Assembly: GCF_019645835.1 (NCBI RefSeq)
Contig: NZ_CP080998.1
Coordinates: 1,860,001-1,924,000, forward strand
Origin: Mycolicibacterium holsaticum DSM 44478 = JCM 12374
GTDB taxonomy: Bacteria; Actinomycetota; Actinomycetes; Mycobacteriales; Mycobacteriaceae
DNA: 64,000 nucleotides
Direction: 5' to 3'
Shown here: positions 1-64,000 of the stretch, one piece after another
Numbering within the stretch: the first letter of the stretch is position 1
Layout: the number at the start of each line of letters is the position of its first letter
Notes under the pieces: model-generated
The model's database searches: none
Seen by the model: the letters and a program-made list of their open reading frames with translations, nothing else
Told to the model about the DNA's origin: nothing
Program-made: the position numbers and the translations under genes

Positions 1-567
1 CCGATGGCGGTGCCGGTGAACCTTCGCTCCGATGCCGACCCGGCCGGCGGAAACCGCTTCGCCGGTGTGAATCTCGCCGCGCCCATCGGCCTGACCGATC
101 CGCAGGTGCGCATCAAGAACATCCGGTCGCAGATGACCACCAAGCGCGAGGAACGCGCCATCGACATGGTCGGAGCGATCGCTCCGGTGCTCGGCCTGCT
201 GCCCGACAGCGTGCTCGAGTCGATGGCCGGGTCCATCGTCAATTCCGACGTGCAGGCCAGCAACGTGCCGGTGTATGCCGGCGACACCTTCATCGCGGGC
301 GCGAAAATCCTGCGCCAGTACGGGCTTGGCCCGCTTCCCGGGGTGGCGATGATGGTCGTGCTGATTTCGCGCAGCGGCTACTGCACGATCACGACGCGGT
401 ACGACCGCGCCGCGATCACCGAACCGGACCTGTGGGCGCGCTGCCTGCTCAAGGGTTTTGACGAGGTACTCGCTCTCGGCGGTGACGGCCGGGCCGTGCC
501 CGCCTCGTTCCCGCACTCCGCGATCTCATCCAGTCCGGCCTCACCCAATGGGAGTACGTCGCAATGA
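1..567 (+). CDS. Wax ester synthase/diacylglycerol acyltransferase, C-terminal part (5' truncated by window edge)
   Basis: The reading frame is open from base 1, so this is the last 188 or so residues of a longer protein. The visible start PMAVPVNLR and the later NVPVYAGD and GLGPLPGVAMMVVLISRSG stretches match the C-terminal DUF1298 half of mycobacterial WS/DGAT enzymes, which esterify acyl-CoA to diacylglycerol or fatty alcohols for storage lipid. The catalytic HHxxxDG motif would lie upstream of the window. The stop overlaps the next gene by ATGA, so it is translationally coupled to the HAD-PlsC fusion. The M. tuberculosis counterpart by position is Rv2484c. The ATG at base 4 is an internal methionine, not the start. 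Confidence 0.85.
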   Translation, partial: PMAVPVNLRSDADPAGGNRFAGVNLAAPIGLTDPQVRIKNIRSQMTTKREERAIDMVGAIAPVLGLLPDSVLESMAGSIVNSDVQASNVPVYAGDTFIAGAKILRQYGLGPLPGVAMMVVLISRSGYCTITTRYDRAAITEPDLWARCLLKGFDEVLALGGDGRAVPASFPHSAISSSPASPNGSTSQ

Positions 568-2189
568 CTTCGGCAAACGGTCAGCCTATGAGACGCACCA
601 TGCGGCTGCCGGGTTCGGTCGCCGAAATCCAGGCCAGCCCAGCCGGCCCGGAGGTCGGCGCATTCTTCGATCTCGACGGCACTCTGGTCGCCGGGTTCAC
701 GGGCGTGATCATGACCCGAGACCGGTTGCGCCACCGGCAGATGTCAGTCGGCGAGTTCATCGGCATGGTGCAGGCCGGGCTGAACCACCAACTCGGGCGC
801 TCGGAGTTCGAGGACCTGATCGGCAAGGGAGCCCGCATGCTGCGCGGCAACTCGCTGGCCGACATCGACGAGCTGGCCGAGCGGCTCTTCGTGCAGAAGA
901 TCGTCGGCCGGATCTATCCCGAGATGCGCGAGCTGGTGCGCGCCCACATGGCGCGCGGCCACACCGTCGTGCTCAGTTCCTCGGCGCTGACGGTTCAAGT
1001 CGAGCCGGTGGCGAGGTTCCTCGGCATCGAAAACGTGCTGAGCAACAAATTCGAGATCGACGAGGACGGTCTGCTCACCGGCGAGGTATGCCGGCCGATC
1101 ATCTGGGGCCCCGGAAAGGCCAGGGCCGTACAGGCTTTCGCCGCCAAACACGGTGTGGACCTGTCCAAGAGCTATTTCTACGCCGACGGAGACGAAGACG
1201 TCGCGCTGATGTACCTCGTCGGTAACCCCCGGCCGACCAACCCGGCCGGCAAGCTGGCCGCCGTCGCCGCCAAACGCGGCTGGCCAGTGCTGCGGTTCAG
1301 CAGCCGCAGCGGAAGCAACCCGGTCTCGCAGCTGCGCACCGCCGCAGGCATCGCCTCCATGGTTCCGATCGCGGCGGGCGCCATCAGCCTCGGGATGCTG
1401 ACCCGCAACAAGCGCACGGGAGTCAACTTCTTCACCTCGACGTTCGGCCGTGCGCTGATGACGGCGATCGGCGTCAACCTCAACGTGTTGGGCAAGGAGA
1501 ACCTCACCGCGCAGCGGCCCGCGGTGTTCATCTTCAACCATCGCAACCAGGCCGACCCGCTGATTGCCGGACGGCTGGTCGACACCGACTTCACTTCCGT
1601 GGGAAAGAAAGAGCTAGAAAAGGACCCCGTCGTCGGCACTCTGGGCAAGGTGATGGATGCGGCGTTCATCGACCGCGACGATCCCGAAAAGGCGGTCGAG
1701 GGGCTCAAGAAGGTCGAAGACCTGGCCCGCAGAGGGTTGTCGATCCTGATCGCGCCGGAGGGGACACGGCTGGACACCACCGAGGTCGGCCCGTTCAAGA
1801 AGGGCCCGTTCCGCATCGCGATGTCGGTGGGAATCCCGATCGTGCCCATCGTGATTCGCAACGCCGAGGTCATCGCCGCGCGCGACTCGAGCACGTTCAA
1901 CCCGGGCACCGTCGACGTCGTGGTCTATCCGCCGATCCCCGTCGACGACTGGACACACGACAACCTCTCCGAACGGATCGAGGAGGTCCGTCAGCTCTAC
2001 CTCGACACGCTGAAGGACTGGCCGCAGGACACGCTGCCGACCCCCGAGTTGTACACCCGCGCACCGGCGAAGAAGTCCGCCAAGAAGACCACCGCCAAGA
2101 AGACCGCGAAGAAGGCAGCCAAGACCACCGCCAAGAAGGCAGCCAAGAAGTCCGCGGCGAAAGACACCGCTGGGGAAGGCCGGTCGTGA
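564..2189 (+). CDS. plsC: HAD-family phosphatase fused to PlsC-type 1-acylglycerol-3-phosphate acyltransferase
   Basis: 541 residues. Residues about 33-240 are a HAD subclass IB phosphatase with the DxD nucleophile motif FFDLDGT (D36, D38). Residues about 290-480 are a PlsC/LPAAT domain with HRNQAD (H326, D331) and APEGTR (E399), which transfer acyl groups to lysophosphatidic acid in phospholipid and TAG synthesis. This two-domain layout is that of Rv2483c. The last 40 residues or so are almost only Lys and Ala with some Thr (AKK repeats), like the tail of mycobacterial HupB. The ATG overlaps the upstream stop (ATGA) and its own stop overlaps plsB2 (GTGA), so three lipid genes form one coupled operon. 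It probably acts at the inner face of the membrane. Confidence 0.9.
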
Positions 2190-4534
2190 ACCCACCCGTC
2201 GACCAATACGCCACGTTCAGCCCCACCGACGACGCTCTCGTGCTGGCGTCGGTGTCCTCACCGGCCGAGCAGGAACTGCTCAACGACTGGCTGACCCACC
2301 AGCGGCGCGAACACCCCGACACCAAGGTCGAGGTGCTGCGACTGCCCCATGATGACGACCCGCCGCCCGGTGTCCTGGCGCAACTCGTCGAGAAGCTCCA
2401 GGCTGACGAGGACCGGTCGGTGGTGCCGGTGCGCGTGTTCTGGGTGCCGGGCGGGCTGCCCACCCGGTCGAAGATCGTCGCGTTGTTGTCCGGCCGCGAC
2501 ACCTACCGTCCACCCGAGATCCTGCAACGCCGCATTCTGCGCAGAGACCCGTCGCGGGCCAGGGTGGTGGCCGGCGAGCCGGCCAAGGTGTCCGAACTCC
2601 GTCAGCAGTGGGCCGATACCACCGTCGCCGAGAACGCCAGGGAGTTCGCCCGGTTCGTCATCCGCCGCGCCGCCCTGGCGATCGAACGCGTCGAGTTGCG
2701 GTTGCTGGGGCCCGAGTACAAGTCGCCGCGGTTGATCAAACCCGAATTGTTGGCATCCGCGCGGTTTCGCGAAGGGCTGGAACGGATTCCGGACGCGACG
2801 GTCGAACGCGCCGGTGAGATGCTCGACGAACTGTCCACCGGATGGAGCCGGTTCTCGGTCGACCTGATCCCGTCGCTGGGCCGGGCGATCTTCAGCCGCG
2901 GCTTCGACCCCAACATCGACTACGACCGCGCAGAGGTCGAGTCGATGCGGCGCAACCTGGAGAACCACCCGGCCGTGCTGCTGTTCTCACACCGGTCCTA
3001 CCTCGACGGCGTGATCGTGCCGGTCGCCATGCAGGAGAATCGGTTACCGCCCGTGCACACGTTCGCCGGCATCAACCTGTCGTTCGGCTTGATGGGTCCG
3101 GTGATGCGCCATTCCGGGGTCATCTTCCTTCGCCGCAAGCTCGACGATCCGCTGTACAAGTACGTGCTGCGGCAGTTCGTCGGCTACATCGTCGAAAAGC
3201 GCTTCAACCTCAGCTGGTCCATCGAGGGCACCCGCTCACGAACCGGAAAGATGTTGCCCCCCAAGCTCGGGCTGCTCGCCTACGTCGCCGACGCCTACCT
3301 CGATGGCCGCAGCGACGACATCCTGCTGCAGCCCGTCTCGATCAGCTTCGACCAGTTGCACGAGACCGCCGAATACGCCGCCTACGCCCGCGGAGGCGAG
3401 AAGACGCCCGAGAGCCTGTCGTGGATGTACAACTTCATCAAGGCGCAGGGCGAACGCAACTACGGCAAGATCTACGTCCGCTTCCCGGAGGCGGTCTCGA
3501 TGCGGGAGTATCTCGGCGAGCCGCACGGGCCGATGACCACCGACGAGGACGCCAAACGCCTTGCGCTGCAGAAGATGGCGTTCGAAGTTTCGTGGCGGAT
3601 TCTGCGTGCCACACCGGTCAATGCCACGGCGCTGGTCTCGGCGTTGTTGCTGAGCGCGCGAGGTGTCGCGCTCACGCTCGACCAGATTCACCACACCGTG
3701 CAGGACTCGCTGGACTATCTGGAACGCAAGCAGACGCCGATGACCAACAGCGCCCTGCGGTTGCGCACGCCCGAGGGGGTGCGTTCGGCGCTGGATGCGC
3801 TGTCGAACGGCCATCCGGTCACCGCGGTCGAGGGCGGCAGGGAATGCGTCTGGCGGATCGCTCCGGAGGACGAACACGAGGCGGCCTTCTACCGCAACAC
3901 GCTCATCGACGCGTTTCTGGAGACCTCGATCGTCGAGTTGGCCCTGGCCTGCGCGGCGCGCAGCGACGGGGACCGGCTGGAGGCGTTCTGGAACCAGACG
4001 ATGCGGCTGCGCGACCTGCTGAAGTTCGACTTCTACTTCGCCGACTCCGCGGCCTTCCGTGAGCACGTGGCCGAGGAGATGTCGTGGTACGACGACTGGG
4101 AAGCGCAGGTGTCGGCCGGAGGTGACCAAGTCGACACCCTGCTGCGCAGCAAACAGCCGCTGGTCGCAGGCGCGATGCTGCGCCCGTTCTTCGAGGCCTA
4201 TGAGATCGTCGCCGACGCCCTGCGCGACGCACCCGTCGAGATCGCTGAGAAGGACCTGACGAAAACGGCGCTCGGGCTGGGCAGCCAGTACGCCGCACAA
4301 GGGCGGGTACGCAGCAACGAGTCGGTATCGGCGCTGTTGTTCGCCACCGCCCGACAGGTGGCCGCCGACCAGAACCTCCTCAAGTCCGGTGCCGACCTCG
4401 CGGAGCGGCGCAGCGCGTTCCGCGACGAACTTGGCGCCATCCTGCAAGACATGGACAAGGTCGAGCGAATCTCGCGCGACCAGTTTTTCGCGCGTGAAAT
4501 GGAGCGCCGGGCCCTGCGCGCTGAGCCTGCCTAG
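2186..4534 (+). CDS. plsB2: Glycerol-3-phosphate O-acyltransferase PlsB2
   Basis: 782 residues, the usual length of the PlsB/GPAT family. It shows the acyltransferase blocks in order: [10 protein letters not shown] (H269 and D274 of the HxxxxD catalytic pair), [18 protein letters not shown] from about residue 345, and [11 protein letters not shown]. The enzyme makes 1-acylglycerol-3-phosphate, the substrate of the PlsC domain encoded just upstream, so the two steps to phosphatidic acid are encoded side by side. The GTG start at 2186 overlaps the preceding TGA. The gene corresponds to Rv2482c. A TTGATCAA sequence at 2732-2739 is inside the coding region and is not taken as an operator. Confidence 0.93.
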
Positions 4535-4556
4535 GGTCGCGCAATAAGCTGGGGAG

Positions 4557-6566
4557 ATGACTTCTCCCAGCCGGTTGGTCGGCGCGGGCGTGCGCAGCAG
4601 CGCGGGGTGGCCTGTGCTCGTCGGCGTCGGCGTATTGGCCGGTGCCGTCGCCGCGGGAATCGGGGGCCTGGCCCTGGCGGATGCGCTGACCGCCACCGGG
4701 TTGCCCGATCCGGGCCCGGTGACCACATACGGCCTGCCGTTCGTGCGGGCGTCGGGGGAGATCGCCGCCGTCATCGCCGTCGGCGCGTTCCTGTTCGCGG
4801 CGTTTTTGACCCCGCCCCAGCCCAACGGCGTACTCGACGCCGACGGTTACCGGGCGCTGCGGCTGGGCACCGCCGCCTCTGCGGTGTGGACGGTGTGCGC
4901 GGCGCTGCTGGTGCCGCTGACGGTGTCGGACGTGTCCGGTCAGCCGTTGCGCCACCTCGACCCGGTCAGCATCTGGTCGGCCGCCAGCCTCGTCGACGTC
5001 GCAGGCGCCTGGCGGTGGACGGCGTTCATCGCCGCGGCGGTGACGGTGGCGAGCCTGCCGGTGCTGCGATGGACCTGGACGCCCGTCCTGCTGGCCGGCG
5101 CGCTGATCACCCTGGTCCCGCTCGGGCTGACCGGGCACTCGTCGACCGGCGGCGCGCACGATATGGCCACCAACAGCCTGCTTCTGCACCTCGGCGCCGG
5201 AGCGCTGTGGGCCGGGGGGCTGCTTGCGCTGCTGGTGCACGCGTTGCGCGGCGGCTCGCACGCCGACCTGGCCGCGCGCCGGTTCTCCGCGCTGGCGCTG
5301 TGGTGCTTTGTGACGATGGCGATCAGCGGCGTGATCAACGCGTTGGTGCGTATCGAGCCCGGCGACCTGCTGACCACGCCGTACGGCCGGCTGGTGGTCG
5401 CCAAGATCGTCGCGCTGAGCCTGCTCGCCGTGATCGGTTGGCGGCAGCGCCGCAGCGGTGTCGCGGCGTTACAGCAGGATCCGGGGGAGCGGCGACCGCT
5501 GATCCGGCTCGCGCTGGTCGAAGCGGTGGTGTTCGGTGCGACGTTCGGTATCGCCGTCGGGTTGGGCCGCACGCCACCGCCGCCGCTACGGGTGCAGCCC
5601 AGCGTGGTGGAGGTCGAGATCGGCTACGACCTGGCCGGGCCGCCGACCTTCGAGCGGGTGCTGTTCGACTGGCGGTTCGACCTCATCTTCGGGACCGCCG
5701 CGATCGTCATGGCCGTGGTGTACCTGCTGGGAGTGCGCCGGCTGCAGCGCCGCGGTGACGGCTGGCCGGTCGGCCGGACCCTGGGCTGGCTGCTGGGGTG
5801 CGCTGCGCTGCTGTTCGCGACCTCGTCGGGCCTCGGCCGCTACATGCCTGCGATGTTCTCGATGCACATGATCGCGCACATGGTGCTGTCGATGCTGGTG
5901 CCGATCCTGCTGGTGTTGGGTGCCCCGATGACGCTGGCGCTGCGGGCGCTGCCGACGGCCGGACGTGGGGAGGCGCCGGGGCTGCGCGAATGGCTGTTGG
6001 CCGGCCTGCATTCGCGGTTCGCGCGATTCCTGACCCAGCCGATCGTGGCCACCGTGGTGTTCGTCGCGGGGTTCTACGGGCTGTACTTCGGCGGCCTCTA
6101 CGACAGCGCCGTGAACTACCACTTCGCGCACGTGCTGATGAATCTGCACTTCCTGCTCAGCGGTTACCTGTTCTACTGGGTGGTCATCGGTATCGACCCT
6201 GCGCCGCGGCAGCTTCCGCAGCTGGGCAAGGTCGCGATGGTGTTCGCGTCGCTCCCGCTGCACGCGTTCTTCGGGGTGCTGTTGATGGGGTCTAAGACGA
6301 TCCTCGCCGAGGCGTTCTACCGGTCGTTGAACCTGAGCTGGAACACCGATCTGCTCAGTGACCAGAAGACCGGCGGTGGAATTGCCTGGGCCGCAGGCGA
6401 AGTCCCGCTCGTCGTGGTGATGATCGCACTGCTCATTCAATGGCAGCGCAGCGATCAGCGCACCGCCAAGCGGCTCGACCGCGCCGCCGACCGCGACCAC
6501 GACGAGGATCTGGCCGCCTACAACAACATGCTGGCTGAACTGGCCCGCCGCGACGGGTCGGGTTGA
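4557..6566 (+). CDS. CopD-domain / CtaG (caa3 oxidase assembly factor) fusion membrane protein
   Basis: 669 residues with many hydrophobic segments. The N-terminal half (about residues 1-310) resembles the CopD copper-resistance family. The C-terminal half (about 350-620), with histidine-containing helices such as MFSMHMIAHMVLSML, NYHFAHVLMNLHFLLSGY and SLPLHAFFGVLL, resembles the Caa3_CtaG cytochrome oxidase assembly family. The His-rich membrane helices suggest copper handling for the aa3 oxidase. It follows plsB2 by 22 bp. Other mycobacteria have the same fused architecture (Rv0102-like). It could be a copper transporter, an assembly factor or both; the sequence alone does not decide. Confidence 0.85.
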   Translation: MTSPSRLVGAGVRSSAGWPVLVGVGVLAGAVAAGIGGLALADALTATGLPDPGPVTTYGLPFVRASGEIAAVIAVGAFLFAAFLTPPQPNGVLDADGYRALRLGTAASAVWTVCAALLVPLTVSDVSGQPLRHLDPVSIWSAASLVDVAGAWRWTAFIAAAVTVASLPVLRWTWTPVLLAGALITLVPLGLTGHSSTGGAHDMATNSLLLHLGAGALWAGGLLALLVHALRGGSHADLAARRFSALALWCFVTMAISGVINALVRIEPGDLLTTPYGRLVVAKIVALSLLAVIGWRQRRSGVAALQQDPGERRPLIRLALVEAVVFGATFGIAVGLGRTPPPPLRVQPSVVEVEIGYDLAGPPTFERVLFDWRFDLIFGTAAIVMAVVYLLGVRRLQRRGDGWPVGRTLGWLLGCAALLFATSSGLGRYMPAMFSMHMIAHMVLSMLVPILLVLGAPMTLALRALPTAGRGEAPGLREWLLAGLHSRFARFLTQPIVATVVFVAGFYGLYFGGLYDSAVNYHFAHVLMNLHFLLSGYLFYWVVIGIDPAPRQLPQLGKVAMVFASLPLHAFFGVLLMGSKTILAEAFYRSLNLSWNTDLLSDQKTGGGIAWAAGEVPLVVVMIALLIQWQRSDQRTAKRLDRAADRDHDEDLAAYNNMLAELARRDGSG

Positions 6567-6609
6567 GGTCGCGAGACCGCCGCAATGGTGGATCGCACGG
6601 CGGCTAACG

Positions 6610-6625
6610 AACCGAACGGTCGGTT
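6610..6625. promoter_or_regulatory. Perfect 6-bp inverted repeat upstream of ssbB
   Basis: AACCGA and TCGGTT are exact inverted copies separated by ACGG, in the 214-bp gap between the CopD-CtaG gene and ssbB. The shape is that of a TetR-family operator, but no TetR gene is in this window, so the assignment is only a guess. The rest of the gap shows no other clear element before the ssbB ribosome binding site. Confidence 0.25.
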
Positions 6626-6780
6626 TGGGCGGGGCTGAGGCTGTCCCCAACGGCTGATTCATCCACAACCGGCCGGGCTGTGCTGCGCCGGCGAACGCAC
6701 GCTGTCGGTGCGCCGGCGGTCAATGGCGGTGTCACCGACGCGCCGAGCGGCCGTCGTCACGCAACAAAGTTGGAGGAATC

Positions 6781-7248
6781 ATGTTCGAGACAGCTTTCAC
6801 CATCGTCGGCAACGTCGTCACCGACCCGATCCACCGCCGCGTCGGTGATCAGGAAATGGTCAGGTTCCGCGTCGCGAGCAACTCGCGACGCCGTACGGCC
6901 GAGGGAACATGGGAGCCGGGAAACTCGTTGTTCGTCACAGTGATCTGCTGGGGGCGAGTGGTGGCCGGTGTCAGCGCTGCCCTGGTGAAGGGCGATCCGG
7001 TGATCGTCGTCGGACACGTCTACACCAGCGAGTACGACGACCGTGACGGCAACCGACGATCATCGGTCGAGGTACGCGCGACATCGGTCGGGCCTGATCT
7101 GGCCCGTTGCGTCGCGCGGATCGACCGGGCCAAGCAGCAGGAGGACCAGCGGTCGACAGATCGAGACGCCGCAGGTTCGGACAACGACGAGCTCGGTTCC
7201 GCTGCCGACGCGGTGAGCGCAGACGACGGGCTGCCAGTGTCGGCATAG
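6781..7248 (+). CDS. ssbB: Second single-stranded DNA-binding protein SsbB
   Basis: 155 residues. The N-terminal 110 or so form an OB fold of the SSB family (start MFETAFTIVGNVVTDP, then FRVASNSRR and VICWGRV). The tail is acidic and lacks the usual DDEPPF-type tip of the essential SSB, as in the mycobacterial SSB paralogue. The strong site GGAGGAATC lies just before the ATG. In M. tuberculosis (Rv2478c) and M. smegmatis the paralogue sits at this same place next to ettA. It is not the replicative SSB and is thought to act under stress or in recombination. Confidence 0.88.
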   Translation: MFETAFTIVGNVVTDPIHRRVGDQEMVRFRVASNSRRRTAEGTWEPGNSLFVTVICWGRVVAGVSAALVKGDPVIVVGHVYTSEYDDRDGNRRSSVEVRATSVGPDLARCVARIDRAKQQEDQRSTDRDAAGSDNDELGSAADAVSADDGLPVSA

Positions 7249-7334
7249 CCCCACCAAGGCCACGCCTAGGATGGGGCCGAGCGAATTGCGCAGACAGCGC
7301 AGACAGCGAAAGACTCAGGAGGCAACACCACGGC

Positions 7335-9008
<1,674 letters not shown>

Positions 9009-9131
9009 TCCGGCCGCACCGCATCGCCCACGCCAAGCCTTCCCCGCCCGATCGGGCTAGGGAGGCCTGCGCGGGACGATAATGTCGCACCTGCGCACCA
9101 CGGAACCGTGTCGTCGAGGGCAGGAGCACCT

Positions 9132-12100
9132 ATGTCGGTGAACCCGAGATCCGGTGATGCAGGATCGACACCGTCGCCCGCGCTCAGCCAGGACATTGCG
9201 GCACGGATGGCCAGCGCCTACGTCTCGACCTACCGCGGTCCGCATGCCGACGCGCCCGAATCCGTCAGCGTCACCGTGCCGGTCAACCTCGCGGTGCACA
9301 AAGCGGTCTCACCCGGGCTGCTCGCGGCCCATTACCGGCTCGGGCAGCAACGGCCGGTCGGCAGCACCAGGGTGGCGGTGTACACCAGCGACGACGCCGG
9401 GGGCTTCGGCCCGGCGCTGCAGATCGTCACCGACCAGACCGCGCTGGTGATGGATTCGGTGACCGTGTTGCTGCACCGCTTCGGTGTCGCCTACACCGCG
9501 ATCATGAACCCGGTGATGCTGGCGCACCGCGGCCCGGCCGGTGACCTGCTCGACCTGCGTCCCGCCGCAGAGGCAGCTGACGTGCGCGACGGCGTTCAGG
9601 AGGCCTGGATCCACGTTCAGCTGGCGCCGACCGTGGACACCAAGGCGGTGGCGAACGTGGCACAGGCACTGCCGACGGTGCTCGAAGACGCGCGTCAGGT
9701 CGCGCTGGACACCGATGCGCTGGCGGCCACGCTCGACGACCTTGCCCGCCAAGTCGACACCGATACCGGCGGAAGGTTTCCCGGCCAGGACCGCGGCGAC
9801 GTTGCCGCGCTGCTGCGTTGGCTGGGTGACGGCTACTTCGTGCTGCTGGGTTATCAGCGCTGCCAAGTGGACGACGGCCGGTCGTCGGTCGACCCGTCGA
9901 GCCGGCTGGGCGTGCTGCGGTCCCGCCGCGACGTGCTTCAGGGGCTGACCAAACCCGGCGAGCTGCTCAGCCTGGCCCAGGCGACCATTCCGAGCTATCT
10001 GCGTTACGGCGCCTATCCCTACATCGTGGTGGTCCGCGAGCAGTCGGGTCACACAGCGATCGAACACCGCTTCGTCGGGCTGTTCAGCGTCGCGGCGACG
10101 AACGCCAACGTGCTTGAAATACCCCTGATCTCGCGACGCGTCCGCGAAGCGTTGGCGCTGTCGCAACGTGACCCCAACCATCCAGACCAGCTCCTCCTCG
10201 ACATCATCCAGACCATCCCGCGCTCAGAGCTCTTCGCGCTGTCGGCTCAGGACCTGTTGGACATGGTCAAAGACGTCGTCGACCTGGGTTCGCGGCGACG
10301 CACGCTTCTGTTCCTGCGCGTCGACTCGCTCGCTCACTTCGTGTCATGCCTGGTGTACCTGCCGCGCGACCGCTACACCACCGCGGTGCGGCTCGAAATG
10401 CAGGACATCCTGGTCCGCGAACTCGGTGGTGTCAGCATCGAATACACTGCCCGGGTCAGCGAATCGCCCTGGGCGGTAGTTCATTTCACCGTCCGCATGC
10501 CCGACGATACGCGGCGCCAAGACATCGACACCACGGCGGACAACAAGAACAGTATTCAGGGTCTGCTCACCGAGGCCGCCAGAACCTGGGCGGACCGGTT
10601 GATCGGTGCGGTGCGAGCCGGGTCGATCGACCAGGCCAGCGCCGAGCATTACGCCACGGCGTTCAACGACTTCTACAAGGAAGCCGTCCAACCGTCCGAC
10701 GCCATCGAAGACATCGCGATCATCGAAGAGCTGCAGGACGATTCGATCACACCCGTCCTGATCGACCTGTCCGACGAAGGGGCCGCTCAGCTCACCCTGT
10801 ACCTGGGCGGCCGATCGGCGTCGCTGAGCGACCTGCTGCCGATACTGCAATCGATGGGCGTCGTCGTGCTCGAGGAGCGGCCGTTCACCGTGGTGCGCCC
10901 CGACGGCCTGCAGGTGTGGATCTACCAGTTCAAGATCGTCCCGCACGTGTCCGTTCCCAGGCCGGCCCCCGGCCCCGAACGCGACTCGACCGCGGAACGG
11001 TTCGCCGACGCGGTCACCGCCATCTGGCACGGCAGTGCCGAGGTCGACCGATTCAACGAACTGGTGCTTCGCGCGGGTCTGACCTGGCAGCAGGTCGCGG
11101 TCCTGCGCAGCTACACGAAATACCTGCGGCAAGCCGGATTTCTCTACAGCCAGGCACATATCGAGTCGGTGCTCAACGACAACGCGCACACCACGCGTTC
11201 GCTGATCGAGCTGTTCGAGGCGCTGTTTTACCCCGCCGAACAAGATGAGCACGCGCCCAAGCGTGGCACTGCGCAGGCCGCCGCCGCGGCGGTCGCCGCC
11301 GACATCGACGCGTTGGTCAGCCTGGACACCGACCGGGTGCTGCGCGCCTTCGCGTCGATGATCCAGGCCACTCTGCGCACCAACTACTTCGTCTCACAGG
11401 AAAATTCGGCACGCCAGCAGAATGTGCTGTCGTTCAAGCTGGACGCCGGTCTGATCGACGAACTGCCGCTGCCCCGGCCAAGGTTCGAGATCTTCGTGTA
11501 CTCGCCACGGGTGGAGGGCGTGCACCTGCGGTTCGGACATGTCGCCCGCGGTGGCTTGCGCTGGTCGGATCGCCGCGAGGACTTCCGCACCGAGATTCTC
11601 GGGCTGGTCAAGGCGCAGGCGGTCAAGAACGCGGTCATCGTTCCGGTGGGCGCCAAGGGCGGGTTCGTCGTCAAACAACCGCCGTTGGCCACCGGAGATG
11701 AGGCGGCCGACCGCGAGACCCAACGCAATGAGGGGGTGGCCTGCTACAAGCTGTTCATCAGCGGCCTGCTCGACGTCACCGACAACGTCGACAAGACCAC
11801 CGGCGACATCGTGCCCCCAGCCGACGTGGTTCGACGCGACGGCGACGACGCCTATCTGGTGGTGGCGGCCGACAAAGGGACGGCCACCTTCTCCGACATC
11901 GCCAACGAAGTGGCTCACTCCTACGGGTTCTGGTTGGGTGACGCGTTCGCCTCCGGTGGATCTGTCGGATACGACCACAAGGCGATGGGTATCACAGCCA
12001 AGGGCGCGTGGGAATCCGTCAAGCGGCACTTCCGCGAGATGGGGGTGGACACCCAGGCCGAGGACTTCACCGTCGTCGGGATCGGCGATATGAGCGGGGA

Positions 12101-13994
12101 CGTGTTCGGCAACGGCATGCTGTTGTCCAAGCACATTCGCCTGCTCGCAGCGTTCGACCACCGGCACATCTTCATCGACCCCGATCCCGATGCCACCCGT
12201 TCGTGGGACGAGCGCAAGCGCCTCTTCGACCTTCCCCGGTCCAGTTGGGAGGACTACGACACCTCGTTGATCAGCGCGGGCGGCGGCGTGTTCACCAGGG
12301 AGCAGAAGTCCATTTCGGTGAGCCCGCAGGCGCGCGCCGCGCTCGGTATCGACGACTCCGTCGAGGAACTCACACCGCCGAACCTCATCAAGGCCATCCT
12401 CAAGGCGCCCGCCGACCTGCTGTTCAACGGTGGGATCGGCACCTACATCAAGGCCGAGACGGAATCGGACGCCGACGTCGGCGACCGGGCCAACGACCCG
12501 GTGCGCGTCAACGGAAACCAGGTGCGCGCCAAGGTGATCGGTGAGGGCGGCAATCTCGGGGTGACGCCGCTGGGCCGTGTCGAGTTCGACCTCGCTGGCG
12601 GCAGAATCAACACCGACGCGCTGGACAACTCCGCCGGCGTGGACTGCTCTGACCACGAGGTCAACATCAAGATCCTGATCGATTCGCTGGTCACCGCCGG
12701 CAAGGTCAACCCGCAGGACCGTGCCGACCTGCTGCTGTCGATGACCGACGAAGTCGGCGAGATGGTGCTCGATGACAACAAGGACCAGAACGATCTCATG
12801 GGCACCAGCCGGGCCAACGCGGCCAGCCTGCTCTCGGTGCATGCCCGCATGCTCAAGGACTTCGTCAGCGAGCGCGGCCTGAACCGCGAACTGGAGGCGC
12901 TGCCGTCCGAGAAGGAGATCAGGCGACGCGCCGAGGCCGGTATCGGCCTGACCTCACCTGAACTCGCGACGCTGATGGCACACGTCAAACTGGCGCTCAA
13001 AGACGATGTGCTGGCCAGTGATCTGCCCGATCAGGAGGCGTTCGCCTCGCGGTTGCCGTGGTACTTCCCGATAAAGCTGCGTGAGGCGTTCAGCAGCGAA
13101 ATCCGTGGGCACCAACTGCGCCGCGAGATAGTCACGACCATGCTCGTCAACGACGTCGTCGACGTCAGCGGCATCACCTACACCTACCGGATCACCGAAG
13201 ACGTCGGTGTCGGACCCGTCGATGCCGTGCGCAGCTATGCGGCCACCAACGCTATCTTCGGAATCAGCAAGCGGTGGAGGCGAATTCGCGCCACCGCTGA
13301 TCTAGGGGTATCGGTCGCGATCACCGACCGGATGACGCTGGATCTGCGCAGGCTCGTCGACCGGTCCGGTCGGTGGTTGCTCAACTATCGACCCCAACCG
13401 TTGGCGGTCGGTGCCGAGACGAACCGGTTTGCCGCGAAAGTCGAAGCGTTGACACCGCGGATGTCGGAGTGGTTACGCGGCGACGACAAGGCCATCGTCA
13501 ACCAGCACGCCGACGAGTTGCGCAGCGAAGGCATCCCAGAGGACCTCGCATATGTCAGCGCTGCCGGGCTGTACCAGTACAGCCTGCTCGACATCATCGA
13601 CATCGCCGACATCGTCGAGAGGGAGCCCGATGAGGTGGCCGACACCTATTTCGCGTTGATGGACCGCCTCGGCACCGACGGCCTGCTCACCGCGGTGTCG
13701 CGGTTAGCTCGCGATGACCGGTGGCATTCGCTGGCACGGCTGGCGATTCGCGACGACGTCTACGGGTCACTGCGAGTGTTGTGCTTCGATGTGCTGGCAG
13801 TCGGTGAGCCCAACGAGAGCGGCGAGGAGAAGATCGCGGAGTGGGAGATGACGAACAGCTCCCGGGTGAGCCGTGCCCGACGCACGCTTGCCGAGATATA
13901 CGAAAGTGATCAACACGACCTGGCGACGCTGTCGGTGGCGGCACGTCAGATTCGCAGCATGACGCGAACGAGTGGAACGGGGATTTCTGGGTGA
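9132..13994 (+). CDS. gdh: NAD-specific glutamate dehydrogenase, 180-kDa class
   Basis: About 1620 residues, matching the large L_180 NAD-GDH family (Rv2476c). The enzyme interconverts glutamate and 2-oxoglutarate plus ammonia. The catalytic part lies in the second half, with the typical [17 protein letters not shown] and [17 protein letters not shown] stretches, followed by the Rossmann-type NAD region ([15 protein letters not shown]). The N-terminal half carries the ACT-like regulatory segments. In mycobacteria GarA controls this enzyme by protein contact. The ATG at 9132 is favoured because CAGGAG lies six bases before it; a GTG at 9108 is an upstream alternative. The stop overlaps the next gene (GTGA). 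Confidence 0.96.
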
Positions 13995-14401
13995 ATGGCT
14001 TTGTGGCGCCGGTGCACGTGCGGTGGTCAGACATCGACATGTACCAGCACATCAACCACGCCACCATGGTGACCATTCTCGAAGAGGCCCGTATCCCGTT
14101 TCTGCGTGAACCGTTCGGCCCTGAGATCCAAACCATCGGACTGCTGATCGCCGACGTCAACATCTCCTACAAAGCGCAACTGCGGCTGGTGGACTCGCCG
14201 CTTCAGGTGACCATGTGGTCAAAGCGCGTGCGCGCCGTCGACTTCACCATCGGCTACGAGGTGAGGTCGGTCAACGCGTCGCCGGACTCCAAGCCGGCCG
14301 TGATCGCCGATACACAACTGGCCGCGGTCCATATCAAAGAGCAGCGATTGCAACGACTGTCGCCCAACCAGCAGGAGTACTTGCGGCGTTGGTCCCGATG
14401 A
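13991..14401 (+). CDS. Hotdog-fold acyl-CoA thioesterase (4HBT family)
   Basis: 136 residues. The N-terminal [17 protein letters not shown] is the 4-hydroxybenzoyl-CoA thioesterase signature, with the Asp and the HxNN-like turn. It hydrolyses an acyl-CoA thioester of unknown chain. The GTG start overlaps the gdh stop by four bases, and its own TGA overlaps the next ATG, so it is coupled on both sides. The positional counterpart is Rv2475c. The physiological substrate cannot be read from the sequence. Confidence 0.85.
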
Positions 14402-15048
14402 CCTTGACCGAACGCGGCATCTGGCTCGACGGTGTGACTCATCGCGACGACCTCGCCACGTTCACCGACCGCGTCCTGCGACTCGACGAAGCCGCGGTGA
14501 TCAGGTTGCGGCAGCGTTCCGACGAGCACATCGTCGCTTGGGCGGCAACAGGGTTCGATGTGCTCGCCAGCCGGGTGGTCGGCGGTCGGGTCACACCGGT
14601 CGACTTGGCGGTCGGCGCCGACGCGCTGGCCGCGGGCCTGGCCGCGATGGCGCCCGACGGTCGCGTGGAGCCGGGCTTTCCGATGGACTCCGCGTGGCGC
14701 GGCGCGCTACCGCCCCAGACGGGTTTCGGGCACCTCGACGATGTGCCTGCCCGCGTCGTACTGGATCTGGCCGAACAGGGCGGCGCGCTGGCCAAAGAAC
14801 ACTCCAGCGCCCACGGACCGCCGGTCTCCCTGCTGGATCAGAATGTGATGTCGGTCAGTGCAGGTGAGGACAGCGTCGGCATTCCCATGCGCTGCGTATT
14901 CGCCCTGACCGCAATGGGTTTTCTGCCGCAGACGCTGGCCGAGGACGAGATCGTGCGGGTGCGGGCGCATCCGATGTGGTTGCGTATCGACGCACGGTTC
15001 GGCTCGGTGTACCGGCGCCGCGGCACCCCCGCTGTGGTGCTGCGCTGA
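14398..15048 (+). CDS. Conserved protein of unknown function (Rv2474c-like)
   Basis: 216 residues, starting at the ATG that overlaps the thioesterase stop. It has no signal peptide, no clear membrane segment and no motif I can name. Length and position match Rv2474c of M. tuberculosis, which follows the thioesterase there too. Notable stretches are LLDQNVMSVSAGED and RCVFALTAMGFL in the C-terminal half. It is the last backbone gene before the accessory block; the next 136 bp hold no obvious operator of the TTTGATCAAA type. Confidence 0.75.
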   Translation: MTLTERGIWLDGVTHRDDLATFTDRVLRLDEAAVIRLRQRSDEHIVAWAATGFDVLASRVVGGRVTPVDLAVGADALAAGLAAMAPDGRVEPGFPMDSAWRGALPPQTGFGHLDDVPARVVLDLAEQGGALAKEHSSAHGPPVSLLDQNVMSVSAGEDSVGIPMRCVFALTAMGFLPQTLAEDEIVRVRAHPMWLRIDARFGSVYRRRGTPAVVLR

Positions 15049-15184
15049 CTTTGCCCCGCGAGCTGCGCCGAAATCTGTGCACGATCGCGATGCTTCGCGG
15101 ATAGTGGTGCGGCTAATCGGATAGCAGCGCTATGGGCGGGAACGCTAACTTCTGACTCGTGATCTCAGCACATCGGGAGCCCAG

Positions 15185-16900
15185 TTGAGCACGCATGACC
15201 ACATCACGATAGTTGGTGCCGGTCAGTCGGGCCTGCAACTGGCCATCGGCTTGCTTGCACACAACTATCACGTCCGTGTGATCAGCGACCGCACTCCAGC
15301 GGAGATCGCCGCCGGCGCAGTGACATCGAGTCAGGGCATGTTCGGCCGTGCGCTTCGCCACGAGCGGGCCCTTGGGTTGGATCTGTGGCGGGACGAGGCG
15401 CCGTCGATCGGCGCCGTATCGATGACGATCGCGAACCAGCCGGGTGAACCGGTGCCATCCATCAGGTGGACGGGCCAACTCGGCGCCGTCGCGCAGTCGG
15501 TGGATCAACGAGTCAAGATACCTCGATACATCGACGAATTCATCCGGCGCGGCGGCGAATTCGTCGTAGGTAAGGCCGACGTCGGCGATATCGAGGCGTA
15601 TGCCAGGGAGTCAGACCTCGTCGTGATCGCGGCAGGCAAGGGCGATGTCGCCAGCCTATTCACCCGCGACAGCGCGCGTTCCACGTACGACAAGCCGCAA
15701 CGTGCCACCGCGCTGACCTATGTGCACGGAATGGATCCGCAGCCCGCAGAGGTGTCCTACAACATCTTGCCGGGCGTTGGTGAGTACTTCGTCTTTCCCG
15801 CTCTGACGCTGGGCGGTCTCTGCAGCATCATGGTTTTCTCGGGGGTGATCGGCGGTCCGATGGACTGCTGGAACGATGTGAGGTCGGCATCGGACCATCT
15901 GGAAATCTCGAAGCGCATCCTGACCGAGTTCTTGCCGTGGGAGGCGGATCGATGCCACCACATCGCGCTGACCGACGAACACGGGGTGATGTCGGGACGT
16001 CTGACACCGGTGGTTCGGCATCCCGTGGCTGTGCTGCCCTCGGGAGCCGAGGTGCTCGGAATGGCTGATGTGGTGGTGCTCAACGATCCGCTGACCGGGC
16101 AGGGATCGAACAACGCGAGCAAGAGCGCCGCCATCTATCTGGACGCGATCTCTGCGCACGACGGGCGCGCATTTGACCGGGAATTCATGCAGCGCACTTT
16201 CGAGCGCTACTGGGATTATGCGCAATACGTTACGAAGTGGACGAACGCGATGCTCGAGCCGCCGGAACCGTACGCCATCCAACTGCACATCGCGGCCACG
16301 CAGCACCCCGAGATCGGCGACCGCTTCGCCAACGGTCTTGACTACCCACCGGATTTCTTCTCGTGGTATCTGGACGCGGAGAACGCCGCGGCGTACTTGG
16401 CCAGCCTGAGCCGGCCCGAGTTTGACCCTCGTGATCTGCGACGTGCCCTCGGGCAGTTCGCGACCGGGGTCAACGTTGTGACGGCTCGAGATCTCGACGG
16501 CACACCCGTCGGGATGACCGTCAACTCATTCTCCTCGGCATCGCTGGATCCGCCGATGGTGACCTGGTGTGTTCGTCGCGATGCGCCGAGCGCGCGAGCG
16601 TTCACCACCGCATCGCATTTCGCTGTGCATGTTCTGGATGCCGCACATGCGCACCTTGCCCACCAGTTCTCAAAACCCGCGCCGGACAAGTTCGCTGGAG
16701 TGGAGGTCGTCAACGGCCTTGGCGATACGCCCGTGCTGGTGGGTGCGATCGCGCATTTCGAGTGCCGCAACGTGCGGACGGTTGATGTCGGCGATCACAT
16801 CATGTTGATAGGTGAAGTCGAGCGCTACGAGGCGCGCGGAGGTGAACCCTTGATCTTCCACTCGGGCGGCTTTCGGTGCCTCTCGGCGATCGCGAACTGA
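15185..16900 (+). CDS. Fused styrene/indole monooxygenase-flavin reductase (StyA2B type)
   Basis: 571 residues. Residues 1-410 or so are a StyA-like group E flavin monooxygenase: the FAD fingerprint G11-A-G13-Q-S-G16 follows a beta strand, and DPLTGQGSNNASKSA near residue 300 is the second flavin motif. Residues about 414-571 are a StyB/HpaC-like flavin reductase with QFATGVNVVTA, SFSSASLDPPM and GDH near 536-538. One chain can thus reduce flavin with NADH and epoxidise styrene- or indole-like substrates, as described for StyA2B of Rhodococcus opacus 1CP. TTG at 15185 with GGGAG five bases upstream is the only well-placed start. No free reductase gene is nearby, so this domain may also feed the unfused StyA at 30.4 kb. 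Confidence 0.85.
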   Translation: MSTHDHITIVGAGQSGLQLAIGLLAHNYHVRVISDRTPAEIAAGAVTSSQGMFGRALRHERALGLDLWRDEAPSIGAVSMTIANQPGEPVPSIRWTGQLGAVAQSVDQRVKIPRYIDEFIRRGGEFVVGKADVGDIEAYARESDLVVIAAGKGDVASLFTRDSARSTYDKPQRATALTYVHGMDPQPAEVSYNILPGVGEYFVFPALTLGGLCSIMVFSGVIGGPMDCWNDVRSASDHLEISKRILTEFLPWEADRCHHIALTDEHGVMSGRLTPVVRHPVAVLPSGAEVLGMADVVVLNDPLTGQGSNNASKSAAIYLDAISAHDGRAFDREFMQRTFERYWDYAQYVTKWTNAMLEPPEPYAIQLHIAATQHPEIGDRFANGLDYPPDFFSWYLDAENAAAYLASLSRPEFDPRDLRRALGQFATGVNVVTARDLDGTPVGMTVNSFSSASLDPPMVTWCVRRDAPSARAFTTASHFAVHVLDAAHAHLAHQFSKPAPDKFAGVEVVNGLGDTPVLVGAIAHFECRNVRTVDVGDHIMLIGEVERYEARGGEPLIFHSGGFRCLSAIAN

Positions 16901-16915
16901 AGGGGCGCGCGCACC

Positions 16916-17953
16916 TCAGCCGCGGAGGGTTTCGGATGGGGATTCGCCGAACCTGCGGCGGTATTCGACGGAGAAGCGGCCCAGATGCATGAAACCGGCC
17001 TCCAGCGCCACTTCGGTAACGGTGACATTCGACGCTGGGTCAGCGGCCACCAGCGCATCCCGAGCCCGTCTCAGGCGGACGTCGCGCAGATACTCCATCG
17101 GCGAACAACCGACATGAACCTGAAAGCCACGTTGCAGTGCACTTGCGCTGACGCCGGCGTGGGCGGCCAGGCGGGCGGTGGTGATCGCGCGGTTGGGCGC
17201 TGTCTCAATGAATTCCACTGCGCTCCTGATAGCGCGTGGGGGTACGGCCCGGGCGTCGGAATGCAGGGCCGTCGAGTAGTTGTGAGGCTGCGCAGTCAGC
17301 AGACCGGTCAGGATCAGTGTTTCCAGTTCGGTAGCCATCAGCGACGAATGGACCAAGCTCTCGTCGCGGCGAAGCTCAGCGACCAGCAAGTCGATCGTCG
17401 CGCGCCAACTTCGTCCAGGGCCTGTGTCAAGCGGCATTCCGAGTGAGAACTGAATCGGAGCTTTGACCCGGCGGCCCAACAAGGACTCCAGGTGCCGCTG
17501 TAGCACGTCGTCGTCGACACGCACGGCGACCTCCGAGCAGTCGGCTTGCCATCGCATCTCACAGCGTCGTCGTGAATTCGCGACGGACGCGAAGCTCGGG
17601 GTCGAAACGAGTTCCTCGTCGGCTGTGGCGATGGCGGCGCAACCCTGTAATGGCATCTGCACCAAGTGAAACGGTCTCGCCGATGGCGCCACGTCAATGA
17701 GGACGGGTGCGCCGTACTTGATCCAGACGAGTTGAATCCTGCCGATGGCATGGACACGTACAGCCGCATCGAGCGCCCAGCCGCGTTCGACATCAAGGGA
17801 ATGCGGCGCGAGAAGGTCGGTCAGCAAGGCCTGGATCTGATCGTCGTCTTCGATGCGGTCGAGGTCGAGCAGCGTGGCACCCTGCGTTTGACACGCCGGC
17901 GTGCTGGCGGATCGAGCATCCGTCAGCGATGAAGGCCGTGCCGGGCGGGCCAC
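16916..17953 (-). CDS. AraC-family transcriptional regulator
   Basis: 345 residues. The C-terminal 100 or so carry two helix-turn-helix motifs of the AraC family (RLAAHAGVSASALQRGFQ and EVALEAGFMHLGRFSVEYRRRFGESP). The N-terminal part resembles the AraC-binding-like ligand domain seen in AlkS/FeaR-type regulators of aromatic catabolism. It converges on the fused monooxygenase gene (15 bp between stops) and diverges from the SDR gene. The GTG at 17953 is the most upstream credible start and has no clear ribosome site, which fits a leaderless or near-leaderless mRNA. TTGACG on this strand (17979-17984) lies next to the TTTGATCAAA operator. It is a probable activator responding to the substrate; the effector is unknown. 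Confidence 0.82.
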   Translation of the reverse strand: MARPARPSSLTDARSASTPACQTQGATLLDLDRIEDDDQIQALLTDLLAPHSLDVERGWALDAAVRVHAIGRIQLVWIKYGAPVLIDVAPSARPFHLVQMPLQGCAAIATADEELVSTPSFASVANSRRRCEMRWQADCSEVAVRVDDDVLQRHLESLLGRRVKAPIQFSLGMPLDTGPGRSWRATIDLLVAELRRDESLVHSSLMATELETLILTGLLTAQPHNYSTALHSDARAVPPRAIRSAVEFIETAPNRAITTARLAAHAGVSASALQRGFQVHVGCSPMEYLRDVRLRRARDALVAADPASNVTVTEVALEAGFMHLGRFSVEYRRRFGESPSETLRG

Positions 17954-17992
17954 GTATACAGATAAGCACAGAGCCCGCCGTCAAGTATCGAA

Positions 17993-18054
17993 TTTGATCA
18001 AAATAGTCGTTGGAACAAGCATAAGCGGCATTGACGACGCCGATTTTGATCATA
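17993..18054. promoter_or_regulatory. Twin operator 1 (TTTGATCAAA pair) between araC and the SDR gene
   Basis: A perfect TTTGATCAAA occupies 17993-18002 and a one-mismatch copy TTTGATCATA occupies 18045-18054. Their centres are 52 bp apart. The second copy falls between the proposed -35 and -10 of the SDR promoter, and the first lies just upstream of the TTGACG of the leftward araC promoter. This is the layout of a repressor bound to both promoters, possibly with DNA looping or side-by-side dimers. The likely binder is one or both of the GntR proteins encoded nearby. Confidence 0.7.
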
Positions 18055-18060
18055 TACGGT
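18031..18060 (+). promoter_or_regulatory. Candidate sigma-A promoter of the SDR gene
   Basis: TTGACG at 18031-18036 and TACGGT at 18055-18060 are separated by 18 bp and fit the mycobacterial TTGAC/TANNNT pattern. The operator copy TTTGATCATA fills the end of the spacer, so a bound repressor would block polymerase. Predicted transcription starts near 18067, leaving a leader of about 70 bases. Confidence 0.5.
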
Positions 18061-18139
18061 CACAGTGAGTTCGCGGCGAAAACATGCACCGGGGGTGCGC
18101 CGCGGATCATCAAACCCTGCTACGGCGTGAGGAATTGAC

Positions 18140-18916
18140 TTGAAACTCGACGGCAAGGTCGCGATCGTCACGGGCACCGGCGCCGGCATAGGTCGTGCGA
18201 CAGTGCAGCGTTTAGCAGACGAAGGCTGTCGCCTGGTCGTCAACGACATCAACGACGATTACTTGCGTGCGCTTGTCGAGACGCTGCCGCCGTCCACGGT
18301 GCTGCCCGTCGCCGGCGACGCTTCGGTTGAGCAGACCGCCACCGCCCTTGTGGCGCAGGCCCTCGATGCGTACGGACGAGTCGACATTCTCGTCAACGCT
18401 GTTGGGAACATGTTCATCAAGGACCCGGTCGATATCACTGTGGACGAGTGGGATCGGGTGATGGCGGTGAACTTGCGCAGCGCCTTCTTGTGTTGCAAGG
18501 CAGTCCTGCCGACGATGATCGCGCAGCGGTCCGGAGCGATCGTCAACCTCGCGTCGATCTCGTCATACGTCGGTCAAGAGATCAACGGAGAAAGCACGAT
18601 CGCGTACAACGTCACCAAGGCCGCCGTTCGTCAGCTGACCACCTCACTGGCGACGCGGTACGCGCGGGATGGGGTCCGGGTCAATTGCGTCGTCCCTGGA
18701 CCGACTCGGACCATGGCCTTGCAGCACTTCTATGCCGGGATGCCACAGGAGCAGTCGGACGCTGTCTTCCAGGCCGTCGGTGAAGAAACCACCGCCATCG
18801 GTCGAAGCGCCGAGCCGGAGGAGATCGCGGCTGCTATCGCGTTTCTGGTATCCGACGACGCGTCGTACATGGTGGGCACCGCGCTCACGGTGGACGGTGG
18901 CTTCCTGGCGCGTTAG
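18140..18916 (+). CDS. Short-chain dehydrogenase/reductase
   Basis: 258 residues, a classical SDR. The NAD(P) loop is TGTGAGIG at residues 11-18, NAVGN is the NNAG-like motif, the catalytic serine lies in NLASISSYVG, and the YxxxK pair is Y156/K160 (YNVTK). The C-terminal MVGTALTVDGGFLA is typical. It oxidises or reduces an alcohol/ketone, here probably an intermediate of the surrounding pathway. TTG at 18140 is chosen because GAGGA lies six bases before it. It is a single-gene unit under twin operator 1 and converges with gntR (3 bp between stops). Substrate unknown. Confidence 0.85.
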   Translation: MKLDGKVAIVTGTGAGIGRATVQRLADEGCRLVVNDINDDYLRALVETLPPSTVLPVAGDASVEQTATALVAQALDAYGRVDILVNAVGNMFIKDPVDITVDEWDRVMAVNLRSAFLCCKAVLPTMIAQRSGAIVNLASISSYVGQEINGESTIAYNVTKAAVRQLTTSLATRYARDGVRVNCVVPGPTRTMALQHFYAGMPQEQSDAVFQAVGEETTAIGRSAEPEEIAAAIAFLVSDDASYMVGTALTVDGGFLAR

Positions 18917-18919
18917 CGC

Positions 18920-19588
18920 TTAGAACATGTCCTCGCCGCCGAGTTCACGGGCGACGAGGTTGGCGGTATACGCCAAATGCGTGCTGAGTTCGCGTGCGGC
19001 GACGCGAGGATTTCGCCTGGCGCAGGCGTCGATGATCCGCTCGTGCTCGAGCCGGCGCGCCTCGCGGTCGCCACGGTGCGGAATCGACACGAGCCGATAG
19101 CGCTCGCTGTTGACCCACAGCGGCATGATGAGTTTGGTCAACCACGGGGACCGGGCGGCCTCGTAGATCGCAAAGTGCAGCGCCGTGTGCGCTTCCCGCG
19201 ATGCCATGGTGTTCGCTGCAGTGGCGGTGTGCTCGTCCAGCGCTTTGCGCGCCTTTTCCTCGTCCTCGTCGGTGAAGCGGGATGCGGCCCGCTCCACAGC
19301 GAGTACCTCGAGCGCAAGCCGGGCTTCGTAGGTGTTGTACAGGTCATCGAGCGAGAAGCTGCCGACCCGCGCGCCGCGGCGAGGATCTTGTTCCACCAGC
19401 CCGAGCGACTCCAAGCTGAGCAGTGCGCCGCGGACCGGCATCATGCTCATCCCGAGCCGGTCGGCGAGCGCCTTCAGCCGAAGTGGTGAGCCAGGAGGAA
19501 GCTTGCCCGTGACGATCTCTTCCCGAAGGATCTCCACCGCGTCCTCGACCCTCGTCGTAGGCCTCGGCTTACTCGTAGTGCCGCTCAA
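18920..19588 (-). CDS. GntR-family (FCD) transcriptional regulator, first paralogue
   Basis: 222 residues. A winged helix (about residues 12-78) is followed by an all-helical FCD effector domain with the expected histidines (HTALHFAIYEAARSPWL and RLEHERIIDACARRNPRVAAREL). It closely resembles the regulator at 29364-30068: over 45 residues of the helix-turn-helix region I count about 36 identities. One deviation is MPVRGAL, where GntR proteins normally have VREAL at this point; the other paralogue keeps the Glu. It is the last gene of the long minus-strand operon, 56 bp after the VOC gene. It is a likely repressor of the TTTGATCAAA regulon. Confidence 0.88.
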   Translation of the reverse strand: MSGTTSKPRPTTRVEDAVEILREEIVTGKLPPGSPLRLKALADRLGMSMMPVRGALLSLESLGLVEQDPRRGARVGSFSLDDLYNTYEARLALEVLAVERAASRFTDEDEEKARKALDEHTATAANTMASREAHTALHFAIYEAARSPWLTKLIMPLWVNSERYRLVSIPHRGDREARRLEHERIIDACARRNPRVAARELSTHLAYTANLVARELGGEDMF

Positions 19589-19644
19589 AAACCCTTCTCC
19601 ATCCGCAGCGTCTGCGTCAGCACGGCAAAACCGTCATCGCCTCA

Positions 19645-20112
19645 CTATATGTCGCGGACCGTGTCCATACCCTGCGCCTTCCCCGACGGCGCACCCGCTG
19701 TGTCCGGCTCCACGAGCTCGACGGGCAGCCCGTCTGGGTCGAGCAGGAACACCCACATCGCGGCGGCGGTGTCGCTGTGCAACGGTGGGGACAGAAAGCG
19801 GACACCCTCGGCGCTGAGCCTGCGATGCCACGCCTGGATGTCGTCGACTTGCAGTGCGATATGCGCCGATCCGACATCGTGTTCCTCGGGTGCGCGTTGC
19901 TCACCGCTGACACCGTATTCGCGCAGTTCGAGACGCACCCCCGGCGCAGCCATGAAGGCGCAGCGCAGCCGCCCACCGATGCCGGCGGCATCGGCTACCA
20001 CGATGGTTCGTTCATGGGCAAAGCCCAGCGACCCGTAGAACGCCACCGAGCGCGGCAGGTCGGAAACAGTGAAGGAGACGTGATGCAACCCCGTCATGGT
20101 GCCGGCGGTCAC
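19645..20112 (-). CDS. VOC (glyoxalase/extradiol-fold) protein
   Basis: 155 residues, a single vicinal-oxygen-chelate unit: LHHVSFTVSDLPRSVAFYGSLGF at the start, a metal-ligand-like Glu in VRLELREYG, then a second half-module with HIALQVDDIQAWHRRLSAEG and LLDPDGLPVELVEPD. Such proteins act as isomerases, lyases or dioxygenases using a divalent metal. The GTG start overlaps the stop of the FAD hydroxylase (GTGA), so the two are coupled and may act on consecutive intermediates. The exact reaction is not evident. Confidence 0.78.
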   Translation of the reverse strand: MTAGTMTGLHHVSFTVSDLPRSVAFYGSLGFAHERTIVVADAAGIGGRLRCAFMAAPGVRLELREYGVSGEQRAPEEHDVGSAHIALQVDDIQAWHRRLSAEGVRFLSPPLHSDTAAAMWVFLLDPDGLPVELVEPDTAGAPSGKAQGMDTVRDI

Positions 20113-21728
20113 GCGGGTTCCTCCGCCACTGCCGCGAGGGACCTGCCGACGGCCGTCAGGTAGGCGGTGACAATCGCCGCGGGTTCCGCAGAGGTGATCG
20201 CCGCCGTGAAGTCATCGGGCCGCACGAGGTAGGTAGTGCCGCTCTTGGCGCCGAAGCGCTTGGTCAGGGTGCCTCGGACGTCAAAGTAGGTCCGGCCGCG
20301 GGCCCGGGAGTCAAGGGGGGCGTCCCGGCAGCTGATCAGAACCTGCGCGAGTCCGGGTGGGGGATCGGTGAGCAACGCCGCCTCTGCGGGCCAGTCGACG
20401 AATGTCAACGCGACGAATTCGCGGCCGAGCAGGCTGTGCAGGCGCCGGAGCCGTCCGTCGGGGCCGAAGATGCTGCCGTCGGGGACCCGGTCTCCGCGTG
20501 CGATCGGTGGGCGCAGAACCGGCTTGGTGTCGGGCGCCCGAAGGTAGTTGAGCCCGAGAAGCGAACCGTTGTATGCCGCCGCCCACCGGCGACGCGGGTC
20601 GCGCAGCGCCGCCTGGCGTCGCACCGCGCCGGCCGCATTGATCAACCGATTGCCGCTGACTTCCATGAAGCTGCGCTTGCGGTTCTGCATCGCCAAGGCG
20701 GTGCTGGCGATGATGGGCTGACGTTCGGCGCTGTAGGTGTCCAACAGCGCCGGGCCCGCCCAGCCCCGCAGCACCCAGGCCAGCTTCCAACCGAAGTTGA
20801 AGGCGTCCTCGAAGCCGGTATTGAGGCCAAGGCCGCCGATCGGCGTGACCAGATGGGCGGCGTCGCCGAGGAGGAACACTCGGTCGACGCGGAACCGATC
20901 CAGGACGCGTCCCTGAGATGAATACTGCGCCCAATCGAGCACCCGGAACGGCTGATCTGGCCCGAGCTCCTCCCGCAAGCGCTGATCGATTTCGGCATCG
21001 GTGAGTTCAGGGGTGTCTGCCGGTGCCGCCCAACCCAACCGCCAGAACTTCGGCAGGCGGATCCGGGTGAAAAATCCGTTGGCGTCGCAGAGATAGGACA
21101 GTGAATCCGGAGGGTGTCCGTCGTTGCCGCGGACGTCAGTCTCGGCGTTGACGACGATGAACTGCTCGGCCGGAGTGATCTCGCGGTAGCGCAAGCCTAG
21201 CTGGCGACGCACGGTACTTTTGCCACCGTCACATCCGAGAACGTAATCGGCCTCGTATTCGACAGTGCCGTTGTCGGTTTCCAGCGTGAGCAGACAGCCG
21301 TCGTCGCGTTGGCTCAGGGCGGTCAGCCGGTGCCCGAAGCGGACCTCGGCCCCAAGCTCCACCGCGCGTTGCAGCAGAATCGGCTCGAACTCATGTTGAG
21401 GCAAGTTCAAGAAGAACGGGAACGCGGTGTCCTGTTGGAGTTCAGTCATGTCGACACGCATCAACGGCGTTTCTGTTGTCCGCCTGATGAAGTCGACGCT
21501 CTCGATCCGGATGCCCGATTCGAGTACTTTGTCGATGATGCCGAGACGGTCGAAAAATTCCAACGCTCGCGGAACGACCGTGCCGGCTTTTGGTGCCGAC
21601 GACGTCATCGCGTCGTCTTCGAACACCGTCACGGAGATGCCGTGACAGGCCAGCCAGGCGGCGGCGCTGAGCCCCACCGGCCCGGCGCCGATGACGGCGA
21701 TCCTGTGCTCGTTCAACGTGTCGTTCAC
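20109..21728 (-). CDS. FAD-dependent aromatic hydroxylase (PheA/TfdB/MhpA type)
   Basis: 539 residues, group A flavoprotein monooxygenase. The FAD fingerprint GAGPVG lies near residues 14-19, the dual NADPH/FAD motif CDGGKSTVRRQLG near 190, and the third motif LLGDAAHLVTPIGGLGLNTGFEDAFN near 300. The extra C-terminal thioredoxin-like domain of about 150 residues is that of phenol and 3-(3-hydroxyphenyl)propionate hydroxylases. It adds OH ortho to a phenolic OH, making a substrate for ring cleavage, and so may supply the extradiol-type dioxygenase encoded at 34.7 kb. GTG start. Substrate specificity cannot be assigned. Confidence 0.85.
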   Translation of the reverse strand: MNDTLNEHRIAVIGAGPVGLSAAAWLACHGISVTVFEDDAMTSSAPKAGTVVPRALEFFDRLGIIDKVLESGIRIESVDFIRRTTETPLMRVDMTELQQDTAFPFFLNLPQHEFEPILLQRAVELGAEVRFGHRLTALSQRDDGCLLTLETDNGTVEYEADYVLGCDGGKSTVRRQLGLRYREITPAEQFIVVNAETDVRGNDGHPPDSLSYLCDANGFFTRIRLPKFWRLGWAAPADTPELTDAEIDQRLREELGPDQPFRVLDWAQYSSQGRVLDRFRVDRVFLLGDAAHLVTPIGGLGLNTGFEDAFNFGWKLAWVLRGWAGPALLDTYSAERQPIIASTALAMQNRKRSFMEVSGNRLINAAGAVRRQAALRDPRRRWAAAYNGSLLGLNYLRAPDTKPVLRPPIARGDRVPDGSIFGPDGRLRRLHSLLGREFVALTFVDWPAEAALLTDPPPGLAQVLISCRDAPLDSRARGRTYFDVRGTLTKRFGAKSGTTYLVRPDDFTAAITSAEPAAIVTAYLTAVGRSLAAVAEEPA

Positions 21729-21768
21729 CTTCCGTCCTTACTGCGAGATTCGGTCTCGGGTGCTGGGC

Positions 21769-23385
21769 TCACCCGCGGCGGGGCAGGATGCGCGTAAGCC
21801 GGCGTCTGCGCAGAAGCGCGTCTGCGGCAAGGACACCCGATCCCGCGGACAATCCCGGTCCGGGGTGGGTGCTCGCGCCGATGTGTAGTAGCCGATCCAC
21901 CATGGTTCGATGGCTGGACCGGCCGGGCCGCGGACGCAGGATGAGGCTCTGGTCGAGTTCCAACGACCCGCTGTAGCCGTCGCCGCCCACATGATTGCGG
22001 TTGGCGGCCTCGAGGTCTGCGGGGGACAACACGGCGCGGCCCACCAGCGCCGAGTCCAGGTTGGTGATGTGCTGCGCGATGATCTCCTGAACTCGGTCGG
22101 CGAATGTCTCTCTGAGATGCTCGGTCCACACGCCGTTTCCGACATCGATCTCGCCCGCCGCGTCACCGACAGGACTGGACGGCAACTCGAGGAGTTGAAC
22201 CCACAACGTGGCACCGCCCTTCGGGGCGCGAGAGGGATCTGCGACCGTGTGCTGGCCGATTGCGATCGTGGGAGATGCGGGAAGCAGTCGTCGGGTAGCT
22301 TCGTTGACGGCTCGTGACACTCCGTCGAGTCCCGGTGTCAGGTTCACCGATGCGGCTTGGGCTAGCCGGGAATCGCCCCGCCAGCGAGGCTGCTCGCTCA
22401 GTGCCATGTGTATCTGCATTCCCGCGCGGCCATACCGGAATCGCCGAGCGTCACTGGCAACCGGGGGCGAAACATCCTCGTTCCGCAGGAGATCCAGGTA
22501 AAGCTGTTGGGGAGTCACGTTGGCGAGCACGGCTTGGCGCGCTTCGTAGCGTTCGCCGTCGGCGGTCACAACACCGGTCGCCGCTCCGCCCGACACCTCG
22601 ATGCGGGTGACGTCACGATTGGTTCGGCATTCGCCGCCACCGTCGCGGATGATGCCAGCCAGGGCCTCGATCAGCTTGACCCCGCCGCCCTGGGGAATCG
22701 GCATCCCAACCATCTCGATCGACAGCGCGACCATTTTCGCCATCAACGCAGAGGTCACGGACTCCGGTCCGAGGCCACCGTGGAGGGGCAGCGGTGCGAA
22801 AAAGCCGCGGGCAGGTTCGGATTGGTACTCCGCCGTCACCCAGTCACGGCAGCTTTCGAGTAGGTCGCCTGCGTAGCGCAGGCTGCCGTCGCGCCCCAGC
22901 CGGCGGTAGGCAGTGACGCCGAGTTTCAGCGTCGCCAACGACCAAAACTCTTTCCCCATCAAATGAGTGGTGGTCTGCTGATGTCGGCCGAACCAGTCGG
23001 CGAGGCGATCCCAGGCCGCGCCGTCGGCGTGGTGGTGGCGCGTGAACTCGGCGACATTCTGCTCGTGCGACGACGTCAGCAGGACCGCGTCGTGGTGTGG
23101 GGAAGCGTAGGCAGTCTGTACCGGTGCGAACGTGTATTGCAGTCCGCGGGCGTCGAGTTCAGGCTTGAGCCGCTGGTATGCCTCGCTCAGCAGAAACAGC
23201 ACGTGAAACCCGGAGAAGACGTCGTGGGTGTAACCCGGCGCGGTGAGCTCGGCGGTCTGCACGGCGCCGCCGAGGCGGTCGCTGCTCTCCAGAACGCACA
23301 CGCCCCAGCCGGCGCGGGTCAGCAGCGCGCCGGCTACCAGGGAGTTGAGTCCACTCCCGATGATCACTGCGTCAAAACGTGGCAA
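21769..23385 (-). CDS. Phytoene-desaturase-related FAD oxidoreductase
   Basis: 538 residues. The N-terminal VIIGSGLNSLVAGALL with LESSDRLGGAVQT is the dinucleotide fold of the amine oxidase/phytoene desaturase superfamily, and HIGASTHPGPGLSAGSG near the C-terminus is the matching closing FAD motif. The family (PYROXD2-like) includes carotenoid desaturases, but no other carotenoid gene is present here. The enzyme sits inside a catabolic operon (4 bp from the SRPBCC gene). It more likely dehydrogenates a pathway intermediate. Its role is unassigned. Confidence 0.78.
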   Translation of the reverse strand: MPRFDAVIIGSGLNSLVAGALLTRAGWGVCVLESSDRLGGAVQTAELTAPGYTHDVFSGFHVLFLLSEAYQRLKPELDARGLQYTFAPVQTAYASPHHDAVLLTSSHEQNVAEFTRHHHADGAAWDRLADWFGRHQQTTTHLMGKEFWSLATLKLGVTAYRRLGRDGSLRYAGDLLESCRDWVTAEYQSEPARGFFAPLPLHGGLGPESVTSALMAKMVALSIEMVGMPIPQGGGVKLIEALAGIIRDGGGECRTNRDVTRIEVSGGAATGVVTADGERYEARQAVLANVTPQQLYLDLLRNEDVSPPVASDARRFRYGRAGMQIHMALSEQPRWRGDSRLAQAASVNLTPGLDGVSRAVNEATRRLLPASPTIAIGQHTVADPSRAPKGGATLWVQLLELPSSPVGDAAGEIDVGNGVWTEHLRETFADRVQEIIAQHITNLDSALVGRAVLSPADLEAANRNHVGGDGYSGSLELDQSLILRPRPGRSSHRTMVDRLLHIGASTHPGPGLSAGSGVLAADALLRRRRLTRILPRRG

Positions 23386-23389
23386 TGGC

Positions 23390-23836
23390 TCAGACCGAAC
23401 CCAAGTGCGATACGAACGCCGCGAAGGCGGTATCGATCTGTTGTGACACCAGAAGAGGCGCGACGTGCTGAGTCATCCCGACGACGGGGCCGCGCAATAC
23501 GACGGATGCGGTCCATCGCAGCGTTGTGGAGTTGGGATCGGGCGCGGCGCCCAGCACGATCCTGTTGTCGAAGGTGACGTGAACGCCGTCTCCGAGTGCG
23601 GTGCCCGCGAAGCGTGCGCTCTCGCCCGGTGTGCGTTCGACGCACTTCACCCTGGCGGTGAGGTGCAGTTTGCCGAGGCCGAGCGGAAATACGCAGCGTG
23701 CGCGGATTTCGCCGGACGATTGCACCGAAACGTCCTGGACCACCGGGATCAAGCCGAGGAAGGTGGCGGGCTCGGCGATCGCGTCCCAGGTCGTCTCCGG
23801 TGATGCCTCGACCAAGCGGGTCCCATCAAAGTTCAT
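23390..23836 (-). CDS. SRPBCC/CoxG-like protein
   Basis: 148 residues of the START/SRPBCC fold (MNFDGTRLVEASPETTWDAI, then FLGLIPVVQDV). It resembles CoxG, an accessory protein encoded with many molybdenum hydroxylases and thought to help enzyme maturation or membrane attachment. The ATG at 23836 overlaps the TGA of the CoxL-like gene, which decides the start against longer readings. Its location right after the large subunit supports the CoxG role. Confidence 0.75.
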   Translation of the reverse strand: MNFDGTRLVEASPETTWDAIAEPATFLGLIPVVQDVSVQSSGEIRARCVFPLGLGKLHLTARVKCVERTPGESARFAGTALGDGVHVTFDNRIVLGAAPDPNSTTLRWTASVVLRGPVVGMTQHVAPLLVSQQIDTAFAAFVSHLGSV

Positions 23837-26301
23837 CGTGACTCCACGATCACTCGGCGTTGGCTGGCCTCGGGTTCGTGGATGAGCGACCACACGCGTT
23901 GTGGGTCGTTGAAACTTTCATGCACCACCGCTCGTATCCCTGCGGCCCGCAATGCATCTTGAACTGCCGCGCTGATGGTGTGCAGGCCTGCACCGCCGCC
24001 CTCGCCCATCCCCTTCGCGCCCACCGGTCCGAATGGCGACGGGGTGACGACCTCGCCGGTGTGAAGATCAGGCATGTCGAGGGCAGTCGGCACGTGGTAT
24101 TGGTAGAAGTTCGACGTCAGCAACTGCCCGTGTTCGTCGTATTCGTAGCTTTCGGTGAGCGCGGCGCCCAGGCCATGGGCCAACGCGCCGTGCACCTGAC
24201 CCTCCACGATCATCGGGTTGACCCGTACCCCGCAGTCGTCAACGGCGACATACCGCAGAATTTCGATTGCCCCGGTGTCCGGGTCGATTTCGATGACCGC
24301 CAGGTGTACCTGCGACGCATACGTGAGCGTCAAGTTGCCGAACTTCCGTTCCACATCTGGCAGGGCGAACGGTGGCCGGTACACGTAACGACAGTTGAGC
24401 GTCACATCCAAATCGGCTGGGTAGTCGAGGTTGTCGACGTTCACCAGACTCGCCAGCTCGAAAAACGTGAGCGATCCGCCGTGGGGAGCCAGGGCCGCTC
24501 CCTTGGCGAGGACGATCTCGGCGGCAGGTGCCCCGAGCACCGCGCCGGCGAGGAGTCGGATCTCAGCGGCCAGCTTCTCCGCAGCACCTTTGGTCGCACC
24601 CAGTCCGGTGACGGCGAATTGACTGGCGTTGGTGCCCGACCAGCCGGCATGCGTGTTGCGGCGCGAGTCGTGCCCGCTGTGCACGATGACGTCATCGGGT
24701 GTCACACCGAGGATGTCGGCCGCTACCTGTGCGGCGGTGGTTTCGTGTCCTTGGCCCTGTGGCGCCGAGCCAAGCGACAGCACCACCTCGCCGGAAAGGT
24801 CCAATTTGATGGTCGCGACCTGGTTGTTGCCGGAGACGGGGATGTGCGGGTTCGCCAGACGCACCTGCGCGTAGTTCTGGGTGCCCGAGTCCAGGGTGGA
24901 TCCGATGCCGATACCCAGCAGCTTGCCGTTGTTGCGGACGCCGCGTTGAGTTCGGAACCTGTCGTAATCTGCGAGTTCCAAGGCGATGTCGAGGGACTGC
25001 GTGTAATCACCGGAGTCGTAGATCCCCCCGCTGGGAGTTTCGTACGGAAAGTCCGTGGCCGGGATGTAATTGCGCTTCCGGATCTCGACCGGATCGAAAC
25101 CGAGTTCGTGGCTCACGATGTCGATGATCCGTTCGGTCAACCACAGATGCTGCATCCGTGAGTAGCCGCGGTTCGCCGAACTCGGCGTCTTATTGGTGAT
25201 GACTTGTCTCATGTCGACGCGGATGTTCCGCCACAGATAACATCCCGGAGTCACCTGGGTCCAGAGCACGGCACCTGTTGGCTCGTAGCGGGGGAAGGCG
25301 CCGACGTCGTCTATCGCCTTCGCCGAAAACCCCAGCAGGGTACCGTCTTTCGCCACAGCGACTTCGATGTCCTGGAACCAACGGTCGGCACCGTGTGCAT
25401 TCGCGGTCTGCTGTTCGGTGCGCCACTCGGTCCACTTGACGGGACGGCCCAGCTTGCGGGCCAGTAGACAAGCCGCGGTCACATAGGTGTATCCGGTGAG
25501 TTTGTTTCCGAACCCGCCACCGATGTCGCCGGTGATCAGGTGCAACTTGGCGGCGGGAACCCTGAGCGCACCAGAGATCCAGGTGATCGACGGACCGGGA
25601 CCGTGCAGGTTGCAGGTGACGGTGAACTCACCTGTGCCCGCGTCGAACTCCGCAACGGAGCCGGAGCATTCCAGCGGAGTCGAAGAGAACCTGTGGAAGT
25701 ACAGTTCTGAGATCCGAAGTACATGATCGGCATCTCGCAGCGCCGCGTCGACATCGCCGTAGTCGAACAGGGCGGACAATACGACGTTGGTCCCGGCATC
25801 CTCGTGCACGATCGGCGCGTCGTTCTCGGTTGCCTTGCGGGCATCCATCAGCGGGTCAAGAGGCTCGTACTCTACTTCTACCAATTCAGCGGCATCACAG
25901 GCTATTTCGCGGGTGGCCGCCACGACCGCAGCGACGGGGTGCCCTGCCCAGCATGCCTTGTCCACGGCCAGGCAGTATTCGGTGATGGCGCTTGCATCGC
26001 CGGGTGCGACCTGCCAGTACGGATCGGTGAGGTCCGCTGCCTCGCGTCCGGTGAGGGTTCCATACACCCCGGGAAGTGCCTCGGCCTGCGACACATCCAC
26101 CGAGACGATGCGTGCATGCGCGTACGGACTGCGGACGAAGTGCAGGTAGCCCATACCGTAACGCTTGACGTCATCGACGAACTTGCCTTGCCCTTTGAGG
26201 AGTCGTCGGTCTTCCTTGCGTTTGAGCCGTTGACCGGTCCAAGCTTCGGTTGCGGTGATTGCCGAGGAAGCCTCTGCGGTGTCGTGGAGGTCGCTACTCA
26301 C
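23833..26301 (-). CDS. Molybdenum hydroxylase large subunit (CoxL/xanthine dehydrogenase family)
   Basis: 822 residues. It has the N-terminal hammerhead region (LLKGQGKFVDD, RSPYAHARIVSVD), the GDIGGGFGNKLTGY stretch that contacts the molybdopterin cofactor, and the C-terminal GMGEGG loop with the catalytic Glu near residue 767. The active-site loop reads SANRGYSRMQHL near residue 378. It lacks the AYRCSFR motif of true CO dehydrogenase, so this is a hydroxylase of another substrate, such as an N-heteroaromatic or aldehyde. It is encoded with its iron-sulfur and FAD subunits. It overlaps CoxS by 8 bp and the CoxG-like gene by ATGA. Confidence 0.85.
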   Translation of the reverse strand: MSSDLHDTAEASSAITATEAWTGQRLKRKEDRRLLKGQGKFVDDVKRYGMGYLHFVRSPYAHARIVSVDVSQAEALPGVYGTLTGREAADLTDPYWQVAPGDASAITEYCLAVDKACWAGHPVAAVVAATREIACDAAELVEVEYEPLDPLMDARKATENDAPIVHEDAGTNVVLSALFDYGDVDAALRDADHVLRISELYFHRFSSTPLECSGSVAEFDAGTGEFTVTCNLHGPGPSITWISGALRVPAAKLHLITGDIGGGFGNKLTGYTYVTAACLLARKLGRPVKWTEWRTEQQTANAHGADRWFQDIEVAVAKDGTLLGFSAKAIDDVGAFPRYEPTGAVLWTQVTPGCYLWRNIRVDMRQVITNKTPSSANRGYSRMQHLWLTERIIDIVSHELGFDPVEIRKRNYIPATDFPYETPSGGIYDSGDYTQSLDIALELADYDRFRTQRGVRNNGKLLGIGIGSTLDSGTQNYAQVRLANPHIPVSGNNQVATIKLDLSGEVVLSLGSAPQGQGHETTAAQVAADILGVTPDDVIVHSGHDSRRNTHAGWSGTNASQFAVTGLGATKGAAEKLAAEIRLLAGAVLGAPAAEIVLAKGAALAPHGGSLTFFELASLVNVDNLDYPADLDVTLNCRYVYRPPFALPDVERKFGNLTLTYASQVHLAVIEIDPDTGAIEILRYVAVDDCGVRVNPMIVEGQVHGALAHGLGAALTESYEYDEHGQLLTSNFYQYHVPTALDMPDLHTGEVVTPSPFGPVGAKGMGEGGGAGLHTISAAVQDALRAAGIRAVVHESFNDPQRVWSLIHEPEASQRRVIVESR

Positions 26302-26785
26302 TCGTTCGCTCCTTCCTGGCGGCCGCCTCGATGGCGTCGACGATGTTCCAATAGCCGGTGCAGCGGCAGATGTTGCCCTTCAGCGCACGCTTTATTTCGG
26401 TGCGTGTCGGGTTTGGATTGGAACGCAGCAGGTGGGTCGCGCTCATCAACATGCCCGGTGTGCAGTAGCCGCATTGGAGGGCGTGGTGGTCGGAGAACGC
26501 CTGTTGGAGAACGCTGAGGCCGTCGGTCGGTGACACGCCTTCGACCGTGGTGATCTCGGCGCCGTCGGCCTGGATGGCAAGAACCGAGCACGACTTCGTG
26601 GACTGGCCGTCGATGAGCACAGTGCATGCCCCGCATGTGCCGGTGTCGCACCCGACATGTGTTCCGACGAGATCGAGGTCGTCGCGGATGAGGTGCACAA
26701 GCAGTTTTCGGGCCTCCACCTCGCAGTGGTGTGCACGCCCGTTGATACGCAGGTCGATTGCCTTCGCGCGGGTGGGCTCGTTCAT
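26294..26785 (-). CDS. Molybdenum hydroxylase [2Fe-2S] small subunit (CoxS type)
   Basis: 163 residues. A plant-type [2Fe-2S] site is formed by C46, C51, C54 and C66 (GCDTGTCGAC...C), and the second, all-helical cluster domain by C105, C108, C140 and C142 (QCGYC and ICRCTGYWNI). This is the complete set for the electron-transfer subunit between the molybdenum centre and FAD. It directly abuts the FAD subunit gene (no gap) and overlaps the large subunit gene by 8 bp, so the three are co-translated. Confidence 0.92.
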   Translation of the reverse strand: MNEPTRAKAIDLRINGRAHHCEVEARKLLVHLIRDDLDLVGTHVGCDTGTCGACTVLIDGQSTKSCSVLAIQADGAEITTVEGVSPTDGLSVLQQAFSDHHALQCGYCTPGMLMSATHLLRSNPNPTRTEIKRALKGNICRCTGYWNIVDAIEAAARKERTSE

Positions 26786-27607
26786 CTACAGGGCCTCCGT
26801 TTCACTCAGGGCTTGCTGCGCGGCGCGCAGGCCGAGGACACCGGCGAGGTGCCGTTTGTACTCGGTCGTGGCGTGCACGTCGGGGGGCGGAGAAATATTC
26901 GCATCGGCGATGGCAGCGCGGATCTCGTCCGGCTCTGCGGCGGCCGAAACCGCAACGGGCCGGGAGGCGACGCCTCCGAACGCGATCCGGACGCCGTCAC
27001 CGATGCGGGTCGCCGCCGCATTCACGATGCCGGGGCCGTCGGCGCCGACCCGCAGCGCCGCCCATCCGTCGCTTCGACGGGGTGGTCTGGGCGGGATCAC
27101 GATCTTGGTCAACAGTTCCCCGGGCCCCACCGCGGTCCAGAACGGCGCGATGAAGAATTCGTCGGCCGGGACTTGTCGCTCGCCGTCGGCGCCGACGACT
27201 GTCATCGACGCGCCGACGGCCAGCATGAGCGGCGGCAGGTTGTTGTTCACGTCGTTGTGACAGACGTTGCCGCCGACGGTGGCGCGGTTGCGTACCTGCA
27301 CATCCGCGAGGGTGGCGGCCACGTGGCGCAGGATCGGGCGGTGCGCCCGCACCGTCTCGGAGGCGAGCATCTCTGTGAAGGTCACGCCGGCGCCTAGCTG
27401 GAGTGAACCGTCGTCACCCACGACGATTTGTTTGAGGTCGGCAAGGCTGCCGATGTCGACGAGCCTGTGGGGCGAAGCCACCCTGAGCTTCATCATGTTG
27501 ATCAAGGTGGCTCCGCCCGCCAGGACTCGGGAATCCGGTGCCGAAAGCAGCTGGATCGCCTCGTCAACCGATGCAGCAACCGCGTATTCGAACGGTTTCA
27601 GCAACAT
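26786..27607 (-). CDS. Molybdenum hydroxylase FAD-binding medium subunit (CoxM type)
   Basis: 273 residues. It shows the two FAD pyrophosphate motifs of the family in variant form: AGGATLINMMKLR near residue 31 and ATVGGNVCHNDVNNN near 113. A CO dehydrogenase flavoprotein C-terminal domain follows. It accepts electrons from the CoxS-type subunit and passes them to NAD or oxygen. It is the first of the three subunit genes in the operon and follows an 86-bp gap after the FAH gene, which could hold an internal promoter, though I see no TTTGATCAAA there. Confidence 0.87.
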   Translation of the reverse strand: MLLKPFEYAVAASVDEAIQLLSAPDSRVLAGGATLINMMKLRVASPHRLVDIGSLADLKQIVVGDDGSLQLGAGVTFTEMLASETVRAHRPILRHVAATLADVQVRNRATVGGNVCHNDVNNNLPPLMLAVGASMTVVGADGERQVPADEFFIAPFWTAVGPGELLTKIVIPPRPPRRSDGWAALRVGADGPGIVNAAATRIGDGVRIAFGGVASRPVAVSAAAEPDEIRAAIADANISPPPDVHATTEYKRHLAGVLGLRAAQQALSETEAL

Positions 27608-27693
27608 CGCTTACTCCTTGTGGGTCGGCTCGAATGATGAGCGCGTAGGTCCCCGGGGAAGTCTGCCTCGCGGGAGGGGTCGACGGTGGCGAG

Positions 27694-28569
27694 TTAGGTG
27701 AGTGCGATCTTCTCGACGCGGTTGACCAGACGCCCGATTTCGGCGATCTCCACCTCTGTGACGTCGCCCGGTTCGAGGAACAGGGGTGGGTCGTGGGCAA
27801 AACCGACCCCGGACGGCGTGCCGGTGAGGATGACGTCGCCCGGTTCGAGGGTCATACCCAGCGAGAGTTGCGCGATGATCCGTTCGACGGGGTAGAACAG
27901 CGACCCCGTCGACGCCTCCTGGCGCACTTCCCCGTTGACGAGTGACCGCAGGGTCAAAGACCGTTCGTCAAGTGCGTCGGCGGTGACGATCACCGGCCCC
28001 AAGGGGCAGTACGTGTCCATGCCCTTACCCTTTTGCCACTGGCCGCCGTGGCGACGCTGGATGTCACGCGCGGTGATGTCGTTGGCCAGGGTGTATCCGA
28101 ATACGTGATCCTTCGCGCATTCTTCAGAGATGGATCGGCCCCCTTTGCCGATGACGACCGCCAGTTCGCCCTCGTAGTCGAGCTTGGTCGTGACAGCCGC
28201 ATCCCAGGCGATCGCATCGCCGGGGCCGATCACGCTGCCATTGGGCTTGGAGAAGAACGTCGCGAACTTGCGCTCGTCGGTCTCTTGGCCGGCGCGTTTG
28301 CCGATGCCCTCCTCATAGTGCTTTGGATAATTCCAGCCGACGCAATAGATGTGGCCTGGTCGTGGTATCGGGGCCAACAGTCGAACATCCGCGAGACGAG
28401 CGGTGCTCTCGTTGTTAGCGGCGGCCCGCTTGGCGTCGTCGAAGAGCGCGGGATCTGCGACGAGATCGAGGATCTCGTCGCAGATCGCGCTGAGGTCGAT
28501 GACCTCGTCCCTCCGTACGGCGCCCGGCTTGGCTTGCCCGCCCGGCATTTGGAAGGTGGCAAGCTGCAT
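27694..28569 (-). CDS. Fumarylacetoacetate hydrolase-family protein
   Basis: 291 residues. The FAH fold is clear from GRPGHIY-like PRPGHIYCVGWNYP, the metal-site motif DYEGELAVVIGKGG near residue 130, GYTLANDITARDIQ and the C-terminal TGTPSGVGFAHDPP with LEPGDVTEVEIAEIG. Members cleave C-C bonds of acylpyruvates or decarboxylate/isomerise ring-cleavage products. Lying 1 bp from the RidA gene, it probably acts late, after ring opening. The specific reaction (acylpyruvase, hydratase or isomerase) cannot be decided. Confidence 0.87.
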   Translation of the reverse strand: MQLATFQMPGGQAKPGAVRRDEVIDLSAICDEILDLVADPALFDDAKRAAANNESTARLADVRLLAPIPRPGHIYCVGWNYPKHYEEGIGKRAGQETDERKFATFFSKPNGSVIGPGDAIAWDAAVTTKLDYEGELAVVIGKGGRSISEECAKDHVFGYTLANDITARDIQRRHGGQWQKGKGMDTYCPLGPVIVTADALDERSLTLRSLVNGEVRQEASTGSLFYPVERIIAQLSLGMTLEPGDVILTGTPSGVGFAHDPPLFLEPGDVTEVEIAEIGRLVNRVEKIALT

Positions 28570-28570
28570 A

Positions 28571-28978
28571 TCAGCGGCCTGACTGGCCGATCGCGGCGAT
28601 GGCCTCGATCTCGATCAGGAGTTCCTTGTCCACCAGCCGGGAAACCTCGAACATCGACGACGCCGGTAGCGGTGCGGAAAAGTAGCGCTTGCGCACCTCG
28701 TGGATGTCATCGAACTGCTCCATGTCCCGGATGAAGACCGTGAGCTTGACGATGTCGGCGAGACTGCCGCCGGCCTCCTCGAGGATGGACTTCATATTCT
28801 CGAGGATGGTTTCGGTCTGGACCTTGACGTCGCCGACGCCGACCACCTCGCCCGAAGGAGCGCGGGACGTCAGACCGCTGACAAACAGCAACTCTTTCGG
28901 ATCAGTCACCTTGATGGCCTGGGAGAACACTCCCAACGGTGTGTTCAGCTTCTTGCTGTAGACCTCGGAAATGGACAT
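28571..28978 (-). CDS. RidA (YjgF/YER057c/UK114) family protein without the usual arginine
   Basis: 135 residues with the RidA fold: LNTPLGVFSQAIKV, VGDVKVQTETILENMKSILEEAGGSLADIVKLTVFIRDM. Deaminating Rid proteins have a catalytic Arg in a P-A-R-S-x-V-E-V motif; here the segment reads PLPASSMFEVSRL, so Ser replaces Arg. The imine deaminase function is therefore not expected, and it belongs with the divergent Rid subgroups often found in catabolic clusters. It lies between the cupin (2 bp) and FAH (1 bp) genes. Confidence 0.85.
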   Translation of the reverse strand: MSISEVYSKKLNTPLGVFSQAIKVTDPKELLFVSGLTSRAPSGEVVGVGDVKVQTETILENMKSILEEAGGSLADIVKLTVFIRDMEQFDDIHEVRKRYFSAPLPASSMFEVSRLVDKELLIEIEAIAAIGQSGR

Positions 28979-28980
28979 GG

Positions 28981-29367
28981 TTACCTCGCATCTTCATCGT
29001 TGTCATACCAATCGGGACGTTGGGGGTAGTGCGGTCCGTCGTAGACCTCCAGAAAGACCGTGTCCTCCAGAGCCTCGGTCGGTCCGTGAAAGTTGCCGGC
29101 GGGATTCCAGTAGAAGGATCCGGTGGTCAGGACTTCACCGCTGTGTAGGTACTTGTAGCTGCCCGACAACACGAACATGAACTGGTTCGAGGCGTGGCAG
29201 TGGTTCTGCGGAATGCCACAGCCCTTCTCGATCTTGATCTGCGCGATCGAGGCGCCAGAGTCATCGTCGCGCCACAGCATACGTTCGGAAACACCGGGCA
29301 ATGACTTTGCCCGCCAGGGCATTTCCTCTGCCCGCAAGATGAGTTCAGTGAGTTCAGGGCTGTTCAA
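28981..29367 (-). CDS. Cupin-domain protein
   Basis: 128 residues. One small beta-barrel with HCHASNQFMFVLSGSYKYL and a later NPAGNFHGPTEALEDTVFLEVYDGP gives histidines suited to bind one metal ion. Such proteins in aromatic clusters act as ring- or side-chain-cleaving dioxygenases, or as sensors. TTG at 29367 is chosen: it overlaps the TGA of gntR (TTGA) and has AGGAAG seven bases upstream. The open frame extends much further upstream but only opposite gntR coding sequence. Function unassigned. Confidence 0.75.
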   Translation of the reverse strand: MNSPELTELILRAEEMPWRAKSLPGVSERMLWRDDDSGASIAQIKIEKGCGIPQNHCHASNQFMFVLSGSYKYLHSGEVLTTGSFYWNPAGNFHGPTEALEDTVFLEVYDGPHYPQRPDWYDNDEDAR

Positions 29368-30068
29368 AACAGGGCTTCCTCTCCAAGTTGACGGGCCACG
29401 ACGTTGACCGTCTTGGCCAGGTGCTCGTGCAGTTCGCGTGACGCAACGCGAGGATTGCCGCGGATACACGCTTCCAAGATCCGCTCGTGTTCGAGTCGAC
29501 GGTCCTTGACGGCGCCTCGGTGGGGCAGAGACAGCATTCGATAGCGTTCGCTGTTCGCCCACAGCGGTGTGATCAGGCGAATCAACCAGGCGGATCCGGC
29601 TGCTTCGTAGATCGAAAAGTGGAACGCCGTGTGCGCCTTGCGCGACTCCTCCAGCGCACCACGTGCGGCCGCGGCGCATTGCCGTTCCAAGTGCGCGAGC
29701 GCCACCTTCCCGTGTTCGGGCGTGAAACGATCGGCGGCCAGCTCGACAGCCAAGGTCTCGAGTCGGATCCGAGCCCGATACGTGTCCATCAGGTCTTGTA
29801 CGGAGAACAGGCTCACCCGCGCCCCGCGCCTGGGCTGTTGCTCCACCAGGCCCAGGGATTCCAGCACCCGCAGCGCCTCCCGAACCGGCATCATGCTCAT
29901 GCCCAATCGCTCCGCCAGCGGTGCAAGCCGAAGCGGGGCCCCGGGCTCAAGCGATCCCGAGACGATCAAATCTTGCAGCGCATTGACAGCCATATCAACG
30001 CGTGTCTGTGCAGTGCCCGTCGGCGATTCCTCGATGGCGACCACCGACGTCGTGCTTGCCGATGTCAT
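29364..30068 (-). CDS. GntR-family (FCD) transcriptional regulator, second paralogue
   Basis: 234 residues with a winged helix (about 25-92) and an FCD domain (about 100-225; HTAFHFSIYEAAGSAWL, RLEHERILEACIRGNPRVASREL). It keeps the canonical MPVREALRVLESLGLVEQ, unlike the paralogue at 18920-19588. It is the first gene of the minus-strand operon and divergent from the styA unit. It faces a TTTGATCAAA twin operator, so autoregulation is likely. FadR-type regulators release DNA when a small acid or acyl-CoA binds the FCD pocket. Confidence 0.9.
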   Translation of the reverse strand: MTSASTTSVVAIEESPTGTAQTRVDMAVNALQDLIVSGSLEPGAPLRLAPLAERLGMSMMPVREALRVLESLGLVEQQPRRGARVSLFSVQDLMDTYRARIRLETLAVELAADRFTPEHGKVALAHLERQCAAAARGALEESRKAHTAFHFSIYEAAGSAWLIRLITPLWANSERYRMLSLPHRGAVKDRRLEHERILEACIRGNPRVASRELHEHLAKTVNVVARQLGEEALF

Positions 30069-30151
30069 TGCGATCTAAGGCCTCTCGTTCGTCGTTGCGC
30101 TCTGGTCCTGGGTTGGTGGTCCGTCCCACCGGCCTGAACAGTAACCCATAA

Positions 30152-30213
30152 TTTGATCAAAGAAAAGCTCAAACCCGCGAAAAAGGTAGCAAAAAGCGAA
30201 CTTTGTGATCAAA
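30152..30213. promoter_or_regulatory. Twin operator 2 between gntR and the styA unit
   Basis: A perfect TTTGATCAAA lies at 30152-30161 and TGTGATCAAA at 30204-30213; centres are 52 bp apart. The right copy ends five bases before the -35 of the styA promoter. The left copy, read leftward, is followed by a T and TATGGGTTAC, the same extension found at the fadD-mce operator. The gap between gntR and the first downstream start holds little else. Confidence 0.72.
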
Positions 30214-30218
30214 CATGC

Positions 30219-30248
30219 TTGACGTGGCCGGAACCTGCGCTTTAGAGT
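30219..30248 (+). promoter_or_regulatory. Candidate sigma-A promoter of the styA unit
   Basis: TTGACG at 30219-30224 and TAGAGT at 30243-30248 with an 18-bp spacer fit the mycobacterial housekeeping consensus. The operator half of the twin pair lies directly upstream of the -35. Transcription would start near 30255, about 20 bases before the small ORF at 30274. Confidence 0.55.
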
Positions 30249-30273
30249 CGACCCACCGATAGAAGAGGTGCCG

Positions 30274-30432
30274 ATGGCCCGCGAGGGTGCAGATCTTGCA
30301 GATCTGACGGGACGCGTCTGCGAAGTCGATCTCCATGGCACCGACGATGCCCGAAGGGGCGGGCGCGATCCCGTTGAATGCAGAAAACCTGTTGGATACC
30401 AATACGTTTCGTTTGCAAAGGATGAACTATGA
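30274..30432 (+). CDS. Possible small leader ORF (52 codons) coupled to styA
   Basis: An ATG at 30274 is preceded at good distance by GAAGAGG and opens 52 codons ending in a TGA that overlaps the ATG of the StyA gene (ATGA). The predicted peptide is hydrophilic, has two cysteines (positions 16 and 36) and matches nothing I know. Against it, only about half of its third codon positions are G or C, well below neighbouring genes. It may be a translated leader that couples ribosomes into styA rather than a functional protein. Confidence 0.35.
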   Translation: MAREGADLADLTGRVCEVDLHGTDDARRGGRDPVECRKPVGYQYVSFAKDEL

Positions 30433-31700
30433 GGACGATCTCGATCATCGGTGCGGGTCACAGCGGCCTGCTTTTGGGGCTCGGCCTGCTTGAGCACGGG
30501 TACGACGTGACGATCGTTTCCGACCGCACGCCGGGCCAGGTTCGTCGCGGCTTCGTCCCCTCGTCGGCGGGGATCTCGCCGGACGCACAGGCTTTCGAGC
30601 GGGAGCTCGGAGTCAACTTCTGGGATGACGTGTTGGTCCCCTCAGACGGCGTGCACTTCGAAATGATCGTGCCAGGCGGGACCGTTGCGCTGTCGATCGA
30701 CGGCCCGTGGAACCCCGAAAAAATCTCCTGGCAGGCAGTCGATCTGCGGCTCAAGTGCGCCCGGTGGGCCGAGGAGTTCCAGCGGCGCGGTGGCAACTTG
30801 GTGATACAGGACGCCAGGCTGGAGAACATCGAGGCGTACGCGAGCGCAAGCGACCTGACCATCGTCGCCGCGGGGAAGGGGGATATCAGCGGACTTTTCG
30901 AGCGTGATCAACAACGGTCGGTCTACACCGAGGCCCAGCGGCACCTGGCGATGGTCGTCGTTGACGGTCATCCCGCCTGGGCTGAGTCGGTTGGTTTCGA
31001 GTGCATGTACTTCGCTGCCCACGCGGGGGCGGGCGAGATATTCGGGACGCACTTTCTCAACACAACCGAGCGCGACTCGGTGTTCATGATCTTCGAGGCG
31101 GTGCCGGGTGGGCCGATCGATCGCTTCGACGATGCGACGGATCCAGAGGAAATCCTGAAGCGTTGCAAGGAGGTACTTCAAGATATCGCTCCGGACCAAT
31201 ACGCGCTGGCTCGCAACGCGCGACTGGCGGATCCGGCTAGCGCCATCCGCGGCCGAATCACCCCTGGAGTCCGCCGGCCCGTGGCTACGCTGCCATCGGG
31301 TGCGCAGGTGTTGGGACTCGGTGACGTGCTGAGCTTGAAGGACCCGGTCAGCGGTCAAGGCTCCAACAGTGCTGCCAAAGGCGCGCGCCACTATCTGCAC
31401 CGCATCGTGGAGCGCGATAGCCGACCGTTTGACGCGGAATGGATGTCAGATGTGTGGGAGACGTTCTGGCAAGACTACGAGCAGTACGCGTATACCTTCA
31501 CCAACAGCCTCTTGGACCCGCCGTCACAGTCCCAACTCGCCCTGTTCACCGCCGCGCAAGAGCGAAAAGACCTGGCGGAGCGAATTTTCGGAAACTTCTC
31601 ACATCCGCCCAACGCCTTTCCGTGGTTCTTCGATCCGGTCGAAGCCGGGCGCGTCATCGGGGGCGCGGCGACCGCCCCGGCAGTTGGTGTCGGTGACTAG
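30429..31700 (+). CDS. Styrene/indole monooxygenase oxygenase component (StyA1-like)
   Basis: 423 residues, the length of free StyA proteins. The FAD motif is G8-A-G10-H-S-G13, and DPVSGQGSNSAAKGARHYL near residue 300 is the second flavin motif. It is homologous along its length to the N-terminal domain of the fused enzyme at 15.2 kb but lacks the reductase domain. Family members need reduced FAD from a separate reductase, and the fused protein is the only candidate in the window. The ATG has AAAGGA six bases upstream. It heads a unit with the nitronate-monooxygenase-like gene 136 bp downstream. Confidence 0.85.
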   Translation: MRTISIIGAGHSGLLLGLGLLEHGYDVTIVSDRTPGQVRRGFVPSSAGISPDAQAFERELGVNFWDDVLVPSDGVHFEMIVPGGTVALSIDGPWNPEKISWQAVDLRLKCARWAEEFQRRGGNLVIQDARLENIEAYASASDLTIVAAGKGDISGLFERDQQRSVYTEAQRHLAMVVVDGHPAWAESVGFECMYFAAHAGAGEIFGTHFLNTTERDSVFMIFEAVPGGPIDRFDDATDPEEILKRCKEVLQDIAPDQYALARNARLADPASAIRGRITPGVRRPVATLPSGAQVLGLGDVLSLKDPVSGQGSNSAAKGARHYLHRIVERDSRPFDAEWMSDVWETFWQDYEQYAYTFTNSLLDPPSQSQLALFTAAQERKDLAERIFGNFSHPPNAFPWFFDPVEAGRVIGGAATAPAVGVGD

Positions 31701-31743
31701 CACCCGTCCTCCCGGTACCAGGGCTGAGTGCGCGACGGGGTGA

Positions 31744-32820
<1,077 letters not shown>

Positions 32821-32885
32821 ATGCGCCTCCGCGCGGGGTTGCCCGCCGCCGGGATAACGCCGAGTATCGGCGCGCGATTGAGTAA

Positions 32886-32947
32886 TTTGATCAAAGATGC
32901 CCAGATTGTCGCGAAATGCCCCGTAATTGGTGCATCTTATGATCAAA
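32886..32947. promoter_or_regulatory. Twin operator 3 upstream of the hydrolase-dioxygenase unit
   Basis: A perfect TTTGATCAAA lies at 32886-32895 and TATGATCAAA at 32938-32947; centres are again 52 bp apart. The pair fills the 184-bp gap between the nitronate-monooxygenase-like gene and the CocE-type hydrolase start. No convincing -35/-10 pair could be placed; TATGAT within the right copy is one -10 candidate. Confidence 0.7.
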
Positions 32948-33004
32948 TATTCGTGGCCGGTGTGGGAGGCAGCGTACCCGTGCAACGGGCAGAAAGAGGT
33001 GAAG

Positions 33005-34750
33005 ATGGCCCACGACGGCCAAGGTATGCAGATTGATTGGGATGTCGAGATCGAAGCCGATGACGGCCTACTCCTTCGCGCAGACGTCTACCGCCCGACG
33101 GAGGGGCGACATCCGGTACTTCTCTGCTACACCCCGTATGGAAAAGGGCTGAACTTCGCCGAAGGCCGGCCGGATCAATGGACCGCCCTCTGCACCCAGC
33201 ACCCCGATGTCCCCACGGGCTCCAGTAATCGCTACGCCAATTGGGAGACGATCGATCCCGAGAAATGGGTTCCACACGGGTACGCGGTGGTGCGTGTCGA
33301 CTCACGGGGCATGGGGCGCAGCCCCGGATATGTGGACCACTGGTCCCCTCGCGAGACGCAAGACTATTACGACTGCATCGAGTGGGCTGGAACCCAATCC
33401 TGGAGTACCGGCCGGGTCGGACTCATCGGAATCTCCTATGTCGCAATGAATCAGTGGCAGGTTGCCGCATTGCGACCACCGCACTTGGCGGCCATCTGTC
33501 CGTGGGAGGGTTGTTCCGATCACTACCGCGACGCACGCCGCCACGGCGGGATCCTGTCGACGTTCATCGTCCGCTGGTATCGCAACCGGATCGACAAGGC
33601 GCAGTTCGGCGTTGGCGAACGTGGCGGGCGAAATCCCGTCACAGATGTGCCGGTCTTCGGAGACGAAACCTTGCCGCCCGAGGTCCGTGCGCAAAATCGT
33701 GCCGACTTGATTGCCGAACTTCACGACCATCCCACGTTCGACGAGTACTTCGAGTCGCTCAACGCGGACCTGTCGGCCATCGAGGTGCCGCTGTTGTCTG
33801 CGGCCAACATCGGCGGGCAGGGCCTTCACTTGCGCGGTAACGTCGAGGGCTTCCTGCGCGCGGGGTCGCGGCGGAAGTGGCTTGAGTTCCACAACCTCGA
33901 GCACTGGACCCATTTCTACACCGATTACGGGCGGGAACTGCAAAGGCGCTTCTTCGACCACTTTCTCAAGGACGAGCCGAACGGCTGGGACGATGTTCCC
34001 CCGGTAATTCTCAACGTTCGCCACGTCGACGGGACTACGTCGCTTCGATACGAACGGGACTGGCCCCTTCCAGGGACTGACTGGACAAAGCTGTACCTAG
34101 ATCATTTCGACCAAAGGCTCGACCGGAAGCCACCCGCAGGCGAACGGCAGGCGAGCTACCAGGCTTTGAGCGGCGGCCTCACTTACCGTACGGTTTTCGA
34201 CGTCGATACGGAGATCACCGGGCCCTCGGCCGTGAAGCTCTTCGTCTCGTCATCGACGCGTGACGTCGACCTTTTCCTGGTGCTGCGGGTCTTCGACCCC
34301 CTTGGCGACGAGGTCACGTTTGCCGGCGCGAACGATCCGCACACTCCGGTCTCGTTGGGTTGGCTGCGCGGATCGCACCGAAAGCTCGATCCCGTTCAGA
34401 GCACGCCCTATCGGCCCTACCATACCCATGACGATCCGACGCCTCTTGTGCCGCAGACCGTTTACGAGCTCGACGTCGAAATCTGGCCGACGTCGATTGT
34501 CGTCCCGGCCGGCTACACACTCGCCCTCACGGTGCAGGGGCACGACTATCAGCATGAGTCGTCCGACAGCCAAACCTCGGTGGACTGGTACAACCCCGCC
34601 GACGCAATGCACGGAGACACCCGGGATCGACCCGCGGACGTCTTTGGCGGGACGGTCACCCTGCACTCGTCCGATCGTCAACTGCCTTATGTCATCTTGC
34701 CTGTCATACCAGCCGAACCTCGGAGGAACAGTGGGAATTCAGCAGATTGA
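33005..34750 (+). CDS. CocE/NonD-family alpha/beta hydrolase
   Basis: 581 residues. The N-terminal part is the X-Pro dipeptidyl-peptidase S15-like catalytic domain: YTPYGKG, VRVDSRGMGRSPG and the nucleophile elbow GISYVAMNQW (family pattern GxSYxG, with Ala in place of the last Gly). LEHWTHFYT probably carries the catalytic His. The C-terminal third is the jelly-roll domain (SAVKLFVSSSTRDVDLFLVLRVFDP). Such enzymes hydrolyse esters or amides, as in cocaine esterase and alpha-amino acid ester hydrolases. The ATG at 33005 with AAAGAGG upstream is preferred over a longer reading from 32927. The stop overlaps the next gene by 20 bp. Confidence 0.85.
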   Translation: MAHDGQGMQIDWDVEIEADDGLLLRADVYRPTEGRHPVLLCYTPYGKGLNFAEGRPDQWTALCTQHPDVPTGSSNRYANWETIDPEKWVPHGYAVVRVDSRGMGRSPGYVDHWSPRETQDYYDCIEWAGTQSWSTGRVGLIGISYVAMNQWQVAALRPPHLAAICPWEGCSDHYRDARRHGGILSTFIVRWYRNRIDKAQFGVGERGGRNPVTDVPVFGDETLPPEVRAQNRADLIAELHDHPTFDEYFESLNADLSAIEVPLLSAANIGGQGLHLRGNVEGFLRAGSRRKWLEFHNLEHWTHFYTDYGRELQRRFFDHFLKDEPNGWDDVPPVILNVRHVDGTTSLRYERDWPLPGTDWTKLYLDHFDQRLDRKPPAGERQASYQALSGGLTYRTVFDVDTEITGPSAVKLFVSSSTRDVDLFLVLRVFDPLGDEVTFAGANDPHTPVSLGWLRGSHRKLDPVQSTPYRPYHTHDDPTPLVPQTVYELDVEIWPTSIVVPAGYTLALTVQGHDYQHESSDSQTSVDWYNPADAMHGDTRDRPADVFGGTVTLHSSDRQLPYVILPVIPAEPRRNSGNSAD

Positions 34751-35612
34751 ACACCTCGAGCTCTACGTCAACGACGTCGACTCGACCGTAGGTTTCTACC
34801 AGGATGTCGTCGGCCTGGTCGAAATCGCGCGCACCGGTGATGCGGTTTATCTGGGCTGCGGGTTTGATGGCAACTGGGATGTCGCGTTCAAAGAAGGGCC
34901 CACTGGAGTCAGTCGTGTCGCCTTCCGCGCTGAAGACGTGGCTGAAATCGAATCTGCCGAGCGCGCGTTGAACCAAGCGGGATTGACCACGACTCGCACC
35001 GACGGAGCGCATCCGAATCAGGCCGAGGGAATGCGATGGGTTCTTGACTCCGGTCTCGCGGTGGACTACGTGCTGGTGGCTGACAACCGTTACCACGTGC
35101 TCGCAGAGCCGACCATCGCGTCACGCCGCGGTTTTCAGCCATTGGACCTGGACCACATCGCAATTCAGTCTGCTGACGTCAAAGCGGCATCGAAGTTGTT
35201 CGTCGACGTACTCGGCTGGCGCGAGACCGAACACATCGAATTGGATCCCAGCTCCGAGATGTGGCACGGCAGCTTCATTCGCAAGGGCCTGCTGCACCAT
35301 GACGTCGCGGTGACGCTGGGGCAGGCACGCATGCACCACTGGGCGCTGGCGATGTCGAGCATCGATCACGTGAAGATGGCAATCGATGTCCTCGCCGCGG
35401 CTGGTACGCACCTCGAGCTCGGGGTGAGCCGTCATCGAGCGGGTGGCAACATCTTTGCTTACTTCATCATGCCCGACGGCCACAGGCTCGAATTATCTTG
35501 TGAGATGTCGATTGTCAACCATGACACCCCATCGCGAACCTGGTCGGACCGTGCCGGGTTCGACGCGTGGGGCAACCTCTTTCCGACTCCGGACTTTCTC
35601 AAGGGGACGTGA
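34731..35612 (+). CDS. Type I extradiol-type ring-cleavage dioxygenase (two VOC modules)
   Basis: 293 residues, the usual length for catechol 2,3-dioxygenase-type enzymes. Two VOC modules start at EHLELYVNDVDSTVGFYQDV and LDHIAIQSADVKAASKLFVDV. The iron ligands expected in the second module are present: H142 (LDHIA), H202 or H203 (MHHWA) and E254 (HRLELS), with spacing like H146/H210/E260 of known enzymes. It would cleave a catechol-like ring next to the hydroxyls. GTG at 34731 has GGAGGA four bases upstream and lies 20 bp inside the hydrolase gene. The substrate may be supplied by the FAD hydroxylase at 20.1 kb. Confidence 0.82.
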   Translation: MGIQQIEHLELYVNDVDSTVGFYQDVVGLVEIARTGDAVYLGCGFDGNWDVAFKEGPTGVSRVAFRAEDVAEIESAERALNQAGLTTTRTDGAHPNQAEGMRWVLDSGLAVDYVLVADNRYHVLAEPTIASRRGFQPLDLDHIAIQSADVKAASKLFVDVLGWRETEHIELDPSSEMWHGSFIRKGLLHHDVAVTLGQARMHHWALAMSSIDHVKMAIDVLAAAGTHLELGVSRHRAGGNIFAYFIMPDGHRLELSCEMSIVNHDTPSRTWSDRAGFDAWGNLFPTPDFLKGT

Positions 35613-35613
35613 C

Positions 35614-35775
35614 GTGACCGACCTCTTGGTAGTGATCGCCTTTGCCACAGCGATTGTGGGTGCGTTGCTGGTCACGTGCTGGAAGGGGTTACGCAGCGAT
35701 CTCTTCGTCCATTTCGCCCGTGAATACGACTCCTGCGACCAACGTCCGCTCTCCGGCGACCCAGTGGAGGAGTAG
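35614..35775 (+). CDS. Small single-pass membrane protein (53 residues)
   Basis: GTG at 35614, one base after the dioxygenase stop and seven bases after AAGGGG, opens a frame of 53 codons. Residues about 3-23 are a strong hydrophobic helix (TDLLVVIAFATAIVGALLV), followed by a basic, polar tail. The tight spacing suggests it is translated with the dioxygenase. No family is recognised; it could anchor a soluble enzyme or be part of transport. Confidence 0.5.
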   Translation: MTDLLVVIAFATAIVGALLVTCWKGLRSDLFVHFAREYDSCDQRPLSGDPVEE

Positions 35776-35847
35776 TCCGCGGTAGCTCTGCGCGTGCGCG
35801 GCATCCGGAAGGTCGCGCCAGCCGACCATGCGCCGAGCCACCACTAG

Positions 35848-35909
35848 TTTGATCACAAAGATGCCTTTTGAGGCCTAAGAGATTCGAAAATGGCTTTATT
35901 TTGATCAAA
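35848..35909. promoter_or_regulatory. Twin operator 4 upstream of the fadD-mce operon
   Basis: TTTGATCACA lies at 35848-35857 and a perfect TTTGATCAAA at 35900-35909; centres are 52 bp apart. The perfect copy is followed by C and TATGGGTTAC and then a TACTCT at 35918-35923 that could serve as -10. The same extension occurs in inverted orientation at the gntR promoter. Only about 250 bp separate the small membrane gene from fadD, and this pair is its main visible content. Confidence 0.72.
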
Positions 35910-36026
35910 CTATGGGTTACTCTTCGACCCAATGGTCAAGCTGCGACACACCTTCAACTCGCCGGCGAGGCCTTCGGCACACGAGGCGTCTGCGTAACAG
36001 CTGTCTGAAATCCAGAGGGGATGGTC

Positions 36027-37628
36027 ATGACGAGCACGGCTTCATCGGCAGCGACCGCGGCCACGGTGGCGCGCGCACGCCAACACGGCTTAGGCGATCT
36101 CCTCCGCCGCACAGCACTTCGGTATCCAGCCAAGACCGCCGTCATTGCCGACAACCGTCGAGTGACTTTCCGCGAGTTCGATGCTGCGGTGAACCGGTGC
36201 GCGAACAACCTCACCGAAAAGGGCTTGGTCAAAGGCGATCGGCTCGCCATTCTGTCCCATAACTGTTGGCAGTTCGCGGTTTTGACCTTCGCAACCGCTC
36301 GGCTCGGTGTGGTGCTGGTCCCGATCAACTTCATGCTCAACGCCGAAGAGATCGCGTTCATCCTCGCCCATTCGGGCGCCAAGAGCCTCGTCGCCGAGGA
36401 TGCGCTTGCCTCGGTCGCCGAGCGGGCGTTGTCCTCGGCGAGCATCTCTGATGCTGCGCTGGGCTGGATTCCGATGACAGGCCGCCCGCCGACGGGCAAC
36501 TGGGACAACGTCGACCGCTGGATCGACGCTGGCGACAGCGTGTCGCCGGAGGTGTTGATCGGAGACGATGACCCGCTGCGGCTGATGTACACCTCCGGGA
36601 CTGAATCGCGGCCCAAGGGTGTCGTGCTCACCTCACGTTCGCTGATCAGCCAGTACGTTTCCTGCGCTGTGGACGGCGACATGAGTTCGGATGACATCGA
36701 ACTGCACAGTCTGCCGATGTATCACTGCGCCCAGCTTGACTGCTTCTTCTCCGTCGATGTCTATCTCGGTGCAACCAGCATTATCCTGCCCCGACCAGAC
36801 GCCGAAGCGTTGCTCGAAACGATTGAGCGGGAGAAGGTCACAAAGCTGTTCTGTCCGCCCACCGTGTGGATCTCCCTGCTGCGGCATCCTGATTTCGACG
36901 TGCGGGACCTGTCCAGCCTCGCCAAGGGCTACTACGGTGCATCGCCGATGCCCGTGGAAGTGCTCAAGGAACTCTCCCGCCGCCTGCCCAACGTGCGGTT
37001 CTGGAACTTCTACGGACAAACCGAGCTGGCCCCGTTAGCCACGATTTTGCGTCCGGAGGAACAGCTTTCACGTGCCGGCTCGGCAGGACGCCCATCGCTG
37101 AACGTGGAGACCCGCGTAGTCGACGAGGACGACCTCGACGTTGCCTGCGGCGAAGTCGGCGAGATCGTGCACCGCTCACCGCACGCCACGCTTGGGTACT
37201 ACAACGACGAAGAAAAGACCGCCGCCGCTTACCGCAGCGGTTGGTTTCATTCTGGCGACCTCGGCGTGATCGACCAGGACGGCTATCTGACGGTGGTCGA
37301 CCGCAAGAAGGACATGATCAAGACGGGGGGCGAGAACGTCGCCTCGCGTGAGGTGGAGGAGGCCCTTTACCTGCTCGACGGGGTCGCGGAGGTCGCCGTT
37401 TTCGGCGTGCCGCATCCGCACTGGATCGAAGCGGTCACCGCGGCAGTCGTTCCCAAAGACGGTGCGGGGCTCACGGCCAAAGAGGTCGAGGAACATGCAC
37501 GAAAAGTGCTGGGTGGTTACAAGCGGCCGAAGTATCTGGTCTTCGTCGAGTCCCTACCGAAGAACCCGAGCGGCAAGATCCTCAAGAAGGAACTCCGTGT
37601 CTCCTATGCGCACTTGGCGCAGTCGTGA
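36027..37628 (+). CDS. Acyl-CoA synthetase (FadD-type, AMP-forming)
   Basis: 533 residues from the ATG at 36027, which has GAGGGG six bases upstream; the ATG at 36021 would touch that site. ANL-family motifs are present: P-loop MYTSGTESRPKGVV (family norm TSGTTGxPKG, so two positions differ), FYGQTE, HSGDLGVIDQDGYLTVVDRKKDMIKTGGEN and NPSGKILKKELR with the catalytic Lys. It activates a carboxylic acid to its CoA thioester. It heads the mce operon (63 bp before yrbEA), as FadD5 does in mce1 of M. tuberculosis, so it may activate the acid brought in by the transporter. Confidence 0.87.
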   Translation: MTSTASSAATAATVARARQHGLGDLLRRTALRYPAKTAVIADNRRVTFREFDAAVNRCANNLTEKGLVKGDRLAILSHNCWQFAVLTFATARLGVVLVPINFMLNAEEIAFILAHSGAKSLVAEDALASVAERALSSASISDAALGWIPMTGRPPTGNWDNVDRWIDAGDSVSPEVLIGDDDPLRLMYTSGTESRPKGVVLTSRSLISQYVSCAVDGDMSSDDIELHSLPMYHCAQLDCFFSVDVYLGATSIILPRPDAEALLETIEREKVTKLFCPPTVWISLLRHPDFDVRDLSSLAKGYYGASPMPVEVLKELSRRLPNVRFWNFYGQTELAPLATILRPEEQLSRAGSAGRPSLNVETRVVDEDDLDVACGEVGEIVHRSPHATLGYYNDEEKTAAAYRSGWFHSGDLGVIDQDGYLTVVDRKKDMIKTGGENVASREVEEALYLLDGVAEVAVFGVPHPHWIEAVTAAVVPKDGAGLTAKEVEEHARKVLGGYKRPKYLVFVESLPKNPSGKILKKELRVSYAHLAQS

Positions 37629-37691
37629 GGTTCATCGTGGGCCGCAGTCACCGAGAACCGTCAACCAGCTCACCCGTGAGCAGGTGAGGGC

Positions 37692-38531
37692 GTGGCCACC
37701 GACAGCGCCGAAACGGCGGCGGGGATCATCCGCCGCGCCGGAGATGTCAACCGAACATCGATTGGTTCACCGCGCGCCATCGCTTTGAAACCTCTGCGCA
37801 ACGTCGGTGGCTTCTGCGCCTTTTCCCTCGACGCGTTCGTGACGATGTTCAAACCACCGTTCGCCTGGCGCGAATTCCTGGAGCAGACCTGGTTTGTGGC
37901 CAGGGTGTCACTCATCCCGACCCTGATGTTGTCCATTCCGCTGGTCGTCATGACCGTCTTCACGTTCAACGTGCTGCTCATGGAATTCGGCGCCGCCGAC
38001 TTCTCCGGCACCGGCGCAGCGATCGGGGCGGTCAACCAGATTGGTCCCTTCGTTACCGTGCTCGTCGTTGCCGGTGCGGGTGCGGCGGCCATGTGCGCCG
38101 ATCTGGGAGCGCGCACCATCCGTGAAGAGCTCGACGCGTTGCGGGTCATGGGCATTGACCCGATGCAGGCCCTGGTGGCACCGCGAGTGCTGGCTGCCAC
38201 GGTGGTGGCGTTGCTGCTGTCATCGCTGGTGACGCTCACCGGGCTGACGGGCGGTTTCCTGTTCTCAGTGTTCTTCCAGCATGTCACCCCCGGCGCGTTC
38301 GTCGCGGGCATGACGTTCATCACCGGTTTGAGTGACGTGTTGATATCCATGGTCAAGGCAACGCTGTTCGGCTTGGCAGCCGGTCTGATCGCCTGCTATC
38401 AGGGCACGACCGTCGGTGGGGGCCCGGCCGGGGTCGGCAATGCGGTCAACGAAACGGTGGTGTTTTCGTTTGTCCTGCTGTTCGTGATCAACATCGTCGT
38501 CACCGCGATCGGGTTCGAGGTCACCAAGTGA
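37692..38531 (+). CDS. yrbEA: YrbE/MlaE-type permease of the mce operon (A copy)
   Basis: 279 residues, polytopic. The MlaE-family coupling motif EELDALRVMGIDPMQALV near residue 150 is where the shared ATPase MceG would dock. The N-terminal 45 residues are polar, then five or six hydrophobic segments follow. It forms the inner-membrane channel of the Mce transporter with YrbEB. GTG start at 37692; its stop overlaps the start of yrbEB (GTGA). Confidence 0.92.
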   Translation: MATDSAETAAGIIRRAGDVNRTSIGSPRAIALKPLRNVGGFCAFSLDAFVTMFKPPFAWREFLEQTWFVARVSLIPTLMLSIPLVVMTVFTFNVLLMEFGAADFSGTGAAIGAVNQIGPFVTVLVVAGAGAAAMCADLGARTIREELDALRVMGIDPMQALVAPRVLAATVVALLLSSLVTLTGLTGGFLFSVFFQHVTPGAFVAGMTFITGLSDVLISMVKATLFGLAAGLIACYQGTTVGGGPAGVGNAVNETVVFSFVLLFVINIVVTAIGFEVTK

Positions 38532-39385
38532 GCGCGAGCATCGTTCTCCGACAACGTCTACCGCGGACCATGATCGCGGTAGACGGGGCGAGATCGGGCT
38601 GGCGGCAAATCGGTGATCAGACCCGATTTTACGGCCAGACAATCATTTCGATCGGCGACGTCTTCGTCAGGTACAAGTCCGAGTTGTTACGACAGGTCGC
38701 GGCGATGAGCCTGGGAACCGGTGCGCTCGCGGTGATCGGGGGCACGGTCGCTGTGGTCGCCTTCCTGACCATGTCGACAGGCGGGCTGATCGCGGCGCAG
38801 GGCTACAACCAACTCTCCCAGGTCGGGGTGGACGCCCTGGTCGGGTTCGCATCGGCCTTCCTCAACACCCGACTGATCACGCCGTCCACCGCAGGAATCG
38901 CCATGGCCGCCACGATCGGCGCCGGCGCGACCGCGCAGTTGGGCGCCATGCGGATCAACGAAGAGATCGACGCACTGGAGGTCATGGGCATCCGCTCGAT
39001 TGCCTACCTGGCCTCAACGCGGGTAGCGGCCGGGGTGATCGTCGTCCTTCCCCTCTACTCCGTCGCGCTGCTGATGGCCTATACCGCTGCCCGCTTCGGC
39101 ACGACGGTGTTCTACGGCCAGTCGGCGGGGGTGTACAACCACTACTTCAACACGTTCCTGGTTCCCGGCGATGTAATGCGTTCGTTCGCAGTCACAATCA
39201 TGCAGGCGGTCGTGATCATGCTGATTCACACCTACTACGGTTACACCGCGAGCGGCGGTCCGGTCGGGGTCGGGGAGGCAGTCGGGCGCGCCACCCGAAC
39301 TTCACTCGTCGCGTCGAGCTTCCTGATCCTGTTCGTCACCCTCGCCATTTATGGCCAGACCGGCATATTCAACTTCTCCGGGTAG
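38528..39385 (+). CDS. yrbEB: YrbE/MlaE-type permease of the mce operon (B copy)
   Basis: 285 residues. It has the same family motif as YrbEA, INEEIDALEVMGIRSIAYLA near residue 140, several membrane helices and the closing SGGPVGVGEAVGRATRTSLVAS. GTG start inside the yrbEA stop shows translational coupling. Together the two permeases and six Mce proteins make the envelope-spanning importer. No MceG/Mkl ATPase gene is in the window; mycobacteria encode one shared copy elsewhere. Confidence 0.92.
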   Translation: MSASIVLRQRLPRTMIAVDGARSGWRQIGDQTRFYGQTIISIGDVFVRYKSELLRQVAAMSLGTGALAVIGGTVAVVAFLTMSTGGLIAAQGYNQLSQVGVDALVGFASAFLNTRLITPSTAGIAMAATIGAGATAQLGAMRINEEIDALEVMGIRSIAYLASTRVAAGVIVVLPLYSVALLMAYTAARFGTTVFYGQSAGVYNHYFNTFLVPGDVMRSFAVTIMQAVVIMLIHTYYGYTASGGPVGVGEAVGRATRTSLVASSFLILFVTLAIYGQTGIFNFSG

Positions 39386-39389
39386 TGCG

Positions 39390-40763
39390 ATGTCGTCCAA
39401 AGTGGGAACCCCGCGAATTGCATCCGAGTGGTGGGCTGCGTTTTTGGTTGTCGGATTGACCGTCGCAGTCGCGGTCTGTATGGGCGCGTTCAACCGGTCG
39501 TTCACGCCGACGGTGCCCGTCACATTGACTTCGGAGCGCGCGGGGCTGGTGATGGAACCGTACGCAAAGGTGAAGATGCGTGGGGTTCAGGTCGGGCGTG
39601 TCGCCATGATCTCCGGTGCGTCCGACGCGGTGACCCTTCGGCTAGAGATCGACCCCGACCAGGTCAAATACATCCCGGCCAACGTCGAAGCCCGTATTGA
39701 CGCCACATCGCTGTTCGGGTCGAAGTTCGTCGACCTGGTGTATCCCAGAAACCCGGATCCGCAACGACTTTCCGCAGGTGCGGTTCTGGAGTCGAAGAAC
39801 GTCTCCGTCGAGGTGAACACCGTCTTCCAAAACTTGGTGGAGCTGATCAACCAGATCGATCCGGCGAAGTTGAATGCGATTCTGGCGGCGTTCGCCGAGG
39901 GGGTGCGCGGCCAGGGTGAACGCATGGGGGAGGCCACGACAGCCGCAAATGAGGTACTGATCGCGCTTAATCCGCGATCCGAGACAATGCGTGCGAACTG
40001 GCGAGCAATCGAAGAGGTCAGCGACACCTACAGCGCGGCCGCGCAGGACATCATCGATACCCTCGGGGCCGCAACAACCACGAGCGTGACGTTGACTGAT
40101 CAGGCCCGGCAGCTCGACGCACTGCTGCTTGGCGTTGTGGGCATGTCGCGCAGCGGGATCAACGTTCTGGGCCCGAGCAAGGACAGTTTGATCAGAGCCG
40201 TCAATCTGATCGAGCCGACCACGAACCTGCTGATGAAATACAACCCGTCATTGACCTGCCTTCTCGTGGGCGCCCAGAACACCCTCGACGGCGGGCTGCG
40301 GCACTACGTCGGTGGCGGCAACGGCAAGTCGCTCATCATGGACGCGGCGTTGCTCATGGGTGACGACCCGTACCGATATCCGCAGAACCTACCCGTCATC
40401 GCCGCCAAGGGCGGACCCGGCGGCAAGCCCGGTTGCGGATCGCTTCCCGACGTCGCCCAGAGCTGGCCTGTGCGCTACCTGGTGGCCAACACCGGGTTCG
40501 GGGCCGGCCTAGACGTCCGTCCCAATCCCGGGATCGGCTTCCCCGGGTGGGCCAACTACCTGCCGGTCACTCGGGCGGTGCCCGAACCGCCGAGCATCCG
40601 CTATCCGGGCGGCCCGGCTCCCGGTCCTTTTCCGTACTTCGGTGCGCCGCCCTACGGTGCCCCGCTGTACGGACCCGACGGCACGCCGCTGTACCCGGGC
40701 GTTCCCCCGCATCCGCCACCCGGGCCGGGGCCCACCGATCACGGGGAAGCGCCGCCATCGTGA
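39390..40763 (+). CDS. mceA: Mce family protein A
   Basis: 457 residues. One N-terminal helix (about residues 13-33) anchors the protein; the MCE domain follows (VPVTLTSERAGLVMEPYAKVKMRGVQVGRV). A long helical part and a Pro/Gly-rich C-terminus (PPYGAPLYGPDG and so on) complete the usual MceA layout. The ATG at 39390 follows the yrbEB stop by four bases and is preferred over an upstream ATG inside yrbEB. In Mce hexamers the A-F proteins form the tube that carries hydrophobic substrate across the periplasm. Confidence 0.92.
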   Translation: MSSKVGTPRIASEWWAAFLVVGLTVAVAVCMGAFNRSFTPTVPVTLTSERAGLVMEPYAKVKMRGVQVGRVAMISGASDAVTLRLEIDPDQVKYIPANVEARIDATSLFGSKFVDLVYPRNPDPQRLSAGAVLESKNVSVEVNTVFQNLVELINQIDPAKLNAILAAFAEGVRGQGERMGEATTAANEVLIALNPRSETMRANWRAIEEVSDTYSAAAQDIIDTLGAATTTSVTLTDQARQLDALLLGVVGMSRSGINVLGPSKDSLIRAVNLIEPTTNLLMKYNPSLTCLLVGAQNTLDGGLRHYVGGGNGKSLIMDAALLMGDDPYRYPQNLPVIAAKGGPGGKPGCGSLPDVAQSWPVRYLVANTGFGAGLDVRPNPGIGFPGWANYLPVTRAVPEPPSIRYPGGPAPGPFPYFGAPPYGAPLYGPDGTPLYPGVPPHPPPGPGPTDHGEAPPS

Positions 40764-40811
40764 TCACGCCGACGCTGCTCAGTCAGCACCATTTGGAAGA
40801 GGTGAATCGCC

Positions 40812-41840
40812 TTGCGACGTAGTATGTCCGGGCTTCTGATCCGCCTGGCAATCTTCTTCGTTGTGTGCGCGTTGGGCGCTTTCGGCCTGATCGCCATCTT
40901 CGCGCAGCTCAGGTTCCAGGAGGAGAGCACCTACCACGCCTCCTTCAGCGCGGTGACCGGGCTGGAGAACGGCAACTTCGTCCGCATCGCCGGCGTCGAG
41001 GTCGGCAAAGTGAAACACATTGCGATCCAGGATGATTCCACCGCGTTGGTCGAATTCAGTGCCGACGAATCCGTGATCTTGACGGAGGGCAGCCGGGCAG
41101 TCATCCGATACGACAACCTGATCGGAGGACGCTATTTGTCGTTGGAGGACGGCGCCGGTGGAACCAGGAAGCTCATCCCTGGTGACACGATCCCGATGAC
41201 CCAGACCGCGCCGGCACTCGATCTCGACGCGTTGATCGGTGGATTCCGGCCGCTGTTTCGAGCGTTGGAACCCGATCAAGTAAATGCGTTGGCGGGCCAG
41301 CTGATCTCGGCGTTTGAGGGGCAGGGGCCCACGATCGGGTCGATTCTCACCCAGACCGCTGCACTGACCAACACGCTGGCCGATCGGGACGAACTGATCG
41401 GACAGGTCGTCGTCAACCTGAATACGGTGCTGGGTTCTCTCGGCGATCACACCGACAAGTTCGACAAGGCTGTGGACTCGCTGTCGGAGCTCGTGCACGG
41501 GCTCGAGAAGCGCAAGCAGGACATCAGCACTGGGATGGCGCACGCCAACGAGGGCGCCCGCAGTATTGCCGGCCTGCTCGCCGAGGCCCGTGAGCCACTC
41601 AAGAAGGTGGTTACCGAAACCGACCGTACGGCAGGAACCGTGCTGGCCGATCACGAGTACTTCGACGACCTGCTCACGACACTTCCGGACGCCTACCGCG
41701 TGCTGGGCAGACAGGCGATCTACGGCGACTTCTTCAGCTTTTACATGTGTGAAGTGGTTCTGAAGTTGAACGGTAAAGGCGGCCAGCCTGTTTACGTCAA
41801 AGTCGCCAGTCAATCCACAGGCAGGTGCACCCCACGATGA
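40812..41840 (+). CDS. mceB: Mce family protein B
   Basis: 342 residues with an N-terminal helix (MSGLLIRLAIFFVVCALGAF) and MCE domain (YHASFSAVTGLENGNFVRIAGVEVGKV). TTG at 40812 is used with GGAAGAGG nine bases upstream; ATG at 40824 is the alternative. The protein is compact, without a proline-rich tail, as is usual for MceB. Its stop overlaps mceC (ATGA). Confidence 0.9.
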   Translation: MRRSMSGLLIRLAIFFVVCALGAFGLIAIFAQLRFQEESTYHASFSAVTGLENGNFVRIAGVEVGKVKHIAIQDDSTALVEFSADESVILTEGSRAVIRYDNLIGGRYLSLEDGAGGTRKLIPGDTIPMTQTAPALDLDALIGGFRPLFRALEPDQVNALAGQLISAFEGQGPTIGSILTQTAALTNTLADRDELIGQVVVNLNTVLGSLGDHTDKFDKAVDSLSELVHGLEKRKQDISTGMAHANEGARSIAGLLAEAREPLKKVVTETDRTAGTVLADHEYFDDLLTTLPDAYRVLGRQAIYGDFFSFYMCEVVLKLNGKGGQPVYVKVASQSTGRCTPR

Positions 41841-43087
41841 AGCCCTTCAGGGAACGCAACCCGATCACCATCGGCGCCGTCGCGCTGACCTCGGTCGCAC
41901 TCATCGCCGTCGGTGCCTTCAACTTCAACAAGCTGCCGTTCCTCACCTCCGACACGACGTACTCCGCGTACTTCGACGAGGCGGGCGGTCTGACGACCGG
42001 CGCCCCAGTGCAGGTATCGGGCTTTCGCGCTGGGCAGGTGCGCAGGATCGAACTCAAACCCGACGGCGTGCTGGTCACCTTCTCCGTCGCTGACAACATC
42101 CGGCTAGGGGAGCGAACCGAGGCCGCCATCAAGACAATCGGCCTGCTGGGTAACAAAGTTGTCGGGATTACGCCGCGCGGGGATGGCCGATTGTCCGGCA
42201 CCATCCCGATCGAGCGGACCACCTCGCCCTACCAGCTTCCCGACGCCATCGGCGACCTGACGGCGACCATCAGCGGCCTGGACACCGGCCAGTTATCCGA
42301 TTCGTTGCGGACACTGAGCGATACATTGCGCGACACCCCACCGCAGCTGAAGGTCGCGGTCGACGGCGTCGCCCGGTTCTCCGAAACCCTCAACCGACGC
42401 GACACACACCTGCGTGAGCTACTGGCGAACGCCCGCAAGGCCACCGGGGTGTTGGCTGGGCGTACCGACCAGATCGTGGGGCTCATCTCCGACACCAACG
42501 CCATGCTTGTGCAACTGCAAAGCCAAAGCGCTGCACTGGACCAGATCTCCGGCAACATCTCGGCACTGGCCGATCAGATTCTCGGGTTCATCACCGAGAA
42601 CCGGTCGACCATGAAACCGGCGCTCGACAAGTTGAACGGAGTGCTCGCAACAATCGACAACCGCAAAGCCGAAGTGCGGGAAGCATTCCGCGGCCTGTCC
42701 GCGTACGTGATGGCGCTCAGCGAATCGGTGAGCTCCGGGCCGTTCTTCAACGCCTACGTCGCCAACTTGTTGCCCGGTCAGTTCGTACAACCGTTCGTCG
42801 ATGCCGCCTTCTCCGACTTGGGTTTGGATCCGAACGTGCTTGCGCCCTCGGAGCGTACCGATCCGCAGGTCGGCCAGCCCGGCACGCCGGCGTTGCCGGT
42901 GCCCTTTCCGCGCACCGGGCAGGGCGGCGAGCCGCGGCTACATCTGCCCGACGCCATCACCGGTAAACCCGGTGATCCGCGCTATCCGTACCGCGAGCCG
43001 CTACCGCCGCCGCCACCGGGCGGACCGCCGCCAGGGCCTCCGGCGCAGCCGTCGGCCGAACACGCTTCCGGGCAGGGTGACCGATGA
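41837..43087 (+). CDS. mceC: Mce family protein C
   Basis: 416 residues from the ATG that overlaps the mceB stop (MKPFRERNPITIGAVAL is the typical MceC start); a GTG at 41825 is less likely. The MCE domain spans about residues 35-115 (YSAYFDEAGGLTTGAPVQVSGFRAGQV). The C-terminus is Pro-rich (PLPPPPPGGPPPGPP). Stop coupled to mceD (ATGA). Confidence 0.91.
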   Translation: MKPFRERNPITIGAVALTSVALIAVGAFNFNKLPFLTSDTTYSAYFDEAGGLTTGAPVQVSGFRAGQVRRIELKPDGVLVTFSVADNIRLGERTEAAIKTIGLLGNKVVGITPRGDGRLSGTIPIERTTSPYQLPDAIGDLTATISGLDTGQLSDSLRTLSDTLRDTPPQLKVAVDGVARFSETLNRRDTHLRELLANARKATGVLAGRTDQIVGLISDTNAMLVQLQSQSAALDQISGNISALADQILGFITENRSTMKPALDKLNGVLATIDNRKAEVREAFRGLSAYVMALSESVSSGPFFNAYVANLLPGQFVQPFVDAAFSDLGLDPNVLAPSERTDPQVGQPGTPALPVPFPRTGQGGEPRLHLPDAITGKPGDPRYPYREPLPPPPPGGPPPGPPAQPSAEHASGQGDR

Positions 43088-44412
43088 GCAGGGCACACAC
43101 GCGTATCGGCGTAATCATGGCCTTGATTGTTTCCCTGGTCGGCGCGGCGGCCCTGTTGATTGGGTCCGCGCGGGAGACGAACCGCACCCGTGTGGTGGCG
43201 TACTTCCAGAACAGCAACGGCGTCTTCGTCGGCGATGACGTCCGGATCCGAGGCGTCACTGTCGGCAAGATCGACGCCATCGAACCGCAACCCACGACGG
43301 TGAAGATCACGTTCTGGGTGGATGGCTCCTATCCCGTTCCGGCCGACGTCAAGGCAGTGATTCTGTCGCCAACACTGGTGACAGCAAGGTCAATTCAGCT
43401 CACCCCGCCGTATCGGTCAGGCCCGACCCTGCCCGACGATGCGGTGATCGGTGAAGACCGCACTGCGGTACCGATGGAGTGGGACGACTTCCGCGGTCAA
43501 CTCGAACGGCTCACCGAGGCGCTGGAGCCCACCGAAGCAGGTGGTGTCAGCACCCTGGGCTCTTTCGTCAACACCACGGCTGAGAACCTGAGGGGGCAGG
43601 GACCGGCGATTCGCGATGCGATCATCAAACTTTCGCAGGCGCTGTCGTCTCTCGGTGATCACAGCGACGACATGTTCACCAGCGTCAAGAATCTGTCTTC
43701 GCTGGTGTCGGCGTTGCAGGACAGTACGGTGCTGATACGACAGCTCAACAGGAACCTTGCGTCTGTCACGGGACTGCTGGCCGACGACCCCGGCGAAGTG
43801 GCGCACGCCATCGAGGACATGAATTCTGTCCTTGGCGAGGTGAAAACGTTCGTTGCCGACAACCGCGAAAGTATCGGCACGACGTCGGAGAAGTTGGCGT
43901 CAGTGTCCCAGGTGCTGGTCGACAGCATCGACGACATCAAGCAGTTCCTGCACGCCGCTCCCACGGGACAGGCCAACCTGATCAACTCGTATCAACCCGC
44001 CCAGGGCACCCTCAGCGGAGCGTTGTCGGCCAACAACTTCAGCGATCCCATCACCTTTCTGTGCGGCGCGATACAGGCCGCATCACGGCTGAACGCTGAA
44101 CAGTCGTCGAAACTGTGTGTGCAGTATCTGGCGCCGATCGTGAAGAACCGCCAGTACAACTTTCTGCCGCTCGGGCTCAACCCATTCGTCGGCGCCAGCG
44201 TACGTCCCAACGAAGTCACCTACAGCGAGGACTGGATGCGGCCGGATTACGTTCCACCCCAACCGATACCGCAGGTGGATCACTCCTCGCCCCTGCCCGC
44301 CGAGGTCCCTTTGCCTGATGCGGCGATACCGGGCGCGGAGCAACCGGGGCGGCAAACCGATCCGGGCGCCGGGTTACCCGGAATGATGGTTCCGCCCGAG
44401 GCGGCACCATGA
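43084..44412 (+). CDS. mceD: Mce family protein D
   Basis: 442 residues. N-terminal helix IGVIMALIVSLVGAAALLIG, then the MCE domain (VVAYFQNSNGVFVGDDVRIRGVTVGKI), a long coiled-coil-rich middle, and a Pro-rich end (PPQPIPQVDHSSPLPAEVPL). Coupled to mceC and mceE by ATGA overlaps on both sides. Motif order and length are as in other MceD proteins. Confidence 0.91.
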   Translation: MSRAHTRIGVIMALIVSLVGAAALLIGSARETNRTRVVAYFQNSNGVFVGDDVRIRGVTVGKIDAIEPQPTTVKITFWVDGSYPVPADVKAVILSPTLVTARSIQLTPPYRSGPTLPDDAVIGEDRTAVPMEWDDFRGQLERLTEALEPTEAGGVSTLGSFVNTTAENLRGQGPAIRDAIIKLSQALSSLGDHSDDMFTSVKNLSSLVSALQDSTVLIRQLNRNLASVTGLLADDPGEVAHAIEDMNSVLGEVKTFVADNRESIGTTSEKLASVSQVLVDSIDDIKQFLHAAPTGQANLINSYQPAQGTLSGALSANNFSDPITFLCGAIQAASRLNAEQSSKLCVQYLAPIVKNRQYNFLPLGLNPFVGASVRPNEVTYSEDWMRPDYVPPQPIPQVDHSSPLPAEVPLPDAAIPGAEQPGRQTDPGAGLPGMMVPPEAAP

Positions 44413-45548
44413 CGCGGGCACGACGGTGGCGAACCGCCGGTGTGGCGGCAGCGCTCGTGTTGAGCACAGTGTTGTCCGGGTGCGGTTGGCGTGGATTGAA
44501 CGCCCTTCCGCTGCCCGGCACTCAAGGTCGTGGCCCGGGCTCCTTCACGATCCAGGCGCAGATGCCCGATGTGCACAACATTCAGCAGAATTCGCGCGTC
44601 CGCGTGGGCGACGTGAACGTCGGCACGGTCACCACGATCGAACGACAAGGTTGGCACGCCCTGGTGACGATCAGGCTCAACGGCGACGTCAACGTCCCCG
44701 CCAACGCCACGATCTCGGTCGGGCAGACCAGCCTGTTGGGATCGCTGCACATCGAACTCGCACCGCCGACCGACACGCCGCCACAGGGCAGGCTGCGCCA
44801 AGGGTCCGTGATCCCCCTGTCGTCGGGCCGCGCTTATCCGTCGACCGAACAGACACTCGCCGCGGCGTCACTGCTGCTCAACGGCGGCGGAATCGGACAG
44901 GTTCACGACATCACCAAGGCATTGAGCACCGCATTCGCCGGCCGCGAAGACGATCTGCGGAGCCTGCTGGTGCAGCTGGACACGTTCATGGACCGGGCGA
45001 ACGATCAAACCAGCGACATCATCGCTGCCACCGAAAGTTTCAACCGGCTCGTCGGACAGTTCGCTGCGCAGCAACCCGTCGTCGACGAGGCGCTCGAAGC
45101 GATCCCAGATGGCCTGGCAGTCCTCAACAGCCAGCGCGACAACCTTGTCGAGGTATTCGATCAGTTGGGCAAGTTCAACGCGCTGGCCGCCGACTCGGTC
45201 CACCAAACCCGCGCCGCGCTGGTTCAGGAACTCAAAGACCTCGGCCCGGTGCTCGAGTCGCTTGCGAACGCCGGGCCCGCCTTGACGCGTTCGCTCGACC
45301 TACTGACCACCTATCCCTTCCCGAAGGACACGCTGACCAAGTGGATGCGCGGCGACTACGCCAACGTGACCGTCGTCGCGGACCTGACCCTCAGCCGGAT
45401 GGACTCGGCTTTGTTCACCGGAACTCGCTGGGAGGGCGACCTCACGGAGTTGGAACTGCAATGGGGTCGCACCATCGGCCAGCTGCCCAGCCCCTACACG
45501 GCAAGTAACCCGCTGATGGCGCCTTACCGCTGGGATCAGGGGCCTTAA
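44409..45548 (+). CDS. mceE: Mce family lipoprotein E (LprK-like)
   Basis: 379 residues. A signal peptide with lipobox LSGC (Cys near residue 26) marks it as the lipoprotein member of the set, equivalent to LprK/MceE. The MCE domain follows (FTIQAQMPDVHNIQQNSRVRVGDVNVGTV). The ATG overlaps the mceD stop; one base separates its stop from mceF. Confidence 0.92.
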   Translation: MTRARRWRTAGVAAALVLSTVLSGCGWRGLNALPLPGTQGRGPGSFTIQAQMPDVHNIQQNSRVRVGDVNVGTVTTIERQGWHALVTIRLNGDVNVPANATISVGQTSLLGSLHIELAPPTDTPPQGRLRQGSVIPLSSGRAYPSTEQTLAAASLLLNGGGIGQVHDITKALSTAFAGREDDLRSLLVQLDTFMDRANDQTSDIIAATESFNRLVGQFAAQQPVVDEALEAIPDGLAVLNSQRDNLVEVFDQLGKFNALAADSVHQTRAALVQELKDLGPVLESLANAGPALTRSLDLLTTYPFPKDTLTKWMRGDYANVTVVADLTLSRMDSALFTGTRWEGDLTELELQWGRTIGQLPSPYTASNPLMAPYRWDQGP

Positions 45549-45549
45549 C

Positions 45550-46977
45550 ATGCATCTCAACAGACGAGTCCAGTTGCAGCTGGTGTTCTTTGCCGTGATC
45601 TTCCTGTTCGCCGGCGGCGCCATGGCATTGACGTATCTCAGAGTGCCGAATCTTCTTTTCGGCGCCGGCCAGTACCAGGTCACCGTGAACCTGCCCGCCG
45701 CCGCCGGGCTTTACGCCAATGCCAACGTCACCTACCGAGGCACCGAAGTCGGGCTCGTCAAGGATGTGCAGTTGAGCCCGACCGGCGTGGACGCCGTCCT
45801 CACCATGCAGACCGGCATTGACATACCCGCCGACCTGGATGCGCGCGTGCACAGCCAGACGGCGCTGGGGGAACAGTTCATCGCGCTCGTGCCGCGCAGC
45901 GATGGCGGCCCGATGCTGAAGAACGGCGACGTGATTCCCGTCGACCGCACAACGGTGCCTGCCGACATCAACGCGCTTCTGAGTGCGACCAACCGAGGCC
46001 TGCAAGCGATTCCGCACGACAACCTGAAGACGGCCATTGACGAAGCGTTCACCGCCGTGGGCGGTCTGGGTCCCGAACTGTCCCGGATTGTCAGATCCAG
46101 CACCACATTGGCCATCGATGCGCGCGACAACCTCGACGCGTTGACCACCCTGATCGACGAGTCTCAGCCGATTCTGGATACCCAGATCGACACCTCGGAG
46201 TCGATTCAGGCGTGGGCCGCCAACACCGCGCAGATCACCCGCCAGGTGCAGGAGAACGACGCGGCGCTGCGCGGCATTTTGGACACCGGTCCGGACGCCG
46301 CCGACGCGGTTCGCAGCATGCTTGATCGCGTGCAACCGACCCTGCCGGTTTTGATGGCGAACCTGGTCAGCGTCGCTGACGTGGCCGTCACCTACCAACC
46401 CAACTTGGAACAGCTCCTGGTGCTGACCCCACCGGGGCTGGAGATCCTGCAAGGCGCCGGCCTGGCGAACCGCGACACGAAACAGGACTACCGCGGGCTT
46501 TACCTGTCGTTCAACCTGAACCTCAACCTCCCGCCACCCTGTATGACCGGATATCTGCCGGCTCAACAGCGACGAGCACCCAGCGAGGTCGACTACCCCG
46601 ACCGTCCCGTCGGTGATCTGTACTGCCGGGTGCCACAGGACTCGCAGTTCAACGTGCGCGGCCTGCGCAACGTGCCCTGCGCCGCCCGCCCCGGCAAGCG
46701 CGCTCCGACAGCCAAAATGTGTGAGAGCGAAGAGGATTACGTGCCTCTCAACGACGGGTACAACTGGAAGGGCGACCCGAACGCCACGTTGTCCGGGCAG
46801 TCCGTTCCGCAACCTCGCCCCGAAACGCCGACGCCGGTAGCGATTGCGCAGTACGACCCGAACTCGGGCACCTATGTCGGATCCGACGGCCGCACCTACA
46901 CGCAGTCCAACCTCGCGCGCAGTGCGCCCGAGGGCCGGACATGGCAGCACATGCTGCTGCCTCCCACAGATCCGTGA
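45550..46977 (+). CDS. mceF: Mce family protein F
   Basis: 475 residues with the N-terminal anchor (LVFFAVIFLFAGGAMAL), the MCE domain (YQVTVNLPAAAGLYANANVTYRGTEVGLV) and a long C-terminal part with cysteines and a polar tail. It is the last gene of the operon: no Mas/Mam accessory genes follow, and the convergent aglA ends 85 bp away. The 85-bp gap contains a CGCG-TTTTCA-CGCG hairpin-like stretch that may be part of a terminator, but no clear U-run. Confidence 0.91.
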   Translation: MHLNRRVQLQLVFFAVIFLFAGGAMALTYLRVPNLLFGAGQYQVTVNLPAAAGLYANANVTYRGTEVGLVKDVQLSPTGVDAVLTMQTGIDIPADLDARVHSQTALGEQFIALVPRSDGGPMLKNGDVIPVDRTTVPADINALLSATNRGLQAIPHDNLKTAIDEAFTAVGGLGPELSRIVRSSTTLAIDARDNLDALTTLIDESQPILDTQIDTSESIQAWAANTAQITRQVQENDAALRGILDTGPDAADAVRSMLDRVQPTLPVLMANLVSVADVAVTYQPNLEQLLVLTPPGLEILQGAGLANRDTKQDYRGLYLSFNLNLNLPPPCMTGYLPAQQRRAPSEVDYPDRPVGDLYCRVPQDSQFNVRGLRNVPCAARPGKRAPTAKMCESEEDYVPLNDGYNWKGDPNATLSGQSVPQPRPETPTPVAIAQYDPNSGTYVGSDGRTYTQSNLARSAPEGRTWQHMLLPPTDP

Positions 46978-47062
46978 GCCCGATTCCGGCGCGCAGCCGC
47001 AAAAGGCCGCACCGGAGCGCGTTTTCACGCGATCTCTCGTCTGCTCGAGGGAAAATCGGAAA

Positions 47063-48628
47063 CTAGACCAGCCAGGCGGCGGTGTCGGGCGGCAGCTTGC
47101 CGTCGACCAAAGGGGCACTGGCCAACAGCACCTCGCCATCGGGCAGCGCGACGGCGGCGTCGCCCGCGTTGAGTACGCACACCAAGCCGCCGTCGCGCGC
47201 AAAGGCCACGCTATCGGCGGGGGAGTCGAGCCACGAAACCGTGCGACCCTCGAATTCGCTTCGCATGCGGCGCATTTCGATGGCACGACCGAAGAACGAC
47301 AGCGTGGATTCGGGGTCGTCGACCTGCTTCTCGACCGTCAGCGCCGCCCACTCGGGCGGAATCGGCAGCCACGTATCGGCATTGGTGGAGAACCCGAACG
47401 GCGGAGCCTCGCCTTCCCACGGCAGCGGCACCCGGCATGCGTCGCGTCCGCGCAGGGTGTGACCCGAGCGTTCCCAGATCGGGTCACGCAGCGCCTCGTC
47501 GGGCAGGTCGACGTTGGGCAGGCCGAGTTCCTCGCCGTTGTAGATAAAGACCGCGCCGGGCAGCGCCAGCATCAGCAGCGTCATGGCCAACGCCCGGGAC
47601 AGCCCGACCGGCCCGCCGCCGTAGCGGGTCGGCGGGCGATCGACATCGTGATTCGACAGTGTCCAGGTGGGCGTGGCAGCCACCAGATCCGCAGCGGCCA
47701 TGGAGTTCTCGATCGCGTCGCGAATCGCGGTCGCGTCGAAACGGGCCCGCAGTAGCCGGAAGTTGAAACCCAGGTGCAGTTCGTCGGGACGCACGTAGCG
47801 GGAGAACTGCTCGTTGTCGTAGACCCACACCTCACCGATCGCGACGGCGTGCGCGTAATCGTCGAACACCCGCCGGATCTGGCGGTGGATCTCGTGCACA
47901 CCGTCGTTGTTGAAGCGGGGGTCCTTGTCCATGTCCGCCAACAGCATTTCGGCCTTGGCGATCTCCATGTCCGGCAGCCCCGGCGGCTTGGCCATGCCGT
48001 GCGCGACGTCGATGCGGAACCCGTCCACGCCGCGCTCCATCCAGAACCGCAGCGTCTTCTCGAGGTCCTCGAACACCTCCGGGTTGTCCCAGTTGAGGTC
48101 GGGTTGTTCGGCGTCGAACAGATGCAGGTACCACTGCCCGGGTTTCCCGTCGGGCGCCACGACGCGGGTCCACGCGGGCCCGCCGAAGATCGACACCCAG
48201 TTGTTCGGCGGTTGGTTGCCGTCGGTCCCGGCGCCGTCGCGGAAGATGTAGCGTTCCCGCTCGGCGCCGCCCGGGCCGGCCCGCAGCGCCGCCTGAAACC
48301 ACGGATGCTGTGAGCTGGTGTGGTTGGGTACCAGATCCATCGTGATCTTGATGCCGCGGTCATGGGCGGCCTCGATCAGCCGATCCAGCGCGCCCAGGCC
48401 GCCGAACAGCGGATCCACATCGCGCGCGTCGGCCACGTCATAGCCGTGGTCGGCCATCGGCGAGACCATCACCGGGTTGAGCCAGATCGCGTCGACGCCG
48501 AGCCGCTGCAGATGGTCCAGCCGGGCCGTGACGCCGTCGAGGTCGCCGACACCGTCGCCGTCGCTGTCGCGGAACGACCGCGGATACACCTGATAGAAGA
48601 CGGCCGAAGACCACCACGGTGCGGGCAT
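47063..48628 (-). CDS. aglA: Alpha-glucosidase AglA (GH13)
   Basis: 521 residues. GH13 catalytic barrel: WWSSAVFYQVYPRSFRDSDGDGVGDLDGV at the N-terminus, nucleophile in DGFRIDVAHGMA, acid/base in AIGEVWVYD and the transition-state Asp in LSNHDVDRPPTRYGG. It hydrolyses terminal alpha-1,4-glucosidic bonds in the cytoplasm. The ATG at 48628 touches the glbO stop, so both genes are read together. It corresponds to Rv2471 and marks the return to backbone order after the accessory block. Confidence 0.93.
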   Translation of the reverse strand: MPAPWWSSAVFYQVYPRSFRDSDGDGVGDLDGVTARLDHLQRLGVDAIWLNPVMVSPMADHGYDVADARDVDPLFGGLGALDRLIEAAHDRGIKITMDLVPNHTSSQHPWFQAALRAGPGGAERERYIFRDGAGTDGNQPPNNWVSIFGGPAWTRVVAPDGKPGQWYLHLFDAEQPDLNWDNPEVFEDLEKTLRFWMERGVDGFRIDVAHGMAKPPGLPDMEIAKAEMLLADMDKDPRFNNDGVHEIHRQIRRVFDDYAHAVAIGEVWVYDNEQFSRYVRPDELHLGFNFRLLRARFDATAIRDAIENSMAAADLVAATPTWTLSNHDVDRPPTRYGGGPVGLSRALAMTLLMLALPGAVFIYNGEELGLPNVDLPDEALRDPIWERSGHTLRGRDACRVPLPWEGEAPPFGFSTNADTWLPIPPEWAALTVEKQVDDPESTLSFFGRAIEMRRMRSEFEGRTVSWLDSPADSVAFARDGGLVCVLNAGDAAVALPDGEVLLASAPLVDGKLPPDTAAWLV

Positions 48629-49023
48629 CAGAACGGCGAATTCACCAACGAGTCGGCGGCCATTTCCAGGTAGTCCAGCAGCTGCTTGCGATGCGCGTCG
48701 TCGAGCGTCTGGGTATCGATCTCCGAGATCGCGGTGTGCATGCAGCGCAGCCACGCGTCGCGTTCCAGGTACCCGATGCGGAACGGGACGTGGCGCATCC
48801 GTAGCCGCGGATGGCCCCGGCGGTCGGAGTAGGTGTGCGGCCCGCCCCAGTACTGCTCGAGGAACATCCTCAGCCGCTCCTCGGCGCCGTCCATGTCGCC
48901 CTCGGGGTAGAGCGGGTACAGGATCTCGTCGTCACGCACCAGCTGGTAGAACCGCGAGACGATCGCGCGGAACGTCTCGTGGCCACCGACCTGGTCGTAG
49001 AAGGACAGTTGGGGCTGTGTCAC
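48628..49023 (-). CDS. glbO: Group II truncated haemoglobin GlbO
   Basis: 131 residues, the usual trHbO size. Heme-pocket residues are in place: tyrosine in the CD region ([10 protein letters not shown]), proximal His in [10 protein letters not shown] and the G8 tryptophan in RDAWLRCMH. The protein binds oxygen and peroxide and is linked to aerobic metabolism. It is the first gene of a pair with aglA, as in M. tuberculosis (Rv2470). Confidence 0.95.
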
Positions 49024-49160
49024 GCCACCATTGTGTCTTGTCGCCGGATATGGCTGGTCAGGCGGTCGTCACCACCTGTTCGTCGGGGTGAGCTGCGAAC
49101 ACGGCAGGAAAGACCGTGCGATCGAGCCGAAACCAGGGTTTACTGTGCGTCGGAGGACGT

Positions 49161-49802
49161 ATGGCGCATCGCAAGAAAGGCCCGTCCAGACGATCGGGCC
49201 TATCCGGGGTTGCAGTACCGCGCGCCCAAGCACGTGCCCTGCACAGCGTCGACATCCATCCACCGAGTAGCACCGACGGCTCTTTCTGGGGGCGGCGCCG
49301 GGTCCTGCTGCTGAACTCCACCTACGAACCGTTGACCGCTCTGCCCATGCGGCGGGCGGTCATCATGCTGATGTGCGGGAAAGCCGACGTCGTGCACGAC
49401 GACCCGGGCGGGCCGGTCATCCACTCGGCGACCCGCACCATCGTCGTCCCCTCGGTGATCCGGCTGAAGGTCTACGTGCGGGTGCCCTACCGGGCCCGCG
49501 TCCCGATGACCCGGGCAGCGTTGATGCACCGCGACCGGTTTCGCTGCGCCTATTGCGGAGGCAAGGCCGACACCGTCGACCACGTGGTGCCGCGCAGTCG
49601 CGGCGGCGAGCACTCCTGGGAGAACTGCGTGGCGGCCTGTTCGACGTGCAACCACCGCAAGGCCGACCGGTTGCTCGGCGAGCTGGGCTGGACGCTGCGT
49701 TCGGCGCCGCTGCCGCCGAAGGGGCAGCACTGGCGGCTGCTGTCGACCGTGAAGGAACTCGATCCGTCATGGATGCGATACCTGGGTGAAGGCGCGGCGT
49801 AA
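49161..49802 (+). CDS. HNH endonuclease-domain protein (Rv2469c-like)
   Basis: 213 residues from the ATG at 49161, which has GGAGG four bases upstream. The C-terminal half carries the HNH/zinc site [21 protein letters not shown] followed by [11 protein letters not shown]. The N-terminal half ([23 protein letters not shown]) is characteristic of the actinobacterial subfamily. The cellular role is not known; these are stable chromosomal genes, not mobile elements. Confidence 0.87.
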
Positions 49803-49827
49803 TCGCGGCTGGTATACGGTTTGCGAC

Positions 49828-50061
49828 GTGAGCGCTGCAACTTCATACGCCATAGTGATCCTGGTGCCGCTCGGGCTGACCGCTGTGCTGGCCGCGCTGA
49901 TCTGGCGGCGCAAAGGCCCACACCCGGCGACCTACCAGATTTCCGAGAAGTGGACGCACGAACCGATCTTGTGGGCGTCCGACGAACCCGCTGACCACGG
50001 CCATGGTGGTCACGGGTCACACCCGTTGACGATAGGAGGCGGCGCCAGTGGCAAGTGGTGA
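49828..50061 (+). CDS. Small membrane protein, probable cytochrome oxidase accessory subunit (CtaJ-like)
   Basis: 77 residues from the GTG at 49828. One N-terminal helix ([21 protein letters not shown]) is followed by [26 protein letters not shown] and a His/Gly-rich tail. From memory, the M. smegmatis protein encoded at this position, between the HNH gene and the DUF5130 gene, was identified as subunit CtaJ in the III2IV2 supercomplex structure; I hold this assignment at moderate confidence. Its 3' end overlaps the next gene. Confidence 0.65.
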
Positions 50062-50515
50062 AGTCACGACCGTTGAACCCGGCAACCTGCCGCTCGGCTG
50101 GGTGGTCACGAGCAGCGGCCGCGTCTCGGGTGTCACCGAACCCGGCGAGCTGTCGCTGAGCTACCCGTTCCCGGTCAAGGACCTGGTCTTTCTCGACAAC
50201 GCGCTGAAGTACGGCTCCCGCGCGGCCAGGGCCCGTTTCGCGGTCTATCTCGGTGATCTCGGCGCCGACACCGCCGCCGGCGCCCGCGAGATGCTGGCCA
50301 AGGTGCCCACCCCCGACAACGCGGTCCTGCTGGCCGTCTCGCCGAACCAGCGCGCCATCGAGGTGGTGTACGGCAACGACGTCAAGGGCCGCGGGATCGA
50401 GAAGTCCGCGCCGCTGGGCGTGAACGCCGCCGCCGCAGCGTTCAAGGACGGCAAGCTGATGGAGGGCCTGATCAAGGCCGTCGAGGTGATGAGCGCAGGC
50501 GTCTCGCCCCGCTGA
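50048..50515 (+). CDS. DUF5130/TPM-like protein (Rv2468c-like), possible supercomplex-associated factor
   Basis: 155 residues. GTG at 50048 has AGGAGG eight bases upstream and lies 14 bp inside the previous gene. The fold looks like a TPM-type domain ([36 protein letters not shown]), and there is no membrane helix. The M. smegmatis homologue at this place has, as I recall, been found bound to the respiratory III2IV2 supercomplex (named PRSAF1). Coupling with the CtaJ-like gene supports a shared role. Confidence 0.68.
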
Positions 50516-50522
50516 CCTCGCT

Positions 50523-50873
50523 TTACGCACGCTCGGCGGCGAACGCCGCGCGGATCTCGACATAACGCGTCAGGAACTTGCGCTCGTCGAGGCGTTTGCG
50601 GCGCATCCACGTGGTGACCTCTTCGTTGCACTTGCTGGTATTGCACGACGCGCACGCCGGCACCACGTTGTCGACGGTGTAACGGCCGCCGCGCGAGATC
50701 GCCATGACGCAGTCGCGTTGCAGTGGGCCCTCCGTCGCGCCGCAGTAGGCGCAGCCGCTCCACGCGCCTTTGATCGCGGCCCACTGGTCGGCGGTGAGGT
50801 CGTTGTCGACGGCGCTCAGTCGACGCTTGCGCTTGCGGGCAGCGCGTGCCCGACGGCTCCGATTGACTGCCAC
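50523..50873 (-). CDS. Small HNH-domain protein
   Basis: About 116 residues if the GTG at 50873 is the start; a TTG at 50912 with GGAG close upstream gives 129. A very basic N-terminus (NRSRRARAARKRKRR) precedes a zinc-ribbon HNH domain: CAYCG, then RDCVMAISRGGRYTVDNVVPACASCNTSK. The usual DHxxP of HNH nucleases reads DCVMAI, so the first catalytic His is absent. It follows pepN on the same strand and converges with the DUF5130 gene (7 bp). Function unknown. Confidence 0.65.
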   Translation of the reverse strand: MAVNRSRRARAARKRKRRLSAVDNDLTADQWAAIKGAWSGCAYCGATEGPLQRDCVMAISRGGRYTVDNVVPACASCNTSKCNEEVTTWMRRKRLDERKFLTRYVEIRAAFAAERA

Positions 50874-50935
50874 CTTCCGAGGATGCCGTGCGAGCGTGCG
50901 AAAGTTCCGCAAAACTCCGGCGTGTCGGGCGCTCC

Positions 50936-53521
<2,586 letters not shown>

Positions 53522-53530
53522 CCAACCAAC

Positions 53531-53902
53531 TTATCGGCCGGGCAGCGGGAGCCAGTCGAGCACGGTGCCGTTGCCCAGCGAGGACACCATCTGCGGGCAG
53601 TACATCGAGATGGCGATGCCGGTGAAAAAGGCCGCCATCTGGGGCGGGACGCCGTTGTTGGCCACCGTGGAATACGCGGCCGCGAACGACTTGCCGGGTT
53701 CGACGAGCAGCGGACACACCGCTTTGCCGAGCGCGACGGTGTCCACCGGGTTGGTGAACGGGACACCGCCGTCGGTCAGCGCGGCCAGAAACGTGTCATC
53801 GATCGGGTCGGCGTGCGCGGGGGCCGCGAGCAGCGCTGCCGCGGCGGTGGCGCCGATGGTCAGCGCGAAGGTCTGGGTGGCCCGGTTAACATGTTTATTC
53901 AC
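53531..53902 (-). CDS. Secreted small protein (DUF732-like)
   Basis: 123 residues. A Sec signal peptide (TFALTIGATAAAALLAAPAHA, probably cut after AHA) is followed by the short helical DUF732-type domain with two cysteines (GKAVCPLL and ISMYCPQM) that can form a disulfide. GTG start at 53902. It is encoded nine bases upstream of pepN on the same strand. The family is common in mycobacteria and has no known function. Confidence 0.78.
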   Translation of the reverse strand: MNKHVNRATQTFALTIGATAAAALLAAPAHADPIDDTFLAALTDGGVPFTNPVDTVALGKAVCPLLVEPGKSFAAAYSTVANNGVPPQMAAFFTGIAISMYCPQMVSSLGNGTVLDWLPLPGR

Positions 53903-54006
53903 TTTGGTAACAATTCTTCACAGCGGTCACATCGCAACCACGGTTTGATAACCGTTTGCACACTAAGGGCGTTTCTCATAGAGCCGGAGTGGCCGGTCAT
54001 GCTTAG

Positions 54007-54032
54007 GGAACACGTTTCGCGTCGGCGCAGTT
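54007..54032 (+). promoter_or_regulatory. Candidate SigH-type promoter
   Basis: GGAACA at 54007-54012 and GTT at 54030-54032 with 17 bp between fit the SigH consensus GGAA(C/T)A-N16-20-GTT. It lies about 50 bp before the DsbA-like gene. The M. tuberculosis counterpart Rv2466c belongs to the SigH oxidative-stress regulon, which supports the reading. Confidence 0.55.
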
Positions 54033-54083
54033 GTGTTCAACGGGTTGCGACTGCCTATGAGACCGCCTACGAGAGGACGCCCG

Positions 54084-54704
54084 ATGCCTGAGAAGTCCAG
54101 CGAAAAATCAACCGCCGATTTCTGGTTCGACCCGCTGTGCCCGTGGTGCTGGATCACCTCGCGGTGGATCCTCGAGGTCGAGAAGGTCCGCGACATCGAG
54201 GTGAACTTCCGGGTGATGAGCCTTGCGGTGCTCAACGAGGGCCGCGATCTGCCCGAGGAGTACCAGGAGGCGATGACGAAGGCGTGGGGTCCGGTGCGGG
54301 TCGCCATCGCCGCCGAGCAGGCCAAGGGCCGCGAGGTGCTGTCGCCGCTGTACACCGCGATGGGCACCCGGATCCACAACCAGGACAACAAGGACTTCGA
54401 CGCCGTAATCAAGGAGTCCCTGGCCGAGGTGGGACTGCCCGCCGAGTTGGCCGAGGCGGCCACCACCGACACGTACGACGAGGCGCTGCGCAAGAGCCAC
54501 CACGAGGGCATGGACGCCGTCGGCGAGGACGTCGGCACCCCGACGATCCACGTCAACGGGGTCGCGTTCTTCGGCCCGGTGCTGTCGAAGATCCCGCGCG
54601 GCGAGGAGGCAGGCAAGCTGTGGGACGCCTCGGTGACGTTCGCGGCGTATCCGCACTTCTGGGAGCTCAAGCGCACCCGCACCGAGGCCCCGACCTTCGA
54701 CTGA
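54084..54704 (+). CDS. Mycothiol-dependent DsbA-like reductase (Rv2466c-like)
   Basis: 206 residues, thioredoxin fold with a large helical insertion. The active site is C19-P-W-C22 (FDPLCPWCW), and [20 protein letters not shown] carries the cis-Pro. Rv2466c is a mycothiol-dependent oxidoreductase that also activates nitro prodrugs. ATG at 54084 follows GAGAGGA by six bases; an upstream ATG at 54033 lies inside the promoter region and is rejected. Confidence 0.9.
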
Positions 54705-54752
54705 CCGCGGCCCTCATGTCGATTCCGCGGGCGTCGAAGTAGGGTGACCGCC

Positions 54753-55226
54753 ATGCGCGTCTACCTGGGAGCCGACCATGCGGGCTTCGAGTTCAAGCAG
54801 CGGATCATCGAGCACCTGAAGGCCAACGGGCACGAGCCCGTGGACTGCGGGGCCTACACGTACGACGCGGTCGACGACTATCCGGCGTTCTGCATCGCGG
54901 CCGCCGAGAAGACGGTCGCCGACCCGGGCAGCCTCGGCATCGTGCTCGGCGGTTCGGGCAACGGCGAGCAGATCGCCGCGAACAAGGTCCCCGGTATCCG
55001 GTGTGCGCTGGGCTGGAGCGTCGAGACCGCCAAACTGGCCCGCGAGCACAACAACGCGCAGATGATCGGCATCGGCGGGCGCATGCACACCGAAGACGAG
55101 ATGCTCGCGATCGTCGACGCCTTCCTCAGCACACCGTGGTCGGAAGCCGAACGCCACCAACGGCGTATCGACATCCTGGCCGAATACGAGCGCACCCACG
55201 TCGCACCGCCGGTGCCCGGCGCTTAG
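54753..55226 (+). CDS. rpiB: Ribose-5-phosphate isomerase B
   Basis: 157 residues, RpiB/LacA fold: YLGADHAGFEFKQ, then GSGNGEQIAANKVPGIRCAL. The Glu in GNGEQ (E72) takes the place of the catalytic Cys of E. coli RpiB, as in the mycobacterial enzyme. It interconverts ribose-5-phosphate and ribulose-5-phosphate. ATG at 54753 is preferred (AGGGTGA five bases upstream) over a GTG at 54744. Counterpart Rv2465c. Confidence 0.95.
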   Translation: MRVYLGADHAGFEFKQRIIEHLKANGHEPVDCGAYTYDAVDDYPAFCIAAAEKTVADPGSLGIVLGGSGNGEQIAANKVPGIRCALGWSVETAKLAREHNNAQMIGIGGRMHTEDEMLAIVDAFLSTPWSEAERHQRRIDILAEYERTHVAPPVPGA

Positions 55227-55228
55227 GA

Positions 55229-56023
55229 ATGCCCGAAGGCCACACCCTGCACCGGCTTGCCCGGTTGCATCAGCGCCGCTTCGCCCGGGCGCCGGTGCTG
55301 GTGTCCAGCCCGCAGGGCAGGTTCGCCGACGGCGCGGCCGCCGTCAGCGGACGGGTGCTTCGCAAGGCCAGCGCGTGGGGCAAGCACCTGTTTCACCATT
55401 ACGAAGGCGGCCGGGTGGTGCACGTGCACCTCGGGCTGTACGGGACATTCACCGAGCTGCCGCTGCCGATGCCGCTGCCCGTCGGCCAGGTGCGGATGCG
55501 GATGATCGGCACCGAGTACGGCACCGATCTGCGCGGGCCCACGGTGTGCGAGGTGATCGACGAGGCCGAGATCGACGACGTGATCGCCCGACTCGGCCCC
55601 GACCCGTTACGCCGCGACGCCGACGGCTCACTGGCATGGGAGCGAATCCGCAAGTCCCGCAGGGCGATCGGCTCACTGTTGATGGACCAGACCGTGATCG
55701 CCGGCGTGGGCAACGTGTACCGCAACGAGCTGCTGTACCGCCACCTCATCGACCCGTACCGTCCGGGTATCCACATTGACGAGGCCGAGTTCGACGAAAT
55801 GTGGACCGATCTCGTCGCGCTGATGAAGGTCGGTTTCCGGCGCGGCAAGATCATCGTGATCCGTCCCGAAGACGACCACGGCGCGCCCGCCTACGGTCCC
55901 GACCGGCCCCGCACCTACGTCTACCGTCGCGCCGGTGAGCCGTGCCGCATCTGTGGCACGGAGGTCCGCACCGCGGTGATGGAGGGGCGAAACGTGTTCT
56001 GGTGCCCGACCTGCCAGAAGTAG
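55229..56023 (+). CDS. nei2: Endonuclease VIII-like DNA glycosylase Nei2
   Basis: 264 residues. The N-terminal PEGHTLHRLAR gives the catalytic Pro2 and Glu3; GVGNVYRNELLYRH is the helix-two-turn-helix; and CRICGTEVRTAVMEGRNVFWCPTCQ is the zinc finger (C-x2-C, C-x2-C). It excises oxidised bases. It starts two bases after the rpiB stop. Counterpart Rv2464c. Confidence 0.93.
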   Translation: MPEGHTLHRLARLHQRRFARAPVLVSSPQGRFADGAAAVSGRVLRKASAWGKHLFHHYEGGRVVHVHLGLYGTFTELPLPMPLPVGQVRMRMIGTEYGTDLRGPTVCEVIDEAEIDDVIARLGPDPLRRDADGSLAWERIRKSRRAIGSLLMDQTVIAGVGNVYRNELLYRHLIDPYRPGIHIDEAEFDEMWTDLVALMKVGFRRGKIIVIRPEDDHGAPAYGPDRPRTYVYRRAGEPCRICGTEVRTAVMEGRNVFWCPTCQK

Positions 56024-56109
56024 CGCCCGCATTCTGGCGCGAAGGTGGAGTTATGTCACGCCTCGGGGCCTAACGCCGTGTCATCACCCCACACTCGCGG
56101 GGGAGGTGG

Positions 56110-56853
56110 CTAGAAGCCGCCGAAATCGCCGAAGTCCCCGCCGAAGTCAAAGCCGCCGCCGTCGTCCGCGGCGAAGTCGCCGCCCTGGCCCTGATCGAAG
56201 CCTTGGTCGGAGCCCTGGGCGAAACCCTGCTCATACCCGCTGCCGTGCATACCGGAGAACAGCGCGTCGAACAGCAGCACCGAGCCCAGACCCCACGCAC
56301 CGGCCACCAGGGCCGGCTTCCACCACGGTTCGGAGTACCAGCCGGCGGGCACCGGACGGCCGGCGACCTGCCCGCCGGGGTAGTAGTTCGGGGTGCGCTG
56401 CGAAGGCGCCGGCGACGCCTCGATCTCGCGGCCCTCGAAGTTGACGCGGCGGTCCTCGGTGACGACGCCCGCTGAGCGCTGACCCGCCAGGGTCTCCAAC
56501 TCCGGTCCGGGGTCCATGCCCATCGCGGTGCGCGCGGCGCGGACGTAGTACATGCCTTCCAGCGCGCTTTCCTTGGCAAGCGCGGCCTGGCGCACGGTGG
56601 TGGCCTGCTCGATCTGGGAACCGGCGGCGGTGTACCGCTCCGACGCGTCGGCCAGTGCCTGCTTGGACGCCTCGTCGGTGCCGGTCAGGTTGATCACCTG
56701 GCCGCCGAGGCGTTCGATGACCCGACGCGCATCGGCCTTGGCGTCCTCCAGCGACGCCGCGTTGCGGTTGTCCGAGGCCTTCATCGCCGCGTAGACGAGC
56801 ACGCCGAACGCGACGATGACGAGCACGACCAGGACCAGCAGCACGGCGTTCAT
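56110..56853 (-). CDS. Membrane-anchored protein with Gly/Asp/Phe-rich tail, unknown function
   Basis: 247 residues. An N-terminal helix (VLLVLVVLVIVAFGVLVYAAM) and a charged helical segment (about 30-110, coiled-coil-like, with AKADARRVIERLGGQV) come first. A second hydrophobic stretch (ALVAGAWGLGSVLLFDALF) and a low-complexity end made of Gly, Asp, Phe and Gln repeats (GFDQGQGGDF, FDFGGDFGDFGGF) follow. No catalytic motif is visible. It converges with nei2; the 86 bp between them hold no clear terminator. Confidence 0.7.
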   Translation of the reverse strand: MNAVLLVLVVLVIVAFGVLVYAAMKASDNRNAASLEDAKADARRVIERLGGQVINLTGTDEASKQALADASERYTAAGSQIEQATTVRQAALAKESALEGMYYVRAARTAMGMDPGPELETLAGQRSAGVVTEDRRVNFEGREIEASPAPSQRTPNYYPGGQVAGRPVPAGWYSEPWWKPALVAGAWGLGSVLLFDALFSGMHGSGYEQGFAQGSDQGFDQGQGGDFAADDGGGFDFGGDFGDFGGF

Positions 56854-57067
56854 GGCGTTCAGCGTACCGACAGGAAACCCTCAGATCAGGGCCGCGACCA
56901 GCGCTGGGTTACGCCGAGAGCGGACCCGCTATACGCCCGCGGTTCGCCGGAACCAGTTCGCCCGATCCGGGATTTCCACTCCGCGGGACTGCGGGACACA
57001 GCGTGCGCCAGCGGTCTACCGTCGTCTACACGGCCGTATGTATCGATTCTGACGATGCGGAGGGTTC

Positions 57068-58723
57068 ATGGCACCCACAGTTGACCTGCCGGTGGGGCAG
57101 GACGTGACGACATCCGGTTCGTACACGGCCCTGACTCCGTTGACGTTTCTCGAGCGGTCACTCGACGTGTTTGCCGACAAGACCGCCATCGCCTACGGCA
57201 GCCACCGGCTGACCTACAGCGAGTTCGGTGCGGCGGCAACACATTTGGCGAATGCTCTGCGCGCCTCGGGCATTGAACGCGGCGATCGGGTGGCGTATCT
57301 GTGCCCCAATATCCCGGAGATGTTGGTGGCCAACTTCGGGGTGCCGCTGGCAGGTGCGGTGATGGTGCCGATCAACGTCAGGCTGGCCGCCGAGGAAGTC
57401 CAGTACATCTGCGATCACTCCGGAGCCAAGCTGCTGGTGGCCGACACCGAGTACCTCGAGTCGCTGGCCCCGGTGCTGTCCAGCCTGCAAACCGTTCAGG
57501 AGGTGGTGGCGCTGCACGACCCGCATGGGCCCGCCTCGTTGGCGGCTACCGAGCACGCGCACATCTCCTACGACGAGCTGATGGCGCGCGGCTCGGCGGA
57601 CTCGTTGCCGTGGCAGGTCGACGACGAGCTCGGGTTGATCGCGATCAACTACACCTCGGGCACGACCGGACGGCCCAAGGGCGCGATGTACACCCATCGC
57701 GGTGCGTACCTCAACGCGTTGGGCGAGATCATTCACCAGCGCTTCGACCCGGAGAGCGTGTACCTGTGGACGCTGCCGATGTTCCACTGCAGCGGCTGGT
57801 GCACCCCGTGGGCGGTGACCGGCATCGGTGCGACGCACGTGTGCCTGCGGGCGGTACGCGCCGACGTGATCTGGCGGCTGCTCGATGAGGAGCGGGTGAC
57901 ACATCTCGACGGTGCACCCACGGTGCTGGTGACGATCGCCGAAGCGCCGCAGGCGCATCCGCTTGATCAGGGGCTGGTGGCGACGGTGGCGGGCGCTGCG
58001 CCGGCGCCGACGGTGATCGCGCGGATGCGCGAGTTGGGCGCCCGGATCGTGCACGTGTACGGGATGACCGAGTCGTATGGCCCCTACGCCCTCAACGAGT
58101 GGCAGGCCGGCTGGTCGGCTATGTCGGCGGCCGAGCAGGCGCGCCGACAGGCACGACAGGGCGTCGCGATGATCCAGTCCGATCCCGTGCGGGTGGTGGA
58201 CCAACACATGAACGATGTTCCGCGCGACGGCCAGACCATGGGCGAGATCGTGATGCGGGGCAACAATGTGATGGCCGGGTACTTCCGCGACGAGGAGGCC
58301 ACCGACAAGGCATTCGAGGGCGGGTGGTTGCACACCGGGGACCTCGGCGTCCAGCATTCCGATGGGTATGTCGAGTTGCGTGATCGCTCCAAGGACATCG
58401 TCATCTCCGGTGGCGAGAACATCTCCACGATCGAGATCGAGCACGCGATCGAGGCGCACCCCGCGGTGTCCGAAGTCGCCGTCATCGGTGTGCCGGACAC
58501 GAAGTGGGGTGAGCGACCCAAGGCGTTCGTCGTGCGCCAGCCCAACCTCGAGTTGTCCGAGGAGGAGCTGATCGCCTACCTGCAGGAGCACATCGCCCGC
58601 TTCAAGGTGCCCAAGGCGATCGAGTTCGTCGAGGCCTTACCGCGCACGTCGACCGGAAAGGTGCAGAAGTTTGCGATGCGCGACAAGGAGTGGGCCGGCC
58701 ACAGCAGCCGGATTCAGGGCTGA
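57068..58723 (+). CDS. Medium/long-chain acyl-CoA ligase (FadD type)
   Basis: 551 residues. Canonical ANL motifs: YTSGTTGRPKGAMYTH, the linker YGMTESYGP, TGDLGVQHSDGYVELRDRSKDIVISGGEN and RTSTGKVQKFAMR with the catalytic Lys. It makes an acyl-CoA in the cytoplasm. ATG with GGAGG four bases upstream. The acyl-CoA dehydrogenase gene follows 51 bp later, so both probably form one beta-oxidation unit. The pair sits where M. tuberculosis has lipP (Rv2463), between nei2 and tig. Confidence 0.9.
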   Translation: MAPTVDLPVGQDVTTSGSYTALTPLTFLERSLDVFADKTAIAYGSHRLTYSEFGAAATHLANALRASGIERGDRVAYLCPNIPEMLVANFGVPLAGAVMVPINVRLAAEEVQYICDHSGAKLLVADTEYLESLAPVLSSLQTVQEVVALHDPHGPASLAATEHAHISYDELMARGSADSLPWQVDDELGLIAINYTSGTTGRPKGAMYTHRGAYLNALGEIIHQRFDPESVYLWTLPMFHCSGWCTPWAVTGIGATHVCLRAVRADVIWRLLDEERVTHLDGAPTVLVTIAEAPQAHPLDQGLVATVAGAAPAPTVIARMRELGARIVHVYGMTESYGPYALNEWQAGWSAMSAAEQARRQARQGVAMIQSDPVRVVDQHMNDVPRDGQTMGEIVMRGNNVMAGYFRDEEATDKAFEGGWLHTGDLGVQHSDGYVELRDRSKDIVISGGENISTIEIEHAIEAHPAVSEVAVIGVPDTKWGERPKAFVVRQPNLELSEEELIAYLQEHIARFKVPKAIEFVEALPRTSTGKVQKFAMRDKEWAGHSSRIQG

Positions 58724-58774
58724 CGGGCCCGCATGCCCCGCGTATCTATCCGAACGTGAAAGCAGGACCCACGC

Positions 58775-60037
58775 ATGAACGCGCCGATCAGTCCAGCGAC
58801 CGATCACGATTACGGCGAAACCGACAATGAGTTGCCGAGCGGTGCTGACCTGGCGATGTCTCGGGGCACCGACTTCTACTTGCTGGATGAACTGCTCACC
58901 GACCGGGAACGCCAGATGCGGGATCGCGTTCGACGGTGGTGCGACACCGAGGTGGCGCCGGCCGCTGCCGGTTTCTGGGAACGGGCGGAGTTCCCGGTCG
59001 AGCTGGCCGACGGCTATGGCCGGCTCGGGATCGCCGGCGCCTCGATCGTCGGGAACGGCTGCCCGGGGGTGTCGTTTCTCGCCGAAGGTGTCATCGCGGC
59101 CGAACTGGCCCGCGGCGACGGCAGCATCGCCACGTTGAACGCCGTGCATTCCGGGCTCGCGATGACGACCATCGCGATGCTGGGCTCCGAAGAGCAGCGG
59201 GCCCGATACTTGCCGCGGATGGCGACCTGTGAAGCTCTCGGCGCCTTCGCGTTGACCGAACCCGAGCACGGATCCGACGTGGTGGCGTTGGAAACCCGGG
59301 CCCGGCGCGAGGGCGACGAGTGGGTGCTCGACGGGCACAAGAGGTGGATCGGCAACGGCACGGTCGCCGACGTGGTGGTCGTCTGGGCCAGGGACGACGC
59401 CGGTCAGGTCGGTGCTTTCGTCGTGGAACACCCCGACGGCGCGGAGCACCCGGTGCCGGGGTATCACGCCAGAAAGATCATCGGCAAGGCAGCCAACCGC
59501 GGCGTGTGGCAGGCCCAGATCCGCCTGGACGGCGTGCGGGTGCCCGCAGACGCCCGGCTGGCGAAGGCCAGGACTTGGAACGACACCAACTACGTGCTGG
59601 CGAAGTCCCGACAGACCGTGGCCTGGGAAGCACTGGGCCACGCGGTGGCCGCCTACGAGGCGGCGCTGACCTATTCGCTGCGACGCGAGCAGTTCGGTCG
59701 TCCGCTGGCCCGGTTCCAGCTCGTCCAGGACAAGCTCGCGCACATGCTCAGCGACATCACCGGCATGCAGTTGATGTGCACCCGGATGTCGCAGTTGCAG
59801 GCCCGCGGACAGGTGTCGATCGAGCACGCCGCGCTGGCCAAGCTGAACACCGGTGACGCCGCCCGACGGGTCTGTGCGATGGCTCGGGACATTCTCGGTG
59901 GCAACGGCATCCTGCTTGATCACCACGTCGCGCGGCATCACGCCGACATCGAAGCCGTGTACACCTACGAGGGCACCGACTCGGTTCAGTCCCTCATCGT
60001 CGGACGCGCGATCACCGGGCTCAATGCCTTCCGGTGA
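58775..60037 (+). CDS. Acyl-CoA dehydrogenase
   Basis: 420 residues. ACAD motifs: ALTEPEHGSDVVAL for FAD and substrate, the C-terminal REQFGRPLARFQLVQDKLA, and YEGTDSVQSLIVGRAITG, whose Glu is the expected catalytic base. Overall pattern is closest to the glutaryl-CoA/short-chain group. It oxidises an acyl-CoA to the enoyl-CoA and passes electrons to ETF. Probably paired with the upstream ligase. Substrate not evident. Confidence 0.9.
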   Translation: MNAPISPATDHDYGETDNELPSGADLAMSRGTDFYLLDELLTDRERQMRDRVRRWCDTEVAPAAAGFWERAEFPVELADGYGRLGIAGASIVGNGCPGVSFLAEGVIAAELARGDGSIATLNAVHSGLAMTTIAMLGSEEQRARYLPRMATCEALGAFALTEPEHGSDVVALETRARREGDEWVLDGHKRWIGNGTVADVVVVWARDDAGQVGAFVVEHPDGAEHPVPGYHARKIIGKAANRGVWQAQIRLDGVRVPADARLAKARTWNDTNYVLAKSRQTVAWEALGHAVAAYEAALTYSLRREQFGRPLARFQLVQDKLAHMLSDITGMQLMCTRMSQLQARGQVSIEHAALAKLNTGDAARRVCAMARDILGGNGILLDHHVARHHADIEAVYTYEGTDSVQSLIVGRAITGLNAFR

Positions 60038-60143
60038 GCGCCACGCAAGTGCAGGTCGGCGCAGAACTCGTGCGTTCGCCGGCGGCGCAGCCTGCCGGAA
60101 CCGTCGTCGAAATGCAGAAACGCCCCAGCGGCGGCGTTATTGG

Positions 60144-60214
60144 AGCGGGCGACGGGAATCGAACCCGCGTCGCTAGTTTGGAAGACTAGGGCTCTACCAT
60201 TGAGCTACGCCCGC
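60144..60214 (-). tRNA. tRNA-Gly (anticodon TCC)
   Basis: On the minus strand the acceptor GCGGGCG (60208-60214) pairs with CGCCCGC (60145-60151). The anticodon loop CTTCCAA holds TCC, and the T arm reads GGGTTCGATTCCC. 71 nt, CCA not encoded. Cloverleaf arms fold by eye. Confidence 0.95.
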
Positions 60215-60353
60215 GTGTGCAGCACCAGCAGACTGTACCGGCGGCACCGGAACCAAATCCAATTAAAGGCACCGCGTGTCCAGCCCGTAGTATCTCGCGT
60301 GGTCGTCCTGCGTTTCGGGGACGGCCCGCGTGGACGTCCGACGGACGCGGACG

Positions 60354-60427
60354 CGGGGTGTAGCGCAGCTTGGTAGCGCATCCGCTTTGGGAGCGGAAGG
60401 CCGCAGGTTCAAATCCTGTCACCCCGA
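60354..60427 (+). tRNA. tRNA-Pro (anticodon TGG)
   Basis: Acceptor CGGGGTG (60354-60360) pairs with CACCCCG (60420-60426), discriminator A. The anticodon loop TTTGGGA has TGG at 60388-60390, and the T arm is AGGTTCAAATCCT. 74 nt, no CCA encoded. It lies 39 bp before tig and may be co-transcribed. Confidence 0.95.
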
Positions 60428-60466
60428 CTGCAACACGAACCACACCAGAACTTGAAGGAGTACGAA

Positions 60467-61891
60467 GTGAAGAGCACCGTCGAGAAGTTGAGCCCGACCC
60501 GGGTTCGCATCAACGTGGAGGTGCCCTTCACTGAGCTCGAGCCGGAGTTCGACCGCGCTTTCCAGCAGCTGGCCAAGCAGGTGCGGCTGCCCGGCTTCCG
60601 CCCCGGCAAGGCGCCCCGCAAGCTGCTGGAGGCCCGCGTCGGCCGCGAGGCGATGCTGGATCAGGTGGTCAGCGACGCGGTGCCGGGCCGCTACTCCGAG
60701 GCGGTGACGACGACGCAGGTGAACCCGATCGGGCAGCCCGAGATCGAGATCACCAAGAAGGAGTACGGCGAGGACCTGGTCTTCACCGCCGAGGTCGACG
60801 TCCGCCCCGACATCGAGCTGCCCGACCTCGAGAGCCTCAAGATCTCCGTGGACCCCATCGAGGTGACCGACGAGGAGGTCGACGCCGAGCTGCAGTCGCT
60901 GCGCGCCCGCTTCGGCACCCTGAGCGGGTTGGACCGCGCCGCGCAGGACGGCGACTTCGTCTCCATCGACCTGTCGGGTTCGATCGACGGCGAGGAGCTG
61001 CCCGAGGCCGCCACCGAAGGGTTGTCGCACGAGGTCGGATCCGGCCAGCTGATCGACGGCCTCGACGAGGCGATCGTCGGGCTCAAGGAGGGCGAGAGCC
61101 GGGTCTTCACCACCAAGCTGGCCGCCGGCGAGCACGCGGGCAAGGAGGCGCAGGTCACCGTCACCGTCAAGTCGGTGAAGGAACGTGAACTGCCCGAACC
61201 CGACGACGACTTCGCCCAACTGGCAAGCGAATTCGACACCATCGACGAGCTGCGTAACAGCCTTCGCGAGCAGGTGCAGCGCACCAAGCGGGTGCAGCAG
61301 GCCGAGCAGATCCGCGACAAGACGTTGGAGACCTTGCTCGAGCAGGTGGAGGTGCCGCTGCCGGAGAACGTGGTGCAGGCCCAGGTCGACGACACCCTGC
61401 ACAGCGCGATCCACAGCCTCGACCACGACGAGGCGCGCTTCGCCGAACTGCTGGAATCCCAGGGCAGCAGCCGCGAGGAGTTCGACGCCGACGCCCGCAG
61501 CAACGCGGAGAAGGCGATCAAGACCCAGCTGCTGGTGGACGCGATCGCCGACAAGCTCGAGGTCCAGGTCGGCCAGAACGACATCACCGAACGTCTGGTG
61601 CTGATGTCGCAGCAGTACGGCATGGAACCGCAGCAGCTGCTGCAGGCCCTGCAGCAGAACAACCAGCTGCCTGCGATGTTCGCCGACGTGCGCCGGGGGT
61701 TGGCCGTAGCCGCCGTCGTGCGGGGCGCCACCGTCACCGACAGCGACGGCAACGAGATCGACACCACCGAGTTCTTCGGCCGCCCCGATGAGCAGGCGCC
61801 GGCCGAGGCGGAGACCGAAGCCGCGGACGCATCGGACGCAGAGGCCCCCGCCGCCGAGGAAGCCGGCGAGGAACCCGCCGACGCCAAGTGA
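60467..61891 (+). CDS. tig: Trigger factor
   Basis: 474 residues. The N-terminal ribosome-binding domain has the signature region around [12 protein letters not shown]; the FKBP-type domain (about 150-245: [37 protein letters not shown]) follows, then the helical chaperone arms and an acidic Glu/Ala-rich tail. It folds nascent chains at the ribosome exit. GTG at 60467 with GAAGGAG six bases upstream is chosen over a TTG at 60452 that lies within that site. It precedes clpP1P2 as in Rv2462c. Confidence 0.96.
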
Positions 61892-61988
61892 CGCTGTGAG
61901 CGAACGCGGCCCCTCTGGGGACTGCGCGACGGCGCTGGTTGGTTAGTGTCGGTGAGAACGAGACTTTGACAGAAAGCAGGTACCAGTC

Positions 61989-62600
61989 GTGACTGACATG
62001 CGGTCGAACGGCCACGGGCTCAACCTCGTCGACTCGGTGTATGAGCGGTTGCTGTCCGAGCGGATCATCTTCTTGGGCTCGCAGGTGGACGACGACATCG
62101 CGAACAAGCTGTGCGCGCAGATTCTGCTGCTCGCCGCCGAAGATCCCACCAAGGACATCCACCTCTACATCAACTCGCCCGGCGGTTCGATCAGCGCCGG
62201 CATGGCCGTCTACGACACGATGGTGCTGGCGCCGTGCGACATCGCCACCTACGGCATGGGCATGGCCGCGTCGATGGCGCAGTTCCTGCTCGCCGCCGGA
62301 ACCAAGGGCAAGCGGTTCGCGCTGCCGCACGCCCGGATCCTGATGCACCAGCCGCTGGGCGGTGTGACGGGCAGCGCCTCGGATATCGCCATCCAGGCCG
62401 AGCAGTTCGCGGTCATCAAAAAGGAGATGTTCCGGCTCAACGCCGAGTTCACCGGGCAGACCATCGAACGCATCGAAGCCGATTCCGACCGCGACCGCTG
62501 GTTCACCGCGCAGGAAGCGCTCGAATACGGGTTCGTCGACCACATCATCACCAGCGCGTCAGTCAACGGCCAAGGACCGGGAGCAGGACTAGACAAATGA
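61989..62600 (+). CDS. clpP1: ATP-dependent Clp protease subunit ClpP1
   Basis: 203 residues. Catalytic Ser in GMAASMAQF (S95 from the GTG start) and His in ILMHQPLGG (H120), with the Asp further on. GTG at 61989 is used; ATG at 61998 is an alternative. It forms the mixed ClpP1P2 tetradecamer with the next gene product, needed for growth in mycobacteria. A TAGTGT at 61944-61949 is a possible -10. Confidence 0.96.
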
Positions 62601-63256
62601 CCGATCACATCCATCCGTCTCTGGACGCCCGCCTGCAACCCCAGGCCCGCTACATTCTGCCGTCGTTCATCGAGCACTCCAGCTTCGGCGTCAAGGAGTC
62701 CAACCCGTACAACAAACTCTTCGAGGAACGCATCATCTTCCTCGGCGTGCAGGTTGACGACGCCTCGGCCAACGACATCATGGCCCAGTTGCTGGTGCTG
62801 GAGTCGCTGGATCCCGACCGCGACATCACCATGTACATCAACTCACCGGGCGGCTCGTTCACGTCGCTGATGGCGATCTACGACACCATGCAGTACGTGC
62901 GCGCCGACATCCAGACGGTGTGCCTGGGCCAGGCCGCGTCGGCCGCCGCGGTGCTGCTGGCCGCGGGCACCGCGGGCAAGCGACTCGCACTGCCCAACGC
63001 CCGCGTCCTGATCCACCAGCCGGCGCTGTCCGGCGTCATCCAGGGCCAGTTCTCCGACCTGGAGATCCAGGCCGCGGAGGTGGAGCGGATGCGCACCTTG
63101 ATGGAGACGACGCTGGCCCGCCACACCGGTAAGACACCCGAGCAGATCCGCAAGGACACCGACCGCGACAAGATCCTCACCGCCGAGGACGCCAAGGAGT
63201 ACGGGATCATCGACACGGTGCTGGAGTACCGCAAGCTCTCGGCGCAGACCGCCTGA
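62597..63256 (+). CDS. clpP2: ATP-dependent Clp protease subunit ClpP2
   Basis: 219 residues. Catalytic Ser in GQAASAAAV (S115) and His in [10 protein letters not shown] (H140). The ATG overlaps the clpP1 stop (ATGA), ensuring equal synthesis of both rings. The N-terminal extension ([17 protein letters not shown]) is the ClpP2 type that docks ClpX/ClpC1. Confidence 0.96.
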
Positions 63257-63353
63257 GCCCGTCACCAATCGCGTCAATCCGCGCTGCGTCAAACCCCGCG
63301 TATGGCAGGCTTTCACGGCAGCCATTCGGGGGATCAGACGGCAGGAGAGCGTA

Positions 63354-63677
63354 GTGCGGGTGGGCAGACGACTGTGTGCCGTGATGGCCACGGGAGCCAT
63401 GGCGTTGGCGCTTCAGGTGGTTTCGCCGGCGGTGGGTCACGCCGACGAGGTGTGCCCGGCCGGAACCTATTGGGACGTCTACACCGACCAGTGTGTGCCG
63501 TACTCGGCTGTCGACGTGTATTGGAACCCGACCCCGATCCTGGGCCCCAACCCGGTCCTGGGGCCGGCGGGTCCCGTCGGCGTCGGAGGTGTGGTGGGTC
63601 CGGTCGGGCCCGGTCCGGTGGGGCCAGGCCCGGTGGGCCCGGGGCCGGTCGGACCCGGAGGTCCGGGCCGGCGGTAA
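63354..63677 (+). CDS. Secreted Gly/Pro/Val-repeat protein
   Basis: 107 residues. A signal peptide (LCAVMATGAMALALQVVSPAVGHA) is followed by a short Cys-containing module (CPAGTYWDVYTDQCVP) and a C-terminal run of GPVGP-type repeats from about residue 63 to the end. GTG start with a GGAG-like site upstream. Small exported proteins of this shape occur in mycobacteria without known function. The repeat end is low-complexity, so homology searches there would be unreliable. Confidence 0.65.
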   Translation: MRVGRRLCAVMATGAMALALQVVSPAVGHADEVCPAGTYWDVYTDQCVPYSAVDVYWNPTPILGPNPVLGPAGPVGVGGVVGPVGPGPVGPGPVGPGPVGPGGPGRR

Positions 63678-63994
63678 GCCCGACGCCTGCGCTGCGGGGG
63701 CGGCGCCGCTCGCGGTGGATATCTGCGCAGCGACGGGTACTTTGGTTGCGGACGGCTCCCGAAGCGGTAACGGCGGCGACACGCCAGGGACACAGTGCGC
63801 GTTCCGCACAGTTATCGGGGTTGTCAGACGATATGTTGGCGCGACAGATGAATACCAAAGACGCGATTCGGCATTATCGGTCGCACCGTGTAGTGACAAG
63901 CGGGTAGCGTCGGGACCATCCCTTAGGAAAAGCCCGACGCGAAGCACACAAGAAGATTCAGTACCAACTGCGAGGAAAGTAGGACCCCACCACC
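63678..63994. other. Intergenic region before a further gene
   Basis: This 317-bp stretch shows no convincing coding frame on either strand. TAGCGT at 63905-63910 is a possible -10, without a good -35. AGGAAAGTAGGA lies just before the ATG at 63995, so it is probably the leader of the gene that starts at the window edge. Confidence 0.4.
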
Positions 63995-64000
63995 ATGGCG
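63995..64000 (+). CDS. Possible start codon of a gene cut by the window end
   Basis: ATGGCG at the last six bases follows a purine-rich AGGAAAGTAGGA at suitable distance. Nothing can be said of the product. Confidence 0.35.

Follow-up and report, generated by a model that had tools for sequence, protein, structure and literature searches.

The accessory block of Mycolicibacterium holsaticum DSM 44478 carries a short palindrome, TTTGATCAAA, that recurs in pairs between its genes, and this raises the question of whether these pairs are the operators of one regulon and which protein would read them. In the window, meaning the whole stretch of 64,000 nucleotides analysed here, a motif search confirmed the four exact copies given in the preliminary description (first bases 17993, 30152, 32886 and 35900) as well as their one-mismatch partners at 18045, 30204, 32938 and 35848, each at +52 or -52 of its exact site. 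Their placement also agrees with that account, as the pairs lie between genes at four promoter regions, facing araC/SDR, gntR/styA, the hydrolase-dioxygenase unit and the fadD-mce unit. The putative operators and the genes around them are as follows.

17993..18002: operator 1L, exact TTTGATCAAA, on the araC side of the araC/SDR divergent region
18045..18054: operator 1R, TTTGATCATA, overlapping the predicted SDR promoter TTGACG-N18-TACGGT, centre at about -17
30152..30161: operator 2L, exact, gntR2-proximal (minus strand), centre at about -25 of a weak predicted promoter with -10 TACTGT, and at about -98 relative to the predicted styA promoter
30204..30213: operator 2R, TGTGATCAAA, directly 5' of the predicted styA promoter TTGACG-N18-TAGAGT, centre at about -46
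32886..32895: operator 3L, exact, distal site before the S15/CocE gene
32938..32947: operator 3R, TATGATCAAA, proximal site before the S15/CocE gene
35848..35857: operator 4L, TTTGATCACA, distal site before fadD-mce
35900..35909: operator 4R, exact, fadD-proximal, centre at about -25 of a weak predicted promoter with -10 TACTCT
16916..17953, minus strand: AraC-family regulator, adjoining pair 1, the rival candidate binder
18140..18916, plus strand: short-chain dehydrogenase (SDR), downstream of pair 1
18920..19588, minus strand: GntR1, FCD GntR paralogue, last gene of the gntR2 row
19645..29367, minus strand: catabolic genes behind gntR2, in the same row as gntR2 and gntR1 (cupin, RidA, FAA hydrolase, three-subunit molybdenum hydroxylase and CoxG; CrtO/phytoene-desaturase-like FAD protein, FAD monooxygenase and glyoxalase-fold protein)
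29364..30068, minus strand: GntR2, FCD/VanR-type GntR regulator, first gene of the row, adjoining pair 2
30429..32820, plus strand: StyA-like flavin monooxygenase and nitronate-monooxygenase-like protein, downstream of pair 2
33005..35612, plus strand: S15/CocE-NonD hydrolase and catechol 2,3-dioxygenase-like extradiol dioxygenase (a 450-aa frame, 34260-35612, that overlaps the hydrolase and whose matched domain begins near residue 160), downstream of pair 3
36021..46977, plus strand: a row comprising fadD, two yrbE/MlaE permeases and six more genes, lying downstream of pair 4 (Pfam places the first two of these six in the mce type; the remaining four are called mce from their position and the preliminary label)

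The block is probably an acquired catabolic island, and its function is probably the uptake and breakdown of an aromatic or oily compound. A plasmid origin was rejected: a search of 72,556 plasmid records at E 1e-30 gave no relative of GntR2, and the block itself had short weak matches in six records.

The explanation that we favour, at a probability of roughly 0.78, is that GntR proteins bind the twin TTTGATCAAA sites as the operators of one regulon. That the sites form a defined regulon, as had been proposed, is well supported by their occurrence at four promoter regions, by the lack of such pairs elsewhere in the genome and by the way the motif tracks FCD-GntR genes. The sites are far more frequent than chance allows, as was also claimed at the outset: ten with at most one mismatch occur in the window against 0.46 expected, none of 100 shuffles reaches ten, and the two unpaired ones (2731 and 40187) both lie inside open frames. 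With the spacer left free from 41 to 53, the twin pattern finds only the four twins in the window (0.00 expected). In the 5.62-Mb genome, TGATCA-N46-TGATCA occurs four times, all in the block (reversed control, 0), so that the search for similar pairs at unrelated loci, proposed earlier as the refuting test, was negative. Exact TTTGATCAAA has five genomic copies, four of them in the window and the fifth lying where a fadD-mce operon and an Mce1R-type gntR diverge, while sites with at most one mismatch number 37 (reversed control, 6). Outside the window the genome has 26 one-mismatch sites, and the search for further regulon members covered the 16 of these that keep the TGATCA core. All 16 fall within long stop-to-stop frames, a weak test, as even the intergenic mce1 site falls in a frame by this criterion. 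Across the genus, some TGATCA-N46-TGATCA is present in 38 of 297 genomes, source genome included; in the 29 loci obtained from the other genomes each site of a pair has at least two mismatches to TTTGATCAAA, the lowest pairs having 2 and 3, and such pairs are expected by chance.

The motif was also found near GntR2 relatives in other genomes, where 16 copies lie in 472 kb, distributed over 9 of 29 loci (28 distinct), against a total of 4 copies for 159 other palindromes of like composition. From one set of 49 loci the count omitted L038, which is the block's own cluster at 99-100%, L044 and L046, which share their contigs with L136 and L140, and 38 more distant loci (L048-L085); L099 and L101 were also omitted. 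L043 and L137, which are one contig, were both counted, and neither has an exact site. Twenty of the 29 loci have no exact site and seven have none even at one mismatch, some contigs being short, and two of the eight whole genomes counted contain no exact TTTGATCAAA. In Amycolatopsis jejuensis, six of the eight exact sites in 10.1 Mb fall within 26 kb at the homologous cluster, and a seventh lies 2.5 kb from its second GntR2 relative; both exact sites of Nocardia vermiculata are at the GntR2-relative locus (reversed control, 1). Overall, the association of the motif with FCD-GntR genes across Actinomycetota appears well supported by these counts.

A similar association was observed at Mce1R-type loci (Rv0165c type), a label assigned by synteny and not by comparison with Rv0165c itself. 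Mce1R, at the fadD5-mce1 promoter, is a familiar regulator of lipid uptake in mycobacteria. TTTGATCAAA or a variant lies upstream of the gene in 30 of 30 loci, drawn from 32 of the 39 genomes with the protein (18 exact, 11 TTTGATAAAA, 1 TTTGATAAAG), whereas other palindromes at one mismatch reach at most 3 of 30. As in the block, a GntR gene, a tblastn match to GntR1/2, is divergent from a fadD-yrbE(-mce) row, but these loci have one site (a second, 18 bp away, in 1 of 30) instead of twins, and a single regulator instead of two, which shares about 37-38% identity with GntR2 across the matched part. The Mce1R binding site was stated in 2010 as not deciphered, and the protein described as a negative regulator, in PMC2867952. 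MSMEG_0130, the Rv0165c orthologue according to PMC2018728, is not included among the predicted operators of M. smegmatis GntR proteins in Table 3 of that paper. The string TTTGATCAAA occurs in 42 papers, and among the 15 of them listed no title is on a GntR or Mce regulator, and the titles and abstract openings listed on Mce1R sites contain no Mce1R motif, which other papers may do.

The preliminary description had named GntR or AraC proteins as candidate binders. Motif-bearing clusters in which no AraC relative could be detected speak for GntR over AraC; GntR2 is the best candidate, and GntR1 probably binds the sites too. Both proteins, 63% identical, have an N-terminal GntR winged helix and a C-terminal FCD domain above the Pfam cut-off; GntR1 reads VRGAL at the VREAL of GntR2. 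GntR1 also deviates near its DNA-binding helix, which counts against the favoured explanation. The predicted GntR2 model (mean pLDDT 91.3) has the six C-terminal helices of a VanR-like FCD fold, and among the 50 structure matches listed its highest TM-scores (0.81/0.91) are to AlkR of Pseudomonas aeruginosa (9isw, 1.9 A), likewise of the VanR group. TTTGATCAAA has no GT/AC boxes and so falls outside the FadR-subfamily operator, TKGT...ACMA, with GT and AC boxes 2-3 nt apart (PMC4494728). Fitting this, the guanine-reading Arg appears to be replaced in GntR2: the canonical helix-3 Arg (Arg45 of Atu1419/AlkR) is absent, and Met59 aligns with the Arg of 3c7j, 7xp0 and 8pqm. The same helix position, without Arg in the Mce1R-type proteins as in GntR2, is Ile, Val or Ala in 30 of them. 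It is Phe in TM0439, another FCD protein, and most scanned relatives likewise have no Arg, so Arg loss alone does not define the TTTGATCAAA operator.

Characterized systems offer partial parallels. Atu1419 of Agrobacterium fabrum (VanR group), as described in PMC7797058, resembles the block in its FCD fold, 10-bp palindromes and autoregulated catabolic promoters, and in having two sites per regulated region (here four of four). Its metal ligands are three histidines and an Asn (Asn137, His141, His192 and His214; PMC7797058); here, H146, H150, H194 and H216, invariant in 25 sequences, are similarly spaced and may be metal ligands, in which case the fourth would be His. Atu1419 differs in its operator, ATGTATACAT, whose guanine is read by Arg45, and in sites 190 and 109 bp apart, against 52 in the block; a tetramer bridging two sites has been proposed there (PMC7797058). 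AlkR is comparable in that it represses hydrophobic-substrate catabolism and is released by long-chain acyl-CoA (PMC12042122), but it is a dimer with one main and two weak sites and an operator, ATTGTCAGACAAT, contacted by Arg45. Corynebacterium glutamicum GntR1/GntR2 are, as here, two paralogous GntR proteins with one regulon; unlike the block, they serve gluconate genes through sites near TNGTNNNACNA, with no fixed twin seen in the available text of PMC2230225.

In the favoured explanation, the block's own FCD/VanR-type repressors, GntR2 and probably GntR1, would occupy the twin TTTGATCAAA operators, one dimer per 10-bp palindrome. The proximal site would overlap or abut the promoter and the second, on the same helix face, would be five turns distant, which would let two dimers act together, by direct contact or as a dimer-of-dimers bridging a small loop. 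The uptake-and-degradation operons of the island would thus be shut off simultaneously, in an autoregulatory regulon, and a metabolite of the pathway would release them, possibly a carboxylate or a CoA ester formed by the FadD of the regulon. That the two sites of a pair cooperate, which was suggested earlier with looping as the other option, is in our judgement an even bet, as relatives have either single sites or other spacings (51, 63, 65, 21 and 74 bp) and a common promoter ancestry seems to underlie pairs 2, 3 and 4.

The most serious contender, which we rate below even odds, shares the GntR core and holds that dimers bind each site independently, the two sites providing one per promoter or extra occupancy, and the spacing being inherited from one ancestral promoter. 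Pairs 1 and 2 do sit in divergent regions, but pairs 3 and 4 serve one direction. Promoter kinship is well supported: promoters 2 and 3 appear homologous, as probably do promoter 2 (reversed) and promoter 4, operator 4R and reversed operator 2L having TTTGATCAAAYTATGGGTTACTSTTC in common. Since these three promoters are apparently related by duplication, the four equal spacings are not independent, and the earlier claim of a constant spacing beyond chance (four twins against 0.00 expected) stands only with that reservation. Against independent binding, the 42-bp spacers have diverged (only 8-18 of 42 positions alike) yet kept their length, pair 1 showed no kinship at p 0.02, and the distance is constant although the intergenic lengths vary (186, 360, 184 and 408), which is regarded as a mark of joint control (PMC4494728). 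Most sites in relatives are single, and some are 164-170 bp apart, as independent binding would allow; two spacings of A. jejuensis, 51 and 63, are near 5 and 6 helical turns and argue against it.

Sites of at most one mismatch that lie within 110 bp of each other are spaced by 52, 51, 65, 63, 21 and 74, of which 51, 63 and 65 belong to the Amycolatopsis cluster. A phase test at 10.5 bp on these six, three from one cluster and two from one locus, gave p about 0.001 (Rayleigh about 0.018). With the 18-bp spacing from one mce1 locus included, p is about 0.004 (Rayleigh 0.04), and with a single value taken from each genome (52, 51, 21) it is 0.014 (Rayleigh 0.07). A general 52-bp rule was not found among relatives, where single sites prevail and other spacings are present. 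Of 36 exact sites outside the window, one (A. jejuensis 25414) has a degenerate partner at 52 bp, with three mismatches, and was not counted as evidence.

It is improbable that the sites activate some promoters, with an upstream GntR recruiting RNA polymerase as a dual regulator. Proximal operators vary in position (about -17, -25 and -46 relative to predicted promoters), and for the araC and S15 genes of the window promoter prediction gave no convincing one; both points count against the favoured explanation. In favour of activation, good -35 boxes are present in the promoters predicted for styA, where the operators lie at about -46/-98, and for A. jejuensis S15, where they lie at about -45/-96. 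C. glutamicum GntR1/2 repress the gnt genes, and the positions of their sites fit activation of ptsG (PMC2230225). Against activation, the proximal site covers the predicted core promoter at SDR, fadD and gntR2, and Mce1R is described as a negative regulator (PMC2867952).

Still less probable is that the AraC-family protein (16916-17953) binds activator sites here. AraC proteins are frequent regulators of catabolic islands, with binding sites near -45, the araC gene flanks pair 1, and the position of pair 2 relative to the predicted styA promoter would suit AraC activation. Nevertheless, tblastn (limits 1e-8 and 1e-15) gave GntR matches and no AraC match in the A. jejuensis cluster, Solirubrobacterales, Nocardia and CH28, and at mce1 loci, searched for GntR alone, the motif lies beside a GntR gene. 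The sites are short perfect palindromes, unlike the longer direct repeats that AraC proteins usually read. Finally, a chance or repeat-like element without regulatory role has a negligible probability: TGATCA alone is common (41 in the window), but the expectation for the twins is near zero, they are intergenic at four promoter regions, the motif tracks GntR genes across genera, and a chance origin is contradicted by genome-wide uniqueness, the GntR2-relative loci and the Mce1R upstream counts.

The GntR regulon probably expanded when copies of the gntR2/styA promoter came to stand before the S15 and fadD-mce operons. A broader proposal, which we offer tentatively as a rather doubtful one, is that a distinct FCD-GntR clade, Mce1R included, uses TTTGATCAAA as its operator and reads it without the guanine-contacting Arg; in catabolic islands two copies, 5 or 6 turns apart in fixed helical phase, would form a module that a GntR dimer-of-dimers bridges, and the regulon would have been built up as this module spread from promoter to promoter by copying. 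The operator would be tied to a GntR clade whose sites escape the canonical rules, and the predicted Mce1R operator could be tested quickly. The fixed-phase twin may serve as a clean test case for cooperative GntR repression, promoter kinship suggests regulon growth by promoter copying, and the inducer would give a handle on what the block does.

All eight positions listed in the preliminary description for the 10-bp palindromic candidate operator TTTGATCAAA were recovered by a window scan, as four pairs of one exact site and one single-mismatch partner, each with a start-to-start distance of 52 bp. Gene calls likewise placed the pairs before the units named there (araC/SDR, gntR/styA, hydrolase-dioxygenase, and fadD-mce):

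17993 and 18045 (first bases): pair 1, between araC (16916..17953, minus strand) and an SDR gene
30152 and 30204: pair 2, between gntR2 (29364..30068, minus strand) and styA; gntR2 heads an 11-kb row of minus-strand genes, of which gntR1 (18920..19588) is the last
32886 and 32938: pair 3, ahead of an S15/CocE hydrolase and an extradiol dioxygenase
35848 and 35900: pair 4, ahead of fadD, yrbE, and mce-type genes

At up to one mismatch, TTTGATCAAA occurs 10 times in the window (0.46 expected), and eight of these sites form the four pairs; freeing the spacer to 41-53 bp returned the identical pairs and no others (shuffle mean 0.00, n = 100). The genome-wide pair search, posed beforehand, found TGATCA-N46-TGATCA four times in the 5.62-Mb genome, all within the window, which also holds four of the five exact TTTGATCAAA copies. 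Some TGATCA-N46-TGATCA is present in 38 of 297 genus genomes, M. holsaticum included, and in the 29 loci from other genomes each site of each pair has at least two mismatches to TTTGATCAAA. The twin-site pattern is real and non-random.

The gene block carrying the pairs (about 15-47 kb of the window) looks acquired, since its third-position GC (mostly 0.72-0.83 vs. 0.83-0.94 in the flanks) and overall GC are both lower than those of the flanks. A GntR2 relative at E 1e-40 was detected in only two of 396 genus genomes, M. holsaticum and one other (47% identical protein); judged by its best GntR2 match (98%), M. holsaticum is close to Mycolicibacterium elephantis. Within the block, a flavin reductase domain is fused onto a StyA-like monooxygenase (15185-16900), and the window scan found no TTTGATCAAA pair ahead of this styA2B-like gene. 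The tRNA-His predicted by ARAGORN at 26966-27060, within the molybdenum hydroxylase FAD-subunit gene, is probably a false call.

The sites had been described as a defined regulon; most likely the four pairs are a GntR regulon, the twin being a variant within a known kind. GntR1 and GntR2 are both FCD-type GntR proteins (63% mutual identity). Relatives of GntR2 were collected from genome contigs (49 loci) and whole-genome searches, which gave 2/397 genomes in the order and 3/396 in the phylum (both including M. holsaticum), 3/80 in Amycolatopsis, and 1/118, 4/121, and 13/146 in three further groups. Beyond the window, 29 such loci were scanned (472 kb in total); L043 and L137 belong to a single contig, which leaves 28 distinct loci. 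Nine of the 29 carry TTTGATCAAA, with 16 copies altogether, compared with four copies combined for the 159 other palindromic 10-mers that have a single G/C in each half. The exact motif is absent from the other 20, and seven of the 29 lack even a one-mismatch copy. The A. jejuensis cluster resembles the window (identities of 69% for the molybdenum hydroxylase large subunit, 67% for the FAD monooxygenase, 65-75% for S15, and 56% for the dioxygenase); it contains six of the eight exact sites in that genome, and a seventh is 2.5 kb from a second GntR2 relative. Whole-genome counts gave two exact sites in Nocardia, both at the GntR2-relative locus; four in CH28, two at the locus and one at an mce1-type locus; three in G966, one at the gntR locus and one ahead of molybdenum hydroxylase genes; two each, one at the locus, in the genomes of L039 and L038; and none in two other genomes. 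Longer twins of exact sites occur near gntR-FAA hydrolase loci in Mycolicibacterium sp. CH28 (L045 3755/3919, 164 bp apart) and Nocardia vermiculata (L040 55/225, 170 bp). The L038 contig (4.7 kb), from a MAG labelled Rhodococcus, has genes 99-100% identical to the window and pair 1 with its 52 bp; it does not count as an independent case, and would reflect either a mis-binned contig or a very recent transfer. No AraC relative was found among the motif-bearing relative loci searched. In the recognition helix region, VRGAL replaces VREAL in GntR1 and two relatives (P0012 and P0014); GntR1 may therefore differ in its binding, or may work by way of GntR2.

In Atu1419 of Agrobacterium fabrum, Arg45 of the recognition helix contacts the essential guanine of ATGTATACAT (PMC7797058), and AlkR of Pseudomonas aeruginosa likewise uses Arg45 (PMC12042122). 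In the printed alignments, GntR2 Met59 faces Arg in the FCD structures 3c7j, 7xp0, and 8pqm and Phe in TM0439. GntR2 residues 26-88 match Atu1419 chain 12-74, ranges of equal length, so Met59 would correspond to position 45 if the alignment is gapless and the chain follows the protein's numbering. Of 123 proteins, AraC and one other did not fit the pattern; the remaining 121 have Pro, Ile, Met, Val, or Ala here, and none has Arg. The TTTGATCAAA operator has no GT/AC boxes, and we infer that the Arg substitution could underlie operator specificity; the Arg loss is spread beyond the proteins with the motif.

For adjacent sites separated by no more than 110 bp, the window and 31 other sources gave spacings of 52 (four times, window), 51, 65, and 63 (A. 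jejuensis), and 21 and 74 bp (locus L111), which cluster at whole helical turns (phase-zero test at 10.5 bp, p ~0.001; Rayleigh ~0.018; n = 6, 52 entered once). Adding an 18-bp spacing from the L154 mce1 locus, outside this set, gave p 0.004 (Rayleigh 0.04), and one spacing per genome (52, 51, 21) gave p 0.014 (Rayleigh 0.07). The 63-bp twin, TTTGATCATA/TTTGATCAAA, belongs to the second S15 gene of A. jejuensis (75% identical; L094 18526/18589).

The constant spacing noted initially holds in all four pairs; the four equal spacings are not independent events, as the promoters of pairs 2, 3, and 4 appear related. Clear homology links the leader on the styA side of pair 2 to the one behind pair 3 (0/500 shuffles), the former holding a start-codon region homologous to the S15 start (30214-30303 vs. 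32948-33037), as if a truncated S15 start preceded styA. The leader on the gntR2 side of pair 2 is probably homologous to that behind pair 4 (p = 0.006; 28 comparisons, uncorrected). Spacer kinship is weak (2 vs. 4 reversed, p = 0.002; 2 vs. 3, p = 0.005; best of several, uncorrected). From leader and spacer kinship, the twin module was probably copied out of the gntR2/styA region in both directions. All four spacers are exactly 42 bp, yet share merely 8-18 of 42 positions; length kept while sequence diverged suggests selection on spacer length, a less strong case than four independent events would give.

A simple promoter scan predicted proximal/distal operator centres at -17/-69 for SDR, -25/-77 for fadD and gntR2 (weak promoters, not top-scoring, picked because they are common to both regions), -46/-98 for styA, and -45/-96 for A. 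jejuensis S15; it gave no convincing promoter for the window's araC and S15. At SDR, fadD, and gntR2 the proximal operator covers the predicted core promoter, which favours repression, in agreement with the description of Mce1R as a regulator with negative action (PMC2867952). A pair of sites five turns apart on the same helix face would suit contact between two dimers or a dimer-of-dimers. For Atu1419, bridging of the dimer-of-dimers type was proposed over 109-190 bp (PMC7797058), whereas 52 bp would require sharp bending, so that direct cooperation, or exclusion of polymerase by the two sites jointly, would be as likely as looping. A CoA ester is a reasonable guess for the inducer, since the fold matches AlkR, which acyl-CoA releases (PMC12042122), and fadD sits in the regulon.

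The fifth exact TTTGATCAAA of M. holsaticum separates fadD (followed by yrbE) from a divergently oriented GntR gene encoding 230 aa, a gene order like the known divergent arrangement of fadD5/Rv0165c (PMC2867952); by this synteny the gene is called Mce1R-type. Such a protein at E 1e-60 was present in 32 of 39 genomes, and in 30/30 loci examined the motif precedes the start by 62-127 bp (18 exact TTTGATCAAA, 11 TTTGATAAAA, one TTTGATAAAG), the best competing palindrome reaching 3/30 at one mismatch. The flanks are also partly conserved, as expected of a promoter, and the 30 proteins carry Ile, Val, or Ala at the position of GntR2 Met59. The operator used by the Mce1R-like clade is probably TTTGATCAAA with its variants, a broader and more useful result than the twin.
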